DNA of 64,000 bases from Desulfobacula toluolica Tol2. Its GTDB lineage: Bacteria > Desulfobacterota > Desulfobacteria > Desulfobacterales > Desulfobacteraceae. Under the pieces are notes generated by a model. The model did no database searches and was not told the origin of the DNA. It was given only the letters and a program-made list of their open reading frames with translations. Shown here piece by piece: positions 1-64,000 of the stretch. The stretch is from assembly GCF_000307105.1 (NCBI RefSeq), contig NC_018645.1, forward strand, positions 4,288,001 to 4,352,000, written 5' to 3'. Made by a program: the position numbers and the translations under genes. Within the stretch, counting starts at the first letter, position 1; each line of letters starts with the position of its first letter.

Positions 1-993
1 CATCCCATTATCTTCGATTAATTTCCCGGTATTCCGGACAAGTTTATTAAAACTGCCTGAACAATAACCCATTGCTTTTTTTTGCATAACCCCATCAGGA
101 TCAACATTTAAACTCACCACTGGGACCCGCCGCATCCATGCCTGAATAAAAGTGTTACTGAACCCCTCATGTTTGCTGGTATTGATCAAAACATGAGCCT
201 TTTCAAGATACTTATTGACCTCATCATTGGACACCTCACCTCTGACTTCAATATTATTCCTCCGGGCTTTAAGAACAAGTTTATAATATTGTTCCGTACG
301 TCCCAGCATAATGAAATGAACATTTTTTATAGGTCTAAATTTTTCAGCCAGCTGAACAAAAATTTCCGGCTGTTTTACAGGTTTCCAGGTTCCTATCCAA
401 AGAATTATAATTTTTGAATTTACCTTTTTACAATCGGCAGGAACAGGATGACCATTTGGAATCACCAAAGAGTTTCTTCTATAATTTTCAGCCAGTTTTT
501 GTGCTTGGTAACAGGTCTGAGAGATTATAATATCGGCCTCTTTAATACCATACTGCACCAGTTTAAATTCAGGAATAAGATAAGGTTTTTGCCAGGGAAT
601 AGGCCAGGGTTGCACGTCATTTTCCTGGGCGATATGGAAAATAAACTGACAATTATTTTTTTTTGCATAATAAGCAGCAATCCCGGTAAAAGCAATGCCG
701 CTGCGCTGATAGATAACATCCGGCTTTAATTTGTTCAACTTTTTTAATAAATTCAGTGTATAGGGATATTTTATATTTCCAAATTTATTCCATAATTTTT
801 TTTTGATAATGGGATGGAGTATAGTTCCATTTTGATTTTCATATTCATCTTTATTGGCTAAGAACAAATAATGTGTTTCCCATTTCTGCCGCATGGCTTC
901 TTGTTCGATGAAGTGGGATTGCAGTTCCGCTCCCCCTTGACACTGCCCCCAATAACTTCCAAGGATTATCGATAGTTTTTTTTTTTGCTCCAT
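1..993 (-). CDS. Glycosyltransferase family 4 (GT-B fold), C-terminus cut by window edge
   Basis: This reading frame stays open for 331 codons from an ATG at 993 to the left edge of the window, so the C-terminus is missing. The visible C-terminal half has a GT4 pattern: the strand ILWIGTWKPVKQPEIF starts the donor-binding domain, followed by FIMLGRTEQYY and the acidic loop NTSKHEGFSNTFIQAW, which corresponds to the E-x7-E-like nucleotide-sugar site. The N-terminus has the GGAELQ motif typical of GT4 acceptor domains. It should move a sugar from a nucleotide donor onto a growing lipid-linked glycan in the cytoplasm. It lies 22 bp downstream of the sulfotransferase gene and heads the polysaccharide locus. 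Donor and acceptor cannot be read from the sequence. Plus-strand ORFs here are shadows. Confidence 0.88.
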   Translation of the reverse strand, partial: MEQKKKLSIILGSYWGQCQGGAELQSHFIEQEAMRQKWETHYLFLANKDEYENQNGTILHPIIKKKLWNKFGNIKYPYTLNLLKKLNKLKPDVIYQRSGIAFTGIAAYYAKKNNCQFIFHIAQENDVQPWPIPWQKPYLIPEFKLVQYGIKEADIIISQTCYQAQKLAENYRRNSLVIPNGHPVPADCKKVNSKIIILWIGTWKPVKQPEIFVQLAEKFRPIKNVHFIMLGRTEQYYKLVLKARRNNIEVRGEVSNDEVNKYLEKAHVLINTSKHEGFSNTFIQAWMRRVPVVSLNVDPDGVMQKKAMGYCSGSFNKLVRNTGKLIEDNGM

Positions 994-1015
994 CTTTTAT
1001 TCCCATTTATAAAGC

Positions 1016-1918
1016 TTAAAATAATTGCCAATAACGACCCAAGACCCTTCCTATCACAAGTTTAATTGCCCAGCTTATTTTGCGTAACTCAAGCTGAGAA
1101 GATGAAAAACAAATGTCCAAAGATGGAGAAGATTCATCTTTAAGAACAGATACAATCTTTTTTAAATCAGGATCATTTTTAATGTCGTGTTTTATTTCAT
1201 CAGGCAATAAATCCAAATAACCGGTGTTATGGTATATTGTTTGATGACTTTCCTGTCTCTCGAAATTATCCTGTTCAATACTTTCTTCATTTTTACCGTA
1301 AAGATGTATTTTAGCTGACTTGTTACCAAATAAGGTATGATGCTTTTTATTCCAATATTTTTCTTTTCCAGAATGAAAGACAAGGCCGGTTTTCCGGCAC
1401 AAATCAGACAAAAGGATTTCAGGGGACTTTACAAGGTCGCTATATGAAATAACGATATAATTTTTGATAAAAGAAAAATAGAGCCGATGATAATTTTTCC
1501 AAAATTTTTTCCAATGCTTTCGCACCCGTTTATGCATGGAATATGCAAAAGCAGCCGGTTCTTTCCAGATTAATATATGGAACACGTCAATACCTTGTGA
1601 TTTTAAATATTCTGATTGTTGTTTAATCCACCATGGTTCTTTACTGGAATCAACAATAAAAGAAACTTCAGGCATTTGTCTGAAAATGGCTTTGTAAAGA
1701 TGCTTTTCCCCTGCTTTACGTATTTTAAACCAAAAATCACAATCTGGATTTCCACAACCGCATTTAGGTTTTAATTCAAAATTGATGGGTCGGTAAGGAC
1801 GAAAAAGTGCATACACCTCACCTGCAGAAAATCCTTCAGGACTGTTGCTCAACATCATATCCAGCATTGTTGAGCCACTATAAGAACTGCCTCCGATAAA
1901 AAAAACTTTTTTATTCAT
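1016..1918 (-). CDS. Sulfotransferase family protein
   Basis: About 300 residues with a sulfotransferase P-loop right at the N-terminus (FFIGGSSYSGSTMLDMML), the expected 5'-phosphosulfate-binding loop for PAPS. A second match is FIVDSSKEPWW near residue 100, resembling the VDSSK segment of bacterial sulfotransferases. The family transfers sulfate from PAPS to hydroxyl or amino groups, here most plausibly on an exopolysaccharide or lipid-linked glycan. A GTG start at 1933 would add five residues; I prefer the ATG at 1918 because it places the P-loop where relatives have it. A CxC pair (PKCGCGNPDC) may bind metal. It is probably in one transcript with the glycosyltransferase. The acceptor is unknown. 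Confidence 0.78.
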   Translation of the reverse strand: MNKKVFFIGGSSYSGSTMLDMMLSNSPEGFSAGEVYALFRPYRPINFELKPKCGCGNPDCDFWFKIRKAGEKHLYKAIFRQMPEVSFIVDSSKEPWWIKQQSEYLKSQGIDVFHILIWKEPAAFAYSMHKRVRKHWKKFWKNYHRLYFSFIKNYIVISYSDLVKSPEILLSDLCRKTGLVFHSGKEKYWNKKHHTLFGNKSAKIHLYGKNEESIEQDNFERQESHQTIYHNTGYLDLLPDEIKHDIKNDPDLKKIVSVLKDESSPSLDICFSSSQLELRKISWAIKLVIGRVLGRYWQLF

Positions 1919-2014
1919 ATGAAAACCAAGCACCCATCTTTAGAGTCATACAAGTTTATTAAAAAAAAATTCATACCACAGTTTTAAACGCATTTTATTT
2001 TTGTTCCTTTGCAA

Positions 2015-2968
2015 TCATGAAATTTGTTCAATCGAATAGTCATAGTATTTCTGTATATAAAAAGAGGTTGCAATAATGATTGGAAGGCCTATCACAGAAA
2101 GATATATCACCATATATATATGATTTGACGGGTTATAAATATGAGTTAATAAAGAAAAAACAAGACGATGAAAAAGATACATACAAAATGAAGCGTATGA
2201 AATTGCAGAATAAACATATTTATGAATTATTTTAGAACAATATTCACCGATCAACAGTACGCTTGGTATTGAACTCATAATAAATGCCATCAAGAATATT
2301 TTATTGAACCTGTTAAGTGAAAAATATAAAAATAATGCCATTGCAAACAGCATTACAGACCCCATGATTATTTTTTTATTGTTAAAATACTTTTCTTTTA
2401 CATTATGCTTGGCAAAAATAATACCCATGAAGAATACCGGCAAATAAACAAGCAAACGAATATCAAACAAACCAAATATTTTTCTTAAAATACAGATAAT
2501 AACAGATAGTACAAGCAATACTGCGCTTGATTTTAACAGGCTATATTTATATACAAACAGAGGATAAAAAAGATAAAAAATACAGATCATCGTCACAAAC
2601 CAAAGGGTAAAGACTGATTTATCAAGCAATATATTCAAAAACGGCAGATGCAATAAAAAACTTTTAAAAGATATTAACTTAGAAAAAAAGAACAACAATA
2701 ATCCCAAAACATAAAGAGGATAAATTCTTAAAAATCTTTTAAAAATAAAATCCAATATATCTTTTGTATTGTTTATACAGGTTCTTAGACTTAACAAATA
2801 TCCTGATATAAAAACAAACAGACCCAAAAATATATATGTTATGACGTCATCGACATTGTTGTGATAAATATCTCCGGCATAGTCATCTATATGATGTATT
2901 CCAACAATATAAAATATTGCCAAACATCTTAAAAAATCTATATAATTCATTCTGATGTCATCTTTCAT
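2015..2968 (-). CDS. Acyltransferase 3 (OafA/YrhL-type) membrane O-acyltransferase
   Basis: About 317 residues, almost entirely hydrophobic, with about ten predicted membrane segments. The N-terminal motif NYIDFLRCLAIFYIVGIHH matches the R-x10-H signature of acyltransferase-3 proteins, whose His takes part in acyl transfer. These integral inner-membrane enzymes acetylate or succinylate surface sugars. The ATG at 2968 is preceded by GGAAGG at good spacing and is chosen over a GTG at 2989. Very AT-rich. It sits between the sulfotransferase and a hexapeptide acyltransferase, so it probably decorates the same glycan. Confidence 0.82.
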   Translation of the reverse strand: MKDDIRMNYIDFLRCLAIFYIVGIHHIDDYAGDIYHNNVDDVITYIFLGLFVFISGYLLSLRTCINNTKDILDFIFKRFLRIYPLYVLGLLLFFFSKLISFKSFLLHLPFLNILLDKSVFTLWFVTMICIFYLFYPLFVYKYSLLKSSAVLLVLSVIICILRKIFGLFDIRLLVYLPVFFMGIIFAKHNVKEKYFNNKKIIMGSVMLFAMALFLYFSLNRFNKIFLMAFIMSSIPSVLLIGEYCSKIIHKYVYSAISYASFCMYLFHRLVFSLLTHIYNPSNHIYMVIYLSVIGLPIIIATSFYIQKYYDYSIEQIS

Positions 2969-3009
2969 AGCGATCCTTCCATCAAGCACTCCCTTGATTC
3001 ATCATTATT

Positions 3010-3618
3010 TTATGGCACCAAAGATTTTCTTGCTATAATATCATTTTTGATGTTTTTTGCAGGATGGCCAAAGATTAATATGTCCGGTGACTTAAAACTA
3101 TCTACGACGACGCTACCAAGCCCTACATAGCTGTTTTGTGCGATCTCAACGCCTTGAGTCATCCTAACAGCCGAACCAACGTAACACTTTTCATTTATCA
3201 CTATTTCCGTTTTCTCCCGCTGACCTCCATGAGTCCAAAACTGGCTCCCCCTACCAGCAATACGAGTGTGGTCTTTTATCGTCAGCCCTCCGGATGCATC
3301 AAAAAAATGGCATTTTGTTATATGAACATTTTTTCCAATTGTACAAAATGCTTTTCCTGCACTGCTGGAAGTGCAAACAAACTCGTTAAAGCTTCCAATA
3401 TCACTTTTTTTACCGATAATCAGGTCAAATCCGCCAATAAATCTATTAAAGCTTCCTAAACAGGATTCATTAATTCGTGCCGTACGAACGGCAATAATTG
3501 AGCCAATCCCAATCTTTGAAGAATAGGAAATACTGTATCCCATAATATTATTATATAAAAATATTCTAATAATATTCACGGGAACGATCGAAATAAGCAA
3601 CGAGATGTATTTTTTCAT
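3010..3618 (-). CDS. Hexapeptide-repeat (left-handed beta-helix) acyltransferase
   Basis: 202 residues. After a short hydrophobic N-terminus, residues from about 35 to the end show repeated hexapeptides (IGSIIA, IGKKSD, IGSFNE, IGKNVH) and finish with the VGLGSVVVDSF..PDILIFGHPAKNIK ending seen in WcaF/NodL-type acetyltransferases. These act as trimers and transfer acetyl from acetyl-CoA to sugar hydroxyl or amino groups. A His just before the C-terminal coils (WTHGG) is a candidate catalytic base. Substrate unknown. It precedes the first flippase in the same direction. Confidence 0.8.
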   Translation of the reverse strand: MKKYISLLISIVPVNIIRIFLYNNIMGYSISYSSKIGIGSIIAVRTARINESCLGSFNRFIGGFDLIIGKKSDIGSFNEFVCTSSSAGKAFCTIGKNVHITKCHFFDASGGLTIKDHTRIAGRGSQFWTHGGQREKTEIVINEKCYVGSAVRMTQGVEIAQNSYVGLGSVVVDSFKSPDILIFGHPAKNIKNDIIARKSLVP

Positions 3619-3651
3619 ATTCTAAAAGTGATAGGTTATAAAATACCTTTA

Positions 3652-5187
3652 TTAATCAGGCAACATCCTTAATTTTCGAAATACAAAAAGTAACTTTGGA
3701 CTATTTTGTGAGATCATTGCAAAATTTTTTTTTTCATTATTCAAAAAATAATCGCATTTAAATTGAAAAATAAACGCGATGGAAAATATCAAACTACCCA
3801 TTAATAATTTCACGACCGTATGAATCACAAAAATGTTTATATAATATGCAGAACTGACTATTACCATCCAGAAAAAAATAATCTTTAATAAAAAAATTCC
3901 CATCCCCTTAAAATGGGCGTCACCTCGAACAAAATACCATACAAATAAATTTTTACCGAAATTTGCGGTTTCCGTTGCAAACACCGCACCCCATATTCCA
4001 AACAATTTGATTAAAATCACATCCGCAATTAAATTATAAACGGCAAATATTTTGCTATAAAAAATGATATCAGCTTTTTCTTGGAATTGTGCAATTAAAG
4101 AGATAGGGAGCGATAATGAATTGTTCACAACAGCGAGAAAAAACATGGTGGTTAAAACTGATGAATATGCAATAAATTTTCCATTATAAACAAGGGATAT
4201 AATATCCTTAACATATAGTAACATAAAAAAAAAACATGGAAGGCTGAAAATCAAATTTACCTTTACTATCGTTTGAAAAAAAACTGAATTTTGATTAGTT
4301 GATGAAGCCGCGGTGGAAAAAAAAGCCGGCCTTATAACATCAATCAAATACACTAACGGTAATAAACTGCTGATTAAACTTTTTAAATTATAACAAAAGG
4401 CATAGGCACCAACAACAATGGGATTTAAAAACATGGCAATAATAAAATTATCAAATCCTGAAGTAAGCAAGCCGACCCCGGCGTCATTGAAGTTATAAAA
4501 CATTGAATATTTGATTAATCGTTTTTTCTCATAATTGCTCAACTTATCCATGCTTCCTTTATAAACGGGAATTTTTTTGACATATAATATTTGAAGTGCT
4601 GTAAAAACAATTAGATATGCCAATAAATCCGTCATAATGGCATACCAAATATTTTTTTCAAAAAGAATAATCAACCCATACCCCACAGATTTGATAAGCG
4701 GGAAAGCACATCCAATTTTTTTTGAATATTGATGAAGGTAATAAGAAGATAAACATATTTCAAGCAAATTACGCTGCATATGAACAAAAATAATAAGGGT
4801 AAAAAACATAAAATGGTGTTTATATTCCGTAATTTTTATTATAGGAGCTATCTCTTCCCATAAAACAAGTGTAATGCCAAGTAAGATTACATTAGCCATC
4901 AATCTTAAAAACGAAACTGTTCTATATAAATTATGTGCAATTTTATATTCACCTTTTTGATAATATTCAGGAATATATCTTTGTAAGGTGTTGACGACAC
5001 CCAAAGACATTACCGTTCCTATCAAAGATAGTGTCGAATAAAGCAAATTATAAATTCCATAATCATATTCGGATAGTGCCCTGACAAGCAAAATTATGGT
5101 AAAAAAACCTAAACATTTGCTCAAAGTTTGAAATATTAAAGTATATTTAATCGCGTTATTGGTTTTTTTTATAAAATTTATATTCAA
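3652..5187 (-). CDS. Wzx-type polysaccharide flippase, paralogue 1
   Basis: 511 residues with 12 to 14 likely membrane helices, of the MOP/PST (oligosaccharide flippase) family. These proteins move undecaprenyl-pyrophosphate-linked oligosaccharide units across the inner membrane. The N-terminus (KYTLIFQTLSKCLGFFTIILL, VRALSEYDYGIYNLLYS) is characteristic. A paralogue encoded at 9565-11097 is almost the same length and alignable throughout, for example VRALSEFDYGVYNLLYS. Very AT-rich coding sequence, consistent with an accessory, possibly transferred locus. A single pathway needs one flippase, so two suggest two glycans or duplication during locus assembly. Confidence 0.88.
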   Translation of the reverse strand: MNINFIKKTNNAIKYTLIFQTLSKCLGFFTIILLVRALSEYDYGIYNLLYSTLSLIGTVMSLGVVNTLQRYIPEYYQKGEYKIAHNLYRTVSFLRLMANVILLGITLVLWEEIAPIIKITEYKHHFMFFTLIIFVHMQRNLLEICLSSYYLHQYSKKIGCAFPLIKSVGYGLIILFEKNIWYAIMTDLLAYLIVFTALQILYVKKIPVYKGSMDKLSNYEKKRLIKYSMFYNFNDAGVGLLTSGFDNFIIAMFLNPIVVGAYAFCYNLKSLISSLLPLVYLIDVIRPAFFSTAASSTNQNSVFFQTIVKVNLIFSLPCFFFMLLYVKDIISLVYNGKFIAYSSVLTTMFFLAVVNNSLSLPISLIAQFQEKADIIFYSKIFAVYNLIADVILIKLFGIWGAVFATETANFGKNLFVWYFVRGDAHFKGMGIFLLKIIFFWMVIVSSAYYINIFVIHTVVKLLMGSLIFSIAFIFQFKCDYFLNNEKKNFAMISQNSPKLLFVFRKLRMLPD

Positions 5188-5362
5188 AAAATCAATTCCC
5201 TAAAACGTATTTAATAATAAAACAAACCATCTATTTTTGACAACGGTATTATTAAAATGAATTTTCATTACCGATTCCGGAACAATGGACAACAGAAGGA
5301 AGTACGGGCAGCGTATAAAGCGAATGCCATTGCACATGTATGCGTAGAATACACACACATGC

Positions 5363-6184
5363 TTACTTTTTGATGAGCTGCTGATTGTATGCGAAAACGT
5401 AATCCTGAGCCCAAGGCTCTTCAAAAGGAATCTGTACAATCTTGAACCCATTCTCTATAAAATATTGAGTGACCTCAGTCTTGGTACGAAAGAAGTCGTT
5501 ATCTGTCCTATCGGCTTTGAAATCGTGGCAAGCTATCCTCCCTGCATAGGCAATATTCTTAATCATCCAGCCTATACTTTTAACGCCAAACTTCTCTGCC
5601 CCCTCAACGTTCATTTAAGATAGTCAATCCGGTAAATGTTATATTCTTTACAGATGTCGTCCAATCTGCGGCCAACTAAGCTTACAGTTCCATTAGGTTT
5701 TGAGGCTATTACAATAGTGATAAATGGCTTCTCCAAGGAATACTTCTTTGTCCGCATCTACAACTGCAATATTAAAGGGAACAAAGTTCTTGAGTCCATT
5801 ATATTCGCATGTTTTCTTTAAACATTTAAAAATCTTTGGGTGGGCCTCAATCAAAAACACTGGGCCGCTTTGTTTTACAGCAAGTGAGAACGAAATCATC
5901 TCACAGCCGATCCCAGTACCCACATCAATAACCGTATCTCCAGGGTTAGACTTATAGAAAGGAAACCAATAGGTTCGTTGTGAAGCCAGTAATTTCGCAA
6001 GGTCTAAGCGTGATAGAGGTTCCTACTCTGCTATTGCGCCAGTTGGAAGTTGATGAATCCAGCACTCATCAAAGATAATCCTTGCACCACTCCCCTCTGA
6101 TGACATCGCTCTCAGCGCAATCAACTTTCCCAATAGATATCTTCCACCCGGGTGGTATAATGGGGTGGATTCCACCTGTTGCAT
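5363..6184 (-). pseudogene. FkbM-family methyltransferase, decayed
   Basis: Three minus-strand pieces join into one FkbM-type SAM methyltransferase of about 270 residues. An ATG at 6184 opens MQQVESTPLYHPGGRYLLG..., interrupted in frame by TAG at 6023-6025. The reading then resumes with EPLSRLDLAKLL and the SAM-binding segment GDTVIDVGTGIGCEM, continuing to about 5700. There the frame shifts to NGTVSLVGRRLDDICKEYNI..., and near 5617 it shifts again (an A-run one base short) into MNVEGAEKFGVKS, the family's D-x-E-G-A-E motif, ending at 5363. One stop and two frameshifts make function very unlikely unless the sequence contains errors. Active relatives O-methylate sugars or hydroxyls. No comparable decay is seen in adjacent genes. 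Confidence 0.85.
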
Positions 6185-6396
6185 CAGCAAAAATCAGACC
6201 AATTTTAAAATCCTTATAAATCCGTTGAAGGCGCAATATCATAAATAAATAGCCCGCAAGAAAATTCTGTAACTGCTGTCTGAAATTTGGAAATAGTGGG
6301 CTGTGACCAAACCGTTTATAAGCAAATTGAGCCGATGGAACATTTTAATTTGATACTGCGCCGAACTGTCTTCAATGGGCAAATTACTTTAAAAAT

Positions 6397-6996
6397 TTAA
6401 TATATTGCGAACGCTTTTTCATCATAGTCTGTTCTATTAACATATCCTTTTGATCCCTTTTTTGAAATTACTCTTCCAGGAATACCGACAACAACAGAGT
6501 TATCAGGAACGTCTTTTGTTACGACACAATTAGCGCCAATAGCGACATTATTTCCAACTTTAATATCACCAAAAATTTTTGCGCCGGGGCCAATATAAAT
6601 ATTATCGCCTAATACTGGATAGCCTTTATGTTTTCCTCGATTCGCTTTTCCTAAAGTTACCCCTTGAGAAATATTGCAATTTTTTCCTATCGTAGTTTTG
6701 GGATGGACTGTAATTCCACCAAAGTGGCCAATACAAAACCCACTTCCAATATTAGTCTCCGGTGGTATTGAAATACCTAATTTATATTTCAATCGGTTAA
6801 GTAAAAATTTTGCAACTGGATAACAAAAATATTTTAAATACATATTACTTTTAGTATAGGAACAGGTGCGCATCCAATAGTTATACCTAAACACATTCCA
6901 TCGAAATAAATGCCAAAGAAAGAACTTAAAACTTACTTCACCTTTAATACGATAAAGATCCGAACATATCAAAAATTTATAATATTTATATTGCAT
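6397..6996 (-). CDS. Serine O-acetyltransferase-like (CysE/WcaB) hexapeptide acetyltransferase
   Basis: 199 residues. The second half is a left-handed beta-helix with the CysE-type active-site region IGSGFCIGHFGGITVHPKT, then IGKNCNISQGVTLGK and the ending VPDNSVVVGIPGRVISKKG. The N-terminal 70 residues are shorter and more basic than in metabolic CysE, and the gene lies in a glycan locus, so a role in acetylating a sugar (as WcaB or EpsC-like proteins do) is more likely than cysteine synthesis. Acetyl-CoA is the expected donor. An AAGGC sequence before the ATG is the probable ribosome binding site. Confidence 0.75.
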   Translation of the reverse strand: MQYKYYKFLICSDLYRIKGEVSFKFFLWHLFRWNVFRYNYWMRTCSYTKSNMYLKYFCYPVAKFLLNRLKYKLGISIPPETNIGSGFCIGHFGGITVHPKTTIGKNCNISQGVTLGKANRGKHKGYPVLGDNIYIGPGAKIFGDIKVGNNVAIGANCVVTKDVPDNSVVVGIPGRVISKKGSKGYVNRTDYDEKAFAIY

Positions 6997-7080
6997 ATTT
7001 TTTGCCTTCTTATTATCAATCTTGGGGCTTTTAAATTTTCTTGTTTATTTTGCTCATAATTTGGTTGTCCATTGAACCAA

Positions 7081-7117
7081 CTTGAGTTACAGGTAATCTA
7101 TCTACCTGTAACTCAAG
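7081..7117. repeat. Perfect 15-bp inverted repeat with 7-nt loop
   Basis: The arms CTTGAGTTACAGGTA (7081-7095) and its exact complement (7103-7117) enclose a 7-nt loop. It lies between the methyltransferase stop and the acetyltransferase start, both on the minus strand. No T-run follows on either strand, so it is not a standard intrinsic terminator; an mRNA stabiliser, processing site or operator is possible. Confidence 0.75.
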
Positions 7118-7200
7118 CATTAAACACGCTGACAGCACATATTTTTTCAAAAAACAATTATTATACAAGCCGTTTTCAAGCGATTGCAGATCTAATTTGC

Positions 7201-8109
7201 TTACATGGCATCTTTTCGAGCGATAAAAGTAAATGCACCTGTAGTATTTTGTATTCTCGTCTCTTCCAAGGCTTTTTTTGAAAAAAAGCTACCAATACGC
7301 CACCAGATCTTATGAAAAATATTAACGGGCATTAAAATAGAATTTGTTAGAAAACGAGGCATTTTAGGAAACAACGTGTTTGCTTGTGCTGTAAGTACCG
7401 ACCATTCAGCACTGGGACAAAGCTTTTCAATCTTAAAGCCACCGGCTTGAAGAGAATTGTATGTTCCCAAATGGGTGTGATGATAAAAACTATCCCCATG
7501 GAAGGGCTCAAGAAATGCAACCGTTCCAATAAATATCCCATTTGGTTTTAAAACTCTATAGGCCTCCTTCATCATGACAAAAGGGAATCTTATATGCTCA
7601 AGAACCGCAATAGATAAAATAAATTCAAAGCTATCATCTTTAAAAGGCAGAGAATGGGCATCGCCAAGCAGTTGACATTCTTTAGATTCATAATCCAGGC
7701 CGAGATACTCAAACCCTGCATATTCGCTGACTTCCCGATGAATGGTACTGCCGCAACCAAGATCCAACATTAAACTGTTATCTGTTTTTGCCCTGGGAAA
7801 ATAACTTATCAATTCTTTTGTCAGATGAAATGGAACGTTAATATCGGAAAAATCTACTTGTGGGTTGTTATTTTTTTGCAATACATTGAATTTAAATCCT
7901 TGCTCTGGAAGCAACGGTGTCCCCAAGGTAAATTTACAGGGATACTCTTTTTTTTTTTGAAGTCGAAAATCCAAGGCTCCAGATTCAGTTGATTTATAAT
8001 CAGAGTGACAATGAATGCACATTATATTTTGATCTGCCTTCTCAAGCGTTGCTCCACAATATGGACATACCAAAATATCCCATACAGTATCTGAAATTTT
8101 ACTGTTCAT
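7201..8109 (-). CDS. Class I SAM-dependent methyltransferase with N-terminal Trm112-like zinc ribbon
   Basis: 302 residues. Residues 10-45 carry a zinc-ribbon pattern (CPYCGATLE...CIHCHSDY), as in methyltransferases with a fused Trm112-like domain. Residues 115-230 form a Rossmann methyltransferase with the SAM motif LDLGCGSTIHREV, an acidic residue at the end of beta-2 (GLDYESK) and the Methyltransf_11 signature ILSIAVLEHIRFP...RVLKPNGIFIG. A strong AGGAG lies before the ATG. Its placement suggests methylation of a glycan or a lipid-linked intermediate. Substrate unknown. Confidence 0.8.
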   Translation of the reverse strand: MNSKISDTVWDILVCPYCGATLEKADQNIMCIHCHSDYKSTESGALDFRLQKKKEYPCKFTLGTPLLPEQGFKFNVLQKNNNPQVDFSDINVPFHLTKELISYFPRAKTDNSLMLDLGCGSTIHREVSEYAGFEYLGLDYESKECQLLGDAHSLPFKDDSFEFILSIAVLEHIRFPFVMMKEAYRVLKPNGIFIGTVAFLEPFHGDSFYHHTHLGTYNSLQAGGFKIEKLCPSAEWSVLTAQANTLFPKMPRFLTNSILMPVNIFHKIWWRIGSFFSKKALEETRIQNTTGAFTFIARKDAM

Positions 8110-8257
8110 ACTTTTCTCCTAAAAAAATTCTTCCAAAGCGGCCAACGACATAAGACGAGACAATTTAAACCAATTTATGAGGATCTTCCAGAAGAGGCTT
8201 ATTCTACAGCTTGTCCCAGGTTAAAAAAACAGACTCCAAGGCAAACGAAATTTTTTG

Positions 8258-9358
8258 TTATTTTGATTGATGTACCAAATTCAAACATTTTTTTCCCAGG
8301 ATGTATAAAGGACTGCTGCTATAATTCGCGAAATCTGTAAAATGCCGTTTTTTAGACGCCTCAAACTCATCGTTTGACAAACCGATCGTTTCAAGAAACG
8401 ATTCCAGTATGGCTGGCGGTTCTCGAACTTCTTCCATCTCAGCTTTTTGAAGCGCTTCTTCCCTATTGATTTCACCATTTCTTATCAATGCGCTGTATGC
8501 CTGCGTTAATTCGCTATAGCCCCATTTTCGGCACATAAGGTAATCTTTAAGTAAATTCAGCAAACAGTCACCATGTTCATATTCATCAGACGGGGGCACC
8601 CATTCAATTTCTTTTTCTATAATTTTCTGAAGATTAGCAACTCCTGGATGTAAATAATTTAAGACATCTACTTTTTCAGGCCCTGTTCCGGTTAATTTCC
8701 AAAAGCCATGAACTATTGGTGAATAAAAAATATTGCGCATATAGTCTTGAATGTCCTTATATTCCTTTAAAACACTGAAAAAATATTTGCGATCACAATA
8801 AGTTGATGCACTTACTCCATCAATGGCCGAAGAATATTTGGCGGAATTGCCCGTCATTATCAGCCGAATACCATTCTGTTTAGCAATTTTTTTTGCCATT
8901 GATGCAATAAAGGTATTACAAGGCCCGCAAATCTCGCCGGCTTGGCTTAAAAATATTTTATAAAACTTAAACATCATATTTTCATTAGGCTTATAAATGA
9001 TTAGATCTACGCCCAATTTTTTGACGGCCCTCTTTATATTTTGGACAGCCAAGGGAGATTGGAAACCATTATTAAAATTATAGGCCAGAATATTTAAGTT
9101 GTATTTTTTTGCAAGCACATATAAAACATACATGCTGTCTTTTCCACCACTAACAGGAACCAAACAGTCATATTGCCCTTTGCCCTTAAATCTATCCAAA
9201 ATTTTTTCAAATTTTAACTCACGATCTTTGTTAGACTCCCTTGGAGCATTAATCTTTTTTTCTTCAAACAAACTACAATAATTGCACTCTCCATCCTTAC
9301 TTAGATGAACACTTGGAAAATCAGATGGTAATATACATTTAGAACATCTTGTTGACAT
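8258..9358 (-). CDS. N-acetyl sugar amidotransferase-like ATP-pyrophosphatase (WbpG/PseA family)
   Basis: 366 residues. A Cys motif at the start (CSKCILPSD..., then CNYCSLFEE) and the PP-loop VPVSGGKDSMYVLYVL at about residues 65-80 match the WbpG/PseA family, which adenylates a sugar carbonyl and replaces it with ammonia to make an acetamidino or amidino group. A second conserved region is AGEICGPCNTFI. The usual HisH- and HisF-like partner genes (WbpH/Z) are not in the window, so ammonia supply is unexplained. A GGAGG sits before the ATG. Another ATP-pyrophosphatase activity on the same glycan is possible. Confidence 0.75.
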   Translation of the reverse strand: MSTRCSKCILPSDFPSVHLSKDGECNYCSLFEEKKINAPRESNKDRELKFEKILDRFKGKGQYDCLVPVSGGKDSMYVLYVLAKKYNLNILAYNFNNGFQSPLAVQNIKRAVKKLGVDLIIYKPNENMMFKFYKIFLSQAGEICGPCNTFIASMAKKIAKQNGIRLIMTGNSAKYSSAIDGVSASTYCDRKYFFSVLKEYKDIQDYMRNIFYSPIVHGFWKLTGTGPEKVDVLNYLHPGVANLQKIIEKEIEWVPPSDEYEHGDCLLNLLKDYLMCRKWGYSELTQAYSALIRNGEINREEALQKAEMEEVREPPAILESFLETIGLSNDEFEASKKRHFTDFANYSSSPLYILGKKCLNLVHQSK

Positions 9359-9401
9359 ATTTTTCCTCCGAACTTTTAAATTTGTTCTCTTTAATTTTTT
9401 T

Positions 9402-9498
9402 TATATAACTGCCACGGGCAGACTTGGTCTTTTATCCATGTTTGCCCACAACAAAGATTGAAAGTCTCTGTATGGATTTTTTAAGACTTTCATATAAA
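9402..9498 (+). repeat. Twin-hairpin repeat, copy A
   Basis: Member of the intergenic family described in the findings. The family's plus orientation runs from ATAACTGCC to CATATAAAAA. Stem 1 is GGGCAGAC against GTTTGCCC, stem 2 is TGAAAGTC against GACTTTCA. It fills most of the gap between the amidotransferase start and flippase 2. Confidence 0.88.
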
Positions 9499-9564
9499 AA
9501 GAACCGTGAACCTATTAGAATTAAATTCCTTTCATCATCTAAACATAAATTCAATTCACAAGCC

Positions 9565-11097
9565 CTAACCAGGAAGCATTTTTAATAATTTAAATAGAAA
9601 AATCCATTTTGAATTTCCATCTGATACTGTTTTAAAAATTTGTTTTTCATCAGGCCTGAAATAATTACAACCAAATTGAATAAAAAAAGCGATTGCAAAT
9701 ATCGAAACTCCGAAAAGAAGTTGATAAGTAATATTGGAAGGAATTATTTTGCTGAGGCTGTATATAAAAACAGAAATTGCCGCCCAAAACAGGCTTATTT
9801 TAATCATAAACAATTCCAATCCTTTAAAACTGGCTTCTTTTCTAACAAAATACCAAATAAAAATATTTTTGGATAAGGTCGCCGTTCCAGTTGCGAACAC
9901 CGCGCCCCATATCCCGAAAAACTTAATTAGAATCAAGTCTGCAACAATATTATACACGGCAAAAATCTTGCTGTAGAGAACGATATCTGCCTTTTCCATT
10001 AGCTGAGCAACTGTGGCAATAGGCAAGGAATTTAAAATGGAAAAAAAAAACATGACACATAGGATGGAAGAATACTCTACAAATTTATTATTTGAGATAA
10101 TGCTGCTAATATAGTCACCGAATATAAATAAAAAGCAACAACATGGGACTGCAAAAAACAAATTTATTTTTACAAGACTTTGAAAAAATTGCGTTAATTT
10201 ATCTTTCTGAGACAACGATGTTCCGATGGCAAAAAATGCCGGTTTAATAACGTCCCTCAGGTAGATTAATGGGAGCAATGATGATATTTGAAGATTGATT
10301 TGAACATAAAAGGAATAAGCCCCGACAGCAACAGGATTTAATAACATAACAATGATAAAATTGTCAAAATTAGCGCTTAAAACCCCCACACCGGTATTAT
10401 TAAAATTATAAAAAAGGGCGTATTTTCCAACTCTTTTTTTCTCATTGCTTGTAATAGAATCAATTGTTCCAGAAGAAAAAGGAATTTTATTATAATATAA
10501 TATTTGAAGCAAGGCAAAAGAAATTAGATAGGCAGACAGGTCGATTATAATTGCATGCCACAGATTTTTATCGTAAATAATGATAAATCCATATCCTATC
10601 GCCTTTATGATCGCAAACAAAAGAGCAATTGGTTTTGAATATTTATGAAGAAAATAAGATGACAAAACGATCTCAAGGAAATTGCGCTGTTGATGCAGAA
10701 CAATAATCAAAGTAAAAAGCATGAAATACGATTTATATTCTGTAATTTTTAAAAAAGGGGCGATTTGCTGCCATAACAATAAAATAAATCCAAGGATTGC
10801 AACATCCGCCACCATCCGAATAACACAGCTTATTTTGAATAAATTATGAGCAATCTTGAATTCTCCCCTATTATAATATTCAGGCATATATCGCAGCAGC
10901 GCATCTCCTATTCCCAAGGATAAAACTGTTCCAATTAGTCCGATGACCGAATAAAGAAGGTTGTAAACTCCGTAGTCAAATTCGGAAAGCGCCCTGACAA
11001 GCAAAACCGTTGCAATAAGCCCACAGCACTGACTTAATGTCTTAAATATTAAAGTATATTTAACAGCGCTGGTTGTTTTTTTAATTTTGTTATACAT
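9565..11097 (-). CDS. Wzx-type polysaccharide flippase, paralogue 2
   Basis: 510 residues from the ATG at 11097, or 511 from a TTG one codon earlier. Multi-spanning MOP-family lipid-linked oligosaccharide flippase, clearly paralogous to the protein at 3652-5187 with collinear motifs over its whole length (KYTLIFKTLSQCCGLIATVLL, EFKIAHNLF, LKITEYKSYFMLFTLII). The start codon overlaps the stop of the upstream kinase gene as TGATG, pointing to translational coupling. With the NRPS and kinase genes just upstream, this copy may serve a different substrate from paralogue 1; that is inference from order alone. Confidence 0.88.
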   Translation of the reverse strand: MYNKIKKTTSAVKYTLIFKTLSQCCGLIATVLLVRALSEFDYGVYNLLYSVIGLIGTVLSLGIGDALLRYMPEYYNRGEFKIAHNLFKISCVIRMVADVAILGFILLLWQQIAPFLKITEYKSYFMLFTLIIVLHQQRNFLEIVLSSYFLHKYSKPIALLFAIIKAIGYGFIIIYDKNLWHAIIIDLSAYLISFALLQILYYNKIPFSSGTIDSITSNEKKRVGKYALFYNFNNTGVGVLSANFDNFIIVMLLNPVAVGAYSFYVQINLQISSLLPLIYLRDVIKPAFFAIGTSLSQKDKLTQFFQSLVKINLFFAVPCCCFLFIFGDYISSIISNNKFVEYSSILCVMFFFSILNSLPIATVAQLMEKADIVLYSKIFAVYNIVADLILIKFFGIWGAVFATGTATLSKNIFIWYFVRKEASFKGLELFMIKISLFWAAISVFIYSLSKIIPSNITYQLLFGVSIFAIAFFIQFGCNYFRPDEKQIFKTVSDGNSKWIFLFKLLKMLPG

Positions 11098-11855
11098 CAA
11101 TTCGGCACACTGTAAGCTTTACATACTTGCGAAATGGAGTCATGCATATCTTTATCTCCACTGATACGATATACGCTTTTACCCTGATCTTCCAATGCGG
11201 TGCTTAACCGCTTCAAAACATTATGACCCGACTCAAATTCCTCCAGCAACTCTTTACTGTTGGTCTGGAATCCGAATGGCAACGGCCGAATTTGCAATCT
11301 CTGCATAAATCGTTCCACACAGATTTTGGGATCGGTCACAACCCAAAACAAATGATTTGAAATAGGGGCCAATTTTGCGTACCTGGTTATCAGTTCATCT
11401 GAAACCGTACTTTCCATGTATGCAAACAAGGTAAAACACCTCTGGGAAAAGGCTTCATCCATAATGACCAGATCAGAATCATCAAGATATTGAGAAATCA
11501 GATGTACTTCTGAAAAAGTTCTTACAATTGTATTCCATATGGATTCTATCAGCAGTTTCGGCAAATTTGACCCTGCGAGCGCTTTTGAAATCAAAGCAAT
11601 CAATTCCAGGTGACGGGAAGAAAAGGTAACAAATTCCGGCAAGATGTATCGTTCCCCCATAAACGGCAACCATATCCGGGAAGGCAAAAGTTTCACCATA
11701 TTTTTAATACGCCCGTCATCCCGCTTTTTAATACATTGTATGATTGCTTCATTTCTATACAAACAATATCGTTGCAACAATTTTAAATGTTTATTTAATG
11801 CTGACGACAATGTCGTCTTACCTGATGCCGGCAGGCCTGCAAATTCTATGTACAT
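11097..11855 (-). CDS. P-loop nucleotide kinase-like protein
   Basis: 252 residues. The Walker A motif FAGLPASGKTTLSSAL at residues 4-20 and a Walker B-like segment LVIMDEAFSQRCF near 130 place it among P-loop kinases, with some resemblance to deoxynucleoside or thymidylate kinase-like proteins found in surface-polysaccharide loci. The C-terminal part (VERFMQRLQIRPLPFG) contains the arginines expected of a lid. Preceded by AAGGAG and 13 bp after the NRPS stop; it overlaps the start of flippase 2, so NRPS, kinase and flippase form one transcription unit. Substrate unknown. Confidence 0.65.
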   Translation of the reverse strand: MYIEFAGLPASGKTTLSSALNKHLKLLQRYCLYRNEAIIQCIKKRDDGRIKNMVKLLPSRIWLPFMGERYILPEFVTFSSRHLELIALISKALAGSNLPKLLIESIWNTIVRTFSEVHLISQYLDDSDLVIMDEAFSQRCFTLFAYMESTVSDELITRYAKLAPISNHLFWVVTDPKICVERFMQRLQIRPLPFGFQTNSKELLEEFESGHNVLKRLSTALEDQGKSVYRISGDKDMHDSISQVCKAYSVPN

Positions 11856-11868
11856 GCAAACTCCTTAA

Positions 11869-14800
11869 TCAATTATAGGCCTCTATTTCTCCGATTATTT
11901 TATTTATCTGTTCCGGCTTAAACCAATCTGAGTGGGTCGTCTTTACATCAATCTTTTTCACCTGGCCTTGGTGATATTTATGAAGCTGTGGAGCATAATC
12001 TTCTTCCCAATTACGAGAATAAAACAACAGCACATTGCCGTAATATGGGATCGGCATATAGGGATTTAATTCGCATGCCCTGTAATAAATGCTTTCCATT
12101 AATCTAAACTGTACTGATTCAGGAACAGGCTTTCCCATCAGGGTGTATAAGCGTTGCTGCAGCCCATCCAATGAAATGTAATAATCATAACACTTGGATA
12201 TAATTTTATTAAAGATATACTCATAATCAAATCGGCGTATTTTATGGAATTGCTTTTTTACAAAAGACAACCCCCTTCTATTCCAGTTTTTTTCAACGGC
12301 AGAGGGTTGCTTTTTCTCCCAATTTTCATCAATTATGACCAGCAACTCTATCTTTTTATTCATATTGGTCAATTGACAGGCAATTTCATGGGCGACAATG
12401 GTATTTTTGCATGATCCGATAATGATATAAGGCCCTGATGGAAAAGCTTTCAGGATATCATCAATACATTTTTGGGCCAGCTGCCAGATATCAAGCAATT
12501 GAGTGCCATTTTGTTCGGAATCATAAAAATGGATAAAAATAGGTGAATGATAAAAGGGATGTCCCTTAAGATCCACTTTTTTATATTTTTGAGCACTGGC
12601 TATGGAATGCCCAATTAAGATAACAGGAGATTTTTTCCCTTGTTTACTGATTATTCTTTGAGATCCGTGCAGGGAATCTTGAATCTTTTTTTCAACTATT
12701 TTTGCAAGTTGCCTTATTGTGGAAGCTTTAAAAACAGCAATTACCGGAATTGAAATATTGAATTTTTTTTCAAGGGCATTGACCAGTTTAATTGAATAAA
12801 GAGAGGAGCCGCCGATATCAAAAAAATTGTCATCCGGGCTTGAAACTTCATAGTTTAATATGCCTTCCCATATGGCTTTCAGCTCTTTTTCATATGGGCC
12901 ATCAAAAAAACCGACTTTTTTATGCTCAAAGGATATTGAATCGGATCGGGGTATTTCCAATGCATTGTAGTCAATTTTACCGGAAGACGTATAGGGAAGA
13001 AAATCGACTGTAATTAATAAAGACGGAACCATATATTCAGGGAGCTTGGATAAAAGCCACTGCTTGAATGCTTTTATAGAAAAATCAGGTTTGCTTTTTG
13101 GATCCAACATTAGAAACGCGGCTGTCTTGATGTTGCCGTCGCACTCTTTTGAAACAGCCACGGCACATTCTGAAACCGAAGGGTGCAGCAAAGCCGTCCT
13201 TTCAATTTCACCCGGCTCAACCCTGAATCCCCTTATTTTTATCTGGCGGTCAATTCTTCCATAAAAGAGGATACCCTCTCCAACGGGCATTTCCACCCTG
13301 TCACCGGTTCTAAAAAAAATTGTCTCTTTGTTGATGTCATTGAGTTTAACAAACGATTTGGCAGTAAGATCTTCACGGTTTAAATATCCTCTTGCCGTCT
13401 GGGTACCCCCTATGCAGAGTTCACCCATGCTTCCGGGTAAAGCCGGTTGTTGAAATTGATTTAATATGCATAAGCTGACATTGGGGAATGGAAGACCAAT
13501 GGATACTTTACCTTTTAATGCTCCAAACTCTGACGAAAGATCCGCCCAGGTTGCCGCAACTGTAGTTTCTGTAGGACCATAGGTGTTAAGCAACCTGACA
13601 TTGGAATTGACTTTGTTGTTCCATTTTTCGACTTTATCGGAATTTGCCTCGTCTCCTCCAATTATTATCAACTTTATATGTTCCGGCAGGATCAAGGTAT
13701 CAATCTCGTCGGCAAGCATATGCCAGTATGATGTAGGAAGATCAAGAACAGTAAGACTGTTATCCCTGCAAAAATCAATAAACTGAGAAGGTGTATGGAC
13801 AACATCTCTGGGTTTCATTACAAGGGTTGCACCTGAAAAGAAAGTAGGAAATATCTCTTCTGCTGATGCATCAAAACTGATGGATGCAAATTGAAGCACC
13901 CTGTCATCGGGTCTAATATCATAAATCTCGCTTGCAGATCGTGTAAAGGCAACCAAAGAACTATGCTCTACCATTACCCCTTTGGGTTTTCCTGTTGATC
14001 CCGACGTATATATGATATATGCCATATTTTCAGGGGTCAGATCTATTTTGGGATTGGCGCTACCCATGTTTTTTATTTCTGGCATCTCTTTATCAAGCAG
14101 AATAACCGCCGCACCCTTTGGGTCTATCCTATGTTCGTGGGTCTTTGTGGTGACAATAATCTCAGGAGCAGAATCATTGATTATATAATTTATTCTTTCA
14201 TCTGGATACCCTGGATCAAGCGGGACATATGCACATCCTGATTTTAATACTCCAAGGATAACCGCAATGAGATCTGCATTCTGCTCAAGGAGAAGAACTA
14301 CTTTTTTTTCAGCCATAGCCCCAAATTTTATTAGATAATGGGCAATTTGATTTGCATATCTGTTTAATTCATCATAGCTTTTACTGTTTTTATGGTCTGT
14401 TACTGCTGTTGTATCTTTGTTTAAGGATGCCTGTATCTCTACGAGATGGTGTATGCAGCTGTCAGGTCTGGTATGAATCTTGTTAGAGTTTAATTTCCGG
14501 GCAATTTTTTTCTTTTCAAGATCCGTTAATATGGACACATCCATGAGTCTTGGATCAACATTTTCAGAGAGTGATTCCAGAAAAGTAGTAAAATTACCCA
14601 ATACTTGTTTTATTATGGCAGGATCAAATTTTCTTCTGTCATACTCTATGGTGGCAGTGAGTTCATCAAGTCCACGGACTGTTAAAAACAAAGATGCGGG
14701 TGTTCTTTCAAACAAAGAGACATTGGAACAGGATATTTTTTCTTTGTAGCCTTCAAGTGCAGCATCAATGGAATGATAGTCATAAGCAAAAAAAATATCA

Positions 14801-17800
14801 AACAGGGGAAAACTTCCCTTAACCTGACTCCATGAATGAATATTTGAAAGGGAAGTATGTTCAAACTCTTTTATTTTGATCCATTCGTTTCTAATTTTGT
14901 GTAAAAATATTGACAGATTCTCTTCAGGATCTATCTGAACTCTTAAGGGAAGCGTATTGATATACAACCCGGTATCATTGGAACTGTTTTTCCTCCAACT
15001 CCTGACAGATCTTGTAGTTCCAAAGACAATATCCTTTTTTCCTGTATAATGGCTTAATAGCACCGCCCATGCCCCCATTAATAACGAGTTCATTGTGACG
15101 GCATTTTTTTCACAGATTTTTTTCAACACAGAAGTTTTGTCAAAGGGAATAAAGGTTTTTTGATTTCCCGTTGTTATGGTAATAGAATATTCTTGTCTTC
15201 TGTTTTCTGTTACAGATCTTTTTTGAATATTAAACGGAAGATCAATTGATTCTGTAAAACCGTTCAATTGTTTTTCCCAGAACGCTCTTGCCGATTCACT
15301 ATTTTGTTTCTTATTCAGCCATCCGATATAATTTTTAAATGATCCTGGCGGGGAAAGTTGTGTATTCGGATTATGGTATATTAAAAAAAGATCTTTTAAT
15401 ATGGAAACCATTGTTCTTCCATCGGCAATGGCATGGTGGAAGCTCCAGACACAGGTGTATTGATTTTCATCTGTTTTTAAAAGAGCTATTCTAAAAAGAG
15501 GTGGTTTTGAAAGAGCAAATCCAAGTCGTCTATCCGCTTGAAGAAATACTTCTATAAATTCTTCTGTTTCAGACTTGGAAGAACTGCTCCAATCATTGAT
15601 TTCAATACTTATTTCATCAATCGGTAAAATATGTTGCCGGGGCTGGTCTAAATTTTTCCAGACAAATCCAAGTCGCATAATTTCATGGTGTTGAATAATT
15701 TTTTGCCATGCTTTCTTAAACCGTTCAAGGTCAATATCCTGGTTAATATCAAACACAATCTGTTCTATATAAATACCGGCACCCTGAGTAGATCTCAAAG
15801 TTTCCATGAGCATCCCATGTTGCATTGGAGAAATGGGATAAGTGTTCATATTCAGGAGGGTGTTTATTTTTGATTCCGGCTGATCAATTGCATTGTCTAT
15901 AATTTTATTAAAATGTTTTGTTACCTGTTTTATCCTGTTTTCAGTAAAAAGATCTGTTCGGTATTCAAACCAGCCGGTTAAACCCGACTCACCCTCATAA
16001 AGTTCAAGGGTTATATCACAGTTTGCTTTCCCCGTATCAACATGTAGATAGTCAGTTTTGGTTTTATACAAATCAAGATGAGGAAAATCCATTGTCTGCA
16101 TCAGAAACATGGATTCAAAAACTTTTTCCCGCTGGCTTGTCTCTTGGCATAATCGATTGATTTTTTGAAAAGGAATATTTTTATATCTGAATATCTTTTC
16201 CAGATTTTTTTTAACATTGTCCAGAAAAAAGCTTAAACTATTATCAATATTGATGATAGTTCTTACCACAAGCGTATTCATTAAAAAACCGATTATTGGT
16301 TCTGTATCAACATTGTCCCTGGCTGCATATGCAATCCCGGTAATTTGATCATTCTGACCGGTCTCGGCAAAAAGAAGAATTTGAAAAAGAGCAAGAAGAA
16401 CAGTAAAAGAGGTTGTACGGTTTTCTATGGCAAGTTTTTTTATTTTATTATATGTGTCGGCATCAATCTTGACCGGGAAACACGCCCCGGTTAATTCCCG
16501 GGAAGATTTTTTACTGTTTTGAGGAAGATCTTTTAAATAAGAGGCAAAAAACGGTCTGGCTGTTTTCCAGTCATGATCAACTTCATAGATCCTGGCTAAA
16601 ATATAATCATGATATGAGACTTCAGGTGTTGATAATTTTAAAGATTCGCCTTTCATAAGGCAATTGTATATTTTGCCGAATTCCTGAGCAAACAACCCTG
16701 CAGACCATCCGTCAAAGATGATGTGGTGAAAAGTAAAACAGACTAAACAACTTGACTCTCCTGTAATTAACAGATCAGTTCTAAAGACAGGGCCTGTTTC
16801 AAGATTGAATTTTTCTTTGATTTTATCAAGAATCCATCGGTTCTCCAGATCATTGTTTGTAAGGCTATCCATTGGTTCAAAAGTATTTTCCGGTTTTACA
16901 CAGGAAATTACAGAAGTTGACACCTCATCACTGCAATGGTTAAGGATATTCTTTATATGATCAACTCGATAATAAAATGATTTACGGTTATCATCGTTCT
17001 CGTTACTAAAATCACCCGCTTGCTTTTGAATTGTAATATCATTTTGTAACAGAAATACGGATTGCAAAGCAATATGTCGTTCTTTTATTATTTCAATGGC
17101 TTGTTCAAAAAAATCATAGTTTAATTTGCCTGTAATTTTATAAACCAGGGGAATGTGATAAACAGATGTGCCAGGATTGATCTGCTCAAACATCCATATT
17201 AAATTTTGATCATCCAGAAGAGGCAGGCCGTCTTTTTTGTTGATTTTATCTTTATTGGACAACGCTTCCCCAAACAAATCTTTCTTTATTTTTTTGTTTG
17301 AATCACCCGTAATAAATCTTGAAAACGCTTTCAGTTGAGAATGCTCAAAAAGAGTGTTTATTTCAATATTTTTTAAGAAAAGCCTGTTTATTCTTGATAC
17401 TATTTTTACCCCGGAAATAGAGTCTCCACCGAGGAGAAGAAAATCATCAGTTCGATATATTGGACTGATACCTAAAAACATCGCCCATATCTCCGCAATT
17501 TTTTCTTCTGTTTTTGTTTGCGGTAATTCTTCTTTCTTTAGAATATTCAGATCTTTTTTTAACATAAGATTTTTCCTGTCTATTTTATCCTGAGAAGTCA
17601 GGGGCATTTTTTCCAAGGGAATAACAACCGATGGTATCATATATTTTGGCAGCTTACTTTTTAAAAAATTGATGAGTTGTTCCTGATCCAGATGAGAATC
17701 AATATAAGCAGTTAATATTTTTCTTTGTGCTTTGTTTTCCTTGAGAACAACTGCAGTTTGAGATATTCCGGGAAACTCCTTGATAACATTCTCAATCTCC

Positions 17801-19068
17801 CATGGTTCAATGCGAAATCCCCTGAGTTTAATCTGAAAATCCTTTCTGCCGCCAAACAGTATATCACCGGTTTTTAATCTGGTTCCAAGATCACCAGTCT
17901 TATATAAAAATCCAGGCAACTTATCTGAAAAAGAATTTTCAAGAAAATTCTTTGCGGATAGAGCATCTTCTCTCAAATACCCGTCAGCAACCTGGATTCC
18001 TGCAATATAAATTTCACCTTTTTCTCCATTTTTTACAGGATTTCCTGATTCATCAAGGAGATAGACTTCTAAATTCTTAACAGGCTTTCCAATGGGAGCA
18101 TTGCCTGGATTGTCCGAATAATCAGGTACCTCATATAATGTGGCACAAATTGTTGATTCGGCAGGTCCATATCCGTTAATGAGGCAAAGGCCTTTAGTAT
18201 TCCTTTTAAGGGCGCATAAAAGACTTTCCGGAATGGGTTCCACCCCTGTTAATATTCGTTTAAAGGAAATTGGATTTTCCAACTGCTTGTCTGCAAGATC
18301 CTTTATCATAAAAGGAGGAATGTATGAGCTTGTAATATTGTTTTCTTTGAGCCATTGGATAAATTTGTCAGCATCCGATCTGATCTGCTGATCCGGAATA
18401 AAAAGCGTTGCACCGGATAATAGAGCTGACCATATTTCATAAACAGAAACATCAAAATTCAAATTTGTCCATAAAGAACTTTTATCCTTAGTGTCAAGCG
18501 GGCTGCGGTGTTGAAAATCCTCGATAAGGTTCATAACAGCTTGATGTTTTACTGGTATGCCTTTTGGTTTGCCTGTAGAACCGGATGTATATATGACATA
18601 CGCTGTAAAATCAGGGTTAATTTCGTCTGACCCTTGAGATTTAACAATATTAAATTTCTCTTCTGATCTGTTTTTAATACCATCAGGGGAATCAAGCAGA
18701 GTGTCTAACACTAATACTTCAATATCTCTATTTTTGAAATTAGATTTATGAGAATCTAACGTAATAATTATATCTGCCTGCGAATGGTCAAGGATCTCCT
18801 CTGTTCGAGACGGGGGATCGTTGATATCCAGGGGAAGATACGCATAACCTGCTTTCAAGACCCCAAGCATCGAAACGATTGCTTCAATGCTTGAAGGCAG
18901 ATACAAGGCAATGATCATGCCGGAGAAAACCTGTTTTGTCTTCAGCAGAACAGCAAGACGGCCAGCAGCAAAATCAATTTCCCTGTAAGTAATTGATTTT
19001 TTATTGTGGACCACTGCTTTATTATCAGGATAGCATTTTACAATTGATGAAAAAATAGAGGGAATCAT
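11869..19068 (-). CDS. Nonribosomal peptide synthetase, A-T-C-C-A-T-TE
   Basis: 2399 residues. Domains in order: adenylation A1 (about 10-510; YVIYTSGSTGKPKG, A10 Lys near 495); carrier T1 (520-590, phosphopantetheine Ser550 in LGGDS); condensation C1 (615-1060, HHIIFDG at 781-787); condensation C2 (1075-1510, HHAIADG at 1211-1217); adenylation A2 (1535-2045, YIIYTSGSTGKPKG, A10 Lys near 2031); carrier T2 (2055-2130, Ser2089 in IGGSS); thioesterase (2145-2399). Starting with A-T implies no acyl starter, and the two carriers suggest a dipeptide or an iterated product. The two adjacent C domains are unusual. By alignment to the GrsA pocket, A2 carries Glu and Asp (DASAEE; VLDLP), hinting at a basic residue; this is tentative. 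The TE has GSCKN where GxSxG is expected. No MbtH-like or phosphopantetheinyl transferase gene is in the window. The ATG has only a weak ribosome binding site. Confidence 0.93.
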   Translation of the reverse strand: MIPSIFSSIVKCYPDNKAVVHNKKSITYREIDFAAGRLAVLLKTKQVFSGMIIALYLPSSIEAIVSMLGVLKAGYAYLPLDINDPPSRTEEILDHSQADIIITLDSHKSNFKNRDIEVLVLDTLLDSPDGIKNRSEEKFNIVKSQGSDEINPDFTAYVIYTSGSTGKPKGIPVKHQAVMNLIEDFQHRSPLDTKDKSSLWTNLNFDVSVYEIWSALLSGATLFIPDQQIRSDADKFIQWLKENNITSSYIPPFMIKDLADKQLENPISFKRILTGVEPIPESLLCALKRNTKGLCLINGYGPAESTICATLYEVPDYSDNPGNAPIGKPVKNLEVYLLDESGNPVKNGEKGEIYIAGIQVADGYLREDALSAKNFLENSFSDKLPGFLYKTGDLGTRLKTGDILFGGRKDFQIKLRGFRIEPWEIENVIKEFPGISQTAVVLKENKAQRKILTAYIDSHLDQEQLINFLKSKLPKYMIPSVVIPLEKMPLTSQDKIDRKNLMLKKDLNILKKEELPQTKTEEKIAEIWAMFLGISPIYRTDDFLLLGGDSISGVKIVSRINRLFLKNIEINTLFEHSQLKAFSRFITGDSNKKIKKDLFGEALSNKDKINKKDGLPLLDDQNLIWMFEQINPGTSVYHIPLVYKITGKLNYDFFEQAIEIIKERHIALQSVFLLQNDITIQKQAGDFSNENDDNRKSFYYRVDHIKNILNHCSDEVSTSVISCVKPENTFEPMDSLTNNDLENRWILDKIKEKFNLETGPVFRTDLLITGESSCLVCFTFHHIIFDGWSAGLFAQEFGKIYNCLMKGESLKLSTPEVSYHDYILARIYEVDHDWKTARPFFASYLKDLPQNSKKSSRELTGACFPVKIDADTYNKIKKLAIENRTTSFTVLLALFQILLFAETGQNDQITGIAYAARDNVDTEPIIGFLMNTLVVRTIINIDNSLSFFLDNVKKNLEKIFRYKNIPFQKINRLCQETSQREKVFESMFLMQTMDFPHLDLYKTKTDYLHVDTGKANCDITLELYEGESGLTGWFEYRTDLFTENRIKQVTKHFNKIIDNAIDQPESKINTLLNMNTYPISPMQHGMLMETLRSTQGAGIYIEQIVFDINQDIDLERFKKAWQKIIQHHEIMRLGFVWKNLDQPRQHILPIDEISIEINDWSSSSKSETEEFIEVFLQADRRLGFALSKPPLFRIALLKTDENQYTCVWSFHHAIADGRTMVSILKDLFLIYHNPNTQLSPPGSFKNYIGWLNKKQNSESARAFWEKQLNGFTESIDLPFNIQKRSVTENRRQEYSITITTGNQKTFIPFDKTSVLKKICEKNAVTMNSLLMGAWAVLLSHYTGKKDIVFGTTRSVRSWRKNSSNDTGLYINTLPLRVQIDPEENLSIFLHKIRNEWIKIKEFEHTSLSNIHSWSQVKGSFPLFDIFFAYDYHSIDAALEGYKEKISCSNVSLFERTPASLFLTVRGLDELTATIEYDRRKFDPAIIKQVLGNFTTFLESLSENVDPRLMDVSILTDLEKKKIARKLNSNKIHTRPDSCIHHLVEIQASLNKDTTAVTDHKNSKSYDELNRYANQIAHYLIKFGAMAEKKVVLLLEQNADLIAVILGVLKSGCAYVPLDPGYPDERINYIINDSAPEIIVTTKTHEHRIDPKGAAVILLDKEMPEIKNMGSANPKIDLTPENMAYIIYTSGSTGKPKGVMVEHSSLVAFTRSASEIYDIRPDDRVLQFASISFDASAEEIFPTFFSGATLVMKPRDVVHTPSQFIDFCRDNSLTVLDLPTSYWHMLADEIDTLILPEHIKLIIIGGDEANSDKVEKWNNKVNSNVRLLNTYGPTETTVAATWADLSSEFGALKGKVSIGLPFPNVSLCILNQFQQPALPGSMGELCIGGTQTARGYLNREDLTAKSFVKLNDINKETIFFRTGDRVEMPVGEGILFYGRIDRQIKIRGFRVEPGEIERTALLHPSVSECAVAVSKECDGNIKTAAFLMLDPKSKPDFSIKAFKQWLLSKLPEYMVPSLLITVDFLPYTSSGKIDYNALEIPRSDSISFEHKKVGFFDGPYEKELKAIWEGILNYEVSSPDDNFFDIGGSSLYSIKLVNALEKKFNISIPVIAVFKASTIRQLAKIVEKKIQDSLHGSQRIISKQGKKSPVILIGHSIASAQKYKKVDLKGHPFYHSPIFIHFYDSEQNGTQLLDIWQLAQKCIDDILKAFPSGPYIIIGSCKNTIVAHEIACQLTNMNKKIELLVIIDENWEKKQPSAVEKNWNRRGLSFVKKQFHKIRRFDYEYIFNKIISKCYDYYISLDGLQQRLYTLMGKPVPESVQFRLMESIYYRACELNPYMPIPYYGNVLLFYSRNWEEDYAPQLHKYHQGQVKKIDVKTTHSDWFKPEQINKIIGEIEAYN

Positions 19069-19100
19069 ATTATGAATGTCTATTGTTTTTTAAGATTTTT

Positions 19101-19197
19101 TTTTATAAGAAAGTCACGGCAAATCCAATCGTAACTTTCATGTTTTTTTGTGGCAAACCAAGGGGGAATACCAGGTTTGCCCATGGCAGTTATTAGA
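19101..19197 (-). repeat. Twin-hairpin repeat, copy B
   Basis: Minus-oriented copy just upstream of the NRPS gene. It keeps ATAACTGCC, the stem GGGCAAACC against GGTTTGCC, and TGAAAGTTAC paired with GTGACTTTCT, where the altered base can still pair as G-U. Confidence 0.85.
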
Positions 19198-19921
19198 AGA
19201 CTTTTGAATAATACTTAAAAATTGCAAGCTCGTTTGATCCTGTTGTATTTACAATGTTTTTTTATAAAACTCTGTGAGTGGAAAAATCATTTAAATACTG
19301 AATATAAAAAATATTTAAATTTCTCTTGCAACTTTTAGGTTTAATTCATCAGTGTGATGATATAACTCCGTCCTTTTGATTACAACAAAGTAATCAAGTC
19401 AACCATTTGATTATATTATTTAGAATTACTGTTTTTAAATATCCCTTTAATGACCAAAAGCAATCATATGTATAGTATATAAGCAAAAAACAATCAAGGC
19501 TCATATTGAATTTCAAAATGGTATACCACAGACAAAAGAATTATCTCTCTTGACAGACTGTTACGGAATGCAAAATTCAATAAAATCAAAACAATATATA
19601 GCTACACAAAGCACATCAATCTTCATATAATATAGTTTTATAAAATATTTTTTAGTTCTGTAACAGCCTGTCAACCTGATAAGACATGCACTCTTCTATT
19701 CGTTGAATCCATCTTCAGGACGAAAAAATATTGTGTCGACTAATTGCTCATTGCAATCTCAAGTAAGCTTTTACATACATAGAATACAAACAGAAGACAA
19801 TAAATTGACACTTGACAAAAGTTCATATAAATAGTTCCATTGTCACGGGAAAAATTAGATATTATAATGTCTCTCACCTTATGGTGGAAACCCAACTTCA
19901 GCAAATGGAGTAATTTTTAAT
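19198..19921. other. Long AT-rich intergenic region between divergent NRPS and sugar transferase genes
   Basis: About 720 bp with no credible ORF, separating divergent transcription units and therefore expected to hold promoters for both. It contains the 125-bp inverted-repeat element listed separately. No clear operator, tRNA or riboswitch was recognised. The plus-strand gene at 19922 has only a modest ribosome binding site. Confidence 0.6.
19550..19674. mobile_element. MITE-like 125-bp element with 15-bp terminal inverted repeats
   Basis: The left end TTGACAGACTGTTAC (19550-19564) and right end GTAACAGCCTGTCAA (19660-19674) are inverted repeats with one mismatch. They flank about 95 bp of AT-rich DNA without an ORF. 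No convincing target duplication is visible. This fits a miniature inverted-repeat element or a long hairpin; no related transposase is in the window. Confidence 0.5.
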
Positions 19922-21379
19922 ATGTTTAAAGATCAAAAAAAGTATGTGCTGTTAACACAGATTGTCTCTGATGTAATATCCTTGCTTATTTTGTACTTTT
20001 TAGTCATACCCATTTTGACACTCTGCCTGAAGTCCTTGACTTTTTTTTCCGAACTGTCGAGCAACGCTATTTTTTACAAAAACATATCATATATCCGGTT
20101 CTCTGCACTTATTGTTTTATTTCCCCCCATTTTTATCTATTTTTTAAATTTGTATAAGACAAAATATTTATTTTCCATAAAAACAATTTTATATCAAACC
20201 ATATTGTTATGCCTTACCACAACAGTACTGCTTTTATTGACTTTTAAATATATGGAATTTCCCTTTATCTTCAACCTTATCTTTTCTCTTCTCTCGGCAG
20301 CAATCTTAGGATTGATGTTAATATTCAACCGTTTTATCACAAGGCGTACAATTACCAATGAAATCTCCCATAAAAATATCATAAAGCATATTTTACTCGT
20401 CGGCATCGGTACAAAGGCCCGGGAGATTGCCGATCATATCAATAGAAACCCGGAAAAAGGATTAAGAATCGTAGGTTTTTTAGCTGAGCAAAAGGATGAT
20501 ATTGGAAAAATCATATCTGGTAAACCTATTTTAGGTCTTATAAACAATCTTTCGGAAATTACCCTTGCACACTATTCGGATTACATATTATGCACAAATG
20601 TAAGCAACCGCAAAATAACTCTTGATTTTATCGCTACAACTTGCGCAACAATAGGACTGAATTTTGCCACAACTGAACTTGATCTTAATCACAAACACAT
20701 AGAATCTGCTGCCATAAGTTATTTAGAAACCATGGGAACGATTCAGATCAAAATTTTCAAATTTATTGACAGAAACCCGAAACACCTGTTTTTCAAACGC
20801 TGTTTTGACTTTTCAGCATCTTCGCTCCTGATCACTCTGTGTCTGCCATTTTGGATTGTGATCGCCATAACCATAAAATTATCATCCCCGGGACCCGTTC
20901 TGTTCAAACAGGAACGTATCGGCAAACATGGGAAAAAATTTACTTTATTTAAATTTCGTACTATGGTGATAGGAGCTGAAAAAATGCAACAGGAATTAAT
21001 GCATCTCAATGAGATGAACGGGCCTGCATTTAAAATCAAAAATGATCCCCGGCAGACAATCACCGGCAAATTGTTGCGCAGGACAAGCCTTGATGAACTT
21101 CCGCAGCTGTTCAATGTATTCCGGGGGGATATCAGCCTTGTGGGTCCCAGACCGGCTATTGAAAAAGAGGTGCTTCTCTATCACCCCTGGGAAAGAAAAA
21201 GATTATCCGTTGTCCAGGGAATCACCTGTATCTGGCAGGTCAGCGGCAGGAATACCATTAAATTTGATGAATGGATGAAACTGGATCTGATGTATATCGA
21301 AAACTGGTCCATTGCACTGGACCTTATCATTCTTATAAAAACCATCCCCGCAGTTCTATTTAAAAACGGCGCATATTAA
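19922..21379 (+). CDS. Polyprenyl-phosphate sugar-1-phosphate transferase (WbaP/CpsE-like initiating enzyme)
   Basis: 485 residues. N-terminal membrane helices (residues 10-135), a Rossmann CoA_binding_3-like central domain (HILLVGIGTKAREIADHI near 160) and the C-terminal bacterial sugar transferase domain from about 285: KRCFDFSASSLLI, SSPGPVLFKQERIG, FKFRTMVIGAE, RRTSLDELPQLFNV, SLVGPRPAI and the ending WQVSGRN. It should transfer sugar-1-phosphate from a UDP-sugar to undecaprenyl phosphate, the first committed step of exopolysaccharide or O-unit assembly at the inner membrane. It is divergent from the glycan/NRPS block and could initiate that glycan. The sugar, probably hexose or galactose, is not certain. 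Confidence 0.92.
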   Translation: MFKDQKKYVLLTQIVSDVISLLILYFLVIPILTLCLKSLTFFSELSSNAIFYKNISYIRFSALIVLFPPIFIYFLNLYKTKYLFSIKTILYQTILLCLTTTVLLLLTFKYMEFPFIFNLIFSLLSAAILGLMLIFNRFITRRTITNEISHKNIIKHILLVGIGTKAREIADHINRNPEKGLRIVGFLAEQKDDIGKIISGKPILGLINNLSEITLAHYSDYILCTNVSNRKITLDFIATTCATIGLNFATTELDLNHKHIESAAISYLETMGTIQIKIFKFIDRNPKHLFFKRCFDFSASSLLITLCLPFWIVIAITIKLSSPGPVLFKQERIGKHGKKFTLFKFRTMVIGAEKMQQELMHLNEMNGPAFKIKNDPRQTITGKLLRRTSLDELPQLFNVFRGDISLVGPRPAIEKEVLLYHPWERKRLSVVQGITCIWQVSGRNTIKFDEWMKLDLMYIENWSIALDLIILIKTIPAVLFKNGAY

Positions 21380-21507
21380 ACGAATGATATCTTTAACAAA
21401 TGCAATGAACGAATTATCTGTGACAACACATTTAGATAGTTTTATGATATATTTGAATATGATTATATTAAATGAACTATTTAAAGTTTATCCCAGGGAG
21501 AAAAAAT

Positions 21508-23034
21508 ATGAGCTTTGTTAATAAATTATTCGGTTCACAAAAGACAAAGATCGAACAAGCATATAAAGAAGGGATTCAATTTTATAACAATAATAACTTT
21601 TTAGAAGCTATTGATAAATTCAAGTGGGTTATGTCAAAAAAATCTCTTTTCCTGGAAAATAATCTTGCCAGATTTTATTGCAGCCAAGCCCATCGGAACA
21701 TAGGCATCACAAAATTTGTCAAAGCTGAGTATACAGAAGCTCTGTACCATTTCAATCACGCAATTAAATACAACCCCAACCATACAGAACTGAGTTATTT
21801 CATCGGCATCTGCCTTAATAATACCGGGGAATTCACACAAGCCATTGAATCTTTCAGCAAACTAAAAGAAATTGACCCTGACAACATCCCCAATAAGCTA
21901 AAAATGGCCATTGTTTTCAATAATCTGGGGATGTGGAAAAATGCCGAAGTCATTCACCGGAATATTCTTGAAAAAAATCCACATTATGCAGACGTACACT
22001 TCTATCTTGGACTCTGCCTGTTAAGCGCAACAAAACTCTCCGAGGCTGCAGCTTCATTTAAAAAAGCACTGGATCTTAATCCAAATTACATCAAAGCCCA
22101 ATTGAAACTGAGTATTGCCCAGGCAGCCATGGGAGAATACAAATCGGCATTTAACAACCTGGAACAAATTCATTCAAAATTTCCTGGCTATGCAGATGTC
22201 ATATATCTTATCGCCATAGTCAAAGAGGAATGCAATGAGACAGAACAAGCCATTCACTGGCTTCTGAAAGCTATTGAAATCAATAGCTGCTATAAAACTG
22301 CCCGGATAAAATTGATCACCTTGTATTGTAAAACCGGCAGAATCAAGGATGCGGAAAAACAGCTCAAAAAAATAATTCCTTACTATCCAAACAGCAAGCG
22401 CTTTGAAATACTAAAAAACATAATCTTCAAAATCAAGCAGGCCCCGCAAGAGAACTTATCGTCATCTATTGACATGCTTTTACAAAAAGAGCAACTGAGG
22501 GTCCAGCTCATTGACGAGTTCCATAAAAATATTGATATTATGCCCAATTTTTCCGAAACAATTGAAATGTTCTGTGGCTCAAAATATTCGAATGAAACAG
22601 CAGCCGGGATATCAAAAATGATTCTTCCCTTTATATCCGATCATATCAAAAAACATCCAACATATCCGGATATTCGCAACAGCCTTGGAACACAACTGCT
22701 GCTTTGCAAAAAAAACGAAGAAGCTGAGGCAGCCTTTGCCGCTGCAGTCGAACTAAACCCTGATTATATGACCGCCCGTATCAATCTGCTAAAAACCCTC
22801 CATAAAAACGGAAAAAACAAAGAAGCCCTTGAACATGGACAGCATGTCCTGAAAAAAAGGCTCAGATATCCTGATGTATATTATACTGTTGCCAGGGTAT
22901 TATTTGCTCTAAAGCAATATGAAGAGGCATTAACTTATGCAGAAAAAACCCTTGAGATAAAAACCGACATGAAAGATGCACGCCTGCTGATTGACCGCAT
23001 ACATGAAAAAATGGATAAAAAAAATCTCAGTTAA
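21508..23034 (+). CDS. Tetratricopeptide-repeat protein
   Basis: 508 residues from the ATG at 21508, which has GGGAG at good distance; an ATG at 21472 would add 12 residues without a site. At least ten TPR units are visible (for example FVKAEYTEALYHFNHAIKYNP, LSEAAASFKKALDLNP, EEALTYAEKTLEIK), with an interruption near residues 310-390. No signal peptide or membrane segment, so cytoplasmic. TPR proteins scaffold protein contacts; being 130 bp after the initiating sugar transferase, a role in polysaccharide assembly or its regulation is plausible but unproven. Confidence 0.85.
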   Translation: MSFVNKLFGSQKTKIEQAYKEGIQFYNNNNFLEAIDKFKWVMSKKSLFLENNLARFYCSQAHRNIGITKFVKAEYTEALYHFNHAIKYNPNHTELSYFIGICLNNTGEFTQAIESFSKLKEIDPDNIPNKLKMAIVFNNLGMWKNAEVIHRNILEKNPHYADVHFYLGLCLLSATKLSEAAASFKKALDLNPNYIKAQLKLSIAQAAMGEYKSAFNNLEQIHSKFPGYADVIYLIAIVKEECNETEQAIHWLLKAIEINSCYKTARIKLITLYCKTGRIKDAEKQLKKIIPYYPNSKRFEILKNIIFKIKQAPQENLSSSIDMLLQKEQLRVQLIDEFHKNIDIMPNFSETIEMFCGSKYSNETAAGISKMILPFISDHIKKHPTYPDIRNSLGTQLLLCKKNEEAEAAFAAAVELNPDYMTARINLLKTLHKNGKNKEALEHGQHVLKKRLRYPDVYYTVARVLFALKQYEEALTYAEKTLEIKTDMKDARLLIDRIHEKMDKKNLS

Positions 23035-23057
23035 GGTAAACCATATCGAATATTCTT

Positions 23058-23495
23058 TTATTTTTTTTTAAACTCTTTGTTCTCGATAGCCAGAAGACCT
23101 GAAATGGTTATTTTATCAAGCCTGTCAAACATTGCCCTGCTTGCCTCAACCCAAATCCACCTGGAAAGACATTCACCAGCTCTGTTACAAACACCGCATA
23201 CCTGTTTTTCCTCTTCTGCGCAATCTGTAATGGCCGTGGATTCCTCCAGAATTCTTACAATATCCCCAATGGTTATGTCTGCCGGGGATTTTGAAAGCAT
23301 ATGCCCGCCAAAAGGACCTCTATGACTTTTTAAAATGCCTGCTTTCTTTAACTTTACCGTAAGCTGCTCCAGATATTTCAATGAAATATTCTGTCGACTG
23401 GAAACATCGCTCAAAGGAACGGGCTTCTCCTTGCCGTGAACTGCGATATCAAGGATAAGCCTTGTTCCGTATCTGCTTTTGGTTGTCAGTCGCAT
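23058..23495 (-). CDS. rrf2: Rrf2-family transcriptional regulator
   Basis: 145 residues from an ATG preceded by TAGGAAAAACT; a longer start at 23537 lacks the family's usual MRLTTKSRYG opening. An N-terminal winged helix (residues 1-85, with LKYLEQLTVKLKKAGILKSHRG and the wing GGHML) is followed by a Cys-rich segment CAEEEKQVCGVCNRAGEC that could ligate an iron-sulfur cluster as in IscR and NsrR. In Desulfovibrio vulgaris, Rrf2 is encoded at the end of the hmc operon and represses it; here it also closes the hmc block. It is convergent with the TPR gene, 23 bp apart. Confidence 0.88.
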   Translation of the reverse strand: MRLTTKSRYGTRLILDIAVHGKEKPVPLSDVSSRQNISLKYLEQLTVKLKKAGILKSHRGPFGGHMLSKSPADITIGDIVRILEESTAITDCAEEEKQVCGVCNRAGECLSRWIWVEASRAMFDRLDKITISGLLAIENKEFKKK

Positions 23496-23610
23496 AGTTT
23501 TTCCTAACATAATCCCTATTTTAAATTCATGTGCCATTCATGAAATTCAGGCACAAAATCTCATTCCTACAATTCACCATCACTCAAAATCAACGGCAAA
23601 GGGAATGAGT

Positions 23611-25104
23611 CTAACGGGTTGTCCTGGGAAATTCAACTATTTTTGCATTATCCGGCTTTTGAAGGGGAAGAAGAATAATAAATTTTGTGCCCCTGCCCTG
23701 TTCAGATTCAACCTCAACCGTCCCGCCATGGTATTTAATGACCCGGTTGGCAATAAACAACCCCAGCCCTGTCCCCTGAGACCCTTTGGACGTAAAAAAC
23801 AGGGTAAACATCTTATTTTTTGTTTCCGTATCCATGCCGATCCCATTATCTGAAATAGTAAAAACTATAAACTCATCAGATGTTTTACCGACATGAAATT
23901 GTATGCAATGCTCTTTTTTATCCCTGTCAAAGACACAGGCATCCACTGCATTTTCAAGAAAATTAACAAGGGCCGCCTCCATCCAGGCAGCATCAACCTC
24001 AATTTTTCCAAGAGATTCCGGGATACAAACATCTAACTTGACGGCATAATTTTCAGCCAGCGGACGAATTGTGTTAATTACATTACCGGCAAGAAGTGCA
24101 ACATCCATATCTTCATATTGAAGTTCCCTGGATTTGGCATAATATAAAATTTCCAGCACCATTTTCTTGATTTTATCCGACATCTGCTGGATAAGCCCAA
24201 AAGCTTTGGAAATTCTGTCGTCATCTTTCTGGACAAGGCCTGTTTCAAGCTGGTAAAGACCGCCATCCAATGCAGTGAGCATGCCTTTTACCCCGTGGGA
24301 CATGGAACCCAGCATCAGCCCCAGAGAAATAAGATGGTTTTGAAGTTGACGGATCTGGGTGATATTGGTGGACATTTCCATCACCTGGGTGATCTCGCCT
24401 TGTTCATTCCTGATGGGTGCAGTCTGGGTCAACACATTATATTGCTTGCCGAATTTTGAAGTAACAATCTCTTCGGTATGATGGCATTTGCCATCCTGGA
24501 AAGTTTCCACCACTGGACAATCCGGACATTGCGAGGTTCTGTGCTTATAAAGTTCATAACAAAATCCGCCCACCTGACTGCCGAAATGATGTTTAAACCT
24601 GTTGTTGGCAGCCGTTATCCGAAGGTTTCGATCCTGAACGGAAATATAGCAGGGAACTTCATCAAACAACTGATTTAGAAGCTCTTGTGCGTGGCGAAGA
24701 TCACCAAGCCTCTCGGAATACCGGATAATCTTCTTATCCGTTGAAATATTTTTACAGGCGGTAATGAGTGCCAGATCAAGAGCTTTGCTGTTAACCGGCA
24801 AGTCAAGATAATTGGTGGCCTTGGCCCCAAAAATATCCATGGCATCATCCAGTTTATCCTTTGCGGCAAAAATCAAAATCTGGACTATTGGTTGTGTTTT
24901 TTTTATGGATTCAAGGCATGGCACCAGTTTGTCAAAGCTGAACGGATCTGCAAGAATAATATCAAAGATATTGTTATCAAGCTTAATGCCCACCTGCTCA
25001 AAGCTGGTTGCAATGGTAACCTCGTACTGCAGGCGCTCTGTATAAATTTTCAAAGCACCTGCGTGTCCGGCATCCCTGTCAATAATTAATATCTGTTTTG
25101 CCAT
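23611..25104 (-). CDS. Receiver-PAS-histidine kinase
   Basis: 497 residues. Residues 1-120 form a receiver-like domain (LIIDRDAGH, Asp53 in ILADPF), 145-255 a PAS domain with a CPDCPV motif, 255-330 the dimerisation region with His270 (GSMSHGVKGM), and 370-490 the ATPase (NFLENAVDAC, DNGIGMD, GTGLGLFIANR). No membrane segment, so cytoplasmic sensing. It lies between the Rrf1-like receiver and the Rrf2 gene and is the obvious kinase partner for the former. Signal unknown; the PAS cysteines (FCYELYK..CPDCP) suggest redox or metal sensing. Confidence 0.9.
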   Translation of the reverse strand: MAKQILIIDRDAGHAGALKIYTERLQYEVTIATSFEQVGIKLDNNIFDIILADPFSFDKLVPCLESIKKTQPIVQILIFAAKDKLDDAMDIFGAKATNYLDLPVNSKALDLALITACKNISTDKKIIRYSERLGDLRHAQELLNQLFDEVPCYISVQDRNLRITAANNRFKHHFGSQVGGFCYELYKHRTSQCPDCPVVETFQDGKCHHTEEIVTSKFGKQYNVLTQTAPIRNEQGEITQVMEMSTNITQIRQLQNHLISLGLMLGSMSHGVKGMLTALDGGLYQLETGLVQKDDDRISKAFGLIQQMSDKIKKMVLEILYYAKSRELQYEDMDVALLAGNVINTIRPLAENYAVKLDVCIPESLGKIEVDAAWMEAALVNFLENAVDACVFDRDKKEHCIQFHVGKTSDEFIVFTISDNGIGMDTETKNKMFTLFFTSKGSQGTGLGLFIANRVIKYHGGTVEVESEQGRGTKFIILLPLQKPDNAKIVEFPRTTR

Positions 25105-25125
25105 GATTGATTCTGCATATTCAAA

Positions 25126-25479
25126 TCAATTAAGAGTTTCTTTGACAATTTTCAACAATTTATCCCGGTCAAAGGGTTTTGAAATGGACGCCACGGCCTT
25201 GACAACCGCATACTGGTGCCCGGAAAGCCCGCTGATAACAATCACCGGAATATTTTTCAATTCAGAATCCTGTGCAAGCTGGCGGTAAAATCTAGGACCC
25301 CATTCTCCCGGCATTTCAATATCCAATGTAATCAGGTCCGGTTTGACCTTCTTGGCCTGGGCATACCCTTCTTTTACATCGCCTGCGACACTTACCTCAT
25401 ATCCATTGTCTGTAAACAGGGAAACCAGATAATCTCTAACATTCAAATCGTCGTCAATCACCAGAATTTTCTTTTTCAT
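25126..25479 (-). CDS. rrf1: Single-domain response regulator, Rrf1-like
   Basis: 117 residues, one receiver domain with no output domain: acidic pair in VIDDD, phospho-acceptor Asp53 (LITLDIEMPG), Ser in VISGLSG and Lys in SKPFD. D. vulgaris rrf1 is a similar protein encoded next to hmc, which supports the name by position. It probably relays phosphate from the kinase 21 bp downstream, or acts as a phosphate sink or through protein contacts. Confidence 0.85.
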   Translation of the reverse strand: MKKKILVIDDDLNVRDYLVSLFTDNGYEVSVAGDVKEGYAQAKKVKPDLITLDIEMPGEWGPRFYRQLAQDSELKNIPVIVISGLSGHQYAVVKAVASISKPFDRDKLLKIVKETLN

Positions 25480-25494
25480 AACACCCTCTGATAC

Positions 25495-26394
25495 TTATTT
25501 ATTTACACTTATGACCGGACATCCGGCCCTGACGATAACCTGTTCGACATTCCCCCCAAGCCGTATATCCTCTGAGGGTAATTTCCTTGAATGATGCGCC
25601 ATAATGAGCAAATCCGCATGTTTATCCCTGGCATATTTAACAATCTCCATATAAGGAATGCCTTCCCATACATCCATGGAATAATTGCTCAACTCTTTTA
25701 AACGCTCTCCATACAATGCCCTGATCTTTCTTATGGATTCCCTTATCTGCTGCTCTATCTCATCCTGACTCAACATTCTGCCGCTGTTCAAAGGGGAAAT
25801 ATCAAGTGCATGGAACACATGGAGTTCACAATCAAGGGTTTTGGCAACCTTCAGAGCAAATTCAAATGCCTTGTCTGAAGTTTTTGAAAAATCCGTACCA
25901 AAAACAATATTTGACACTCCGCCCCAAAAAGAAGCCGCAGGCCTGTTAACAACAAGAACAGGACAATTGGCTGCTTTGGCAACTTTCTGCAGGGTTGTGC
26001 CGACTGAACTCTTTTTATAAACCGTTTCATCTTCATCACCGGTACTGCCTCCAATCAGGATCAAGTCCGGCTTCAAGGTTTTTGCCTGTCTCAATATCTC
26101 CCTGGCAGGCCATCCCACAGCAACATCAATGGTATAATTCAGGTTTTCATCCAGGTATTTGCCATAATAGGTTTTAATCTCTTCATTTACCCAGGCAATA
26201 TAATCTTCATCAACATCCACTCTTTCTTTGGTTTTCACATCCACGACAAACTGGCTGTATCCCCTTGAGGGAACTCCCAGAACATGAAAAATATTCAAGT
26301 CGGACTGATAACTTTTGGCAATGTTAAAGGCCACCCTTGCCGCATGATCGCTTGCCGCGCTTGCAGATGTTGCAAATAAAATCTTTTTAAACAT
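25495..26394 (-). CDS. Universal stress protein, tandem UspA domains
   Basis: 299 residues with two UspA folds (about 1-150 and 158-299). The first has the ATP-binding-type pattern LIGGSTGDEDE...SSVGTTLQKVA; the second ends LGGNVEQVIVRAGCPVISV. Such proteins bind ATP and help survival under energy or oxidative stress. It lies between hmcF and rrf1 with short gaps, so it is probably co-transcribed with hmc and may belong to the same redox response. Confidence 0.9.
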   Translation of the reverse strand: MFKKILFATSASAASDHAARVAFNIAKSYQSDLNIFHVLGVPSRGYSQFVVDVKTKERVDVDEDYIAWVNEEIKTYYGKYLDENLNYTIDVAVGWPAREILRQAKTLKPDLILIGGSTGDEDETVYKKSSVGTTLQKVAKAANCPVLVVNRPAASFWGGVSNIVFGTDFSKTSDKAFEFALKVAKTLDCELHVFHALDISPLNSGRMLSQDEIEQQIRESIRKIRALYGERLKELSNYSMDVWEGIPYMEIVKYARDKHADLLIMAHHSRKLPSEDIRLGGNVEQVIVRAGCPVISVNK

Positions 26395-26427
26395 GTCAAA
26401 CCCCTCTCATTTCTTTAAATGATCGGC

Positions 26428-27816
26428 CTATTCCTCAGGTTTCAAATGATCCGGAATGTCCAGCATTTTAATGATAATCGGTTTTAAAAAGGACCACCGG
26501 ATGCCGATCTCATACTCTTCTTCAAGATCCCTTATGGCATCCCAGCAGTTGTGGCACGGTGCCAGAACCAGTTTTGCCCCGGTGGCCAAAATCTGGTCCC
26601 GTTTTTTTCTCAAAGCGACATTTCGCTGTTTTCTGAACAGGCCGATACCATTAAACCCGCCGCCGCCGCCGCAACAATAATTATGCTCTTTGTTGGGTGA
26701 CATTTCGACAAAATACCCCGGTTCAACAATATGACTGACAATATCGCGGGTCGCTTTTTTCAAGCCTTGATTTCTGATGTAATTACAGGAATCCTGGAGG
26801 GTTACAAGCTCTTTGATCCGTTTGGAAGGATCAATTTTGAGTTTTCCCGTATTAAGGGCTTCAGCCAGCCATTCCACATAATGAATTGACTCGGCAGGCG
26901 GCAAACCGTTCTCGCGTCCTGCCCAGTAAGGCCCTTCAATAACGGTTGCCCTGTGGGCATGGCCGCATTCGGTTCCCACCATTCGTTTGGGCTTTAATCT
27001 TTCCATGGCGTCATACACGCTTTCCACCTGCATTTTGCAGGCTGCCCAGTCTCCTGCAAACATGGCAAGACTCGTCTCTTCCCAGCCTTTGGACGGAACA
27101 GTCCAGTTCTCGCCTGCCATATGGAACAAAACGGCTGCTTCGGCAAGGTCTTCAGGGTAATGTTTTACTTCCCTTGCATTGACCGTATACATGATGTCGG
27201 CGTTTTCTTTGTCCACCGGCACTGTAAGCCCTGGATAGTCATCTTCATACTCTTCAACCATCCATTCAAAGGTATCCACAAAATCTTCATCCGTGACATC
27301 CATTTGAGCGCGATAGGCCCTGTGCATTCCAGCACCGATTTTCAATTCCCAGGGCACAAAACCCTGCTGGTACAACAAACCCCGAAGATATCCGAACATG
27401 ATACCGGTATCAATTCCATGGGGACAATATGTACCGCACCGGTTGCAACAGGTGCATTTTGCCCATGCAACCTCCATGGTATCCCGCATAAACTGGTTAC
27501 TGACTTTTCCCTTTTTGCGTATAATTTCGCCAAGGGTTGACTGAATTTTATAGGCTGGAACCTGCTTGGGGTCCCTGCCATTGACTTGATAAAGAAAACA
27601 CGATTCAGCACACATTCCGCAATGGGCACAGATCTCAAGCCAGGTTTTTGTGCGTGACTTACAGGTATTTTGTATGGTTTTCCACAAAAGGTCACTGTCT
27701 ACATCCAGTTCCTTCATTTCCTTATAATATATATTCCCACTGGTATCTGACAATAACTCATTAACACCTTCCGGCGTTTCAACGGGTTTTTTATTGCAAA
27801 ATTTTCCTTCAGGCAT
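26428..27816 (-). CDS. hmcF: HmcF, iron-sulfur cytoplasmic subunit of the Hmc complex
   Basis: 462 residues. Two ferredoxin-type 4Fe-4S motifs come first ([11 protein letters not shown] from residue 63, then [12 protein letters not shown] near 117). The DsrK/HdrD-like CCG region follows ([29 protein letters not shown]), which in relatives holds a noncubane cluster. It should face the cytoplasm, taking or giving electrons through HmcE, with an unidentified cytoplasmic partner (in DsrK relatives, the DsrC disulfide). A strong AAGGAG precedes the ATG. Similar length to D. vulgaris HmcF. Confidence 0.9.
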
Positions 27817-27858
27817 GGATATCTTTCTCCTTACAGCTCAAGCATATGGGGCATCCCA

Positions 27859-28536
27859 TTACCAAGCCATTTTTGTTCCTTTCATTCCACCCCTCTTAAT
27901 TCCAAAATCCATTCCAAGCTGGGCACGGGATGCGAAAAACAAGAACACATGGGACAGCTTGGTAAAGGGTATGGCAATCAAAAGGAGTTCTCCACAAAAT
28001 ATATGCATATTCAGCCAAAATGAATAATCCCCTACCTGGTATCTGGCAAAAAGGCCTGTTACAAAGGGAGCCAGGGATATCAATAAAATAAAATAGTCAT
28101 ATAGCGTGGTCATTATCCTGACTTCGGGTAAAACCAGTCGTCTTAATACAAGAAACACTGCACTGACAACCGCAACCCAGGTTAAAACATCTGCGACACT
28201 TGTATTTAAGGTGAAAAATGAAAATCCCAGTTTTTCTTTAAGAAAAAGGTTGTGGCCCAGCAAAAAAAGCGGAAGCAGAACAGCACCTATATGGAATCCG
28301 AAAAAGGCCAGAGTTATAAACGGTTGAGTCCGCCAGCCATAAGTTCCAAAAGGAATCAGCCATTTGTAAATAGACCGCCAGGCCCCTTTAAAGCCTGCCC
28401 CAAGATGAGCTTTGTACGCCACCCTGTCCAACTGCCAGCTCAATCCCCTGAAATACATGATAAATCTTGCAAGCATTCCAATCAAACAGACTCCCAGAGC
28501 GATCCAGAAGCATACGCCTGTTAAAAGATCATGCAT
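27859..28536 (-). CDS. hmcE: HmcE, NarI-like membrane cytochrome b subunit
   Basis: 225 residues with about five membrane helices (FWIALGVCLIGMLARFIMYF, FITLAFFGFHIGAVLLPLFL and others) and helix histidines suited to haem b ligation, as in NarI/DsrM. It would link quinone or periplasmic electron flow to HmcF. It sits between hmcD and hmcF in the order known from Desulfovibrio. Confidence 0.87.
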   Translation of the reverse strand: MHDLLTGVCFWIALGVCLIGMLARFIMYFRGLSWQLDRVAYKAHLGAGFKGAWRSIYKWLIPFGTYGWRTQPFITLAFFGFHIGAVLLPLFLLGHNLFLKEKLGFSFFTLNTSVADVLTWVAVVSAVFLVLRRLVLPEVRIMTTLYDYFILLISLAPFVTGLFARYQVGDYSFWLNMHIFCGELLLIAIPFTKLSHVFLFFASRAQLGMDFGIKRGGMKGTKMAW

Positions 28537-28568
28537 TGTTTAATCCTCCATATAAATAAAAATTATCT

Positions 28569-28700
28569 CTAATCATCTTCTCTGTCCGTGAGAAATTTCC
28601 AGAAAAGCGGCATAAAAACAAGGATTCCACCCATGATGAGATAGGTCATTCCTTTGGTAAACGTCATAAAATCCTGAAGTGTAAAAATAGTGTTTTCCAA
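28569..28700 (-). CDS. hmcD: HmcD, small membrane subunit
   Basis: A 43-residue ORF fills the gap between hmcC and hmcE. It starts with TTG at 28700, six bases after a perfect AGGAGG, and ends with TAG at 28569. The product begins LENTIFTLQDFMTFTKGMTY, has one membrane helix (LIMGGILVFMPLFW) and ends with charged KFLTDREDD. Size, position and single helix match HmcD of Desulfovibrio. The strong site and conserved order support translation despite the rare start codon. Confidence 0.85.
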   Translation of the reverse strand: MENTIFTLQDFMTFTKGMTYLIMGGILVFMPLFWKFLTDREDD

Positions 28701-28712
28701 GGTATCCTCCTT

Positions 28713-29882
28713 CTAATGGGTCTTGTAATCCGGGTGCTCATGAAGAATGGGCATCCGGGTTGCAATAAACCGGTAGATCACTATTCCAAGGGTTACAATA
28801 AAAACAGAAGTTGCGATTTCCATAAAGCTGGGAAAATAGCGTTGGGCGGAAGGCAGGTGCCAGTTAAATGCCACAACGGAAATATTGAGCCGGTTCAGTA
28901 CGATTCCCAGAACCGTCCAGACAGATGCCACCCGGATAAAGGTAAGATTCTTTTCCCTTGACCCAACAGCATACAAAATGGCAGGAAAAACAACGAACCC
29001 GACAAGCTCCACAATAAACCATAGTCCCCAGCCCGTGGTAAGATAGTGCCAGTTATTGTCAATGGAAATACCGATGATCTTGATACCGACATATCCCATC
29101 ATGACAAACGAAGCTGCTTTGCCAAATCCCAGAACAACCCCTGTGCTTTCCTTTAAATGGGTTTCATCCATCTTATCTTTGAGGTGGCGATGGGCCAGAC
29201 TGCCCTCAAAAATAACCATGGACATGCCTGCAAACATGCTGGATATGAAAAAATATACCGGCAGGTACGAGGAATACCATAAAGGATGAAGCTTTGACGG
29301 TGCAATCATAAACAAGGCACCAAGGGATGACTGATGTAGAGTGGAAAGAACCACGCCAAAAATCGTAAGCAGCAAGGTTAATTTTACGACAGTATTCCGC
29401 AGTTTCTTCAAACCAAGCCATTCCATGGCTGCAGGACTGTATTCAATGAACAATACGGTCAGATAAAGGAACACGCAAAGACCCACTTCAAACAAAAGAG
29501 ACGAAGTTCCCTGGGAATAAAACACCGGATATGGCAGACGCCAGGGACGGCCCACATCATAGTGAAGGGCCAGAACAACCAGCGCATACCCTAAAAAGGC
29601 CGTTAAGATTGCAGGCCTGACCGCAGAATGAAACCGCTTCAACCCAAAAATATAGCAGGCCGCGGATGTAACATACCCGCCTGCTGCCAGGGCAACCCCG
29701 CACAGCAGATCAAAGCCGATCCATATTCCCCATGGATTGTTGTTGTCAAGGTTGGTAACCGTACCCAGTCCCATGGTAAACCGCAAGATTGTTAACACAA
29801 GCCCCACGGCAAGGATTATACCGGTTACCACATTAAACACAGTAAATTTTTTATTTTCAGGAATCCTGTTATCCGAATCCAT
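28713..29882 (-). CDS. hmcC: HmcC, NrfD-like integral membrane subunit
   Basis: 389 residues with about ten membrane helices, of the NrfD/PsrC/HmcC family. Features include NPWGIWIGFDLLCGVALAAGGY near residue 50 and HYDVGRPWRLPYP near 107. The family carries quinone or proton-path chemistry without haem and docks an FeS subunit. The ATG follows the hmcB stop immediately, so the two are tightly coupled. Confidence 0.92.
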   Translation of the reverse strand: MDSDNRIPENKKFTVFNVVTGIILAVGLVLTILRFTMGLGTVTNLDNNNPWGIWIGFDLLCGVALAAGGYVTSAACYIFGLKRFHSAVRPAILTAFLGYALVVLALHYDVGRPWRLPYPVFYSQGTSSLLFEVGLCVFLYLTVLFIEYSPAAMEWLGLKKLRNTVVKLTLLLTIFGVVLSTLHQSSLGALFMIAPSKLHPLWYSSYLPVYFFISSMFAGMSMVIFEGSLAHRHLKDKMDETHLKESTGVVLGFGKAASFVMMGYVGIKIIGISIDNNWHYLTTGWGLWFIVELVGFVVFPAILYAVGSREKNLTFIRVASVWTVLGIVLNRLNISVVAFNWHLPSAQRYFPSFMEIATSVFIVTLGIVIYRFIATRMPILHEHPDYKTH

Positions 29883-31034
29883 CTATTCCTCCTGTTTGCC
29901 TTTTTCCAGAGAATCAACAGATTCGCCAATCGATTTAGCGGTCTGCTCTTCCTGAACTTCAGCTTGTTTTTCTTTTGCGGCTTCGCTTTCTTTTGCAGCC
30001 TCTCTTGCTTTTTCAGCTTCTTCAAGGGCTTTTTTGACTTCAAAATTGATGGCAGCTGTTTTCTCTTTGTTCATTTTCCCCTTGAGATCTTCTATCTTCT
30101 GGTTCATCTCTTCATTGGCTTGAACTCTTGCGGCCTGCAATGCATCATCTTGTTCTTCTTTGGCAATCTTATCTTTTCTCTTGGAAATGGCATATACGCC
30201 GGTCAACAATACCGGCCATAACCCAACCACGATGGGAACAGCCGAAAGCGGCCCTGACGTAAGCTCAGGCGCTGATTTTGTTCCTAAATCCTCTCTCATG
30301 CCAATGGTTTCAAATGATTGACCGGAAAGGTAAAGCCAGCTTGTGCCTCCCATTTCATGCTCACCATACACATGATCTATGTATTTATCAGGGTATTTGT
30401 GAATTCTGGATCGTGCAATCTTGATCAATGCGTCTCTTTGTCCAAAAATCAGTGCCTCCCTGGGGCAGGCTTCCACACACCCCGGAAGCTTGCCTTCTTC
30501 CAGACGGGGAGCGCACATGGTACATTTGGTTACCTTGGGGGTCAGCACCTTGTCATATTCATAGGCCGGAACTTCAAATGGGCATGCAACCATGCAATAT
30601 CGGCATCCCACACACAGGGAGGCATCATAAACAACCGGTCCGGCTGCTGTTTTCTTAAACGCCTTAACAAAGCAGGCAGATGCACATGCGGGTTCAAGGC
30701 AGTGATTGCACTGTTTTTTTACAAACACTTGTTCTTTGGCCTGAAACTTATTAACAACCGTATAAACATCCGCTTGGGTACGTCTGTTTTGATCAAGAAC
30801 AGTTAAATCGTCAAACGGCTTTTCAGGTTCCGGCAATTTATTCACCTTGTTGCAGGCCTGTTCGCACTTTCTGCACCCGATACACAAGGTGGTGTCGTGC
30901 AGAACGCCGGAGCTTCCCGGATACCCCTTGAAACTTTTGTTTGCGGCACCATAGGCTTTTGTCAGGGCACCGGTTGTGGTGGCACCGATGGCCGCGCCAA
31001 GCGACCCCAAAAACTTTCTACGAGAAATAGCCAT
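29883..31034 (-). CDS. hmcB: HmcB, periplasmic multi-cluster ferredoxin subunit with long coiled-coil tail
   Basis: 383 residues. A Tat-type signal ([15 protein letters not shown]) indicates export folded to the periplasm. Four cysteine clusters follow: [36 protein letters not shown] and CTMCAP...CVEACP, giving up to four 4Fe-4S centres. A membrane helix near 270 ([19 protein letters not shown]) anchors it, and about 110 residues of Lys/Glu/Ala-rich coiled coil follow. It should wire HmcA to HmcC. D. vulgaris HmcB also has a membrane helix and charged C-terminus; the length of this tail is worth noting. Confidence 0.92.
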
Positions 31035-31069
31035 AATTTTACCCTTATTATTTATATCCTTTGAAGTTT

Positions 31070-32677
31070 CTATTTCTTTGCTTCATGACATTTGACACAG
31101 TCTGTTGCGACTACGGATTTAATGTCCATTTTCTGATGACAGGTAATGCACTGGCCATGATATGCGCCTTTCAATCCAGGCCTGCCGTCCAAACCACCAT
31201 CAAATATGGCATCAGATCCATCACCCTGGCCAGGAACGACTTTACTGTGACAAGACGCACATTTAGGAGGCTCAAGGGTTTTAGGGCTGTTGTGATGACA
31301 CCCCATGCACAGCCCGGCCTGATCCTTATGAAATGCGTTTGCCATTCCGCTCTTTTCAACTCTCTTGGCAATGGCCTGAACCACTTTGCGATGGGGGAAC
31401 CGGCTGGGTTTATACTCATCTGCCAGCCCGTCAATAACAACTGTTTCAGGAATCTTGTCTTCTGCAACAATCGTGTAATTTGACGAAAGGTCTGTTAACG
31501 CCATTTTTGCCGCTTGAGCAGGGTCTTTTGATTCCAATTGAACCGGCGGTATACTGTGGCATGTTTTACAGGATTCGGGATTGCTGTTGCTTGCAGGCAT
31601 CAAACTGTGACAGCCGGCACAATCAGCACTTTTCGTGAAGTCTTTATGGCATCCGATACAACTTCGGGTACTGTCTTGTTTGTGCATGGCCTGCCCAAGA
31701 CTGACAAACCCGCCCTTTTGTTCTCCCCCTTCTGCCCCGTGGCAATCATTGCATTTTTTCAAGGTCTCATGATGGCAGTCTTTACAGCTTTGCGCTGCTG
31801 TTTCATGAAATTTGTGATCAAAGGCAACGGCATCCATATAATTTTTCTTTGTCTGATCGTCCGCCTTCCAGCCCGTAATGGCAACTTCATCCGGCTGATT
31901 TCGCTTGAGCCTGGGAATATCGGTTATTTTTTTTATTTTTTTTATTTTTTCGTTATCATGACAGCCGTCACAGGTTACAGGCCCGGCATCAATTGCGATA
32001 CTTTTCGCTTTAAAGCTTTGATGACAGGCTACACAGGAATCATGAGCCGCTTCTTGAATAGACCTTGTTTCATCCTTTTTTTCAGACTTATGACAATAAA
32101 AGCAGGACTCTTCCTCACCTTTAACATAAAAAATCTCTTTTGTTTTTTCATTATATTTATGGTGACAGGCGCTGCAATTGTCTTTAGCTGACAAGTCCAT
32201 ACCTTTAATCCGTTCTGAACTTTCATGGATAAAATGCAATGATTTATCAAAACTGATTTTTTCCCGCAAAGACCCTTCAGGCTCCCCTGCGACATGACAT
32301 ACCCCGCACTGATCGGCAACTGGCCCCGTCTTCTTGTCAGAGGCTTTTTTTTCCGTATGACAGGCAATACACTGGTCATGATAAAAATCCATGGATGCTT
32401 TCTCGCCTGTTCGTTTGAATTCAAAAACAATGGTATTGTCTTTTTCCATATGACAGACTGTACAGTCGCCATCCGAAGCCTGAGTGTGAAGATCATGCAA
32501 AAAACCGACAGCAGGCATTTCATCCTTGCCAAGCTCGCCCTCAAGCTCAATTTTTATAAGCCCCGGTCTTTTTTCATCATCACTGTTGTTTGTACTGGTT
32601 TGCCCTATAAAGGGAAACAAAATGCATAAAACAATCATCACAAAAAATATCAGCTGAAATGATTTTACTTTTGACAT
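31070..32677 (-). CDS. hmcA: HmcA, 16-haem periplasmic cytochrome c
   Basis: 535 residues with an N-terminal signal peptide ([15 protein letters not shown]). I count sixteen CxxCH haem-binding motifs, from CTVCH near residue 75 to CVKCH near the C-terminus, the haem number known for HmcA of Desulfovibrio, which is also of similar length. It collects electrons from periplasmic type I c3 cytochrome and hydrogenases or formate dehydrogenases and passes them to HmcB. First gene of the hmc block; 375 bp upstream separate it from the divergent nfnA. Confidence 0.96.
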
Positions 32678-33052
32678 GGTTCAATCCCCTGATTGATTTT
32701 TAAAAACACTATTTCAAATATACCCAACTAAATCAATAGGATTATTTCCTACTATTTTCATGTGATTAAGTCAAGTCCAAAATTTCATGGCTTTATTTTT
32801 ATAAATTTTAAATCATTTTATCTGCCGGACACAGTACAATCAAACCCATAGTCACATTCCAGCTATCCCACTGCTGTAAGGCCGACGCACTTGTCTTTCA
32901 ATTGCCCAGGTGTCTTTTCGCTTGATTATATGGAATATTTTAGGGTATTATAGAATCCTTAAATTCAAGACATAAATTGAATTGAATTTTTCATTTAAAC
33001 ATTAATCACCGAACAGATCCATACACAGATCCATTGAAATTAGGAGGAAGAA
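32678..33052. promoter_or_regulatory. Divergent hmcA / nfnA intergenic region
   Basis: 375 bp between divergent redox operons, expected to hold both promoters. An imperfect palindrome AATAGGATTATTTCC-TACTATT at 32735-32756 lies about 60 bp upstream of hmcA and could be an Rrf2-type operator; this rests on symmetry and position only. The nfnA start is preceded by AGGAGGAAGAA. Nothing else was recognised. Confidence 0.4.
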
Positions 33053-33886
33053 ATGGGAAAAATTGTGGCTCGTGAGGAAATGGCTCAAGGCACTATCATT
33101 CTAAATGAAATAGATGCGCCTCGCATATCACGAAAAGCCAAACCCGGACAATTTGTAATACTTCAGGCGGATGAAACAGGAGAACGCATCCCTTTGACCA
33201 TGGCAGATACAAATCCGGAAAAAGGTACTATCACCATTATCTATATGGTCATTGGAAAATCCACGACCCGGTTTAAAGAGTTAATGGTTGGCGATGAATA
33301 CTATGCCCTGATCGGCCCCCTTGGAAAACCCACCCATATCGAAAACGTCGGTAAAGTCGTCTGCGTTGGCGGCGGAACCGGAATTGCAGTGCTGCATCCC
33401 ATTACCCGGGCACTTAAAGAAGCCGGCAATGAAGTAACAACCATATTGGGTTCCAGAACATATGACCTGTTGATTATGGAAGAAAAAATGAAAGCCGCAT
33501 CCACCACTTTAAATATCTGTACCGATGACGGATCACACGGCCATCACGGTTTTGTGACCGACGTTTTAAAAGATGTTCTGGAAAAAAATGATATCGACCT
33601 TGTTGTTGCCATTGGCCCCATCCCAATGATGAAATTTTGCAGCCTAATCACCAAAGAAAAAAATATTAAAACCCTTGTCAGCCTTAACCCAATCATGGTG
33701 GACGGAACCGGTATGTGCGGTTGCTGCCGTGTTACAGTGGGCAATGAGACCAAATTTGCCTGTGTAGACGGCCCTGAATTTGACGGGCACAAAGTGAACT
33801 TTGATGAACTGGCCAAGCGCCTTGCTTCCTACCTTGAGGATGAGAAGTTAAGCCTGGAAGCCTATGAAAAATGCAAACTGCAATAA
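33053..33886 (+). CDS. nfnA: NfnA/SudB-type ferredoxin-NADP+ oxidoreductase small subunit
   Basis: 277 residues. The FAD-binding barrel (1-100) leads into an NAD-binding fold (VVCVGGGTGIAVLHPITRAL near 105) and a C-terminal cysteine set GMCGCCRVTV...FACVDGPEF that binds 2Fe-2S, as in the NfnA/SudB and dihydroorotate dehydrogenase PyrK family. With NfnB it forms the bifurcating NADH-dependent ferredoxin:NADP+ oxidoreductase, balancing NADPH against NADH and reduced ferredoxin in the cytoplasm. Strong AGGAGG site, and 35 bp before nfnB. Confidence 0.9.
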   Translation: MGKIVAREEMAQGTIILNEIDAPRISRKAKPGQFVILQADETGERIPLTMADTNPEKGTITIIYMVIGKSTTRFKELMVGDEYYALIGPLGKPTHIENVGKVVCVGGGTGIAVLHPITRALKEAGNEVTTILGSRTYDLLIMEEKMKAASTTLNICTDDGSHGHHGFVTDVLKDVLEKNDIDLVVAIGPIPMMKFCSLITKEKNIKTLVSLNPIMVDGTGMCGCCRVTVGNETKFACVDGPEFDGHKVNFDELAKRLASYLEDEKLSLEAYEKCKLQ

Positions 33887-33921
33887 ACCATACCATCACG
33901 GTTGTATACATGGAGGAATAA

Positions 33922-35334
33922 ATGGCAGACAAAAAATCAAAAAAGATAAAAATTCCACGGGCAAAAATGCCAGAACAAGACCCGGATATCAGAAGACGAA
34001 ATTTTGAAGAAGTCCCCTTGGGACTTACCCCTGAAATGGCTATGGCCGAAGCCTCAAGATGTCTTCAATGCAAAAATCCAGCCTGCGTTGAAGGATGTCC
34101 GGTTTCCGTTCAAATACCCGAGTTTATCCAATTAATTGCAGAAAACAATTTTTCAGGCGCAGCAAAAAAATTATGGGAAAACAATGCACTTCCTGCTGTG
34201 TGCGGGCGTGTCTGTCCCCAGGAAGAACAATGTGAGGGCAGGTGTATTTTAGGTAAAAAAGGTTCTCCTGTTGCCATTGGATATCTTGAAAGATTTGCAG
34301 CCGACCATGAACGTAAAAACGGAACCGGAGCCCCCCCTGTTGTTGCCCAAAAAACAGGGAAAAAAGTGGCGGTTATTGGTTCCGGCCCCTCCGGCCTGAC
34401 GGTTGCCGGAGATCTTTTGACCAAAGGCCATGATGTCACTATTTTTGAAGCGTTTCACAAACCCGGCGGGGTATTGGTATATGGAATTCCTGAATTCAGG
34501 CTTCCAAAAGAAATTGTTGCATCGGAAGTGGCCACCCTTGAAAAAATGGGCGCAAACATTGAATGCAATACCGTGATAGGCGCTTCGGTCACCATTGATG
34601 AGCTGTTTGAAGAAGGGTATGACGCAGTCTATATTGGTGTGGGCGCAGGCCTGCCAAGATTCATGAACCTGCCTGGTGAAAACCTCATTGGTATTTATTC
34701 GGCAAATGAATACCTGACCCGGACCAACCTGATGAAAGGGTATCTCTTTCCCGAATATGACACGCCCACTGCCCGGGGAAAAAATGTTGTTGTTCTGGGT
34801 GCCGGCAATGTGGCCATGGATTCTGCGAGAACCGCCATGCGTCTTGGGGCGGACTCTGTAAAAGTTGTATATAGAAGATCAAGAGAAGAAATGCCGGCAA
34901 GAGAAGAAGAGCTTCACCATGCCGAAGAAGAAAAAATTGAATTTGTTCTCCTGACTAATCCCACTGAGTTTTTTGGAGATGAAAATGGGCGTCTGACCGG
35001 AATGGAATGCCTTAAAATGGAATTGGGAGAACCGGATGCATCAGGAAGAAGAAGGCCTATACCCGTTGAAGGATCAAACTTCAGGATTGACTGCGACCTT
35101 GTGGTTGTCTCTGTCGGTTCAAATGCCAATCCTCTGCTGACAAATTCCACACCTGATATTGCCTTGAACAAATGGGGTAATATCATAGGTGACCCTGTAA
35201 CCGGGAAAACATCAAAAAAAGGCGTTTGGGCAGGAGGGGACATTGTAACCGGAGCCGCAACAGTCATTCTTGCCATGGGTGCGGGACGGACCGCAGCCAA
35301 CTCAATACACGATTATCTGACACTGGGATGGTAA
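33922..35334 (+). CDS. nfnB: NfnB/SudA-type ferredoxin-NADP+ oxidoreductase large subunit (GltD-like)
   Basis: 470 residues. The N-terminal cysteine pattern CLQCKNPACVEGCP and CGRVCPQEEQCEGRC holds two 4Fe-4S clusters. FAD- and NADP-binding folds follow (VAVIGSGPSGLTVAGDL near 150, VVVLGAGNVAMDSARTAMR near 290) and the closing GAATVILAMGAGRTAANSI. Family members are often annotated as homotetrameric glutamate synthase, but the adjacent nfnA makes the bifurcating Nfn complex the better call. Followed by a hairpin terminator. Confidence 0.9.
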   Translation: MADKKSKKIKIPRAKMPEQDPDIRRRNFEEVPLGLTPEMAMAEASRCLQCKNPACVEGCPVSVQIPEFIQLIAENNFSGAAKKLWENNALPAVCGRVCPQEEQCEGRCILGKKGSPVAIGYLERFAADHERKNGTGAPPVVAQKTGKKVAVIGSGPSGLTVAGDLLTKGHDVTIFEAFHKPGGVLVYGIPEFRLPKEIVASEVATLEKMGANIECNTVIGASVTIDELFEEGYDAVYIGVGAGLPRFMNLPGENLIGIYSANEYLTRTNLMKGYLFPEYDTPTARGKNVVVLGAGNVAMDSARTAMRLGADSVKVVYRRSREEMPAREEELHHAEEEKIEFVLLTNPTEFFGDENGRLTGMECLKMELGEPDASGRRRPIPVEGSNFRIDCDLVVVSVGSNANPLLTNSTPDIALNKWGNIIGDPVTGKTSKKGVWAGGDIVTGAATVILAMGAGRTAANSIHDYLTLGW

Positions 35335-35433
35335 TGGGTAACAGGTGACGGATAAACAATAACGGAAACTTGTAACACAAAGGTAAAAATCCTGACCCTG
35401 AGGGCCAGGGTTTCAAAAGCGAAGTAAAATAAT

Positions 35434-35471
35434 AAGGTTGGCCATTGAAAAATTTTTCACTGACCAACCTT
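35434..35471. terminator. Bidirectional hairpin terminator between nfnB and cooT
   Basis: AAGGTTGGCCATTGAAAAA is followed directly by a near-perfect complement (two mismatches in 19), giving a 38-bp hairpin with A-rich and T-rich flanks. It lies between convergent genes and suits termination both ways. Confidence 0.7.
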
Positions 35472-35490
35472 AATTTTATATCCATTCTCT

Positions 35491-35584
35491 TTTTATATGA
35501 AAGTCTTCAAAAATCCAGACAGTGACTTTCATGTTTTGTTGTGGTCAAATCTGAGCGAAAGACCATGTCTGCCAGCGGCAGTTA
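35491..35584 (-). repeat. Twin-hairpin repeat, copy C
   Basis: Minus-oriented copy at the 3' end of cooT. The TAA inside its ATAACTGCC start is the cooT stop codon. Stem 2 (TGAAAGTC against GACTTTCA) is perfect. Confidence 0.9.
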
Positions 35585-35776
35585 TTGTTTAATATAAACC
35601 TTGTGGTCCACCAATGACAAAGAATGAACATGGCCTTTAATAAATTTTTGTTCGCCAAAGATAGAAACCAGGCGGATACCATCTTCATCCGGCTCAATCT
35701 TGTCAACCGCTTCCATTAACAATGTTTCATCAGATTCGCCGTCATTTCCAAGTAAATATGCATTTGCTTCACACAT
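35582..35776 (-). CDS. cooT: CooT-family small nickel-binding protein
   Basis: 64 residues beginning MCEANAYLL, the signature of CooT-family proteins whose Cys2 binds nickel; later conserved parts are IRLVSIFGEQKFIKGHV and VDHKVYIKQ. CooT is implicated in nickel delivery to carbon monoxide dehydrogenase. No CODH gene is in the window, so its client lies elsewhere or differs. It is paired with a DUF3842 gene upstream. Copies C and D of the twin-hairpin repeat flank it in the same orientation. Confidence 0.85.
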   Translation of the reverse strand: MCEANAYLLGNDGESDETLLMEAVDKIEPDEDGIRLVSIFGEQKFIKGHVHSLSLVDHKVYIKQ

Positions 35777-35799
35777 AACGCCATCACTCCTTGTATATT

Positions 35800-35893
35800 T
35801 TTTATATGAAAGTCTTTAAAAATTTAATCGTGACTTTCAGTTTTCGTTGTGGACAAACCAGGATATGATACCAGGTCTGCCCGTGGCATTTAT
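35800..35893 (-). repeat. Twin-hairpin repeat, copy D
   Basis: Minus-oriented copy between DUF3842 and cooT. The TAA in its ATAAATGCC start is the stop codon of the DUF3842 gene. Stem 1 uses GGGCAGACC against GGTTTGTCC, with G-U pairs. Confidence 0.9.
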
Positions 35894-36315
35894 AAAAAAG
35901 ATAAATGTTTATCCAACAATTCATCCACCAGTTGAGGCAGGGGCAGACCGCTTACCCCTACAATTTCCAGGTTTTCCTGGGTCAGAGGCAGAAGAATTTT
36001 TTTAGCATCGGCAGAACATATGGCTTCCGCCATCTCAGGGGTTACCTCGCCCATCATTGCCTGGGGCATGATAATTCCCACAGGCCCGATAATAGCATCT
36101 GCTTTCCTTACGGTCTGAACAATGGCATTACTGCCGGAAGCCCCTTTGTTTGCCCTTGCTTTCAGCATCTGGGCCGTGGCAATGGCGTTGGTTCCCAGAG
36201 CAAAGACCTCTATTCGTTCTTCAAACCGTTCTTTGAGTTTTTTAATAATTGCAGATCCAATGCCTCCCCCCTGGCCATCTATAACACAAATTTTTTTCTG
36301 GATATTCACTCCCAT
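35890..36315 (-). CDS. DUF3842 family protein
   Basis: 141 residues with a Gly-rich Rossmann-like start (KKICVIDGQGGGIGSAIIK), then FALGTNAIATAQMLKA and IIGPVGIIMPQAMMGEVTP. It matches the DUF3842 family, which has no established function; the opening resembles a nucleotide-binding loop. Its place directly upstream of cooT suggests a shared role in nickel or one-carbon enzyme maturation (inference from adjacency). No clear Shine-Dalgarno sequence precedes the ATG. Confidence 0.8.
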   Translation of the reverse strand: MGVNIQKKICVIDGQGGGIGSAIIKKLKERFEERIEVFALGTNAIATAQMLKARANKGASGSNAIVQTVRKADAIIGPVGIIMPQAMMGEVTPEMAEAICSADAKKILLPLTQENLEIVGVSGLPLPQLVDELLDKHLSFL

Positions 36316-36376
36316 AACTATTTGTTTGCCTTTATATAATTTATTTCATACAATTTTAAAAATATTTCTGACTTCA

Positions 36377-37093
36377 TTATTTTAACATTATTTTATTTTT
36401 AACAAGCAACATCATTTTATTATGAATAGCATCTGAGGACAGAATTGAGCCATTAGTATCCAAGCAATTTATCATTTCGAAATCATTGTATTTATTTACC
36501 ACCCTTAAATATTCTTGCTCAACATTTTTTTGCAAATTGATGCTTGCTTCATGTATATCGCTTTTACCGTTCAAATATACCCTATCTTTTCCAACCCTGA
36601 CTTTTTTTAATTCAGTTTCAACAAAAGAGAATGGAACATGTAAATATACAGACAAATCCGGTTTTGGTATTTTATTATAGAAATATTCAAATTCAAGAAT
36701 CCAATGTTCTAATTCATTTTTTTTTGATTCATCGTCAAGTTTCGCACACTGGAATGCAATGTTTGAGTAAACATATCTATCCACAATTACAAAATATTTA
36801 TTTTCCAACCAACCAGTTATCTTTTTTTTTGCATCATCTCTATCACCGGCATAAATCAAAGCAACAAGATAAGGGTCCACAGAATCTAAACTTCCGAATT
36901 CTCCTCTTAGAAATTTAGCAATCAAATCTCCATAGTAACCCTCTCCACTGCGAGGAAAATGGAGATATTTATATTTGATTTCATTTTTATTGAAATAATT
37001 CTTTAATAATTTTATTTGTGTGGACTTTCCAGCCCCATCCAAACCTTCAATAACAATAAATCTATTTTGATCTCCCAATTTTATCAATCCCAT
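36377..37093 (-). CDS. tmk: Thymidylate kinase-like protein
   Basis: 238 residues. Walker A in VIEGLDGAGKSTQIKLLKNY, the DR-Y motif VDRYVYSNIAFQ and PDLSVYLHVPF match dTMP kinases, which phosphorylate dTMP with ATP. It is somewhat longer than typical Tmk (about 210), and its coding is more AT-rich than nearby genes, so it may be a second, acquired copy rather than the housekeeping enzyme. A related nucleotide kinase activity is possible. Confidence 0.8.
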   Translation of the reverse strand: MGLIKLGDQNRFIVIEGLDGAGKSTQIKLLKNYFNKNEIKYKYLHFPRSGEGYYGDLIAKFLRGEFGSLDSVDPYLVALIYAGDRDDAKKKITGWLENKYFVIVDRYVYSNIAFQCAKLDDESKKNELEHWILEFEYFYNKIPKPDLSVYLHVPFSFVETELKKVRVGKDRVYLNGKSDIHEASINLQKNVEQEYLRVVNKYNDFEMINCLDTNGSILSSDAIHNKMMLLVKNKIMLK

Positions 37094-37432
37094 ATTTTTA
37101 TTTCATTTTAATTAAATACGTCAAAGCACAGTCTATAGCAATATACCAAATTCTTAGCAAGCATTTGGACTCTTCTCTTTACAAAAAAAAGGTCATGGGC
37201 ATTTAAGTGAATCTTACAAAAACACCCAACCGAATTCTTGTTGTATAAACATACCTCAATATAGGTATATATTGTGGATAATTTTATTGGGATCTGCATT
37301 CATTAGCAGCCTGCCGGGATAAGATGGACAGCACAGCACTCCATCTTATCGGGCCGGGCTGATATCCATAACAATAAACTCCCGTCCAGAAGGGCCGAGA
37401 GTTTGATTGTATTTGTCCAAATATTATGGACT
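37094..37432. other. Intergenic region with an 11-bp-stem hairpin
   Basis: No gene is supported here. The main feature is a hairpin with arms GATAAGATGGA (37318-37328) and its exact complement (37340-37350) around an 11-nt loop, extended by partly complementary GC-rich flanks from 37307 to 37361. It lies 3' of the minus-strand PhaC-like gene and may end that transcript, although no T-run follows. Confidence 0.6.
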
Positions 37433-39184
37433 CTATGCTTTTTTTGTCTTTTTTTTAGAATCCTCTTGTGCCGGCTTTACCATTTTTTTTTCCCCGACAG
37501 TTGTTTTTATTTTTTGACTGATCTTTTTCTCTATGTCCGCTTTTATTGGTTTTTTCAATACTTTTTCTGCTTCTGCCAATTTTTCTGCAGATTTTTCCAT
37601 TGGAGGGCCCGCAGGTTCTTTTTTTAGTTCAATTTTAGATTCTGAATTTACGGTTGATATCAACTTATCAAGGGATTGGTTTAAATCCAGCTGAAAACGG
37701 ACAGGGCCTCTGTATTCCTTGTTCGGGCCAAACCGGGTGTGAAGTGCATAGTCGGATTCCGGATGTGACCAGGAAGTGGCAATGGCAATATGCCCCTTGG
37801 GAAAAGGCGTGGTCTCTACATCAATATAATCAAGGGGAGCAAGAGCCGTCTCTTTTTCCACCAGATCATCATCTTCGCCATAACAAATCAGCCAGGGAAT
37901 CTTTTTTTCTTTAATACCTTTAAAATTCAATTCCCTGTCAAATATTTTCACAGGCAAAATGCCGTCCGGAGTGACCGGAATATTGTAAGACGCAAAACTC
38001 ATCTGAGTTATGGATAATGGAATATCCGTACGCTCATTTTGCAACCAATAGTTGATGGCTGCAGCGGTTTTACTGATGCTGTGAGATTGTTTTTCCATCT
38101 GTGCCACCATAAACATATCTCTTAAAAATGATACCACAGGGGCCTGATCTTCAACACTTTTGAGTTTGTATACCCAACCCATTAGCTGACCGTCCGCAAC
38201 CTTATTTCCATTGGGCAAGGTTTTTGTTCCATACAGCAAATCATTGAAACGGGGGGGAAGGCTGTTCAAAAAATCCCCCAACCCCTTGCTTCGTGTACCA
38301 TCCATGGGTGAAACGCAGGTGATTAATGCGTCCACGACATTGTCAAGCTCATTGGAAAGAATATTACAAACAGCGGAAAAACCGCCCTGACAATATCCGT
38401 TCAGGGTAACCTTTTTACCATGAAGTTCCATGACTTTTTCGCAAAAATACCGTGTATCCAGGGCATCGTCCTCCATGGTCATGATCTGACAAAACGGTGT
38501 GGTGTGAATATCTTTCATTATGCGAATATATGTGGGAATCCCCTGATTTGCAAAGCAATGGGTATAACTTTTTTTTTCTCCTGGTAAAAAACTTAATATA
38601 TTGCTGCCCAAAACAAAAGGAGGGATGATAATTATCGGTTTTCCCTTTTCATCCACTTTTACATCTTTATCTGTAGGTTGAATTCTGTAAAGCAAAAAAC
38701 GTTCGGTTTCTGCAAACAAAAGATTTTGATGCCGTTCAAAGTGGAAACCAAATTCCGGTTCAATGTCTCTTATGGCCTTTGGAAGGGTTTTGCTCACGCC
38801 TGTAATCATGTCGAATTGTCGCGAAAAAAAATCCGATAGATTTTCTCCTTTACTCTGTGACAATGAATTACAAAAAGCGATAAAATAATTTTCCAGCTCT
38901 TTATTAATAAAGCCGTCTACAGCCCTCATGCTGCTGCAAAGGCTTCTGCCGAATAGATCCATATTAAATTTAAGAAGCCTGACATAGTCATCCCACTGTT
39001 CACCAAGCGAGTCTTTGTCCAGTCTTGATAATTCAGCTGTGCTGAAGTAAGCAGTGGAAATCAGATATGGAATAAGAAACTCGTTATTATATTTTATTAA
39101 TCCTGCGAATAAATTTTGCGCAGCATTCATCTGATCAAAAAAAAAGCTGGGATTTGATTCATTTTTTTTAGGCAAGTTTTCCAT
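37433..39184 (-). CDS. PhaC-like alpha/beta hydrolase with Lys-rich tail
   Basis: 583 residues. The alpha/beta core carries the PHA-synthase lipase box GYCQGG with Cys265, an acidic loop YGEDDDLVEKE and a His in FPKGHIAIATSWSHPESD, giving a Cys-Asp-His triad. The first 150 residues are a helical domain. The last 80 are Lys/Ala/Pro-rich (EKSAEKLAEAEKVLKKP...KKKTKKA), like the DNA- or granule-binding tails of PhaF-type phasins. It is longer than the class III PhaC at 45579-46772 and only distantly similar. It is either a second synthase of class I type or a granule-bound acyltransferase/depolymerase; synthase is my preference because of the Cys nucleophile. Confidence 0.78.
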   Translation of the reverse strand: MENLPKKNESNPSFFFDQMNAAQNLFAGLIKYNNEFLIPYLISTAYFSTAELSRLDKDSLGEQWDDYVRLLKFNMDLFGRSLCSSMRAVDGFINKELENYFIAFCNSLSQSKGENLSDFFSRQFDMITGVSKTLPKAIRDIEPEFGFHFERHQNLLFAETERFLLYRIQPTDKDVKVDEKGKPIIIIPPFVLGSNILSFLPGEKKSYTHCFANQGIPTYIRIMKDIHTTPFCQIMTMEDDALDTRYFCEKVMELHGKKVTLNGYCQGGFSAVCNILSNELDNVVDALITCVSPMDGTRSKGLGDFLNSLPPRFNDLLYGTKTLPNGNKVADGQLMGWVYKLKSVEDQAPVVSFLRDMFMVAQMEKQSHSISKTAAAINYWLQNERTDIPLSITQMSFASYNIPVTPDGILPVKIFDRELNFKGIKEKKIPWLICYGEDDDLVEKETALAPLDYIDVETTPFPKGHIAIATSWSHPESDYALHTRFGPNKEYRGPVRFQLDLNQSLDKLISTVNSESKIELKKEPAGPPMEKSAEKLAEAEKVLKKPIKADIEKKISQKIKTTVGEKKMVKPAQEDSKKKTKKA

Positions 39185-39263
39185 GATTACATCCTTAAAA
39201 TATTGTCAACGCAAGAAACAGAAGACCATTCCACCGATTATATTTTTATACATGTAAATTTCA

Positions 39264-39360
39264 ATATAACTGCCATGGGCAGCCTTGGTATTTCAACTTG
39301 ATTTGCCCATAACAAAGATTGAAAGTCTCTGTGTGAATTTTTAAAGACTTTCATATAAAA
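39264..39360 (+). repeat. Twin-hairpin repeat, copy E
   Basis: Plus-oriented, near-consensus copy between the PhaC-like gene and a phasin gene, running from ATAACTGCCATGGGC to TTTCATATAAAA. Stem 2 (TGAAAGTC against GACTTTCA) is perfect. Confidence 0.9.
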
Positions 39361-39402
39361 AAAATGCCGACTAAAATATTTCAGCCGACATCTCTTTTAT
39401 TC

Positions 39403-39735
39403 TTACTTTTTGCTCGTCTTTTCCGATGCCTTTTCTGATGCCTTTTCTGACGGTCTATTTACAGATGATACAGGTTCGAACTCTGCCAATAAGTCCATTA
39501 TTTTATCAAAACCGTTGTCAACATATCCTTTGCAATTTTCCCTGTTTTGTTTGAGAAAATCAACCCAATAGGAACTCATTTTTTTACTGTCACCCTGCGA
39601 TAGCGGACTTTTTTCAAAAACCTTGTCCATCATCTGATGCCCTTGATCCTGAAGTGTTGCCATCATGGCAAAAGAGTTATCAAACAAGGATTTCTGACAT
39701 TTAACAAACTGGGTAAACATTTTATTGCTATACAT
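39403..39735 (-). CDS. Phasin-like protein with Ser-Glu-Lys repeat tail
   Basis: 110 residues, mostly helical and amphipathic: KMFTQFVKCQKSLFDNSFAMM, then LQDQGHQMMDKVFEKSP. It shares the pattern F-x-K-SxFDNSF-x-LQDQ with the protein encoded just upstream, so the two are paralogues. The C-terminus is a short repeat PSEKASEKASEKTSKK. Granule-coating phasins have this size and make-up, and the neighbours are PHA genes. No signal peptide. Confidence 0.75.
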   Translation of the reverse strand: MYSNKMFTQFVKCQKSLFDNSFAMMATLQDQGHQMMDKVFEKSPLSQGDSKKMSSYWVDFLKQNRENCKGYVDNGFDKIMDLLAEFEPVSSVNRPSEKASEKASEKTSKK

Positions 39736-39767
39736 AATTACCCCCCAAAAGATGGTTAAAAATGCGT

Positions 39768-40028
39768 TTATTTTTGATCAAACAATTTTTCGAACTGGCT
39801 ATACCCTTGATCAACCACTTTTTTGAATTCATCCCTGGCCTTTTTAGTATAGTTGTAGGTTTCATTTAGCTGTTTCTTCCCATCCTCTGTGGCCCAGGGA
39901 AATTGTCCCATAAAATTATTCATCATAGTTTCCGTTTGATCCTGAACAACTGCTATGGCGTTAAAGCTGTTATCAAAAACGCTTTTCTGAAACCCGATCA
40001 TCTGTTTTGCGATATTTGCTGTTTCCAT
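39768..40028 (-). CDS. Phasin-like protein
   Basis: 86 residues from the ATG at 40028, which is preceded by AAAAGGAG; the longer form from 40085 has no site. Helical, with QMIGFQKSVFDNSFNAIAVVQDQ and MNNFMGQFPWATEDGKKQL, typical of phasins that cover PHA granules. It is the first gene after the divergent promoter region shared with phaR, just as PhaR commonly controls phasin genes. Paralogue of the next gene downstream. Confidence 0.8.
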   Translation of the reverse strand: METANIAKQMIGFQKSVFDNSFNAIAVVQDQTETMMNNFMGQFPWATEDGKKQLNETYNYTKKARDEFKKVVDQGYSQFEKLFDQK

Positions 40029-40125
40029 AATGATTCTCCTTTTTTGTAAATAATTTAGACACATCATTTGATTGTTATCCGACAAACGAAATACCGGATC
40101 TCAAATTTATGATTTCAATATTTGA

Positions 40126-40153
40126 AATATATCAATTAAAATATTTTTGTCAA
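40126..40153 (-). promoter_or_regulatory. Sigma70-type promoter for the phasin genes
   Basis: On the minus strand, TTGACA (40153-40148) and TATATT (40131-40126) are separated by 16 bp, about 100 bp before the phasin start. The large palindrome at 40157-40181 directly abuts the -35 element. Confidence 0.6.
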
Positions 40154-40156
40154 TAA

Positions 40157-40181
40157 AAAAATTGTGCATTGCACAATTTTT
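40157..40181. promoter_or_regulatory. Perfect 25-bp palindrome, candidate PhaR operator
   Basis: AAAAATTGTGCA and its exact complement are separated by one T, giving the core TTGTGCATTGCACAA. PhaR proteins are known to bind TGC/GCA-rich sites at phasin and phaR promoters. It lies between divergent phaR and phasin genes, just upstream of the phasin -35. Confidence 0.7.
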
Positions 40182-40248
40182 GTTTTATTATACATTTACT
40201 TTAAAATATATAATAAAAACAAACTATTAAATATCTATAAAATTTATA

Positions 40249-40277
40249 TTGACAAAATTTATATTGCAATATAACAT
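40249..40277 (+). promoter_or_regulatory. Sigma70-type promoter of phaR overlapped by a TTGCAA palindrome
   Basis: TTGACA (40249-40254), 17-bp spacer, TAACAT (40272-40277), about 30 bp before the phaR ATG. The spacer and -10 contain the perfect 14-bp palindrome TATATTGCAATATA (40260-40273), whose TTGCAA core resembles the larger palindrome and could give autorepression. Confidence 0.6.
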
Positions 40278-40306
40278 AGCATCATACTGTGTTTTATTAA
40301 CCGCAG

Positions 40307-40786
40307 ATGATGCTAAAAAACAAGGAAAGCCAATTGCCTGATACCATAACAATTAAAAAGTATCCGAACAGACGGTTGTATAACACAAAAAAAAGTACTT
40401 ACATAACTCTTGAAGATGTTTCAGATCTCATTAAAAAAGGATTCAGAATCCAGGTAGTTGATGTCAACACAGGCAATGACGTCACTTCTATTGTCCTGAC
40501 ACAGATCATCATGAACAAAGCAAAAAAGGACAATGCAATTCTGCCGGTATCCCTGCTTCACCTTGTCATCCAATACGGAGAAAGCCATCTTCATGAATTT
40601 TTCGAAAAATACCTTGAAACAACCATTAAAAATTATCTGGGATATCGAAAACAAATGGATGACCAGATTAATGCATACATGGAAATGGGGATGGATTTTT
40701 CCACCCTGGCAGAAAAAACTTTTAGGAATATGGATCCCATGAATTTTTTTTCCAATTCTCTGAAAAAACAAAAAGAAGAAGATTAA
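40307..40786 (+). CDS. phaR: PhaR, polyhydroxyalkanoate synthesis repressor
   Basis: 159 residues. Residues 12-75 form the PHB_acc_N domain with the signature ITIKKYPNRRLYNTKKSTYI and LEDVSDLIKKGFRIQVVD; a PHB_acc domain follows (LTQIIMN..., LLHLVIQYGESHLHEFFEKYL). PhaR binds both DNA and nascent PHA granules, releasing phasin genes when polymer forms. It is divergent from two phasin-like genes over a region with two palindromes. Confidence 0.93.
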   Translation: MMLKNKESQLPDTITIKKYPNRRLYNTKKSTYITLEDVSDLIKKGFRIQVVDVNTGNDVTSIVLTQIIMNKAKKDNAILPVSLLHLVIQYGESHLHEFFEKYLETTIKNYLGYRKQMDDQINAYMEMGMDFSTLAEKTFRNMDPMNFFSNSLKKQKEED

Positions 40787-40905
40787 TCCAAAATATCATA
40801 CAGTTTTTTCCCACTCGGTAAGAAATAAAAAGAGGATCTTAAAGAAACGACCTTGAGGCCGCATTCATAGATTTAATTTAATTCTGAAACAAAAAGGAGA
40901 GGACA

Positions 40906-41370
40906 ATGATTGGCAAAACCATCGACCAATTAAAAATTGGAGACTCGGATGAATTTACCAAAACGATTTCCGAATCTGATATTTATCTGTTTGCAGGCAT
41001 AACAGGAGATTTGAATCCTGCCCATATTAATGAAGAGTATGCTAAAAACACGTTTTTCAAAGGGCGAATCGCACATGGACTATTTATTGGCGGTTTTGTT
41101 TCAACCGTAATCGGCACAAAACTTCCGGGACCCGGCAGCATTTACAGCGAACAGCAACTCAAGTTTCTGGCTCCCGTACGAATCGGCGATACCATCACAG
41201 CCAGAGTTGAAGTCAAAGAAATCAATATTGAAAAAAATAAAATAACCCTTGAAACAAGCTGTTTTAACCAAAACAAAATTATTGTGGTTGATGGAAAAGC
41301 AATCATCCATCCGCCTAAAGAAAAAATAAAAAAGAACCGCAACACGATCATACCAATCAAACAATTTTAA
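40906..41370 (+). CDS. phaJ: MaoC-like (R)-specific enoyl-CoA hydratase
   Basis: 154 residues, single hotdog domain. The catalytic motif GITGDLNPAHINEEYA holds Asp35 and His40, the dyad of (R)-hydratases, followed by GRIAHGLFIGGFVS and GSIYSEQQLKFLAPVRIGD. PhaJ hydrates trans-2-enoyl-CoA from beta-oxidation to (R)-3-hydroxyacyl-CoA, the substrate of PHA synthase. No phaA or phaB is present in this window, so PhaJ is the visible monomer supply. AGGAGAGG precedes the ATG. Confidence 0.88.
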   Translation: MIGKTIDQLKIGDSDEFTKTISESDIYLFAGITGDLNPAHINEEYAKNTFFKGRIAHGLFIGGFVSTVIGTKLPGPGSIYSEQQLKFLAPVRIGDTITARVEVKEINIEKNKITLETSCFNQNKIIVVDGKAIIHPPKEKIKKNRNTIIPIKQF

Positions 41371-41381
41371 TTGACGATATA

Positions 41382-41419
41382 TTTTTATTTTACCGGCAAA
41401 TGTGATGGTAAAAAAAAAG
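41382..41419. terminator. A/T-rich hairpin after phaJ
   Basis: TTTTTATTTTACC and GGTAAAAAAAAA form an AU-rich stem around an 11-nt loop shortly after the phaJ stop. A possible weak intrinsic terminator. Confidence 0.4.
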
Positions 41420-41514
41420 GATGGGTTCGCCCACACAGCACAATGCGACATTTTGTTTGTTTGAACAATATTTTTTTGACTAACGGTCATGAAAGATCAA
41501 GCTTCCATGGCCGT

Positions 41515-41609
41515 TTTATATGAAAGTCGTCAAAAATTCAAAAAACTACTTTTATGCTTTATTGTGTGCAAACCAAAGTAAAATACCAAGCCTGCCCATA
41601 AAAGTTCTT
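41515..41609 (-). repeat. Twin-hairpin repeat, copy F
   Basis: Minus-oriented, more diverged copy. TATATGAAAGTC and the GGGCAG...TTTGC half remain, while the second arm of stem 2 has changed to CTTTTATG. Confidence 0.75.
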
Positions 41610-41792
41610 ACCTTCTTTCATTGAACAGCAATGATATTTCGTGTATTTACATTTCATGAAAATTTATCCAAACATACCAGATAAAATTCAACTCTCAAAA
41701 AAAACTTTTACAAAGACAACCCATGAACCATTTGTTGATGCTCTGCCAAAGCCTATCATTCAAGTGTACAATACAACACAAAAGTCATATTC

Positions 41793-41890
41793 AAACAACT
41801 GCCATGGACAAAACTGTTATTGCACTTTGTTTTGTCCACAACAAAGATTGAAAGTCACTGTTTAAATGTTTGAAGACTTTCATATAAAAA
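41793..41890 (+). repeat. Twin-hairpin repeat, copy G
   Basis: Plus-oriented copy. Stem 1 is changed on both sides to GGACAAAAC against GTTTTGTCC and still pairs perfectly over 9 bp. This is the clearest compensatory change in the family. Confidence 0.88.
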
Positions 41891-41919
41891 AAAAGATAGA
41901 GGTAAAACATTAAAAAACC

Positions 41920-43122
41920 ATGACAACAGAATTAGCAAAAACACCTGAAAATGAGATTAAAAATAGAATTCACACCCTGAAACAAAAAATGGAAAATAAT
42001 AATATTGAGGCTGTTTTTTTAACGCACAAACCTGATATTTGCTATTTTTCAGGGACATCCCAAGACTGCTACCTTTATATCAACATTGATCGTGATCCGG
42101 TTCTTTTTGTCAAAAGATATTTACCAAGAGCAAGAAAAGAAAGCTGCACAAAAAATATCTTTCAAATTCCATCAATAACTCATATCCCTGAAAAAATAAT
42201 AAATCTCCACTCAAATTTACCCAAAACATGCGGCCTTACCTTTGATGTTGTCCCGGTCAGGGATTTTTATTTTTACCAAAAATTATTTACATCCACTTGT
42301 TTTATTGATTGCACCCCTGTGGTCAATGACTGCAAACAGATTAAATCTGACCATGAAATCAAACAAATGAAAACCGCAGCCAAACTATCTGAAAAAACCT
42401 TTTCTTATATCCAAGAAAACATCAGGCCTGGGATTTCAGAGATGGAATTTTGCGGTATATATGAAACATTTGCACGGAAATTTGGGCATTCCGGCACATT
42501 ATTGACAAGGCATTACCGTGCAGAAGGTTTTCCCTTTCACTTATTGAGCGGTAAAAACGGAGGGGTTGCCGGTGCTGTGGATACGCCCTGCTGCGGGATC
42601 GGAACATCCATTAGCCATCCGTTTGGAGCAGGAGCAAAAATCATAGAAAGAAATGAACCTATTCTTATTGATTTTGGAACCATATTGAATGGGTATCATA
42701 TGGATGAAACCAGGATGTTTGTTTTGGGAGACATGGACCAAAAGGCTATGGACGCTTCAAAGGCTGCCCTGGAAATTCTTTACACGCTTTTATCTCAAAT
42801 GAAGCCGGGTGTTACAATGGGTGATATTTTTGAAAAAGCCATCAAATCCGCTAAAAATCTGGGGTATGAGGAACAATTCTTAGGTCTGCCCGGTATAAAA
42901 TCAAACTTTATTGGACACAGTATCGGAATGGAACTGGTTGAAAGCCCCATTATATCCAAAGGGAACAAGGATATACTAAAACCCGGAATGGTATTTGCTG
43001 TCGAACCTAAATTTATCTTTAAAAATGAGTTTGCAGCCGGTATTGAAAGTGTTATTCAAATCACGAAAAACAGTTCATGTTTTTTGAGTACAACACCCAA
43101 TAAAATTTTTATCTGCAAATAA
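41920..43122 (+). CDS. M24-family Xaa-Pro aminopeptidase-like protein
   Basis: 400 residues: an N-terminal creatinase-like domain (1-140, FLTHKPDICYFSGTSQDCYLY), then the pita-bread metallopeptidase fold. Metal-ligand positions are visible: Asp in PILIDFGTILNGYHMDETRMF (both acidic residues), His in NFIGHSIGMELVE and Glu in VFAVEPKFIF and GIESVIQI. It would cleave N-terminal residues before proline in the cytoplasm. Its place among PHA genes looks incidental. Repeat copy G ends about 30 bp before the start. Confidence 0.87.
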   Translation: MTTELAKTPENEIKNRIHTLKQKMENNNIEAVFLTHKPDICYFSGTSQDCYLYINIDRDPVLFVKRYLPRARKESCTKNIFQIPSITHIPEKIINLHSNLPKTCGLTFDVVPVRDFYFYQKLFTSTCFIDCTPVVNDCKQIKSDHEIKQMKTAAKLSEKTFSYIQENIRPGISEMEFCGIYETFARKFGHSGTLLTRHYRAEGFPFHLLSGKNGGVAGAVDTPCCGIGTSISHPFGAGAKIIERNEPILIDFGTILNGYHMDETRMFVLGDMDQKAMDASKAALEILYTLLSQMKPGVTMGDIFEKAIKSAKNLGYEEQFLGLPGIKSNFIGHSIGMELVESPIISKGNKDILKPGMVFAVEPKFIFKNEFAAGIESVIQITKNSSCFLSTTPNKIFICK

Positions 43123-43161
43123 TACAAATTGTCTTTCTTATCGCCGATAAAGCCATAACCG

Positions 43162-43205
43162 CCGCGATAGAATGGGTTGCTCGACTATCCACTCTATCGT
43201 AGCGG
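43162..43205. terminator. Hairpin after the M24 peptidase gene
   Basis: CCGC-GATAGAATGG pairs with CCACTCTATC-GTA-GCGG (one mismatch, a 3-nt bulge). It lies 40 bp after the peptidase stop and resembles in design the GATAAGATGG hairpin at 37318. Terminator role is likely but no T-run follows. Confidence 0.5.
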
Positions 43206-43250
43206 TATCCACCAAAAAAAAGCAAACAACAATATCTGCTATTTCGTAAT

Positions 43251-43448
43251 TTATTTATATTCTCTTTGTTTTAAATCACTGAAAAGAGGACAAATAGTTG
43301 GGGGGCCTTCCAGTGTCTGCCCCTCCATTAATGTTTTTCCCCAATTTTCCGCAGTGATCTTTTGAGCTTCCTGTTGTGACTCTACACCAATAACTTTAAA
43401 CACAAGCAAACCATGATCCTGGCTTTCCATTTTTGTGTAATAAATCAC
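43251..43448 (-). CDS. Small hypothetical protein, 65 residues
   Basis: I do not recognise this protein. It starts MIYYTKMESQDHGLLVFKVIG, continues with a charged helix (ESQQEAQKITAENWGKTL) and ends with PPTICPLFSDLKQREYK; no signal peptide or membrane segment. GGAGGAAAGC is close before the ATG, which supports translation. It stands alone between the peptidase hairpin and two tandem repeat copies. Function unknown. Confidence 0.6.
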   Translation of the reverse strand: MIYYTKMESQDHGLLVFKVIGVESQQEAQKITAENWGKTLMEGQTLEGPPTICPLFSDLKQREYK

Positions 43449-43514
43449 TTGCTTTCCTCCTTAAATTTAAATGTTCATTTTCTGTTTCATATAATATAAA
43501 CTATTGAATTGTAT

Positions 43515-43598
43515 AAAAATCCTGCCAACCCCAATCATGACTTCCATTTTTTATTATGGCAATTCTTAACAAAAGACCACGTCTGTAATGGCAGTTCA
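43515..43598 (-). repeat. Twin-hairpin repeat, copy H (degenerate)
   Basis: Minus-oriented and decayed, in tandem with copy I. Recognisable parts are TGAACTGCC, GGTCTTTTG and GGAAGTCATGATTGG; both stems are damaged. Confidence 0.55.
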
Positions 43599-43687
43599 TA
43601 TACAAGTCTTCAAAAATTTTAACAGTGACTTTCATTCTTTGTTGTGGGCAAACCCATATAAAATAACAGGTCTGCCATGACAGTTAT
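43597..43687 (-). repeat. Twin-hairpin repeat, copy I
   Basis: Minus-oriented, well preserved. Its ATAACTG begins directly after the TGA stop of the PilZ gene. Head-to-tail with copy H. Confidence 0.85.
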
Positions 43688-44182
43688 TCAGATAACATTT
43701 CCGATCATAAATCTGTTAAGAGTTTTTTTTAAGGCTTTGCATGGCAATTTTGAAACAAAGGTAAAACAATTCAGGCACAGACACAAAGATTCATCGGTTT
43801 TTACGATCTCTTGTGTCGAGGAATTCGCACACAATTCACAACAAAGATGAGATTTTTCAACAGCTTCTTTTTTAACTATTTTTGCCTTACCAATCCTTTT
43901 CACACCAACCTTGTAACTGAAATCTGCATCTGTTTTGACACACCATATTACCTGGGCAGTACAAGCGTCATAGGGTTTAAGTGATTCAAAACCGGGAGAA
44001 GAATCCTTGATTTTGATAAAAAAATACTCCCCGTTTAAAAACATCTTATCTGATACAAAATTCATCCCATTCATACTAATATTATACAGCACGGCTTTAT
44101 GATACGAATCGTCAAGAGCTTTTGCATAAAGAATGGGTATATTTATATTTTTACGGACTTCAAAACGTCTGTTTCTTTCCAT
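43688..44182 (-). CDS. PilZ-domain protein with C-terminal cysteine cluster
   Basis: 164 residues from an ATG preceded by AGGAG; a longer frame from 44284 lacks a site. The PilZ domain spans 1-110, with the c-di-GMP motif arginines at the start (ERNRRFEVRKN) and the N-x-S-x-x-G part as NISMNGM. The last 50 residues hold cysteines in pairs (LCCELC...SLCLCLNC) that look like a zinc ribbon. It is probably a cytoplasmic c-di-GMP receptor; the target may be motility, polysaccharide or PHA regulation, none of which the sequence decides. A 64-bp conserved block lies upstream. Confidence 0.8.
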   Translation of the reverse strand: MERNRRFEVRKNINIPILYAKALDDSYHKAVLYNISMNGMNFVSDKMFLNGEYFFIKIKDSSPGFESLKPYDACTAQVIWCVKTDADFSYKVGVKRIGKAKIVKKEAVEKSHLCCELCANSSTQEIVKTDESLCLCLNCFTFVSKLPCKALKKTLNRFMIGNVI

Positions 44183-44442
44183 AAAAGTTTCTCCTACCCA
44201 GATAAAAAAGGGATAACCCAATGTCCAAATCGAAATCCCCAAACAGCTTTCCAAATATTTTCCGTTTCTAAGTTTAACCTGCATCTCAAAAAGTGTGAAT
44301 TCAAGTGGCTGATTCTATACTTTTTCCAGAACACTGTATCCGTGCGATATTCAATATTGATAGACTTTATTCATATTAAACTCAATTGTTGCAGGAAATG
44401 AACCAATATTTTAATTTAGTAACCTAACAAATTTTAAGTTCA

Positions 44443-44506
44443 ATTGTAAATAGGCAGAAAAACTCTTTTTTTACCGGGAAAATCTCATGGCCGGGAAAAT
44501 ATCCCA
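44443..44506 (-). promoter_or_regulatory. Conserved 64-bp upstream block, site 1
   Basis: 46 of 64 bases match the block at 48571-48634 without gaps. Read on the minus strand, it has two ATTTTCCCGG direct repeats, 17 bp apart start to start, and ends with CCTATTTACAAT, containing the -10-like TACAAT. It lies about 260 bp before the PilZ ATG, and also 15 bp after the GAF gene stop. Confidence 0.55.
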
Positions 44507-44520
44507 TATAAGATTCCGAA

Positions 44521-45567
44521 TTAAAACCATGCTCTATGGCTCCATATGTCTTTTTCCAAATTGATTTTTTCTTCCTTGAGTTTCAGGTACATGGAAGCGT
44601 TTTGGATGGCAAGACCGCCCTGGTGTGCCAATGCTTCGATCATGACCAAAACATCAGAAGGAAATCCGGTATAATCGGCACTGTAAAGACGCATCACCCC
44701 AATCACCTTATCCCTTGCAAGGATCGGGGTCACAATCATGGATTTAATACCTTCTTTTTTCATTTCCTTTTTAAATTCAATTCGTTTGTCAGCCTCGGTA
44801 TCACTGACAATAATAGTTTCTCCCTTAAGTGCCCGGGAAGCGGTTTCATTATTGATAACCCCTAATATTTCAAAAAATTCATCACTTAACCCATGGCTTG
44901 CAACCAGCTGGATAGAGTTTGTATCTTCATCCAGAAGCCCAATGGTCACGCCTTTCATCCCCAAGGTGTCACAAATATTTACCGTCAAACTTCCCAGAAT
45001 TTCTTGAATATCCAGACTTGAATTGATACTGGAAGCCAGTTCCAGGAAAAACATGGCATTGTTTCTGAGTCTATTGATTAAATTGTTTGTATGAACAGCA
45101 ATGCCGCCCTGATCAGCCAAGGCACATAAAAAATCAATCTCGCTTTTATCAAATTTTCGTCGGGTTGCCGTATAAAGAGACAGCACACCCTGGGTGACAT
45201 TGGATACACGCACAGGAACTGTTAAAATAGAGGCAATTCCCTCGTTTTTTTTTGCTTTATGATTTTCAAGACGCTCATCAGTTGCAGCGTTTTCAAAAAC
45301 AATATAACCTTTTTTCTCCAATACATTGACGATACCGGCAGATTCCCTGGGACTTGCATGCAGATACGTTTCAGACAAACCAATCTGGGATTTGGGTATG
45401 AAATATTCATTACCAACATCACGCAGAAAAAGACAAGCTGCCTTGCCATCCATGGTTTCAACAGCGCTCTCGACTATCAGATTAAGCAGTGTAGACTGGG
45501 TTGCCGCAGTACCGAATGTTTTGCTTAGTTTACAAAAAGTATCAAAATAATCTTTTCTCTTGGGCAT
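44521..45567 (-). CDS. Tandem GAF-domain protein
   Basis: 348 residues with two GAF domains (about 20-160 and 185-325): LLNLIVESAVETMDGKAACLF, TVPVRVSNVTQGVLSLYT, then ICDTLGMKGVTIGLLDED and IVTPILARDKVIGVMRLYS. No kinase, cyclase or DNA-binding output domain is present, so it may act by protein contacts. Eleven bases downstream of phaC and probably co-transcribed, so it could tie PHA synthesis to a small-molecule signal (inference). Confidence 0.83.
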   Translation of the reverse strand: MPKRKDYFDTFCKLSKTFGTAATQSTLLNLIVESAVETMDGKAACLFLRDVGNEYFIPKSQIGLSETYLHASPRESAGIVNVLEKKGYIVFENAATDERLENHKAKKNEGIASILTVPVRVSNVTQGVLSLYTATRRKFDKSEIDFLCALADQGGIAVHTNNLINRLRNNAMFFLELASSINSSLDIQEILGSLTVNICDTLGMKGVTIGLLDEDTNSIQLVASHGLSDEFFEILGVINNETASRALKGETIIVSDTEADKRIEFKKEMKKEGIKSMIVTPILARDKVIGVMRLYSADYTGFPSDVLVMIEALAHQGGLAIQNASMYLKLKEEKINLEKDIWSHRAWF

Positions 45568-45578
45568 AATTCTCTCCT

Positions 45579-46772
45579 CTATGATGCCTGTTCTGTATAC
45601 TTCATATCAGAAGCGCTGTTTATCGTCAGGGAATTTTTTAAGCTTTCCATTTTGCTATTATTTATCCTTGGTTTTGTTTGAGCTTTCTTTGTTGTCTTGT
45701 CTCTTTCTTTGAGCCAGGTGCCTACCCCGGGTGCAAAGGCTTCCTGGCATTTTGAACTGACATAAATCCCAATGTGTCCTGTATCAAGACAGATATCCTT
45801 GGTATCTTTACTGCCGACATGCCTGGTGAGTTGATTGCAGGCCTCTGGAGGCACCAGATGATCGTACTTCCCGTAAATATTGAGTAGCGGCATGGTTATA
45901 TTTTTCAAGTCCACTCGCTTACCTCCAACTTCAAGTTTGCTTTGGATCAGTTTGTTCTTCTGGTAACATTCTTTGACAAATTCCCTGAAAACCTCACCAG
46001 GCACGTCAGGACTGTCGAAAATCCATTTTTCCATCCGGACAAAATTTTCAACAAACTCCTTTTGATCCATATGCTCTAGAAACCCGACATATTTATCAAT
46101 CATTAACCGGGCAGGATTCATCAAAAGAAATCCAAAATTCATGATGTCAGCAGAAAAATTGCCATAGGCATTCACCACAGCATCAACATCCATATGTTTC
46201 ATCCAGATATGTAACAGTCCTTTTTGGGTGTCAAAATTGGTAGGGGTAACCGTTGTGACAAGATTTTTAATCTTTTCCGGATACAGTGCGGCATACATAA
46301 CGCAAAAAGTGCCACCCATGCAGATTCCCATGAGATTGATCTTTTTGACTTTATTTTTCTTACATATAAAATCAACAATGTTATCCATATATCCGTTAAC
46401 ATGATCATCAAACCCTAGAAAACGGTCTTTTCTTTTTGGATATCCCCAGTCAATCATATACAAATCAATACCCTGGTCCAAAAACCTTTCCACCACACTG
46501 CGTCCCGGTTGCAGATCCAGCATGGTTTCCCTGTTGATCAATGCATAAACAATCAGCAGAGGAGTTTTACAATTTGATTTTTTTGTTGCACGATAATGTT
46601 TTAATTTGACACGGTCCTCCTGATACACAACTTCATAAGGCGTTTGAGCAAGCTTTGTTTCCAGACAATCCAACAGGACTTCCGAAGCTTTTTGGGCACG
46701 GTTTTGAACCTTTTCCACATCATCAGCCATTTTTGACATGATAAGATCAACCGGCACCTTAAATTTTTTCAA
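45579..46772 (-). CDS. phaC: PhaC, class III poly(3-hydroxyalkanoate) synthase
   Basis: 397 residues, with the length (slightly above the usual 355) and sequence of class III PhaC. Lipase-like box GICMGG with nucleophile Cys151, Asp in IYGKYDHLVPPEA and His in LDTGHIGIYVSSK form the triad; DWGYPKRKDRFLGFDDHV is also characteristic. Polymerises (R)-3-hydroxyacyl-CoA at the granule surface, needing PhaE, encoded upstream. The last 50 residues (after GTWLKERDK) are a basic extension not needed for the fold. Same direction as phaE, with a decayed repeat between them. Confidence 0.93.
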   Translation of the reverse strand: MKKFKVPVDLIMSKMADDVEKVQNRAQKASEVLLDCLETKLAQTPYEVVYQEDRVKLKHYRATKKSNCKTPLLIVYALINRETMLDLQPGRSVVERFLDQGIDLYMIDWGYPKRKDRFLGFDDHVNGYMDNIVDFICKKNKVKKINLMGICMGGTFCVMYAALYPEKIKNLVTTVTPTNFDTQKGLLHIWMKHMDVDAVVNAYGNFSADIMNFGFLLMNPARLMIDKYVGFLEHMDQKEFVENFVRMEKWIFDSPDVPGEVFREFVKECYQKNKLIQSKLEVGGKRVDLKNITMPLLNIYGKYDHLVPPEACNQLTRHVGSKDTKDICLDTGHIGIYVSSKCQEAFAPGVGTWLKERDKTTKKAQTKPRINNSKMESLKNSLTINSASDMKYTEQAS

Positions 46773-46809
46773 CTTTAACCTCCTGACGATTTTTTAATAT
46801 CACAAACAA

Positions 46810-46868
46810 AATAACTTCTACGGCCAGACCAGACTGGATCTTTCGCCCTGATTTACCCACAAAAAAAA
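46810..46868 (+). repeat. Twin-hairpin repeat, copy J (remnant)
   Basis: ATAACTTCTACGGCCAGAC...GATTTACCCACAA resembles the first half of the plus-oriented repeat; stem 2 is missing. Weak but in the usual intergenic position, between phaC and phaE. Confidence 0.4.
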
Positions 46869-46953
46869 AGAAGATGGGCAAAAATACAAACAATTTTGTT
46901 CAAGCTATAAAATTTGAGATCCTTACTGTTCATTAAAAGATTGACAGCGTTGT

Positions 46954-47841
46954 TTAATTGGATTTTTCAAGCCTTCTGATACGTCTTTTTAATTCATACA
47001 CTTCCCTGGACAAATCGTCTATTTCCGATTGATTGGCGATGGGCAACCCTTTAATCATATCTTCAATAACTGCATTTTTCGCCTCTGAAAAATTGGTCAA
47101 AGAGCTTATTGTTTTTGTTAAAGCTTTAATATACTCAGGTGTTTGGAACAAGGTCATAAAATGCCCTTCAAGAATTTTGATCCACATCTGGTAGTAATCA
47201 TTTGAATCAGCCGGAAGTTCGCCTATTTTAGCCAAGGCGGCTATTTTCTCCTGCATCACTCCCATGGAACGTTGAAAGGGAAGACAAAGAAGCCTCATAA
47301 ATTCTGCCTGATTTGCCTGAAACAAATGAAATTTATCCATCATATGATTGATTCTTTCCTGGTATTCCCTTGTCAATCCTAACGGGGGAATATAAAAAAA
47401 CTTTTGAAATTCTTTTTCATATAATTCAGTCCAGACATGAAAAACATTTTCATCTATTTTTTCAAAGCGGTAGGCATCTACGGACTCACCAAACCTATTC
47501 GCACTTTGGCTCATTTTTTTTTGAAACTCAGCAAGGCTGCCCAAAACCGACTGATTAAACTTGGTCAACATGTCCGGCATGGTACTGCATCCCTTAAAAA
47601 AAGAGGCCATGGATTCCGGTGTTGCAATTGCCAACACTATGGTGTGCCAGTTTTTTAACGCTATGTTAATGTTATCCATTGTATAGTTGCCTGATTTTTT
47701 TTCGTCCTGTTGCCCGGATTGACGAGCTGTCTGACAAGCAGACCATATTTGCGACATGGCTCCCATGATATCGCCCATGGGCTGTGCCCAGGTATTCATA
47801 ATTGATTCAATGTCTAAAGGATCTTTTTTTTTATCTCTCAT
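46954..47841 (-). CDS. phaE: PhaE, class III PHA synthase subunit
   Basis: 295 residues, largely helical with no hydrolase motif. Conserved PhaE features: W near the start (NTWAQPMGDIMGAMSQIWSAC), FFYIPPLGLTREYQERINHMMDKF in the middle and a C-terminal coiled coil (EIDDLSREVYELKRRIRRLEK). It activates PhaC and stabilises the synthase complex at the granule. It lies 181 bp upstream of phaC on the same strand. Confidence 0.9.
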   Translation of the reverse strand: MRDKKKDPLDIESIMNTWAQPMGDIMGAMSQIWSACQTARQSGQQDEKKSGNYTMDNINIALKNWHTIVLAIATPESMASFFKGCSTMPDMLTKFNQSVLGSLAEFQKKMSQSANRFGESVDAYRFEKIDENVFHVWTELYEKEFQKFFYIPPLGLTREYQERINHMMDKFHLFQANQAEFMRLLCLPFQRSMGVMQEKIAALAKIGELPADSNDYYQMWIKILEGHFMTLFQTPEYIKALTKTISSLTNFSEAKNAVIEDMIKGLPIANQSEIDDLSREVYELKRRIRRLEKSN

Positions 47842-47969
47842 TAGGACTCTCTTTTGTATGATGGTTTATCAATTGTGCCCGAAATCTGCTGAAAAGCCTG
47901 CAATAAAATTTTATATAACACCCAGAACCACTCAACATCCTATTTCAAAAATCAATCAAATCCGCAGTC

Positions 47970-48278
47970 CTAAGTGATAATAACTGAATTTTCACAATTC
48001 CCGTAGGAACAGTGGACATAGGTATCTGCCTCCAAATCATTTTTCCAACTCACACCGTCTATAAGATATCTGAATTGATATTCTCTGTTCAAATCAAGAG
48101 CAATGGTTGCTGAAAATGAACCGTTTTTATAGGATTTCATCGGAATTGTATCTTTGTTCCAGTCATTAAATTCTCCAACCACATGTATTTTTTTCGCCCC
48201 GTTATTGGCTTCTTTTTGAACCCGAAAGGTCACCTTGCAAACAGGCTTGCTTTTAAGATACTGTTTTTTAATGCTCAT
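47970..48278 (-). CDS. Stand-alone CBM48/AMPK-type glycogen-binding protein
   Basis: 102 residues, a single carbohydrate-binding fold: KVTFRVQKEANNGAKKIHVVG, then GEFNDWNKDTIPM with the sugar-stacking Trp, FSATIALDLNREYQFRYLIDG and WKNDLEADTYV. In relatives the module is fused to branching enzymes or AMPK beta subunits and binds alpha-1,4-glucan. Here it stands alone. It overlaps the stop of the upstream small gene as TAATG. A sensor or tether for glycogen next to PHA genes is plausible but unproven. Confidence 0.85.
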   Translation of the reverse strand: MSIKKQYLKSKPVCKVTFRVQKEANNGAKKIHVVGEFNDWNKDTIPMKSYKNGSFSATIALDLNREYQFRYLIDGVSWKNDLEADTYVHCSYGNCENSVIIT

Positions 48279-48463
48279 TACTTTTTTCCCTTTATTTTTT
48301 TTAGTTCTTCAAGGCAATAGCTTTGCCATTGGCAATCTGTAATATTACAATCAAAAGCACGCCGGGCAAAGCAATCCGGTTTTCCTTCAACGCGCTGAAT
48401 ACTTCGAATAAATTTTGTTAAATCCGGATATCCTCTGTCAGGATTTTTTTTATCATTAACCAT
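48278..48463 (-). CDS. Small Cys-rich protein, 61 residues
   Basis: I do not recognise a named family. Charged start (MVNDKKNPDRGYPDLTKFI), then four cysteines in GKPDCFARRAFDCNITDCQW and SYCLEELKK, suggesting a metal site or a small iron-sulfur or zinc fold. Its stop overlaps the start of the CBM48 gene (TAATG), so the two are translated together. A 64-bp conserved block lies 108 bp upstream. Confidence 0.65.
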   Translation of the reverse strand: MVNDKKNPDRGYPDLTKFIRSIQRVEGKPDCFARRAFDCNITDCQWQSYCLEELKKIKGKK

Positions 48464-48570
48464 TTTTATTTCTCAATTTGTCATTAGATCAGAAAATCGC
48501 CTGATTCCTAAGAATCAAAACCAGCAAATATATTTTATTGATATGACATTCATTACTGAAGTTATTTTTT

Positions 48571-48634
48571 ATTGTAAATAGGTAAAAGTACCTATTTTAA
48601 CCGGGGAAAATTGCATGGTTGGGATGATTTCCCA
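48571..48634 (-). promoter_or_regulatory. Conserved 64-bp upstream block, site 2
   Basis: Partner of the block at 44443-44506. It also contains the perfect inverted repeat AAATAGGTA-AAAG-TACCTATTT (48576-48597) next to the -10-like TACAAT. It lies 108 bp before the Cys-rich/CBM48 gene pair and 46 bp after the response-regulator stop. Confidence 0.6.
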
Positions 48635-48679
48635 GTAAAGACAAAGGATATTTTCAACAAAATAATGGAAAATACTTTA

Positions 48680-49357
48680 TTATTTTCTCCAAAGATCCAG
48701 ATCAACCAGACCTAATTTGGCTGCATGCCTGGTCAGGTCCAACACATTGCTGACATTTAATTTGCGCATTATTTTAGAACGGTGGTTCTGAACTGTTTTA
48801 GGGCTGATAAACAATTTGTCTGCAATTTTTTGGGAAGAAAATCCACTGGTCACAAGTACCATGATTTCCTGTTCTCTGGAAGTTAACGCATCATAGCCTT
48901 TAACAGCTGCAACAGGCTTTTTGTCCGGTAATTCAGCCAGTTTTTTAACCACCTGCTGAGATACTGAAGTGTCCATAAAGTAATCGCCTTTTAAGGTATG
49001 CTCAATTCCATTAATCAGCATATCTGCTGCACATTCTTTCGTCAGATAGCCACTGGCACCAGCCTGAAAAGCTTTTACGATATAATCCACCTTGGAATGC
49101 ATACTCAATACCAGAATTCGCATATCTGGAGAATATTTCAAAATATCACGGACAAGATCAAAACCGCTTATATCCGGAAGAGAAACATCAACTAAAGCAA
49201 GGTCCGGTCTGAGTTCTCCTGTTAATTCAAGACCCCGGTTTCCGGTTCCTGCTTCACCGATCACATCATACCGGCTGTCGTTCTTTATGATGGCTTTAAT
49301 TCCTTCTCTGAAAAGAGGGTGATCATCAATGATTAAAATACGCTTTTTTCGATCCAT
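48680..49357 (-). CDS. NarL/FixJ-type response regulator
   Basis: 225 residues: receiver domain 1-120 with DD in IIDDHPLF, phospho-acceptor Asp57 (LALVDVSLPD) and Lys in YLTKEC; LuxR-type helix-turn-helix 155-215 (LTSREQEIMVLVTSGFSSQKIA, ISPKTVQNHRSKIMRKL). It should bind DNA as a phosphorylated dimer. The cognate kinase gene lies 2 bp upstream. Targets are unknown; the conserved block 46 bp beyond its stop, upstream of the next genes, is a candidate. Confidence 0.92.
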   Translation of the reverse strand: MDRKKRILIIDDHPLFREGIKAIIKNDSRYDVIGEAGTGNRGLELTGELRPDLALVDVSLPDISGFDLVRDILKYSPDMRILVLSMHSKVDYIVKAFQAGASGYLTKECAADMLINGIEHTLKGDYFMDTSVSQQVVKKLAELPDKKPVAAVKGYDALTSREQEIMVLVTSGFSSQKIADKLFISPKTVQNHRSKIMRKLNVSNVLDLTRHAAKLGLVDLDLWRK

Positions 49358-49359
49358 TA

Positions 49360-50913
49360 TTATTTCTCCTTTAACGGCAGCTTGATGACTATTTCAGTCC
49401 CCTTGTTTAACTGCGAATTAATTGACATCCTTCCCTGAAGCAGGTTAACCCTTTCTTTCATGCTTCTAAGACCCATTCGCTTTTCATTAACTATTGAACG
49501 TTCCTGCTCTTTTACATCAAACCCTTTGCCATTATCTCCAATTCTAAGAATGATATTCGGACATGCCCCGACAAGCCTTATGACAGCTTTAGAGGCGGAA
49601 GCATGTTTCCGGATATTATTCAGTCCTTCCGTCACCAGGCGGTATAAATTGATTTGAGTATCGGAATTTAGTATTAACCTCTGAATACCAGCAGCTTGAA
49701 AGTCAATCGTGATACCGTTTTTTTCAGCAAATTCCTCACAAAAAACTTCAAGGGCAGGAACAAGACCCAGATGATCCAGGCTGAGCGGGCTTAAATGATA
49801 AGCCAGGTCTCTGACCGTGGTAATGGTCTGATCTAATAGCGAGGAAACATCTTCCGGCAAACCCTTGATATCTGATTCAGGAAATGATTGATTTTCAAAC
49901 AGCTTTTTACAGTATAATTTCAATGCGGAAAGATTCTGAGCAATGCTGTCATGCAATTCACAGGAAATCATCTTCCTCTCAAGATCCTGGGCCTGTATCA
50001 ACCTTTGCGAAAGATCCCGCACAAGATCTTCCGAATGTTTCCGGTCGGTAATGTCCGAGATGACACCGACCAGACCGGTAATATTACCAGTGGTATCATG
50101 AAGGGTAGCTTTGTCAAAAATAACTTCTCTTAATTCTCCATCGTTTCTTTTTATTTTCCATTCATAGCGCTGTTTGCCCGGTTTATTGAACAGTTCTCTA
50201 TCTTTCTCATAGTAAATGTCGGCAATTTCCCTGGGCCCTATATCGTAAACTGACTTGCCGATAATTTGAGACCTGGATTTTCCTATGAACTTCTCAAACG
50301 CCCTGTTACAACCAACATACTTTCCATTTGTATCTTTGTAAAAAATTGGATTGGTAATTGTTTCAAGAAGGGTATTCAAAAAATCCTTTTTTTCCCTCAA
50401 TAAATTTTCAGCTGTTTTACGTTCTGTTATATCTTCAATAAAAATAAGCACATTTTTATTCCAAGTTTTCAATAAAGTTGTCGATACAAGTAAATTTCTT
50501 TTTGCCTGAACATCATCAAAAAATGACAATTGTGTTTCAACTTTAACATAAGATTTTCCTGTATTCAGTGTATCCAGAACTATTTTCCGAACAGTGCAGT
50601 CAGAACACGAAGAACCGAATCCACAACCTTTCGGGTCATCAAGATGATGAACACACCGAAGTGCATCGCCTCCTCTGACACCGATATGCTCTTCAGGTCT
50701 TCGGCCTGTAAATTGTAATATAGACTTGCTTACATTTTTCACACGCCTTTCCTGATCAACAATGATCATAAACAAAGGGATATTGGCAAGTATTGCAGTT
50801 TGTTCAATCTCGCTGGTTTTCAATGCCTTAACTTCAAGCTCTGCTTGACCAAGCCTTTTTTCAAGGGTTGCAACTTTCTGCTCCAATTCTTCATAGGTGG
50901 GCTTACAATCCAT
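49360..50913 (-). CDS. PAS-PAS histidine kinase (HisKA_3) with cysteine-containing PAS
   Basis: 517 residues, no membrane segment. A coiled coil (5-35) is followed by PAS1 (38-160) with cysteines at 87, 97, 103 and 106 (GDALRC...KGCGFGSSCSDC), PAS2 (175-295), a HisKA_3 dimerisation domain with His321 (ISCELHDSIAQNLSALKLY) and an HATPase (LVTEGLNNIRKHASA, DNGKGFD, MGLRSMKERVNLL), as in NarX/NreB/DegS-type kinases. The cysteine set in PAS1 could hold an iron-sulfur cluster or work as a thiol switch. Pairs with the adjacent NarL-type regulator. Confidence 0.92.
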   Translation of the reverse strand: MDCKPTYEELEQKVATLEKRLGQAELEVKALKTSEIEQTAILANIPLFMIIVDQERRVKNVSKSILQFTGRRPEEHIGVRGGDALRCVHHLDDPKGCGFGSSCSDCTVRKIVLDTLNTGKSYVKVETQLSFFDDVQAKRNLLVSTTLLKTWNKNVLIFIEDITERKTAENLLREKKDFLNTLLETITNPIFYKDTNGKYVGCNRAFEKFIGKSRSQIIGKSVYDIGPREIADIYYEKDRELFNKPGKQRYEWKIKRNDGELREVIFDKATLHDTTGNITGLVGVISDITDRKHSEDLVRDLSQRLIQAQDLERKMISCELHDSIAQNLSALKLYCKKLFENQSFPESDIKGLPEDVSSLLDQTITTVRDLAYHLSPLSLDHLGLVPALEVFCEEFAEKNGITIDFQAAGIQRLILNSDTQINLYRLVTEGLNNIRKHASASKAVIRLVGACPNIILRIGDNGKGFDVKEQERSIVNEKRMGLRSMKERVNLLQGRMSINSQLNKGTEIVIKLPLKEK

Positions 50914-51295
50914 TTCACCTGCCTTTAATAAAGATCAAGACTAATTTGATCAATCAAATCTCAACCCATTTTCTGATATCAATTATTTCAATACTGATTT
51001 AACTTTGTACTGATTTTTAGCTGTATTAAATGGTGTAAAAACGAGTCACGATGTTCAAATATACATCAGGTTGAGCTATTTATAAATTAAAAATATTTTT
51101 TATCCCTTCCTAATAATTTTATGAAACTTTTTAGTCAACTATTTCGTTGTTTTTTTTTCATTTAGGCCGGGTCTGAAAAAATGTCGGCACCTGTCGCAAC
51201 CAAAAGGAAAGCTCCTGAAATGGAAATCATACTTGTTATAGTTCTAAAACCGGAGTATTAAAGAAATAGACTAATTTTTAATATTCAGGTGGTAT
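50914..51295. other. Intergenic region between divergent genes
   Basis: 382 bp, AT-rich, separating the histidine kinase gene from the flavoprotein gene; promoters for both are expected. No palindrome, riboswitch fold or repeat copy was recognised. AGGTGG directly before 51296 serves as ribosome binding site. Confidence 0.5.
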
Positions 51296-52681
51296 ATGGC
51301 ATATGATGTGATTATCGTGGGCGGTGGTCCTGCCGGACTTTTTGCCGGATATTACTTAAAAGAGTATTCTCATTTAAATGTATTGCTAATCGAAAAAGGC
51401 AAAAGCCCTTTAAAAAGAAAATGCCCAAACCATAATCTTCAAAAATGTCTTCACTGTGATCCTTGCAATATTTTATCCGGAATCGGCGGGGCTGGCCTTT
51501 ATTCTGACGGCAAACTCAATTTTATACCCAAGCTTGGGAAAACGGATTTAACCCAATTTATGGCGTTGAGTTCCGCCCAGGATCTGATTGATGAAACAGA
51601 AAAAATTTTTACAAAATTCAAAATGGACGGCCCTGTGTTTCCCACCAACATGGAAAAAGCAAAACAAATCAGAAAACAGGCCAAACGTTTTGGAATAGAT
51701 CTTTTGCTGATCAAACAAAAGCACTTGGGCTCTGATAATCTGCCCGGCTTTATTGCAGAAATGGCAACTTATATTCAGTCAAAAGGACTTGAAATAAAAA
51801 CCCAAGAAAATGTGATTGATATTCTTGAAAAAGACGGGCATATACAGGGAGTCATAACGGATAAAGATAAATATTTATCACCCAATGTTATTCTTGCACC
51901 CGGAAGAATCGGGGCAAACTGGATGGCATCGCTTGCCCGCAAATATGGAATAAATCTTAATCAGAGAGGAATAGAAGTCGGGGTCCGTGTCGAAGTCCAT
52001 AATGAGATCATGGAAGATCTTTGCAATGTCATTTACGATCCCACTTTTTTCATTCAAACCCATACTTATGATGATCAGACCCGGACGTTTTGCACCAACC
52101 AGGGCGGATTTATTTCCCTTGAAAACTATCAGGATTTTGTCTGTGTAAACGGTCATGCCTATTCAGATAAAAAATCAGCAAACACAAATTTTGCCTTTCT
52201 TTCAAAGGTAATTTTAACTGAGCCGGTCACCGACAACCAGGCCTATGGTGAATCCATTGGGAAACTGGCCACCATTATCGGTGGAGGAAAACCTATTTTA
52301 CAAAGATTTGGAGATTTAAAGAGAGGAAGGCGCTCAACCTGGAACAGAGTCAGAAAAGGGTATATTGAACCTACCATGACCAATGTGGTTTGCGGTGATA
52401 TTGCCATGGCGCTGACCGAAAGGATTCTAACCAACCTGATCGAAGGCCTTGAATCCTTAAACTTGGTTATACCCGGGGTGTCCAATGATGAAACCCTGCT
52501 GTATGCACCTGAAATAAAATTTTTTGCCACACAGGTGGAAACAAACAACCATCTTGAAACTGCCGTTCAAGGAATGTATGTGGCAGGTGACGGGCCGGGC
52601 GTAGCAGGAAACATTGTATCAGCGGCCGCAACCGGTATTATTCCGGCAAAACACATTATTGAAATAAGCCGTGAAAAATGA
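51296..52681 (+). CDS. FAD-dependent dehydrogenase of the COG2509 type
   Basis: 461 residues. The N-terminal FAD dinucleotide motif DVIIVGGGPAGLFAGYYL is followed by CPNHNLQKCLHCDPC and GIGGAGLYSDGKLNF. The central part has GVRVEVHNEIM and CTNQGGFISLENY, and the FAD-closing segment is GMYVAGDGPGVAGNIVSAAATG. These are features of the uncharacterised COG2509 flavoproteins; the reaction is unknown. Four cysteines in the CPNHN..CLHCDPC stretch may bind metal or FeS. Cytoplasmic. Convergent with queD across a hairpin. Confidence 0.85.
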   Translation: MAYDVIIVGGGPAGLFAGYYLKEYSHLNVLLIEKGKSPLKRKCPNHNLQKCLHCDPCNILSGIGGAGLYSDGKLNFIPKLGKTDLTQFMALSSAQDLIDETEKIFTKFKMDGPVFPTNMEKAKQIRKQAKRFGIDLLLIKQKHLGSDNLPGFIAEMATYIQSKGLEIKTQENVIDILEKDGHIQGVITDKDKYLSPNVILAPGRIGANWMASLARKYGINLNQRGIEVGVRVEVHNEIMEDLCNVIYDPTFFIQTHTYDDQTRTFCTNQGGFISLENYQDFVCVNGHAYSDKKSANTNFAFLSKVILTEPVTDNQAYGESIGKLATIIGGGKPILQRFGDLKRGRRSTWNRVRKGYIEPTMTNVVCGDIAMALTERILTNLIEGLESLNLVIPGVSNDETLLYAPEIKFFATQVETNNHLETAVQGMYVAGDGPGVAGNIVSAAATGIIPAKHIIEISREK

Positions 52682-52685
52682 GTGT

Positions 52686-52739
52686 GAGTATTGAGAAATG
52701 CCAAAACATATATTTTTTTATACTCATATCTCAATACTC
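52686..52739. terminator. Bidirectional hairpin between flavoprotein gene and queD
   Basis: GAGTATTGAGA (52686-52696) and its exact complement (52729-52739) flank a 32-nt AT-rich loop with a T-run. It sits between convergent stops, suited to termination in both directions. Confidence 0.6.
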
Positions 52740-52760
52740 GAGACTCATACTGTTTCAATA

Positions 52761-53144
52761 CTATCCGGCAAAATAAGTGGCACACGCATCATCCGATTCC
52801 CAGGCCATTACTTTTGAAACCTTTACATCGTTATCCAGGCTCTGATCCAAAAGAAACTGAACCCTTTGCGCAATATAAACGGCAATACGCTCGGATGTCG
52901 GCTGTTTGCCATCAAATATTTCCAGTTCATTTAAAAATTTATGATCCAGCTCTCCTTTGACAATCTGTCGGACAGCCTTTTTTATATCACCAAAATCAGC
53001 AAGCACACCTGCGGAATTTAATTTTTCCCCTTTAACACAAACTTCTATGTGCCAGTTATGTCCATGCAGATTCTCACATTTTTGTCCCACCATGGTCAAT
53101 TGATGGGCTCCGGCAAAACGGGTTTTTACCTTAAGTTCAAACAT
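52761..53144 (-). CDS. queD: 6-carboxy-5,6,7,8-tetrahydropterin synthase
   Basis: 127 residues. Zinc ligands: His in FAGAHQL and the pair in NLHGHNW; catalytic Cys in GQKCENLHGHN; the Glu in AWESDDACATY also matches. QueD converts dihydroneopterin triphosphate to carboxytetrahydropterin for queuosine biosynthesis. No other que gene is in the window. Short gap to dnaJ upstream on the same strand. Confidence 0.92.
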   Translation of the reverse strand: MFELKVKTRFAGAHQLTMVGQKCENLHGHNWHIEVCVKGEKLNSAGVLADFGDIKKAVRQIVKGELDHKFLNELEIFDGKQPTSERIAVYIAQRVQFLLDQSLDNDVKVSKVMAWESDDACATYFAG

Positions 53145-53165
53145 TATTTTTTTCCTTTAAGCGGC

Positions 53166-54266
53166 TCAAAGGTTCTTAAAAAGATTTTTCAGCTTGTTGG
53201 ATATTTTATTTGAATCAAGCTTGTCAAATTTTTTCAACAATTCAATCTGTTTGCTATTCAGCTTTGTGGGTGTTTTAATAATGACTTTAATAATCTGGTC
53301 ACCTCTTCTACCGGTTCTTAACGAGGCAATACCTTCCCCTTTCAAGCGGAAAACATCCCCATACTGAGTGCCTTTTGGAATTTTGAATTTTTCTTCCCCA
53401 ACAAGAGTCGGGATACTGATCTCATCTCCAAGGGCGGCCTGAATAAATGAAATATCAATGGCACAGATAATATCTGTGTTATCCCGTTGAAAAAACTTAT
53501 GGGGCTTGACATTGATCACCACATAAAGATCTCCTGAAGTTCCTTCGGGAGAAGGTGATGCCTCTCCTTCACCGGACAGTCGAAGCTTTGATCCAACGTC
53601 CACTCCTGCCGGAATCTTCACCTGGACCTTACGTGTTTTCTCAACCCTGCCGGCTCCTCTGCATGTGCTGCATGGATTTGCAATAATGGTTCCCCTGCCC
53701 TTGCAATACGGACAGGTGGTTTTCACCTTGAAAAAGCCCTGGCTCTGAATAAACTGTCCTGATCCATGACACTTAGAACAGGTCTCCGGGCGTGAACCTT
53801 CTTCACATCCTGATCCATGGCACTCTTTACAGGTATCCAGTCTTGGAATGGAAATGGTCTTTTCAGTACCAAAGGCAGCCTCCATAAAATCAATGGTCAT
53901 GTTATATCTTAAATCAGAGCCTCTCTGCACCCTGTTGCCACGACCTCCTCCCGAACCAAATCCAAAAAAGTCTTCAAAGATATCACCAAAGCTGGAAAAA
54001 ATATCCTCAAACCCGCTTGGACCGGAATGACCGGCACCTTCAAGTCCCCTGTGACCAAATTGATCATAAATCTGGCGCTTGTTATCATCACTTAAAACTT
54101 CATAGGCTTCAGATGCTTCTTTGAATTTATCTTCGGCTTCTTTATTGTCCGGATTTTTATCAGGATGATACTTAATTGCAAGTTTCCGATACGCTTTTTT
54201 CAATTCCTGCTTTGAAACATCCCTGGCAACGCCAAGTAATTCATAATAATCACGTTTCTCTGTCAT
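53166..54266 (-). CDS. dnaJ: Chaperone DnaJ
   Basis: 366 residues. J-domain 1-70 with HPD (YHPDKNPDN), Gly/Phe-rich stretch 72-110, four zinc-binding CxxCxGxG repeats ([32 protein letters not shown]) and C-terminal peptide-binding domains. Co-chaperone stimulating DnaK ATPase. dnaK and grpE are not nearby. A TTGACA (N16) TATTTT promoter on the minus strand, overlapping the menG start region near 54340-54368, is possible; no CIRCE element is seen. Confidence 0.95.
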
Positions 54267-54369
54267 ATGGTTCCCAACCGTTCTATTGTAATCTTTGCTT
54301 TAGTGTGATACTTTTTCCACCTGCCTTGACAAACAATATAAAATAACCCGAAAATCCAGGTTGTCAACG

Positions 54370-55071
54370 ATGAATAAAGAACTTGAGTTTGTAAAAGACA
54401 TGTTTGACAGTATTGCACCAAAATACGATTTTTTAAACCGCCTTCTAAGTCTGCGCCAGGACACGGTCTGGAGAACCCAGATGGTAAAGGCTGCAGCTGT
54501 CAAAAAAGACGGCAGGGTTCTGGATGTTGCCTGCGGAACCTGTGACGTGGCTTTGGAAATCAGTTCCCAGCTAAAAGAACAGGTTCAAGTTTTCGGACTT
54601 GATTTTTCTTTTGGCATGTTAAGGCTCGGCAAACAAAAACTGATAAAGCAAAACAAAAAAAACATTGCTCTTTTAAATGCTGATGCCCTTTGTCTTCCGT
54701 TTCAACATAATATGTTTGATGCCGTATTTATAGCTTTTGGCATTCGGAATATCATGGACCGTCAAAAGGCCACAAACGAATTTTTCAATGTTTTAAAAAG
54801 CGGCGGACGGCTGGCTGTTCTGGAACTGACCCCCCCGAAAAAAGGAATTTTGAGTTCGCTATACCTTCGGTATTTTCAAAAACTTTTGCCCGTTATCGGT
54901 TCATTTTTTTCAAAAGACCGGCAAGCCTATACCTACCTGCCGGAATCTGTATTAAAGTTCCCCTCCCCGGTTGAATTTTCAAAAATCTTGAAAACAGCAG
55001 GGTTTAAAAACATCCGGTTCAAACAAATGACCTTTGGAATTGTAACCTTGTTTGTCGGTATCAAGCCTTAA
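54370..55071 (+). CDS. menG: Demethylmenaquinone methyltransferase (UbiE/MenG)
   Basis: 233 residues from the ATG at 54370, preceded by CAGG; a TTG three codons earlier is possible. UbiE motifs are visible: FDSIAPKYDFLNRLLSL, the SAM loop VLDVACGTCDVALEI, FGLDFSFGMLRLG, DAVFIAFGIRN and LELTPPKKG. Methylates demethylmenaquinone to menaquinone, the quinone used by Hmc-type respiration. A partial mqnB-like gene at the right edge suggests the futalosine route supplies the precursor. Confidence 0.92.
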   Translation: MNKELEFVKDMFDSIAPKYDFLNRLLSLRQDTVWRTQMVKAAAVKKDGRVLDVACGTCDVALEISSQLKEQVQVFGLDFSFGMLRLGKQKLIKQNKKNIALLNADALCLPFQHNMFDAVFIAFGIRNIMDRQKATNEFFNVLKSGGRLAVLELTPPKKGILSSLYLRYFQKLLPVIGSFFSKDRQAYTYLPESVLKFPSPVEFSKILKTAGFKNIRFKQMTFGIVTLFVGIKP

Positions 55072-55073
55072 TT

Positions 55074-55102
55074 GAGCCGGACACTGTCATAGTGTCCGAC
55101 TC
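55074..55102. terminator. Hairpin after menG
   Basis: CGGACACT and AGTGTCCG, extended by GAG/CTC, form a stem with loop GTCAT directly after the stop, followed by a T-rich stretch. Intrinsic terminator for menG. Confidence 0.7.
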
Positions 55103-55180
55103 TATTTTAAGGAAAAAGTTATAATTTTTACAGCTGCACTGATTTGCCGGGTCAAAAATCTTGATATATCATTTGCCGTC

Positions 55181-56800
55181 TTAAAAAGTTTTTTTAAGAA
55201 TAGTATGCTGCAACCCATTTAAATCATCTTTTTCAGGGTATTCAATATTATAATGCAGTCCCCGGCTTTCCTTTCTCATTAATGCGGATTTAATGATCAA
55301 TTCAGCCACCGTGGCAAGGTTTCGAATTTCAATCAAATCAGAGGTCACCTTAAAATCCCAATAATATTCATTGATTTCTTCATTAATATTTTGGATTCTT
55401 CTTAACGCCCGCTGCAGACGTTTGTCAGACCTCACAATGCCGACATAATTCCACATCAGCCGCCGGATTTCATCCCAGTTGTGAGATAAAACAATGGCCT
55501 CGTCACTGTCTGCTGCATCGGTTTCATCCCACGGATCAAGGGAAGCGGTTATTTTGTTGTCAATGGACTCAAATTCTTCAACTGAGGATTGATAGGCCCT
55601 GTGAGAATAAACCAATGCTTCCAGCAGGGAATTTGAGGCAAGCCGGTTGGCACCGTGAAGTCCGGTGCAGGCGGTTTCCCCCACTGCGTAAAGCCTTTGA
55701 ACATCTGTCTTACCGTTCAGGTCGGTGGCCACTCCGCCGCACATGTAATGGGCAGCAGGAACAACAGGTATGGGATCTTTTGTCATGTCAATCCCGTACT
55801 CAAGACATTTGGCGTAAATATTGGGGAATCTTTTTTTGATAAATTCAGGATCTTTATGGGTGATATCCAGAAAAACAGCATCCGCTCCGGTCTTTTTCAA
55901 CTCACTGTCAATGGCCCTTGCCACAACATCCCTGCATGCAAGCTCTTTTTCAGGGGCATATTTTTCCATAAACCGCCGGCCTTTGGAATCAATCAAAACA
56001 GCGCCCTCACCTCTGACGGCTTCTGAAATAAGAAAATTTTTTGCTTCCGGATGATACAGACATGTAGGATGAAATTGTACGAACTCAAGATTTGCCACCG
56101 ATGCCCCGGCCCGGTAGGCCATGGCAATTCCGTCACCGGTTGCAATGTCAGGATTGGATGTATACAGATAAACTTTGCCTGCTCCCCCGGTTGAAAGAAG
56201 GGTAACCCCGGCATAAAAGGTTTCAATTTTACCGGTTTTATTGTCCAGTACATATGCCCCGCAGCAGATATTCTCATGCTGGGTGACAACAAGGCCGCTT
56301 CGAATACTGCTGGAAAACGTGATCAAGTTGACGGCAATGTGATCCTCTAAAATCGTTATATTCTCATTTTCCTCGACATTTTTCACCAAAGTGTCTTCAA
56401 TCTCTTTACCGGTCAGATCATGGGCATAAACAATTCTTTTAACAGAATGGCCCCCTTCTTTGCCCAGTGCAAAATCGTATTCACCTTCACCGTCTTTATT
56501 AAAATGGGCACCTTGCCTGACAAGCTCTTTTATTCTGTCTGGCCCGTTTTCCACAACCATCTTGACCACATCTTTGTTGCAAAGCCCGTCACCTGCACCA
56601 AGGGTGTCTTGAATATGAAGGTCAAAGGAATCAATGGAGCTGAATACTGCGGCTATTCCTCCCTGAGCCAGAGCCGTATTGGTTTTCTGGATCTTTTTTT
56701 TTGTAATGATGGTGACTTTGCCGAATTCAGACACTTTCAGGGCATAACTTAAGCCGGCAATCCCGCTTCCGATAACCAAAAAATCAGTTCTTTTAATCAT
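55181..56800 (-). CDS. nadB: L-aspartate oxidase
   Basis: 539 residues. FAD motif DFLVIGSGIAGLSYALKV, substrate-loop segment TALAQGGIAAVFSS, QFHPTCLYHPEAKNFLISEAVRGEGA, and VPAAHYMCGGVATDLNGKT with the closing GLHGANRLASNSLLEALVYS. NadB oxidises aspartate to iminoaspartate, the first step of NAD biosynthesis; in anaerobes fumarate accepts the electrons. It overlaps the stop of the SH3/anchor gene by 4 bp. Succinate dehydrogenase flavoprotein is excluded by length and motif details. Confidence 0.93.
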   Translation of the reverse strand: MIKRTDFLVIGSGIAGLSYALKVSEFGKVTIITKKKIQKTNTALAQGGIAAVFSSIDSFDLHIQDTLGAGDGLCNKDVVKMVVENGPDRIKELVRQGAHFNKDGEGEYDFALGKEGGHSVKRIVYAHDLTGKEIEDTLVKNVEENENITILEDHIAVNLITFSSSIRSGLVVTQHENICCGAYVLDNKTGKIETFYAGVTLLSTGGAGKVYLYTSNPDIATGDGIAMAYRAGASVANLEFVQFHPTCLYHPEAKNFLISEAVRGEGAVLIDSKGRRFMEKYAPEKELACRDVVARAIDSELKKTGADAVFLDITHKDPEFIKKRFPNIYAKCLEYGIDMTKDPIPVVPAAHYMCGGVATDLNGKTDVQRLYAVGETACTGLHGANRLASNSLLEALVYSHRAYQSSVEEFESIDNKITASLDPWDETDAADSDEAIVLSHNWDEIRRLMWNYVGIVRSDKRLQRALRRIQNINEEINEYYWDFKVTSDLIEIRNLATVAELIIKSALMRKESRGLHYNIEYPEKDDLNGLQHTILKKTF

Positions 56801-57414
56801 AACAGGCTACTTCTTTTCTTTTTACGAGTACTTAAACCAAAAAACAGGCCCACAATAAAAACACTTGTACCAATGATAAACCAAAGTTTGGGTTCACTGT
56901 TCAAATCACTCTCCAAAGTCTCAATCCGACTTTTCTGTGTCTCATACTGCTGCATCATTTTTTTATACTTTGTATCAAGCATTAAGAATTCAGCAGATTC
57001 CTGTTTCAATTTTTTATATTTTTCTTCTACCTGGATCAATTCCGCATTTTTAACCGTAAGATTTTTGTTTTTTTCCTGAACCGCTTCCAACTTTAAAATC
57101 AGGCCCTGATTGCTGTTTTTCAACTGTTCAACCAAAAGGGCATCCGGTACTTTCTGTGTTAAAAATCTTGACAAAACCCAACCGGTTTTTCCTGCACTGG
57201 TTCTAACCTGGGACCAGTCTGTTTGATATTCAACAATTTCAAGCTTGGTGCCTGATTTTAACATTTGAATAATTTTGTGTTCCACTCCCGGGCCTGTCCG
57301 CATTGTAATTTTTGTAACCCCTGTCACATAAATATCTTCAGCAAACGAAATACAGACAAGAAACAACACCATTGATAAAGACAGGATCAAAGTGTATTGA
57401 TATTTTTTTTTCAT
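56797..57414 (-). CDS. SH3-domain, coiled-coil, membrane-anchored protein
   Basis: 205 residues from the ATG at 57414; an in-frame ATG at 57459 with a GGAGG further upstream is possible but would bury the signal peptide. Signal sequence (YTLILSLSMVLFLVCISFAED), bacterial SH3 domain (30-95; ITMRTGPGVEHKIIQMLKSG, GKTGWVLSRFL), coiled coil (100-170) and C-terminal membrane helix (LWFIIGTSVFIVGLFFGL) with a basic tail. This is the architecture of TIGR04211-type SH3 and anchor proteins, probably facing the periplasm. Role unknown. Confidence 0.85.
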   Translation of the reverse strand: MKKKYQYTLILSLSMVLFLVCISFAEDIYVTGVTKITMRTGPGVEHKIIQMLKSGTKLEIVEYQTDWSQVRTSAGKTGWVLSRFLTQKVPDALLVEQLKNSNQGLILKLEAVQEKNKNLTVKNAELIQVEEKYKKLKQESAEFLMLDTKYKKMMQQYETQKSRIETLESDLNSEPKLWFIIGTSVFIVGLFFGLSTRKKKRSSLL

Positions 57415-57570
57415 CCGAGCGCTGTCTCCTTTTCTAAATTCGTAATTTTTATGTCCCATCCCTTATCATTGCCTCCTGTCAAGATCAACATGAAAAATCA
57501 TCTGGATTTATAATATTGAACAGTATCCATCCTAAAAATAATTTTACTTTGCGTACATCTTCATTTTTTA

Positions 57571-57666
57571 CAACTACTACGGGCAGACTTGGCCTTTCTC
57601 ATTGGTTTGCCCATAACAAAACATAAAAGTCGCTGTTTGAATTTTTAAAGGCTTTCATACATAAAA
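57571..57666 (+). repeat. Twin-hairpin repeat, copy K
   Basis: Plus-oriented copy in the region between the divergent SH3/anchor and archease genes. Stem 2 is altered to AAAAGTC against GGCTTTC, keeping a G-U pair. Confidence 0.85.
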
Positions 57667-57731
57667 ACCTTTAAAAGATTATTATATATGAACAGATAAA
57701 ATATGAAAAGTCCAAGATTATCAAACCGTTC

Positions 57732-57760
57732 TTGACACAAGAAGATATCTTATCTAAAAT
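57732..57760 (+). promoter_or_regulatory. Sigma70-type promoter for archease-rtcB
   Basis: TTGACA (57732-57737), a 17-bp spacer and TAAAAT (57755-57760), about 100 bp before the archease start. No sigma54 -24/-12 element is visible, unlike the rtcBA operon of E. coli. Confidence 0.65.
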
Positions 57761-57868
57761 TTCAGATCAAATGTTTTGTTTAATATGTTTTAAAATATCA
57801 CAAAGAAAACAGGTCTTCCTCAAAAAAACAAGTGTTGATTTTATAAAACAAATCAGTGTGAATATGTG

Positions 57869-58303
57869 ATGGTGCAATACAAAAAAATGATCCAATACAA
57901 ATTAATTGATCATACTGCGGATTTCGGCATTCAAGTTACTGCTGAAAACAAAAAAACACTGTTTGTCAATGCAGCCCTTGCCATGTTTGATCTGATCGCG
58001 GATACAGATAAAAACAGGGAGACACAAACCCTTTTTTTAGATATTTCAGGGGATGACTGGCCGGATTTGATGGTAAACTGGCTTCGGGAAATGCTGTATT
58101 TATGGAATGGCGAAGAAAAGCTGATTACCGCTGTTACAATAGAAAATTTAACGGGATATGAAATTAAGGCCTGTGTTCTCTGGTATCCCTTTGATCCGGA
58201 TAAGGATAAAATTAAAAATGAAATCAAAGCCGTCACCTATCACCAGATTGCCGTCACCCAAAGATCTCATGACTGGAATTCCCGGATTATTTTTGATATT
58301 TAA
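57869..58303 (+). CDS. Archease, RtcB cofactor
   Basis: 144 residues; the start is uncertain (GTG 57866, ATG 57869 or ATG 57887, none with a good site). Archease signatures: YKLIDHTADFGIQV with metal-binding acidic residues, LFVNAALAMFDLIAD, VNWLREMLYLWNGEE and IKAVTYHQIAV. It accelerates guanylylation and turnover of RtcB, whose gene lies 68 bp downstream on the same strand. Cytoplasmic. Confidence 0.9.
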   Translation: MVQYKKMIQYKLIDHTADFGIQVTAENKKTLFVNAALAMFDLIADTDKNRETQTLFLDISGDDWPDLMVNWLREMLYLWNGEEKLITAVTIENLTGYEIKACVLWYPFDPDKDKIKNEIKAVTYHQIAVTQRSHDWNSRIIFDI

Positions 58304-58370
58304 ACACTCCTTTGCGCTGCGCAATCTTTAAGGCTTTGCTATCAAACCCGAACAAAGAAAAGAGACCTTC

Positions 58371-59804
58371 ATGCAGATAAAAAAAATTGATGATTTTCAA
58401 TGGCTTTTACCCCGAACAGGTTCCATGCGCGTACCGGGAATCATATATACCAATGAATCAGGACTGAATGCCATTAAAAAAGAGGAAACCTTCAAACAGG
58501 TTTGCAATGTAGCAAGTCTGCCCGGAATTATCAAGGCTTCCATGGCCATGCCGGACATTCACTGGGGCTATGGATTCCCCATCGGCGGGGTTGCGGCATT
58601 TGACTGGGAAACCGGTGTGATTTCACCCGGCGGAGTTGGATATGACATCAACTGCGGGGTACGCCTGGCCCGCACAAATCTTGAAGAAAAGGACGTTCGA
58701 CCGCATCTCAGAAATCTTATCAATGCCCTGTTCAGGGAGATTCCCTCGGGTATCGGATCAACGGGATCTTTGAAACTCACAAATTCAGAAGAAAAAAATG
58801 TCCTGAAAAAAGGAAGCCTGTGGGCTGTGCAGCAGGGCTTCGGCCATGCGTCAAATCTGGAGCGGACTGAAGATGGCGGATGTATGCCGGATGCGGACCC
58901 GGAAACTTTAAGCAAGCGGGCCTTGGAACGGGGAAAAAAACAATTGGGCACCCTGGGTTCAGGAAACCATTTTCTTGAAGTCGGCGTGGTAGAAACAATT
59001 TTTGACCTTGAAGCGGCAAGGGCATACGGCTTGTTTGAAGGCCAGGTCACATTAATGCTCCATACCGGCTCAAGGGGATTGGGATATCAGGTCTGTGACG
59101 ACCACCTGGCCATGATGACCAAACAGGCCAATAAGCTGGGGATAACCCTTCCGGACAGACAGCTTGTCTGCGCCAGGATTCAATCCGAACAGGGCCGTCA
59201 CTATCTGAGCGCCATGGCCTGTGCGGCAAATTATGCATGGGCAAACCGCCAGATCCTCATGCACAAGGCCGGCCTTGTCCTGATGGATATCCTGGGCATA
59301 AGCCCGAATACGCTGGGCATGAACCTGGTATATGACCTGTGCCATAACATTGCAAAAAAAGAATCCCACATCATTGATGGAAAAAAACAAATCGTATGCG
59401 TCCATCGCAAGGGAGCAACACGTTCATTCGGTCCTGGACACCCGTCCATCTGCCCTGAATACAGAAAAGTGGGCCAGCCCATACTGATACCGGGCGATAT
59501 GGGTACTGCCTCCTATGTGCTGGCCGGCACCCAAAGGGCTATGGAAGAAACCTTTGGCTCCACCTGCCACGGTGCGGGGCGTGTTTTAAGCCGAAAAGCC
59601 GCCAAAAAAGCGAGCAGAGGCCGATCCATCCAAAGAGAACTGGAAGACCTTGGAATTCTTGTGAAATGGACCGGCAGATCCACTTTAGCCGAGGAAATGC
59701 CCGATGCATATAAAGATATTTCCCAGGTGGTGGATATTGTCCACGGCGCAGGCTTGTCCAAAAAGGTGGCAAAACTTCGGCCCATGGCAGTGCTAAAAGG
59801 TTGA
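58371..59804 (+). CDS. rtcB: RNA-splicing ligase RtcB
   Basis: 477 residues with the RtcB motifs PGGVGYDINCGVRL, GSGNHFLEVGVVE, HTGSRGLGYQVCDDH and the guanylylation site in VCVHRKGATRSFGPGHP (His followed by RKGATR). Uses GTP and Mn2+ to join 2',3'-cyclic phosphate or 3'-phosphate ends to 5'-OH RNA, for RNA repair or tRNA healing. Paired with archease. No RtcA or RtcR gene is present. Confidence 0.95.
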   Translation: MQIKKIDDFQWLLPRTGSMRVPGIIYTNESGLNAIKKEETFKQVCNVASLPGIIKASMAMPDIHWGYGFPIGGVAAFDWETGVISPGGVGYDINCGVRLARTNLEEKDVRPHLRNLINALFREIPSGIGSTGSLKLTNSEEKNVLKKGSLWAVQQGFGHASNLERTEDGGCMPDADPETLSKRALERGKKQLGTLGSGNHFLEVGVVETIFDLEAARAYGLFEGQVTLMLHTGSRGLGYQVCDDHLAMMTKQANKLGITLPDRQLVCARIQSEQGRHYLSAMACAANYAWANRQILMHKAGLVLMDILGISPNTLGMNLVYDLCHNIAKKESHIIDGKKQIVCVHRKGATRSFGPGHPSICPEYRKVGQPILIPGDMGTASYVLAGTQRAMEETFGSTCHGAGRVLSRKAAKKASRGRSIQRELEDLGILVKWTGRSTLAEEMPDAYKDISQVVDIVHGAGLSKKVAKLRPMAVLKG

Positions 59805-59903
59805 CTCTCTGGGATTTCATGACATGCCAAATCAAAAAAAAACATTTTCAATCCTGAATATAGTTATGTATAATCATATTCATACTGTTTTACTGCTTTT
59901 TTT

Positions 59904-59921
59904 ATGGCAGTTCTCTGCCAT
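59904..59921. repeat. Small hairpin upstream of fadD
   Basis: ATGGCAG-TTCT-CTGCCAT, a perfect 7-bp stem with a 4-nt loop in the rtcB-fadD gap. It might be a remnant of the GCCATGGCAG end of the twin-hairpin repeat or a weak terminator for rtcB. Confidence 0.4.
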
Positions 59922-59999
59922 GGCCTTTAGTATGAGGATTTGGTACAAACACGGACTTTATCCCCGGCAACACACTTTAAACAATGAGGAGACATAAAA

Positions 60000-61739
60000 A
60001 TGATTGATCCTGTATGGAAAACCCCTTTTTGGCCGGAAGGCGTGGCACATATGTGTACGGATTACAAGTTTCCCTTGTTTAAATTCCTGGATGATTCTGC
60101 CCGGGAGCATCCCGATAAACCCTTTACCCTGTTTAATGGTGCGTCAAAAAACTTTGCCCAGGTCAAAGACACTGCCGACAGGATTGGAGCTTTTCTGGCA
60201 GGCAAAGGGATCAAAAAAGGAGATAAAATTGCCATATTTCTTCCCAATCTGCCCCAGTTCCCTGAAATTCTTTTCGGTATTCTCAAGGCAGGTGCGGTTG
60301 CCGTCAGCTGCAATCCGATTTACACGGCGTCCGAACTTCATCTCCAGTTAAAAGATTCCCAATCCAAAATGGTGTTCTGCATGGATCATCCCGTTTTCTA
60401 TCCAAACACTGTAAAAGCCGTTGAAGGTACGGATGTTGATACGGTTATCGTGTGCAATATCAAATCCTATCTGCCGAAATTCAAAGCATTTTTAGGCGGG
60501 CTTTTGGGTAAAATTCCAAGGGCCGGCAAAATAGCCCCCGGCCACCTGATGTTTGATGACATAATTGCATCCTCCAAACCCATCCCGCCGTCAATATCCA
60601 TAGACCCTGAAAAAGATACAGCGATCATGCTGTATACCGGCGGAACAACAGGCGTGCCAAAAGGTGCGGAACTAAGCCATACCAATTTCACATATGATGT
60701 CATGGCCATACTAGAATATGCCAGGTTTGTCCATGGTGACGGTAAAAAACCCGAACGCCTTTATCAAAAAGGTTTTCACTCGTTTCTTGGGGTTTTGCCC
60801 TGGTATCATTGCTTTGGCATTACCGTGGCCCTTTTGCTGTCGGTAAAACTTTCCGCCAAATTGATCTGCATTCCAGACCCCAGGGCAGGCAAACCGCCTT
60901 TTACAGAGGTTCTCAAAGCGGTTCAAAAATACAGACCCACATTCATGCCAGCCGTACCAACCATCTTTGTGGCCTTTACAAATCATGCCCTCATCAATCA
61001 ATATGATCTGTCCTCATTAATGGGATGTTTTTCAGGTGGCGCTCCCCTTCCCCCTGAAGTGTGCAAGCAATTTGAAGACAAAACAGGGTCCATTATTTTT
61101 GAAGGCTACGGATTAACGGAAACCGCACCTGTTGTCAGTGCAAACCCGACGTTTAAACAAAACCGAAAAATCGGCTCTATTGGATTTCCCCTGCCTGGAA
61201 CAGACATAAAAATACTTGATATTGAAGATCCCTCAAACCTGATGCCCCGTGGAGAAGACGGTGAAGTTGCCATTTGCGGCCCCCAGGTAATGAAAGGCTA
61301 TTGGAAAAACCCGGAAGCCAATGCTGAATCCTTTGTCCATATTGACGGAAACCGGTATTTTCTTACAGGAGATATCGGCCATATTGACAGCGAAGGGTAT
61401 GTTGCCATTACCGACCGGAAAAAAGACATGATCATTGTCAGCGGTTTCAATGTATACCCGCGGGATGTGGAAGATATTTTATATAACCATCCCAAAGTTG
61501 AGCTTGCGGCTGTAGTGGGAATACCCGATGAAAAAAGCGGAGAAAAGGTAAAGGCGTTTATCAAGTTAAAACAGGATGAAACTGCCACCCAGGAAGAAAT
61601 AAACGCTTTTTGCAAACAACACATGGCAGGCTACAAACGGCCTAAAATCATTGAATTCAGGGATGAGCTTCCCATATCCAATGTCGGCAAAGTCTTAAGA
61701 CGGATTCTCAGAGATGAAGAGCTTAAGAACTTTGGGTAA
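60000..61739 (+). CDS. fadD: Long-chain fatty acid-CoA ligase
   Basis: 579 residues. AMP-binding core: the P-loop-like IMLYTGGTTGVPKGAELSH, FEGYGLTETAPVV, YFLTGDIGHIDSEGYV with DRKKDMIIVSGFNVYP, and the C-terminal Lys in PISNVGKVLRR. Activates fatty acids to acyl-CoA at the membrane, feeding beta-oxidation and, through PhaJ, possibly PHA. TGAGGAG lies before the ATG. Its last 17 bp overlap the 3' end of convergent tcdA. Confidence 0.9.
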   Translation: MIDPVWKTPFWPEGVAHMCTDYKFPLFKFLDDSAREHPDKPFTLFNGASKNFAQVKDTADRIGAFLAGKGIKKGDKIAIFLPNLPQFPEILFGILKAGAVAVSCNPIYTASELHLQLKDSQSKMVFCMDHPVFYPNTVKAVEGTDVDTVIVCNIKSYLPKFKAFLGGLLGKIPRAGKIAPGHLMFDDIIASSKPIPPSISIDPEKDTAIMLYTGGTTGVPKGAELSHTNFTYDVMAILEYARFVHGDGKKPERLYQKGFHSFLGVLPWYHCFGITVALLLSVKLSAKLICIPDPRAGKPPFTEVLKAVQKYRPTFMPAVPTIFVAFTNHALINQYDLSSLMGCFSGGAPLPPEVCKQFEDKTGSIIFEGYGLTETAPVVSANPTFKQNRKIGSIGFPLPGTDIKILDIEDPSNLMPRGEDGEVAICGPQVMKGYWKNPEANAESFVHIDGNRYFLTGDIGHIDSEGYVAITDRKKDMIIVSGFNVYPRDVEDILYNHPKVELAAVVGIPDEKSGEKVKAFIKLKQDETATQEEINAFCKQHMAGYKRPKIIEFRDELPISNVGKVLRRILRDEELKNFG

Positions 61740-62460
61740 TCTGATTGATCACCTCGCCTGCAATGGTGAGACCGAAAACTCCGGGAACCCAGGATACGGT
61801 TCCAATGGGGGGTCTTGACCGGCCGTGATCCTTTAGTGCATCAACAGCATCTTCAGGGCGAAAGGCTTGCTTGTTCAAAGGTTTTTCAATAGAATAAACC
61901 GCTCTTATCCCTTCATAAAGCCCCCGCCTGTGAAGGCGCTGCCTGACCACCCTTGCCAAAGGACAGACACAGGTTTCACTGATATCTCCGGTTTTTATCA
62001 TGGAGACATCGGTTCTTCCTCCGGCCCCCATGCTGGAAACCGCGGCAAGATCCATCTGTCTTGCTTCGACCAGCAGGTTTATCTTTGAATTAAGACCGTC
62101 TATGGCATCCACCACAACATCAATATCTTTGAATAACAGATCCTCAAGACTTTGGGCATTGACAAATGAACTGTGGATCTGAACACGGCAATGCGGATTA
62201 ATATCTTTTACCCGTTCACCGGCAATGACGGCTTTTTGTCTGCCAATAGTGGAATGCAATGCAAACAGCTGACGGTTGATATTTGTTGCATCCACCCTGT
62301 CAAAATCAATGAGATGCAAATTTCCAACCCCTGCACGGGCAAGGGCTTCGGTTGCAAACGACCCCACTGCCCCCAGGCCGAAAACCGCCACGGTTGACTG
62401 TTGTATCTTTTCCATTGCCAATGCCCCGAGAAGCTGTCGGGTTCGAGCAAACTGATCCAT
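61723..62460 (-). CDS. tcdA: tRNA threonylcarbamoyladenosine dehydratase (TcdA)
   Basis: 245 residues of the ThiF/E1 superfamily: nucleotide loop VAVFGLGAVGSFATEALARAG, DFDRVDATNINRQL, VVDAIDGLNSK and SSMGAGGRTD match TcdA/YgdL, which cyclises t6A37 in tRNAs to ct6A using ATP. A ThiF/MoeB role is less likely because no sulfur-carrier gene is adjacent. Ends inside the fadD coding region on the opposite strand. Confidence 0.88.
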   Translation of the reverse strand: MDQFARTRQLLGALAMEKIQQSTVAVFGLGAVGSFATEALARAGVGNLHLIDFDRVDATNINRQLFALHSTIGRQKAVIAGERVKDINPHCRVQIHSSFVNAQSLEDLLFKDIDVVVDAIDGLNSKINLLVEARQMDLAAVSSMGAGGRTDVSMIKTGDISETCVCPLARVVRQRLHRRGLYEGIRAVYSIEKPLNKQAFRPEDAVDALKDHGRSRPPIGTVSWVPGVFGLTIAGEVINQITQSS

Positions 62461-62493
62461 TATGTGTCCTTTTATTATTTGTCTTTTTTTCCC

Positions 62494-62560
62494 TGTAACT
62501 GCAATGGCAGACCGGTCATTTCACCCAAGGGGTTGTGTACAACAAGAAATGAATGTCAAA
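62494..62560 (+). repeat. Twin-hairpin repeat, copy M (remnant)
   Basis: GTAACTGCAATGGCAGAC and TGTACAACAAGAAATGAATGTC resemble the first two thirds of a plus-oriented copy; stem 2 is decayed. Lies between tcdA and tatD. Confidence 0.45.
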
Positions 62561-62580
62561 CATTTGATTTGCAAAGAGTT

Positions 62581-63363
62581 TCATTTGAATATTGAATAAA
62601 ATAATTTCAAACTGTTCTCATAGGCATGCCGTGAAAAATCTTCAAATTCCATGCCGATTCTGTTGGATGCCAATTGTGCGATAGCCGGTAGATTTTTAGG
62701 TTCATTGAGTCTTGAAACAGTTGGTTCAGACAGATACGGATAAATATCCGGTGAATCCGTTTCTATCACAAAGCGATTTTTGGATACCCGTTTCAATGCA
62801 GCCACAACCTTTTTGGCCCCGGGATTTGTCACCGAACCTGAAAAAGAGATGAACAGGCCATGGGTTTCAAAAAAAGGAATCATGTCTGCCGAACCCGAAT
62901 AAGAGTGAATTAATCCCGGAACCTTTAGTTTTCCATGTTTTTTAAGAATATGGATAAAATCATCCCAGGCTTTCCTGATATGGATGGTAATGGGACGTTC
63001 CAGCTCCCTTGCCAGTGCCAGGTGGTGTTCAAACACCTTGATCTGTTCATCCCGGTCAACCGTTTTATCGGTAAAATCAAGCCCTGTCTCGCCAATACCG
63101 GACAGATAAGCCAAAAGATACTGTTCCAGACGTTCTTTCCATTGTTTGGATCGGGCTTTCACAAACCAGGGATGAATCCCGAAACAGGGCAGAACCGAAC
63201 GATACTGCCCTGACAATGTTGCCGTGAACTCAAAATTATCTTCACTGGTGGCACAGGACACCATGTACCTGACTTTTGCTTTGTCTGCGCGATCCAATAT
63301 ATGCGGGATATCGAAAAGTATCCGTGAATCATGCAAATGGCAATGTGAATCAATAAAATTCAT
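62581..63363 (-). CDS. tatD: TatD-family metal-dependent hydrolase
   Basis: 260 residues. Metal ligands in FIDSHCHLHD, the Glu in SGIGETGLDF, histidines in ITIHIRKAW and LIHSYSG, and the Asp in FVIETDSPDIYP. TatD proteins are DNases or exonucleases linked to DNA repair and turnover. A TatD/YcfH-type paralogue cannot be told apart here. Eleven bases after the mqnB-like stop, so co-transcribed. Confidence 0.9.
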   Translation of the reverse strand: MNFIDSHCHLHDSRILFDIPHILDRADKAKVRYMVSCATSEDNFEFTATLSGQYRSVLPCFGIHPWFVKARSKQWKERLEQYLLAYLSGIGETGLDFTDKTVDRDEQIKVFEHHLALARELERPITIHIRKAWDDFIHILKKHGKLKVPGLIHSYSGSADMIPFFETHGLFISFSGSVTNPGAKKVVAALKRVSKNRFVIETDSPDIYPYLSEPTVSRLNEPKNLPAIAQLASNRIGMEFEDFSRHAYENSLKLFYSIFK

Positions 63364-63373
63364 TCTTTCACAA

Positions 63374-64000
63374 TCAAATCAAATGGGAAACACCAGTGCA
63401 AACCACGCCCAATTGCTTTGCCGCCAAATCAATATCCCATTTTTCCTTGTCTCTTTCACCCACAAAATTGGATGCTGCCCTGACTTCAATAATGGGAATG
63501 CCATAGAGTGCCGCAATGTGATTACAGGCTGCGCCTTCCATGGCTTCCATCACTGAAGAAAAAGTGCAATAGAGCTGATTTGCACGGTTCAGGGAAGATG
63601 TAATGGTTGAAACAGTTATAAACAAACCTTTTACGATCCGGGTCCCTGTGATTGAAAAAACCCGGCACAGCCTGTCATGGGTTTGATCGACCATGTCCGG
63701 GTCAAAAGGATAAATCCCCTGCCGGCTTAAAGGCTCGTCTTTTAGCACATCAAAAGGCAGGGGAGCATTTTTAAAAGCATCTGTTTGAACACCTGTATGG
63801 ATATAATGCTCCTGGGTGGCAATGGCAACATCACCTATATTCAAACCGGTTTGTTGAAAAACGCCTGCAATACCTGTCTGTAAAATCAATACGGGAGATG
63901 CGTGTTCAAGATAAGCTGTCAGCGCATGGGCGGCATTGAATACCCCGGCACCCGTCAGTACAAGGTCATATGTTTTTTCATGAACTTTCCCGGACAGGAT
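63374..64000 (-). CDS. mqnB: Futalosine hydrolase-like nucleosidase (MqnB), N-terminus cut by window edge
   Basis: 209 codons are open to the right edge, so the start is missing. The visible part has the nucleoside phosphorylase/MTAN pattern: LVLTGAGVFNAAHALTAYL, LQTGIAGVFQQTGLNIGDVAIA, FSSVMEAMEGAA and IEVRAASNFVGERDK. Futalosine hydrolase removes hypoxanthine in the menaquinone pathway, fitting the menG gene nearby; MTA/SAH nucleosidase is the alternative. I favour MqnB from the EMEGAA-like segment and the LPFDVL insertion. Confidence 0.8.
   Translation of the reverse strand: MLSGKVHEKTYDLVLTGAGVFNAAHALTAYLEHASPVLILQTGIAGVFQQTGLNIGDVAIATQEHYIHTGVQTDAFKNAPLPFDVLKDEPLSRQGIYPFDPDMVDQTHDRLCRVFSITGTRIVKGLFITVSTITSSLNRANQLYCTFSSVMEAMEGAACNHIAALYGIPIIEVRAASNFVGERDKEKWDIDLAAKQLGVVCTGVSHLI

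Follow-up and report, generated by a model that had tools for sequence, protein, structure and literature searches.

What is the block of about 90 bp that recurs between genes across the window (the 64-kb stretch of the Desulfobacula toluolica Tol2 genome that we analyzed), and how did it get there? The original prediction was a dispersed repeat with hairpins at a list of positions, and each of these positions does hold the repeat (Table 1). The 12 copies comprise nine strong ones (93–120 bits with a covariance model), one that is decayed and in tandem, and two others that are decayed. The copy reported at 43515 is the decayed one, on the minus strand and in tandem with 43597; it has no separate row in the covariance-model list. 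The model was built from 10 of the window copies, so these match it by construction. Across the whole source genome (G000, "own" sequence below), all 150 scored places match it with E = 2.5e-10 or better, so the family is not a product of chance, and we estimate that there are 285 copies.

Table 1. Copies of the repeat in the window, and parts of the best copy. The vertical bar marks a junction.
Feature	Position	Strand	Score	Remarks
Best copy	9400..9503	+	120.2 bits	
Its target junction (inferred)	T9406|A9407			
Its H0 hairpin	9409-9421			CTGCC-ACG-GGCAG
Its H1 arms	9416-9423 + 9440-9447			
Its linker box	9446-9456			CCACAACAAAG
Its H2 arms	9459-9466 + 9485-9492			
Its right end	to 9499			CATATAAAA
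Copy	19097..19198	-	96.3 bits	
Copy	35487..35590	-	104.5 bits	TAA stop of small gene 35582-35776 inside left end
Copy	35796..35898	-		11 relatives have the empty site; insert of 92 bp at TTTTTTAT|AA; stop codon of gene 35890-36315 re-formed by left end
Copy	39261..39364	+	115.1 bits	
Copy	41510..41613	-	93.5 bits	
Copy	41790..41893	+	113.3 bits	
Copy	43595..43692	-		Unit 1 of head-to-tail dimer; left end adjoins TGA stop of ORF 43688-44284
Decayed copy	43508..43603	-		Unit 2 of head-to-tail dimer; junction TATAT|GAACTGCC
Badly decayed, marginal copy	46806..46909	+	24.2 bits	E 0.012
Copy	57565..57668	+	103 bits	
Decayed copy	62490..62594	+	37 bits	E 2e-5

The repeat matched in 30 of 192 genomes of the class, 25 of them within Desulfobacteraceae, which bears out the idea of a high-copy, hairpin-bearing element typical of this lineage. 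The relative G133 has 134 matches, including a 95-nt class. We chose 49 copies from this class: they have 0–5 mismatches to one sequence and nine are identical, with varied flanks. A known Rfam family had been named as counting against the prediction, and none was found: the whole window has no match at the gathering threshold, and a search with one copy at E up to 10 gave three rows (E = 1.3 to 9.5), far under the gathering scores. The repeat's box pattern was not matched in viral contigs. The family is abundant and recently active, and it fits none of the named kinds that we tested.

The element's ends had been overlooked. The unit is about 89–93 bp long and runs from WAT|AAC (left) to TATAAA (right); in recent G133 copies, the terminal letters are AATAAC and TATAAA, and there is no terminal inverted repeat (TIR). 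The 49 recent G133 copies show a preferred target, TYNNWAT|AA, with insertion between T and AA (T 76%, Y 84%, N, N, A/T 100%, A 100%, T 92%). The G000 target at the left flank is WAT|. Repeats of 3–7 bp shared by the two flanks of these 49 copies did not exceed those in shuffles, which shows no target duplication, and the repeat is indeed not a normal MITE; the test covered k of 3–7, and a 2-bp duplication (AA) is compatible with the empty site at 35800. The right end (TTCATAT) itself fits the target, which would explain the head-to-tail dimers, with elements landing beside older copies. The left flank is TCATAT in 16 of 115 own copies and in 18 of 71 copies from other genomes, and for at least 7 of those 16 own copies, a second copy is visible upstream.

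Relatives preserve empty sites. The copy at 35800 is absent from all 11 relatives in which both flanks were found (19 loci given). Among the 15 sites that we examined, six gave relatives with readable flanks and no copy: besides 35800, these are L152:10898 (2/2 relatives), L353:12458 and 11697 (4/4, with blurred edges at 11697), and L353:8537 and 3039 (1/1). The other nine were blurred or uninformative (L152:3376, 5547, and 15132; L118:1753, 4581, 8190, and 17115; L353:9202 and 15845). In the alignments that were read by eye, no relative had the element at the orthologous place. At 35800, the right boundary is not base-exact (3–4 additional A). The empty site there already holds TTTTTTAT, so at this place at least, the T-rich left side comes from the target; it is not a constant part of the recent G133 copies either. 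We conclude that the repeat is almost certainly mobile DNA.

Two separate stems had been described. Both are real (H1 on the left and H2 on the right), but a third stem, H0, which overlaps H1, was missed. Columns 8/19 of H0 take all four Watson-Crick pairs in 46 copies (UA 18, GC 12, AU 9, CG 3, other 4), and the covariation score of H0, H1, or H0+H2 was reached by none of 500 shuffles. H0's pair-count and pair-type measures were not above shuffles (500/500 and 487/500), because only one H0 pair varies on both sides. Across genera, H0/H1 and H2 keep their complementarity while the sequence changes, and the hairpin on the left does not resemble the one on the right. Folding beyond chance was clear in three of nine copies (z of -3.8 to -4.5) and weak in six (z of -0.7 to -2.2). 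G-T pairs are in no general excess over A-C mismatches: over all genomes the counts are 28 versus 18 in H1, where one column pair supplies 13 of the 28, 4 versus 11 in H0, and 12 versus 14 in H2. At the 14 well-paired positions in G000, the counts are 22 versus 28, and 54 of 60 G000 copies have G-T at one H1 pair.

As predicted, the copies lie in both orientations and between genes. In 864 kb of own sequence, with genes called by a simple purpose-made caller (about half of these stretches were selected for holding copies), 90 of 92 copies are extragenic: 67 clearly so, and 23 with an overlap of at most 40 bp at the edge of a gene. Copies inside genes, also named beforehand as counting against the prediction, number just two. 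Either orientation occurs without a strong context preference. We considered stop codons as a special target and rejected this: 9 of the 90 extragenic copies lie exactly at the upstream gene's stop, and TAA stops make up 6.1% of the WAT|AA sites that lie outside genes (p = 0.12).

There is a weak replication-strand bias (pooled odds ratio 0.48, p = 0.0017). In G000, 120 of 206 copies are concordant (p = 0.007); the ter half accounts for the bias (p = 0.003), which is not seen in the ori half (p = 0.35). It is not significant in G133 or G155 alone; the skew of G133 is weak and its replichores are uncertain. A scan of ori/ter positions had its optimum at 97 of 150 concordant (ori near 0.05–0.15 or 0.85 Mb), which disagrees with the GC skew. 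We report the weaker figure because GC skew places ori at 4.77–4.80 Mb (ter is at 2.30–2.33 Mb, and several stretches have the wrong sign). The weak bias fits single-strand transposition.

We propose that this is probably a new non-autonomous mobile family, moved in trans, whose working resembles that of REPINs or of IS200/IS605 ends. A trans-acting enzyme would recognize the folded hairpins and excise the element in strand or circle form, with the junction TTTCATAT|AAC. The excised element would then be joined to a site that reads like its own junction. The likeliest enzyme type may be an HUH (Y1-like) single-strand transposase working at replication forks; we give an HUH-type mobilizer even chances. 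Selection would remove insertions within genes. Where an insertion falls in a T|AA stop codon, it would be tolerated, since the first bases of the element restore the stop. No single copy would have a necessary function. A bolder version, which we consider possible but doubtful, is that these are a separate class of minimal transposons of about 90 bp, family-wide and with hundreds of copies per genome, whose enzyme is neither TnpAREP nor the TnpA of IS200/IS605 and whose alternative left hairpins H0 and H1 share one strand. If so, the H0/H1 exchange would toggle the element between cleaved and joined states.

Searches for Y1 genes, for genes framed by the element's ends, and for clusters of neighboring proteins found no mobilizer gene. 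A linked REP-type Y1 transposase had been suggested; among the 60 Y1 loci that we examined, each with flanks of 1.5 kb (30 of 35 matches from one search and 30 of 56 from another), no Y1 gene had copies at a fixed place. Nine of the 60 hold a repeat match at E ≤ 0.05 (two overlap), none at a common place. Around 973888, the sole long Y1 gene in G000, the flanks of 1.5 kb yielded a single row, at chance level (15.7 bits, E = 1.2), and in G155, six like IS copies vary in the presence and place of a nearby element. In 99.6 kb, the Y1 loci of seven genomes have 8 copies (E = 0.001), about threefold denser than evenly spaced sequence from G133 and G155 (11 copies at E = 0.0015 in 480 kb). This density speaks for linkage, but we tend not to read it so, because the copies are irregularly placed and a single IS accounts for several of the loci. 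Among 58 genomes, no relation between Y1 genes and the repeat was visible: G006, G014, and G025 have Y1 genes and no repeat matches, and no Y1 genes were found in the element-rich G030 and G167 (both incomplete assemblies).

We also looked for an autonomous version. With profile HMMs for each half, we found no gene lying between a left and a right half in about 1.26 Mb from G000, G027, G030, and G005 (including about a sixth of G000). The search gave 140 pairs, along with 41 left and 19 right halves that were orphans; in one case (L155), a left and a right orphan lie 3.4 kb from each other, but the left one is weak and we read the pair as chance. The linker box is missing from 16 of 265 H0 motifs at all loci examined (14 were read). 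Proteins within 500 bp of copies formed no cluster that we recognized as a transposase (clusters were unannotated).

Could the repeat be a true REP/BIME (REPIN) family, moved by TnpAREP/RAYT with a degenerate guide? It has many extragenic copies of a roughly 90-bp unit with hairpins near both ends, and the strand bias places the bottom strand on the lagging template. There are long, low-scoring, RAYT-like Y1 ORFs in G000, G027, and G133. REPs have a GTAG (or CGTC) tetranucleotide at the hairpin foot, according to PMC8266576 and PMC3733652; the latter describes GTAG as degenerate in some families and GTGG in one, so the GTGG just 5' of H1 on the bottom strand has a precedent. However, neither GTAG nor CGTC was seen at a hairpin foot in the 46-copy alignment (by eye), and REPINs are inverted pairs of like REPs. 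Furthermore, only one of the 13 RAYT-like loci that we checked (a frame of 200 aa or more and about 60 bits or less) has a match, which is in L090 at 31 bits, some 1.2 kb off and on one side only. In L171, which carries three RAYT-like genes, no copy was found at E = 0.01. The repeat works like a REP/REPIN-type element, as originally suggested, while membership in that family fails where tested, and we consider this reading unlikely. (How REPs themselves disseminate is described, in PMC8266576, as still to be elucidated.)

Similarly unlikely is a substrate of a tyrosine or serine recombinase, in which integration at WAT|AA, via short identity, starts from a circle whose junction is CATAT|AAC. 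This would account for sharp junctions, exact dimers, a target like the element's own junction, and the lack of a duplication. However, the sites of such recombinases are usually one palindromic core, rather than unlike hairpins at two ends, and this reading does not predict the strand bias. An ordinary MITE of a DDE-type IS, already disfavored, is very improbable: the copies are non-autonomous, numerous, and near-identical, and the terminal TTTTATAT/ATATAAAA of some copies resembles a short TIR, but the T-rich side is inconstant, the 3–7 bp duplication is absent in the 49 recent copies, and the only candidate for gene-framing halves in the 1.26 Mb searched was the weak, chance-like pair. Least probable of all is a structured RNA (a regulator, terminator, or mRNA stabilizer) under per-site selection, likewise disfavored: the conserved boxes, covarying stems, switch-like competition of H0 and H1, and G-T lead in H1 would suit it, but both orientations, empty sites in relatives, the lack of an Rfam match, and the lack of a general G-T excess argue against it.

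Our preferred reading, a non-autonomous family moved in trans, has a sharp insertion rule that is directly testable, and the dozens of near-identical copies in G133 make it an obvious genome in which to seek the mobilizer. Hundreds of intergenic copies in several Desulfobacteraceae also bear on annotation, small-RNA calls, and genome evolution in this family.

Among known systems, REP/REPIN/BIME elements with TnpAREP (RAYT) share hundreds of short extragenic hairpin copies, dimers, presumed movement in trans, and stem subfamilies with compensatory change. Unlike them, our repeat lacks the tag, has two ends that differ, rather than like REPs in inverted orientation, and has no RAYT-like gene flanked by copies on both sides; its long boxes are conserved from genus to genus. 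Non-autonomous IS200/IS605 derivatives (palindrome-associated transposable elements) share a hairpin near each end, the absence of TIRs and target duplications, and a short preferred site, similar to the right end, on whose 3' side the element inserts. But no parent IS with the repeat's ends was found at the Y1 loci or in the half-element search, and the left and right hairpins differ (which is unusual for IS200/IS605). In IS200/IS605 elements, a guide sequence 5' of each hairpin pairs with the cleavage site and transfer is strand-specific; for our repeat, such pairing is hypothetical, and the weak replication-strand bias is the observation that bears on strand-specific transfer. Correia/NEMIS and RUP elements are MITEs of about 100 bp with many intergenic copies, TIRs, and TA duplications; our repeat is alike in size, copy number, and location, but has neither TIRs nor a TA duplication. 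Pneumococcal BOX elements are modular and hairpin-rich with no clear TIR, and their mobility is unexplained. Our repeat is like them in these structural features, by description only, but its modules are stems between fixed boxes.

The clearest evidence that the element is mobile comes from its copies in G133, one of the genomes compared. There, 49 copies of a 95-nt class (nine loci and 40 more, out of 134 matches) all differ from a single 95-nt sequence at no more than 5 positions, and nine are identical to it. The copies agree from WAT|AAC to TATAAA; the following base is A in 31 of the 49 and is otherwise variable. The left flanks have T in 76%, then a pyrimidine in 84%, which gives a target of TYNNWAT|AA. 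Seven of these copies are not independent choices of target, because they lie inside copies of another repeat and have one flank in common. Direct repeats of 3–7 bp between the flanks of the 49 copies were no more frequent than in shuffles. Relatives lack the window copy at 35800: 19 loci were tried, 11 relatives yielded both flanks, and all 11 are without it. More empty sites were found at further loci. Insertion at a T|AA stop codon re-forms the stop, because the element begins with AA.

The right end of the element, TTCATAT, itself fits TYNNWAT. This would explain why the left flank is TCATAT in 16 of 115 copies from D. toluolica Tol2 and in 18 of 71 copies from elsewhere (a second-subfamily copy is visible upstream in at least 7 of those 16), and why another element lies directly downstream of about 5 of the 49 G133 copies.

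All of the places in the window where the repeat was originally reported do hold the element: repeat search, alignment, and covariance model agree on nine strong copies plus the decayed ones in the table. The Tol2 genome is one contig of 5,197,905 bp (the window is 4288001–4352000). Evenly spaced stretches totaling 400 kb contain 22 matches at E 0.004, or about 285 copies when extrapolated to the genome; at E 0.1 there are 23. In a whole-genome search with the covariance model, all 150 of the candidates that were scored, out of 7,799 first-look candidates, match. The copies were also said to lie between genes, and this holds for nearly all of the 92 that fall in 864 kb of sequence: 67 stand free of any gene, 23 reach a gene edge, and 2 are inside a called gene. 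Where both neighbors are known (85 copies), 51 are in tandem gaps, 24 in divergent gaps, and 10 in convergent gaps; the available gaps of 90 bp or more amount to 54.0, 34.6, and 10.4 kb, respectively. In tandem gaps, 32 copies have the same orientation as the genes and 19 the opposite one. We also considered stop codons as a special target, but 9 of 90 placements against an availability of 6.1% is not significant (p = 0.12).

Coordinates of individual features (L numbers are loci taken from genomes)
Feature	Location	Observation
Decayed tandem copy	window 43508-43603	
Decayed copy	window 62490	
Marginal decayed copy	window 46806	
Insert missing in relatives	window 35800	92 bp, at TTTTTTAT|AA
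Length variants (examples)	L166:4603-4723; L129:6854-6974	Tol2; 118–122 nt, about 17 extra bases in H1 loop
Truncated IS200-like transposase remnant	L085:1387-1719	element about 170 bp downstream, flanked by CTTCCTC/GAGGAAG
Second repeat, about 260 bp	L378:1487-1747; L381:1487-1746 (G133); flanks of L468, L474, L489, L498, L500, L503	ends look like terminal inverted repeats (TTAGGCCCATGATC / GATTATGGGCCTTA); hairpin element at a single position, where two different subfamilies occur
Shorter relative of the second repeat	L381:70-280	without hairpin element
Two 511-aa ORFs	window 3652-5187; 9565-11100	5,913 bp apart; several stretches 70–79% identical; likely paralogues
2,399-aa ORF	window 11869-19068	
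AT-rich palindrome	window 35425-35480	around AAGGTTGGCCA..TGACCAACCTT, after gene 33922-35334; terminator-like

The element consists of WAT|AAC, a stem region, CCACAACRAA, another stem region, and TTTCATATAAA; the boxes are fixed and the stems vary. Both stems of the original prediction are present, H1 on the left (GGGCAGAC pairs with GTTTGCCC) and H2 on the right (base GAAAG..CTTTC, with a variable but compensated inner part: GTC/GAC, TAC/GTA, GAA/TTC), but it missed a third stem, H0 (C-N-GCC-AYG-GGC-N'-G). H0 and H1 use the same middle strand, so only one can form at a time. In 46 copies from many genomes (hand-chosen out of 52 long-form copies prepared, with related copies not independent, and aligned by MAFFT without structure), H0 is 93% paired, H1 80%, and H2 84%. 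The variable position of H0 is UA in 18, GC in 12, AU in 9, CG in 3, and other in 4. Percentage paired, cells changed on both sides, and covariation score were reached by none of 500 shuffles, and all three drop when the partner is slid along. Pair-count and pair-type measures are weaker: they were reached by 33 and 9 of 500 shuffles for H1, by 435 and 74 for H0 and H2 together, and by 500 and 487 for H0 alone, because only one of its pairs varies on both sides. N matches N' in 208 of 265 H0 motifs at the loci sampled, and G/A accounts for 33 of the 57 mismatches. One subfamily, whose left part is short (GGCCATGGCAGA..TCTGCC), has N and N' unpaired, so H0 is not universal. Some Tol2 copies are mosaics that join a standard hairpin to an alternative one. 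Going by these and the length variants, hairpins seem to combine as modules.

A structured RNA had been offered as an alternative to a REP/BIME-like family. Selection on one RNA strand predicts more G-U pairs than A-C mismatches, and overall there is no such excess: H0 has 4 versus 11 and H2 has 12 versus 14. H1 has 28 versus 18, with 13 of the 28 from one column pair. Of 115 Tol2 copies, 60 in-register ones were compared. In 54 of them, one H1 pair reads G-T; two outer H1 pairs differ by subfamily, and the remaining 14 well-paired positions sum to 22 G-T and 28 A-C. We read the pair changes as free decay after insertion, with complementarity kept by the source copies.

IS200/IS605-type transposition is strand-specific and acts on single-stranded DNA (excerpts of PMC8266576), with the lagging-strand template as target (excerpts of PMC6006769). 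Between the replichores of Tol2 (origin near 4.79 Mb and terminus near 2.32 Mb, from noisy GC skew), 206 copies divide +58/-62 versus +58/-28 (p = 0.007); 120 of 206 are concordant (p = 0.02; terminus half p = 0.003, origin half p = 0.35). G133 (82 copies among 134 matches, p = 0.34) and another compared genome, G155 (68 among 150, p = 0.19), lean the same way non-significantly. The pooled odds ratio is 0.48 (p = 0.0017; strand set against replication direction alone). This bias, which is suggestive only, would assign the bottom strand to the lagging template. On that strand, GTGG lies 5' of H1, placed like the guides of REPs.

A look for a linked REP-type transposase had been suggested as a check, and none was found at the Y1 loci examined. 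Y1 (HUH-type) transposase genes are frequent in genomes with and without the element. We checked sixty Y1 loci with 1.5-kb flanks (30 of 35 matches of one search and 30 of 56 of another); nine of them, including the overlapping L085 and L099, contain an element match with E no higher than 0.05, in no common place. In G155, three of six like IS copies examined (seven exist) have the element nearby, at differing distances. The element is about threefold denser in the second set of Y1 loci than in evenly spaced G133 and G155 sequence. Halves of the element framing a gene were absent from 1.26 Mb drawn from Tol2 and other genomes, in which about a sixth of the Tol2 genome is covered, save one weak, chance-like pair. 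Neither the sixty loci nor the half-search yielded the gene that moves the element.

A model from the window, with stricter filters and E 0.01, matches 23 of 58 genomes (Tol2 included): 15 of 26 in the genus, 7 of 9 in the rest of the family, and 1 of 23 in the rest of the order. The single weak matches in G020 and G033 (E 0.008–0.009) may be due to chance. At 1e-4, a model from the 46 diverse copies matches 30 of 192 genomes of the class, 25 inside the family and 5 outside. As an exact pattern, the two left boxes occur in at least 120 stretches of named genomes; titles among the 80 matches listed are Desulfobacter, Desulfocicer, Desulfamplus, or MAGs labelled Desulfobacteraceae, Desulfobacterales, or Deltaproteobacteria. 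The box pattern has no match in the viral contigs searched.

The element is not described in the open literature searched for repeats of this lineage, nor in the available portions of PMC3733652, PMC6006769, PMC5109826, and PMC8266576. A GTAG family in D. alkenivorans is mentioned in part of PMC3733652, but our element lacks the GTAG tag. In how it works, the element resembles REPINs and the ends of IS200/IS605, but it fails some of the tests that define REPs and MITEs and shows no parent IS.

What the first reader, a model, noticed from the sequence alone, without database searches (positions are those of the whole stretch)
9402..62560. Dispersed twin-hairpin intergenic repeat, about 12 copies in 53 kb
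A block of about 95 bp running from ATAACTGCC to TTTCATATAAAA recurs at 9402, 19101, 35491, 35800, 39264, 41515, 41793, 43515, 43597, 57571 and, decayed, at 46810 and 62494, in both orientations and always between genes. It has two separate stems (GGGCARACC with GGTTTGCCC; TGAAAGTC with GACTTTCA). No ORF or terminal inverted repeat is present, so it is not a normal MITE. It looks like a REP/BIME-like family or a structured RNA element typical of this lineage. I know of no named family with this structure.
Basis: seen in the sequence. Interest (0 to 1): 0.75.

Follow-up and report, generated by a model that had tools for sequence, protein, structure and literature searches.

The report
Widespread two-hairpin mobile DNA repeat
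A roughly 90-base piece of DNA that can fold into two hairpins has been copied hundreds of times into the gaps between genes of this bacterium, and many times in a number of its relatives, usually just after the letters TAA, and we could not find the enzyme that moves it.

Summary
In detail: the window has 12 copies, in both orientations, between genes. An even 780-kb sample predicts about 270 good copies in the 5.2-Mb genome. The unit belongs to a superfamily found in several groups of sulfate reducers and in one Nitrospirae-labelled bin. Plan: ATAAC–hairpin 1–CACAACAAA–hairpin 2 (TGAAAG…CTTTCA)–TATAA.

Between species, stem letters change but pairing is kept. Among resident copies, most stem changes break pairing, so structure seems to matter for spreading. 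At four sites a congener has a unit and this genome has none: two with clear edges, one directly behind a stop codon, one two codons before one. There are no terminal inverted repeats and no variable target duplication, but there is a left motif TTTnnWATAA and head-to-tail arrays sharing one ATAA.

Best reading: a non-autonomous repeat moved as folded single-stranded DNA by an enzyme acting in trans. It works like a REP or an IS200/IS605-derived miniature element. It lacks the REP tag, and no transposase found was linked to it. The enzyme is unknown.

The parts
9404..9499 (+). unit, best copy in the window
   Evidence: R1 133 bits, R2 92.8 bits
9399..9408 (+). left target-like motif TTTnnWATAA in front of the first unit base
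   Evidence: flank profile of 86 anchored copies
9409..9421 (+). hairpin H0, CTGCC-ACG-GGCAG, alternative to H1
   Evidence: pair changes across species
9416..9447 (+). hairpin H1, GGGCAGAC...GTTTGCCC
   Evidence: fold; pair changes across species
9448..9458 (+). conserved linker ACAACAAAGAT between the hairpins
   Evidence: alignments
9459..9492 (+). hairpin H2, TGAAAGTC...GACTTTCA
   Evidence: fold; pair changes across species
9493..9497 (+). right end TATAA
   Evidence: profile of 86 copies
19101..19194 (-). unit
   Evidence: R1 89.7 bits; R2 67.4
35491..35586 (-). unit
   Evidence: R1 114.5 bits; R2 79.1
35800..35894 (-). unit
   Evidence: R1 108.9 bits; R2 77.1
39265..39360 (+). unit
   Evidence: R1 125.5 bits; R2 87.0
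41514..41609 (-). unit
   Evidence: R1 87.2 bits; R2 64.9
41794..41889 (+). unit
   Evidence: R1 108.4 bits; R2 85.6
43509..43587 (-). decayed unit, head to tail with the next one
   Evidence: R1 with filters off, 23.4 bits
43594..43688 (-). unit; its right end joins the left end of the decayed neighbour
   Evidence: R1 94.2 bits; R2 64.0
46810..46912 (+). decayed unit between two genes with PHA-synthase-related domains
   Evidence: R1 28.0 bits; R2 23.4; flanking genes
57569..57664 (+). unit
   Evidence: R1 106.4 bits; R2 60.1
62494..62590 (+). decayed unit
   Evidence: R1 42.2 bits; R2 28.9

Best explanation
The repeat is a non-autonomous mobile DNA element. Shown: it is dispersed in hundreds of copies; orthologous sites exist with and without it; its left edge follows a W-A-T-A-A motif, sometimes the TAA stop codon of a gene; it ends in ATAA; it has no terminal inverted repeats; its hairpins are kept by paired changes between species. 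Inferred: an enzyme acting in trans, most likely an HUH-type single-strand transposase, recognises the folded top strand, cuts after the left ATAA and the right ATAA, joins the ends (junction TTTCATATAA|CNGCC, the same as the joint seen in arrays) and pastes the piece behind another TTTnnWATAA. The enzyme itself is not identified.
For: Copy number: about 270 good copies from an even 780-kb sample; 150 of 150 scored places in the genome scan, the cap. Empty sites: four congener units lie where this genome has the same neighbourhood without a unit. Two have clear edges. L154 (G013) against L090: the unit follows a TAG stop codon where the empty site has a TAA stop codon (frames checked). L142 (G005) against L096: the unit follows CTAA where the empty site has TTAA, two codons before the stop, and lengthens the frame into the unit. 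Target: TTTnnWATAA left of 86 anchored copies and a similar profile left of 107 units of other genomes; the last AA was part of both anchors. No variable duplication: of 72 good copies 17 have a left 4-mer other than ATAA and in 0 of 17 is the right 4-mer the same (four of the 17 read TAAA, which looks like a one-base register shift). Stop codons: TAA at the left edge is the stop of a called ORF in 7 of 51 copies, 9 of 51 if some bases of slack are allowed, against 136 of 2711 intergenic ATAA sites (strict p 0.015). In other genomes 21 of 85 testable left ends close an open frame of 100 codons or more, against 97 of 3580 ATAA sites of all kinds. Arrays sharing one ATAA. Structure across 52 units: 89.0% of 774 cells paired (shuffles 76.0%), 93 cells changed on both sides (35.6), covariation score 0.287 (0.085). 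Among 65 own copies 123 of 1040 stem cells are broken and 10 are changed on both sides and kept.
Against: No autonomous form was found. Of 219 linker sites in the DNA then held, 188 have an exact right end within 130 nt; of the other 31, the 20 printed (those with a left end) have mismatched, decayed or cut-off right ends, and the one far right end lies 2.1 kb away with an open frame of 402 codons between. Unpaired left ends at 170004 and 385082 lie among ORFs that do not look like transposases (not searched against Pfam). None of 29 fetched congener Y1 loci (flanks up to 1.5 kb) carries a unit; a loose scan gave one weak right-end match, in L288. Y1 presence does not track abundance: G017 has 39 units but only a 42-aa Y1 fragment, in a 78% complete genome. 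H1 and H2 are unlike each other, whereas IS200/IS605 ends usually resemble each other (recalled). Replichore bias is inconclusive: p 0.02 to 0.17 by assumed origin, none in the even sample. In one search the number of pairs with any two-sided change (7) is not above shuffles (6.5). Stems of own copies differ from consensus less (8.7%) than the loops (24% and 17%), which could mean some constraint on residents. Edges are ambiguous by several bases: the exact CTGCC..ATAA cut scores 219.5 against a best of 222.5, and 141 against 145, in the two clear sites; the other two sites align poorly (131.5 against 139.5; 91 against 98). A fixed TAA duplication cannot be told from a TAA of the unit.
Confidence: 0.5

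Rival explanations
1. The unit is a mobile element moved by another class of enzyme acting in trans, for example a site-specific recombinase or a DDE transposase, with a fixed short target such as TAA or ATAA; the hairpins are recognition sites in folded or double-stranded DNA.
For: Insertion behind a fixed motif, ATAA at both edges, arrays. No Y1 linkage found.
Against: The two ends are not inverted repeats (sequence); two-sided changes in both stems suggest that the folded strand is read. The IS91-like Y2 element (9 copies with a 372-aa frame here) has ends unlike the unit in the 8 copies fetched.
Confidence: 0.22
2. The unit is a functional RNA element (3'-UTR stabiliser, processing site or protein-binding RNA) that was amplified because resident copies help the host.
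For: Units in other genomes have two co-directional neighbours in their own sense 46 times and against it 22 times, of 102 placed (p 0.005). Left ends at stop codons. G.U outnumbers A.C on the top strand in H1 and H2, 39 to 17 without the outermost H1 pair. Stems of own copies vary less than loops.
Against: Stem changes in resident copies are mostly breaking: 123 broken against 10 two-sided of 1040 cells (27 of the 123 are one polymorphic pair). No sense bias in this genome (9 against 11). G.U excess falls to 27 against 17 (p 0.17) without one column, and H0 shows the opposite, 2 against 23. In 131 neighbours no Pfam family is shared by more than 3. A TAA target alone would give a sense bias. 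No Rfam match at gathering score.
Confidence: 0.17
3. The unit is a retro-element: its RNA is copied back into DNA near gene ends by a reverse transcriptase acting in trans.
For: Insertion at gene ends and sense bias in other genomes.
Against: No reverse-transcriptase link was tested; target motif and arrays need no RNA step; no sense bias in this genome.
Confidence: 0.06

Closest known systems
REP / BIME / REPIN repeats with RAYT (TnpA_REP) transposases (PMC3733652: listing abstract start, passages and section 5 seen; PMC6006769: listing abstract start, passages and sections 13 and 27 seen)
   Same: Hundreds of intergenic copies, stems with complementary changes, termini that can supply a stop codon of the neighbouring ORF, clusters.
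   Different: REPs are given as 20-40 bp (PMC3733652) or 21-65 nt (PMC6006769) hairpins with a GTAG or CGTC tag. Here about 90 bp, two unlike hairpins joined by a conserved linker, ATAAC/TATAA ends, head-to-tail arrays, no linked RAYT found.
Class 3 TnpA_Y1 genes with atypical flanking structures (PMC6006769, section 27 read)
   Same: Atypical high-copy hairpins near a Y1 gene.
   Different: Those carry a CnGA foot and flank their gene; here no unit-flanked Y1 gene was found.
IS200/IS605-derived miniature elements, such as PATEs (recalled; nothing read on PATEs)
   Same: No inverted repeats, no variable target duplication, AT-rich target at the left, subterminal hairpins.
   Different: The two hairpins are unrelated in sequence, and no parent IS with these ends was found.
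ERIC, BOX, RUP, Correia and similar bacterial miniature repeats (recalled)
   Same: About 100 bp, intergenic, no ORF.
   Different: Not compared at sequence level here; classical MITEs have inverted termini and target duplications, not seen here.

Membership tests
REP (GTAG/CGTC) | GTAG or CGTC tag at the foot of the hairpin | tested here: not met
   Consensus of 37 own and 52 cross-species units has no such tag at either hairpin foot (by eye); definition from PMC3733652.
REP (GTAG/CGTC) | short single palindrome (20-40 bp) | tested here: not met
   Core with two hairpins, exactly 85 bp in 47 of 86 anchored copies.
REP (GTAG/CGTC) | high copy number, intergenic | tested here: met
REPtron | RAYT/Y1 gene flanked by the repeat | tested here: not met
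   0 of 29 fetched congener Y1 loci hold a unit; 69 Y1 places are listed, 66 of them in congeners, so 37 congener places were not looked at. The 301-aa Y1 frame here has no unit in the fetched stretch, about 2.4 kb or more on each side. The broken Y1 gene has a unit about 165 bp downstream, but what I read as its own IS200-type end hairpin lies between.
IS200/IS605-derived miniature element | no inverted repeats, fixed left target motif, no variable duplication | tested here: met
   edges ambiguous by a few bases.
IS200/IS605-derived miniature element | subterminal hairpins at both ends | tested here: met
IS200/IS605-derived miniature element | a parent IS sharing the ends | tested here: inconclusive
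IS200/IS605-derived miniature element | single-strand cleavage by a Y1 enzyme | not testable with these tools
   Needs a biochemical assay.
IS91/ISCR-derived miniature element | ends shared with a resident Y2 element | tested here: not met
   8 of the 9 copies with a 372-aa frame were fetched; ends TGTTCAAGTAAGCC... and ...CCTTTATTTGTT do not resemble the unit. Two fragments were fetched but not examined.
Classical MITE | terminal inverted repeats and target duplication | tested here: not met
   Ends ATAACTGCC and CTTTCATATAA are not complementary (sequence); 0 of 17 deviating left 4-mers recur on the right. A fixed TAA duplication is not excluded.
Rfam family | match at gathering score | tested here: not met
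   0 matches in the window and in 15 relatives' loci.
Integron attC site | RYYYAAC/GTTRRRY core sites and cassette ORFs | not tested
   Only looked at by eye; definition recalled.

The most novel reading that the evidence does not exclude
A so far unnamed superfamily of bacterial mobile repeats, spanning several families of Desulfobacterota and perhaps a second phylum, whose folded two-hairpin unit is read by an enzyme outside the known REP, IS200/IS605 and IS91 systems and lands behind TAA, with stop codons as harmless sites.
Probability: 0.3. Interest if true: 0.8.

Novelty: new variant of a known kind. Interest (0 to 1): 0.6.

Why it matters
In several sulfate reducers one genome scan listed 98 to 150 hits of this unit (150 is the cap, hits not inspected one by one), so it is a large part of their intergenic repeats, and the paper searches made here found no description of it. 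It gives a clean test of how orphan hairpin repeats move: unit, target and empty sites are defined, and the enzyme is missing. It also shows how comparing stem changes between species with stem decay within a genome can separate 'structure for spreading' from 'structure for host function'.

Tried and rejected
Y1 neighbour: the model hit 2545116-2545223 lies about 165 bp from a Y1 gene, but that gene is broken and seems to have its own terminal hairpin; rejected as parent (by eye). IS91-like Y2 element: ends differ; rejected. Autonomous copy with cargo in the hairpin 2 loop: none seen. Replication-strand bias: inconclusive. Synteny around the M24 peptidase gene: 13 congener loci fetched; only that gene of the 12 window genes tested was matched, and R1 gave only three weak hits, E 0.07 to 0.95; dropped. 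RNAalifold on own copies gave H0 and H2 with no two-sided change. Phylum survey with R2: 6 of 297 genomes, this one included, with strict filters and 14 candidates scored per genome, so it undercounts. The Nitrospirae label (L251, 23 hits) may be a binning error. In one search two more gene pairs matched: L152/L310 (a unit between the same genes in both genomes, not aligned) and L149/L103 (not resolved); these were left out of the empty-site count. Viral contigs, plasmids and phages: no match. Organism: the contig length made me think of Desulfobacula toluolica Tol2; this is recalled and no call names it.
Full report
What is there. The window is bases 4288001-4352000 of a single 5,197,905-base contig. 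Twelve copies of the repeat lie in it, three of them decayed. Nine of the window copies were used to build model R1; the three decayed ones were not. Twenty dinucleotide shuffles of the window give at most 7.3 bits against 25 to 109 bits for the twelve best window hits. Thirty-nine stretches of 20 kb, spaced evenly and chosen before searching them, hold 41 hits of at least 38 bits, so the genome should hold about 270; the window is about three times denser. End patterns are frequent too: 165 left-end matches with up to 2 mismatches (control 3) and 228 right-end matches with up to 1 (control 22). Of 51 copies 3 overlap a called ORF by 50 nt or more, against 4442 of 5000 random placements.

Anatomy. 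In 86 copies that could be anchored (of 97 distinct ones; 11 were dropped because an end was not found) the unit runs CTGCC...TTTCAT, 85 bp in 47 and 86 bp in 11; another 12 are 101-103 bp, and those examined have a longer hairpin 1 loop. Left of it stands TTTnnWATAA, right of it ATAAA followed by A-rich DNA. The left motif resembles the unit's own right end TTTCATATAA. A second family in the same genome has the same plan with other stems (ATAACGGCCATGGCAGATCACTCTGCCACAACAAATAATGAAAG...CTTTCATATAAA). The two families sit head to tail in some arrays whose units share one ATAA or ATAAA.

A superfamily. By their titles these are Desulfobacter, Desulfotignum, Desulfobacula, Desulfamplus, Desulfonema, Desulfobulbaceae, Desulfocapsaceae and unnamed desulfobacterial or deltaproteobacterial bins, plus one Nitrospirae bin, L251. 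With model R2 from 52 cross-species units single genomes give up to 150 hits at E 0.001, the cap: Desulfamplus 119, 130 and 150, Desulfonema magnum 110, Desulfobacter postgatei SZUA-453 98, the Nitrospirae bin 23, but others only 1 to 7 (E-values are rough and hits were not inspected one by one). In the genus 19 of 26 genomes, this one included, have a hit, with counts from 1 to 150. An even draw over the phylum gave 6 of 297, this genome included, with strict filters. Loci behind several of those hits show the same plan with CACAACGAA as linker. No match in 2.9 million viral contigs by pattern, nor in plasmids or phages by BLAST.

Structure. Across 52 distinct units the stems H1 and H2 pair in 89.0% of 774 cells (shuffles 76.0%, slid versions 35 to 51%), with 93 cells changed on both sides (shuffles 35.6) and a covariation score of 0.287 (shuffles 0.085); the number of pairs showing any two-sided change, 7, is not above shuffles, 6.5. 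The pattern used to collect most units fixed TGAAAG and CTTTCA, so those hairpin 2 pairs are biased; pairs 70-104 and 71-103 of hairpin 2 and most of hairpin 1 were free (its outer pairs involve the fixed linker). The left mini-hairpin H0 pairs in 74.3% of cells (shuffles 63.5%) and shows UA 12, GC 8, AU 7, CG 5 at its variable pair; its counts of pair types are not above shuffles. H0 and H1 use the same middle strand and exclude each other. G.U against A.C on the top strand, a hint of which strand folds, is 30 to 24 in H1, 10 to 2 in H2 and 2 to 23 in H0, so it does not settle the strand. Inside this genome, of 1040 stem cells in 65 copies that align without gaps (of 133 distinct ones) 123 are broken, 37 kept by a one-sided change and 10 by changes on both sides; 27 of the broken cells belong to one polymorphic pair; stems differ from the consensus at 8.7% of positions, loops at 24% and 17%. 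I read this as pairing kept while the family spread, with no sign of repair in settled copies; the lower stem divergence leaves room for some constraint.

Movement. Local comparison found congener units whose neighbouring genes are also in the DNA held for this genome. In four the unit is absent here. In L154/L090 the frame ends in TAG and the unit starts at the next base; the empty site reads TAA followed by the same ribosome-binding region (frames checked). In L142/L096 the unit follows CTAA where the empty site has TTAA; this lies two codons before the stop of the empty frame, and the frame runs on into the unit (open for 340 codons against 327). The best-scoring cuts in L154/L090 have the same length as CTGCC..ATAA and are shifted left by 1 to 6 bases, and in L142/L096 they are one base longer, so the edges are fixed only to within a few bases. 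L155/L318 and L137/L024 align too poorly to fix the edges. Of 72 well-preserved copies 17 have a left 4-mer other than ATAA, and in none is the right 4-mer the same. The left TAA is exactly the stop codon of a called ORF in 7 of 51 copies, 9 with slack (136 of 2711 intergenic ATAA sites); in other genomes 21 of 85 close a long open frame (97 of 3580 for ATAA of all kinds).

What moves it. Nothing found. Of 197 neighbouring ORFs in other genomes 131 were searched (19 of the first 150, mostly long, and the last 47 were left out); no Pfam family occurs in more than three, but only the top 25 of 251 families were shown. Y1 genes: three matches (two loci) here, none within a unit-bounded element; 0 of 29 fetched congener Y1 loci carry a unit. 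Nine copies of an IS91-like Y2 transposase with a 372-aa frame exist here, but its ends are different in the eight examined. No unit was seen with an enclosed gene. The most economical reading remains an enzyme acting in trans on folded single-stranded DNA, because that accounts for the preserved hairpins, the target, the lack of inverted repeats and the junction-sharing arrays together. The strand bias expected for such elements was inconclusive.

In print. Paper searches: (listings and abstract starts seen); none of the listed titles describes this repeat. PMC3733652 and PMC6006769 were read in passages and single sections. The first says that GTAG REP termini often provide a TAG stop codon to flanking ORFs, a parallel to the TAA seen here. 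Neither paper's main text contains a word beginning Desulfo; D. alkenivorans is named once in PMC3733652, for GTAG family 14, another tag class.

Noticed in passing
window 3652-5187 and 9565-11100: Two 511-aa ORFs on the minus strand, 5913 bases apart; the repeat finder shows 61-nt and 138-nt stretches alike at 70-75% between them. The second matches polysaccharide transporter models, so this looks like a duplicated flippase gene in a surface polysaccharide cluster.
   Followed up: no
L345-L351, genome about 2.36-2.44 Mb, 3.07 Mb and 3.62 Mb: Copies of a 2.4-kb IS91-like element with a 372-aa Y2 transposase frame, several next to 120-bp repeats (AACGCTTGGGTAACGGGC...) recurring 92-98% alike; these could be attC-like sites of a chromosomal integron.
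   Followed up: partly
window 11869-19068: One very long ORF of 2399 aa on the minus strand; not analysed.
   Followed up: no
L310 about 3499-3560: A unit whose right half is replaced by an inverted left end (…GGTATGCCCTTAGCAGTTAT), as if two units had recombined or one had inverted.
   Followed up: no
L074-L083: A subfamily of about 102 bp in which the hairpin 1 loop carries about 17 extra bases that could form an inner hairpin (TGGCCA…TGGTCA).
   Followed up: partly
L142 about 37-1057: A unit inserted two codons before the stop of a gene, so that the frame runs on into the unit: a possible source of new protein tails.
   Followed up: partly
L160, L165, L169, L172, L200, L205, L217, L240, L272: Units in Desulfotignum and related bins whose hairpin 2 loop holds an AGCTGTTAGCTTTTAGC-type repeat of varying length.
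   Followed up: no
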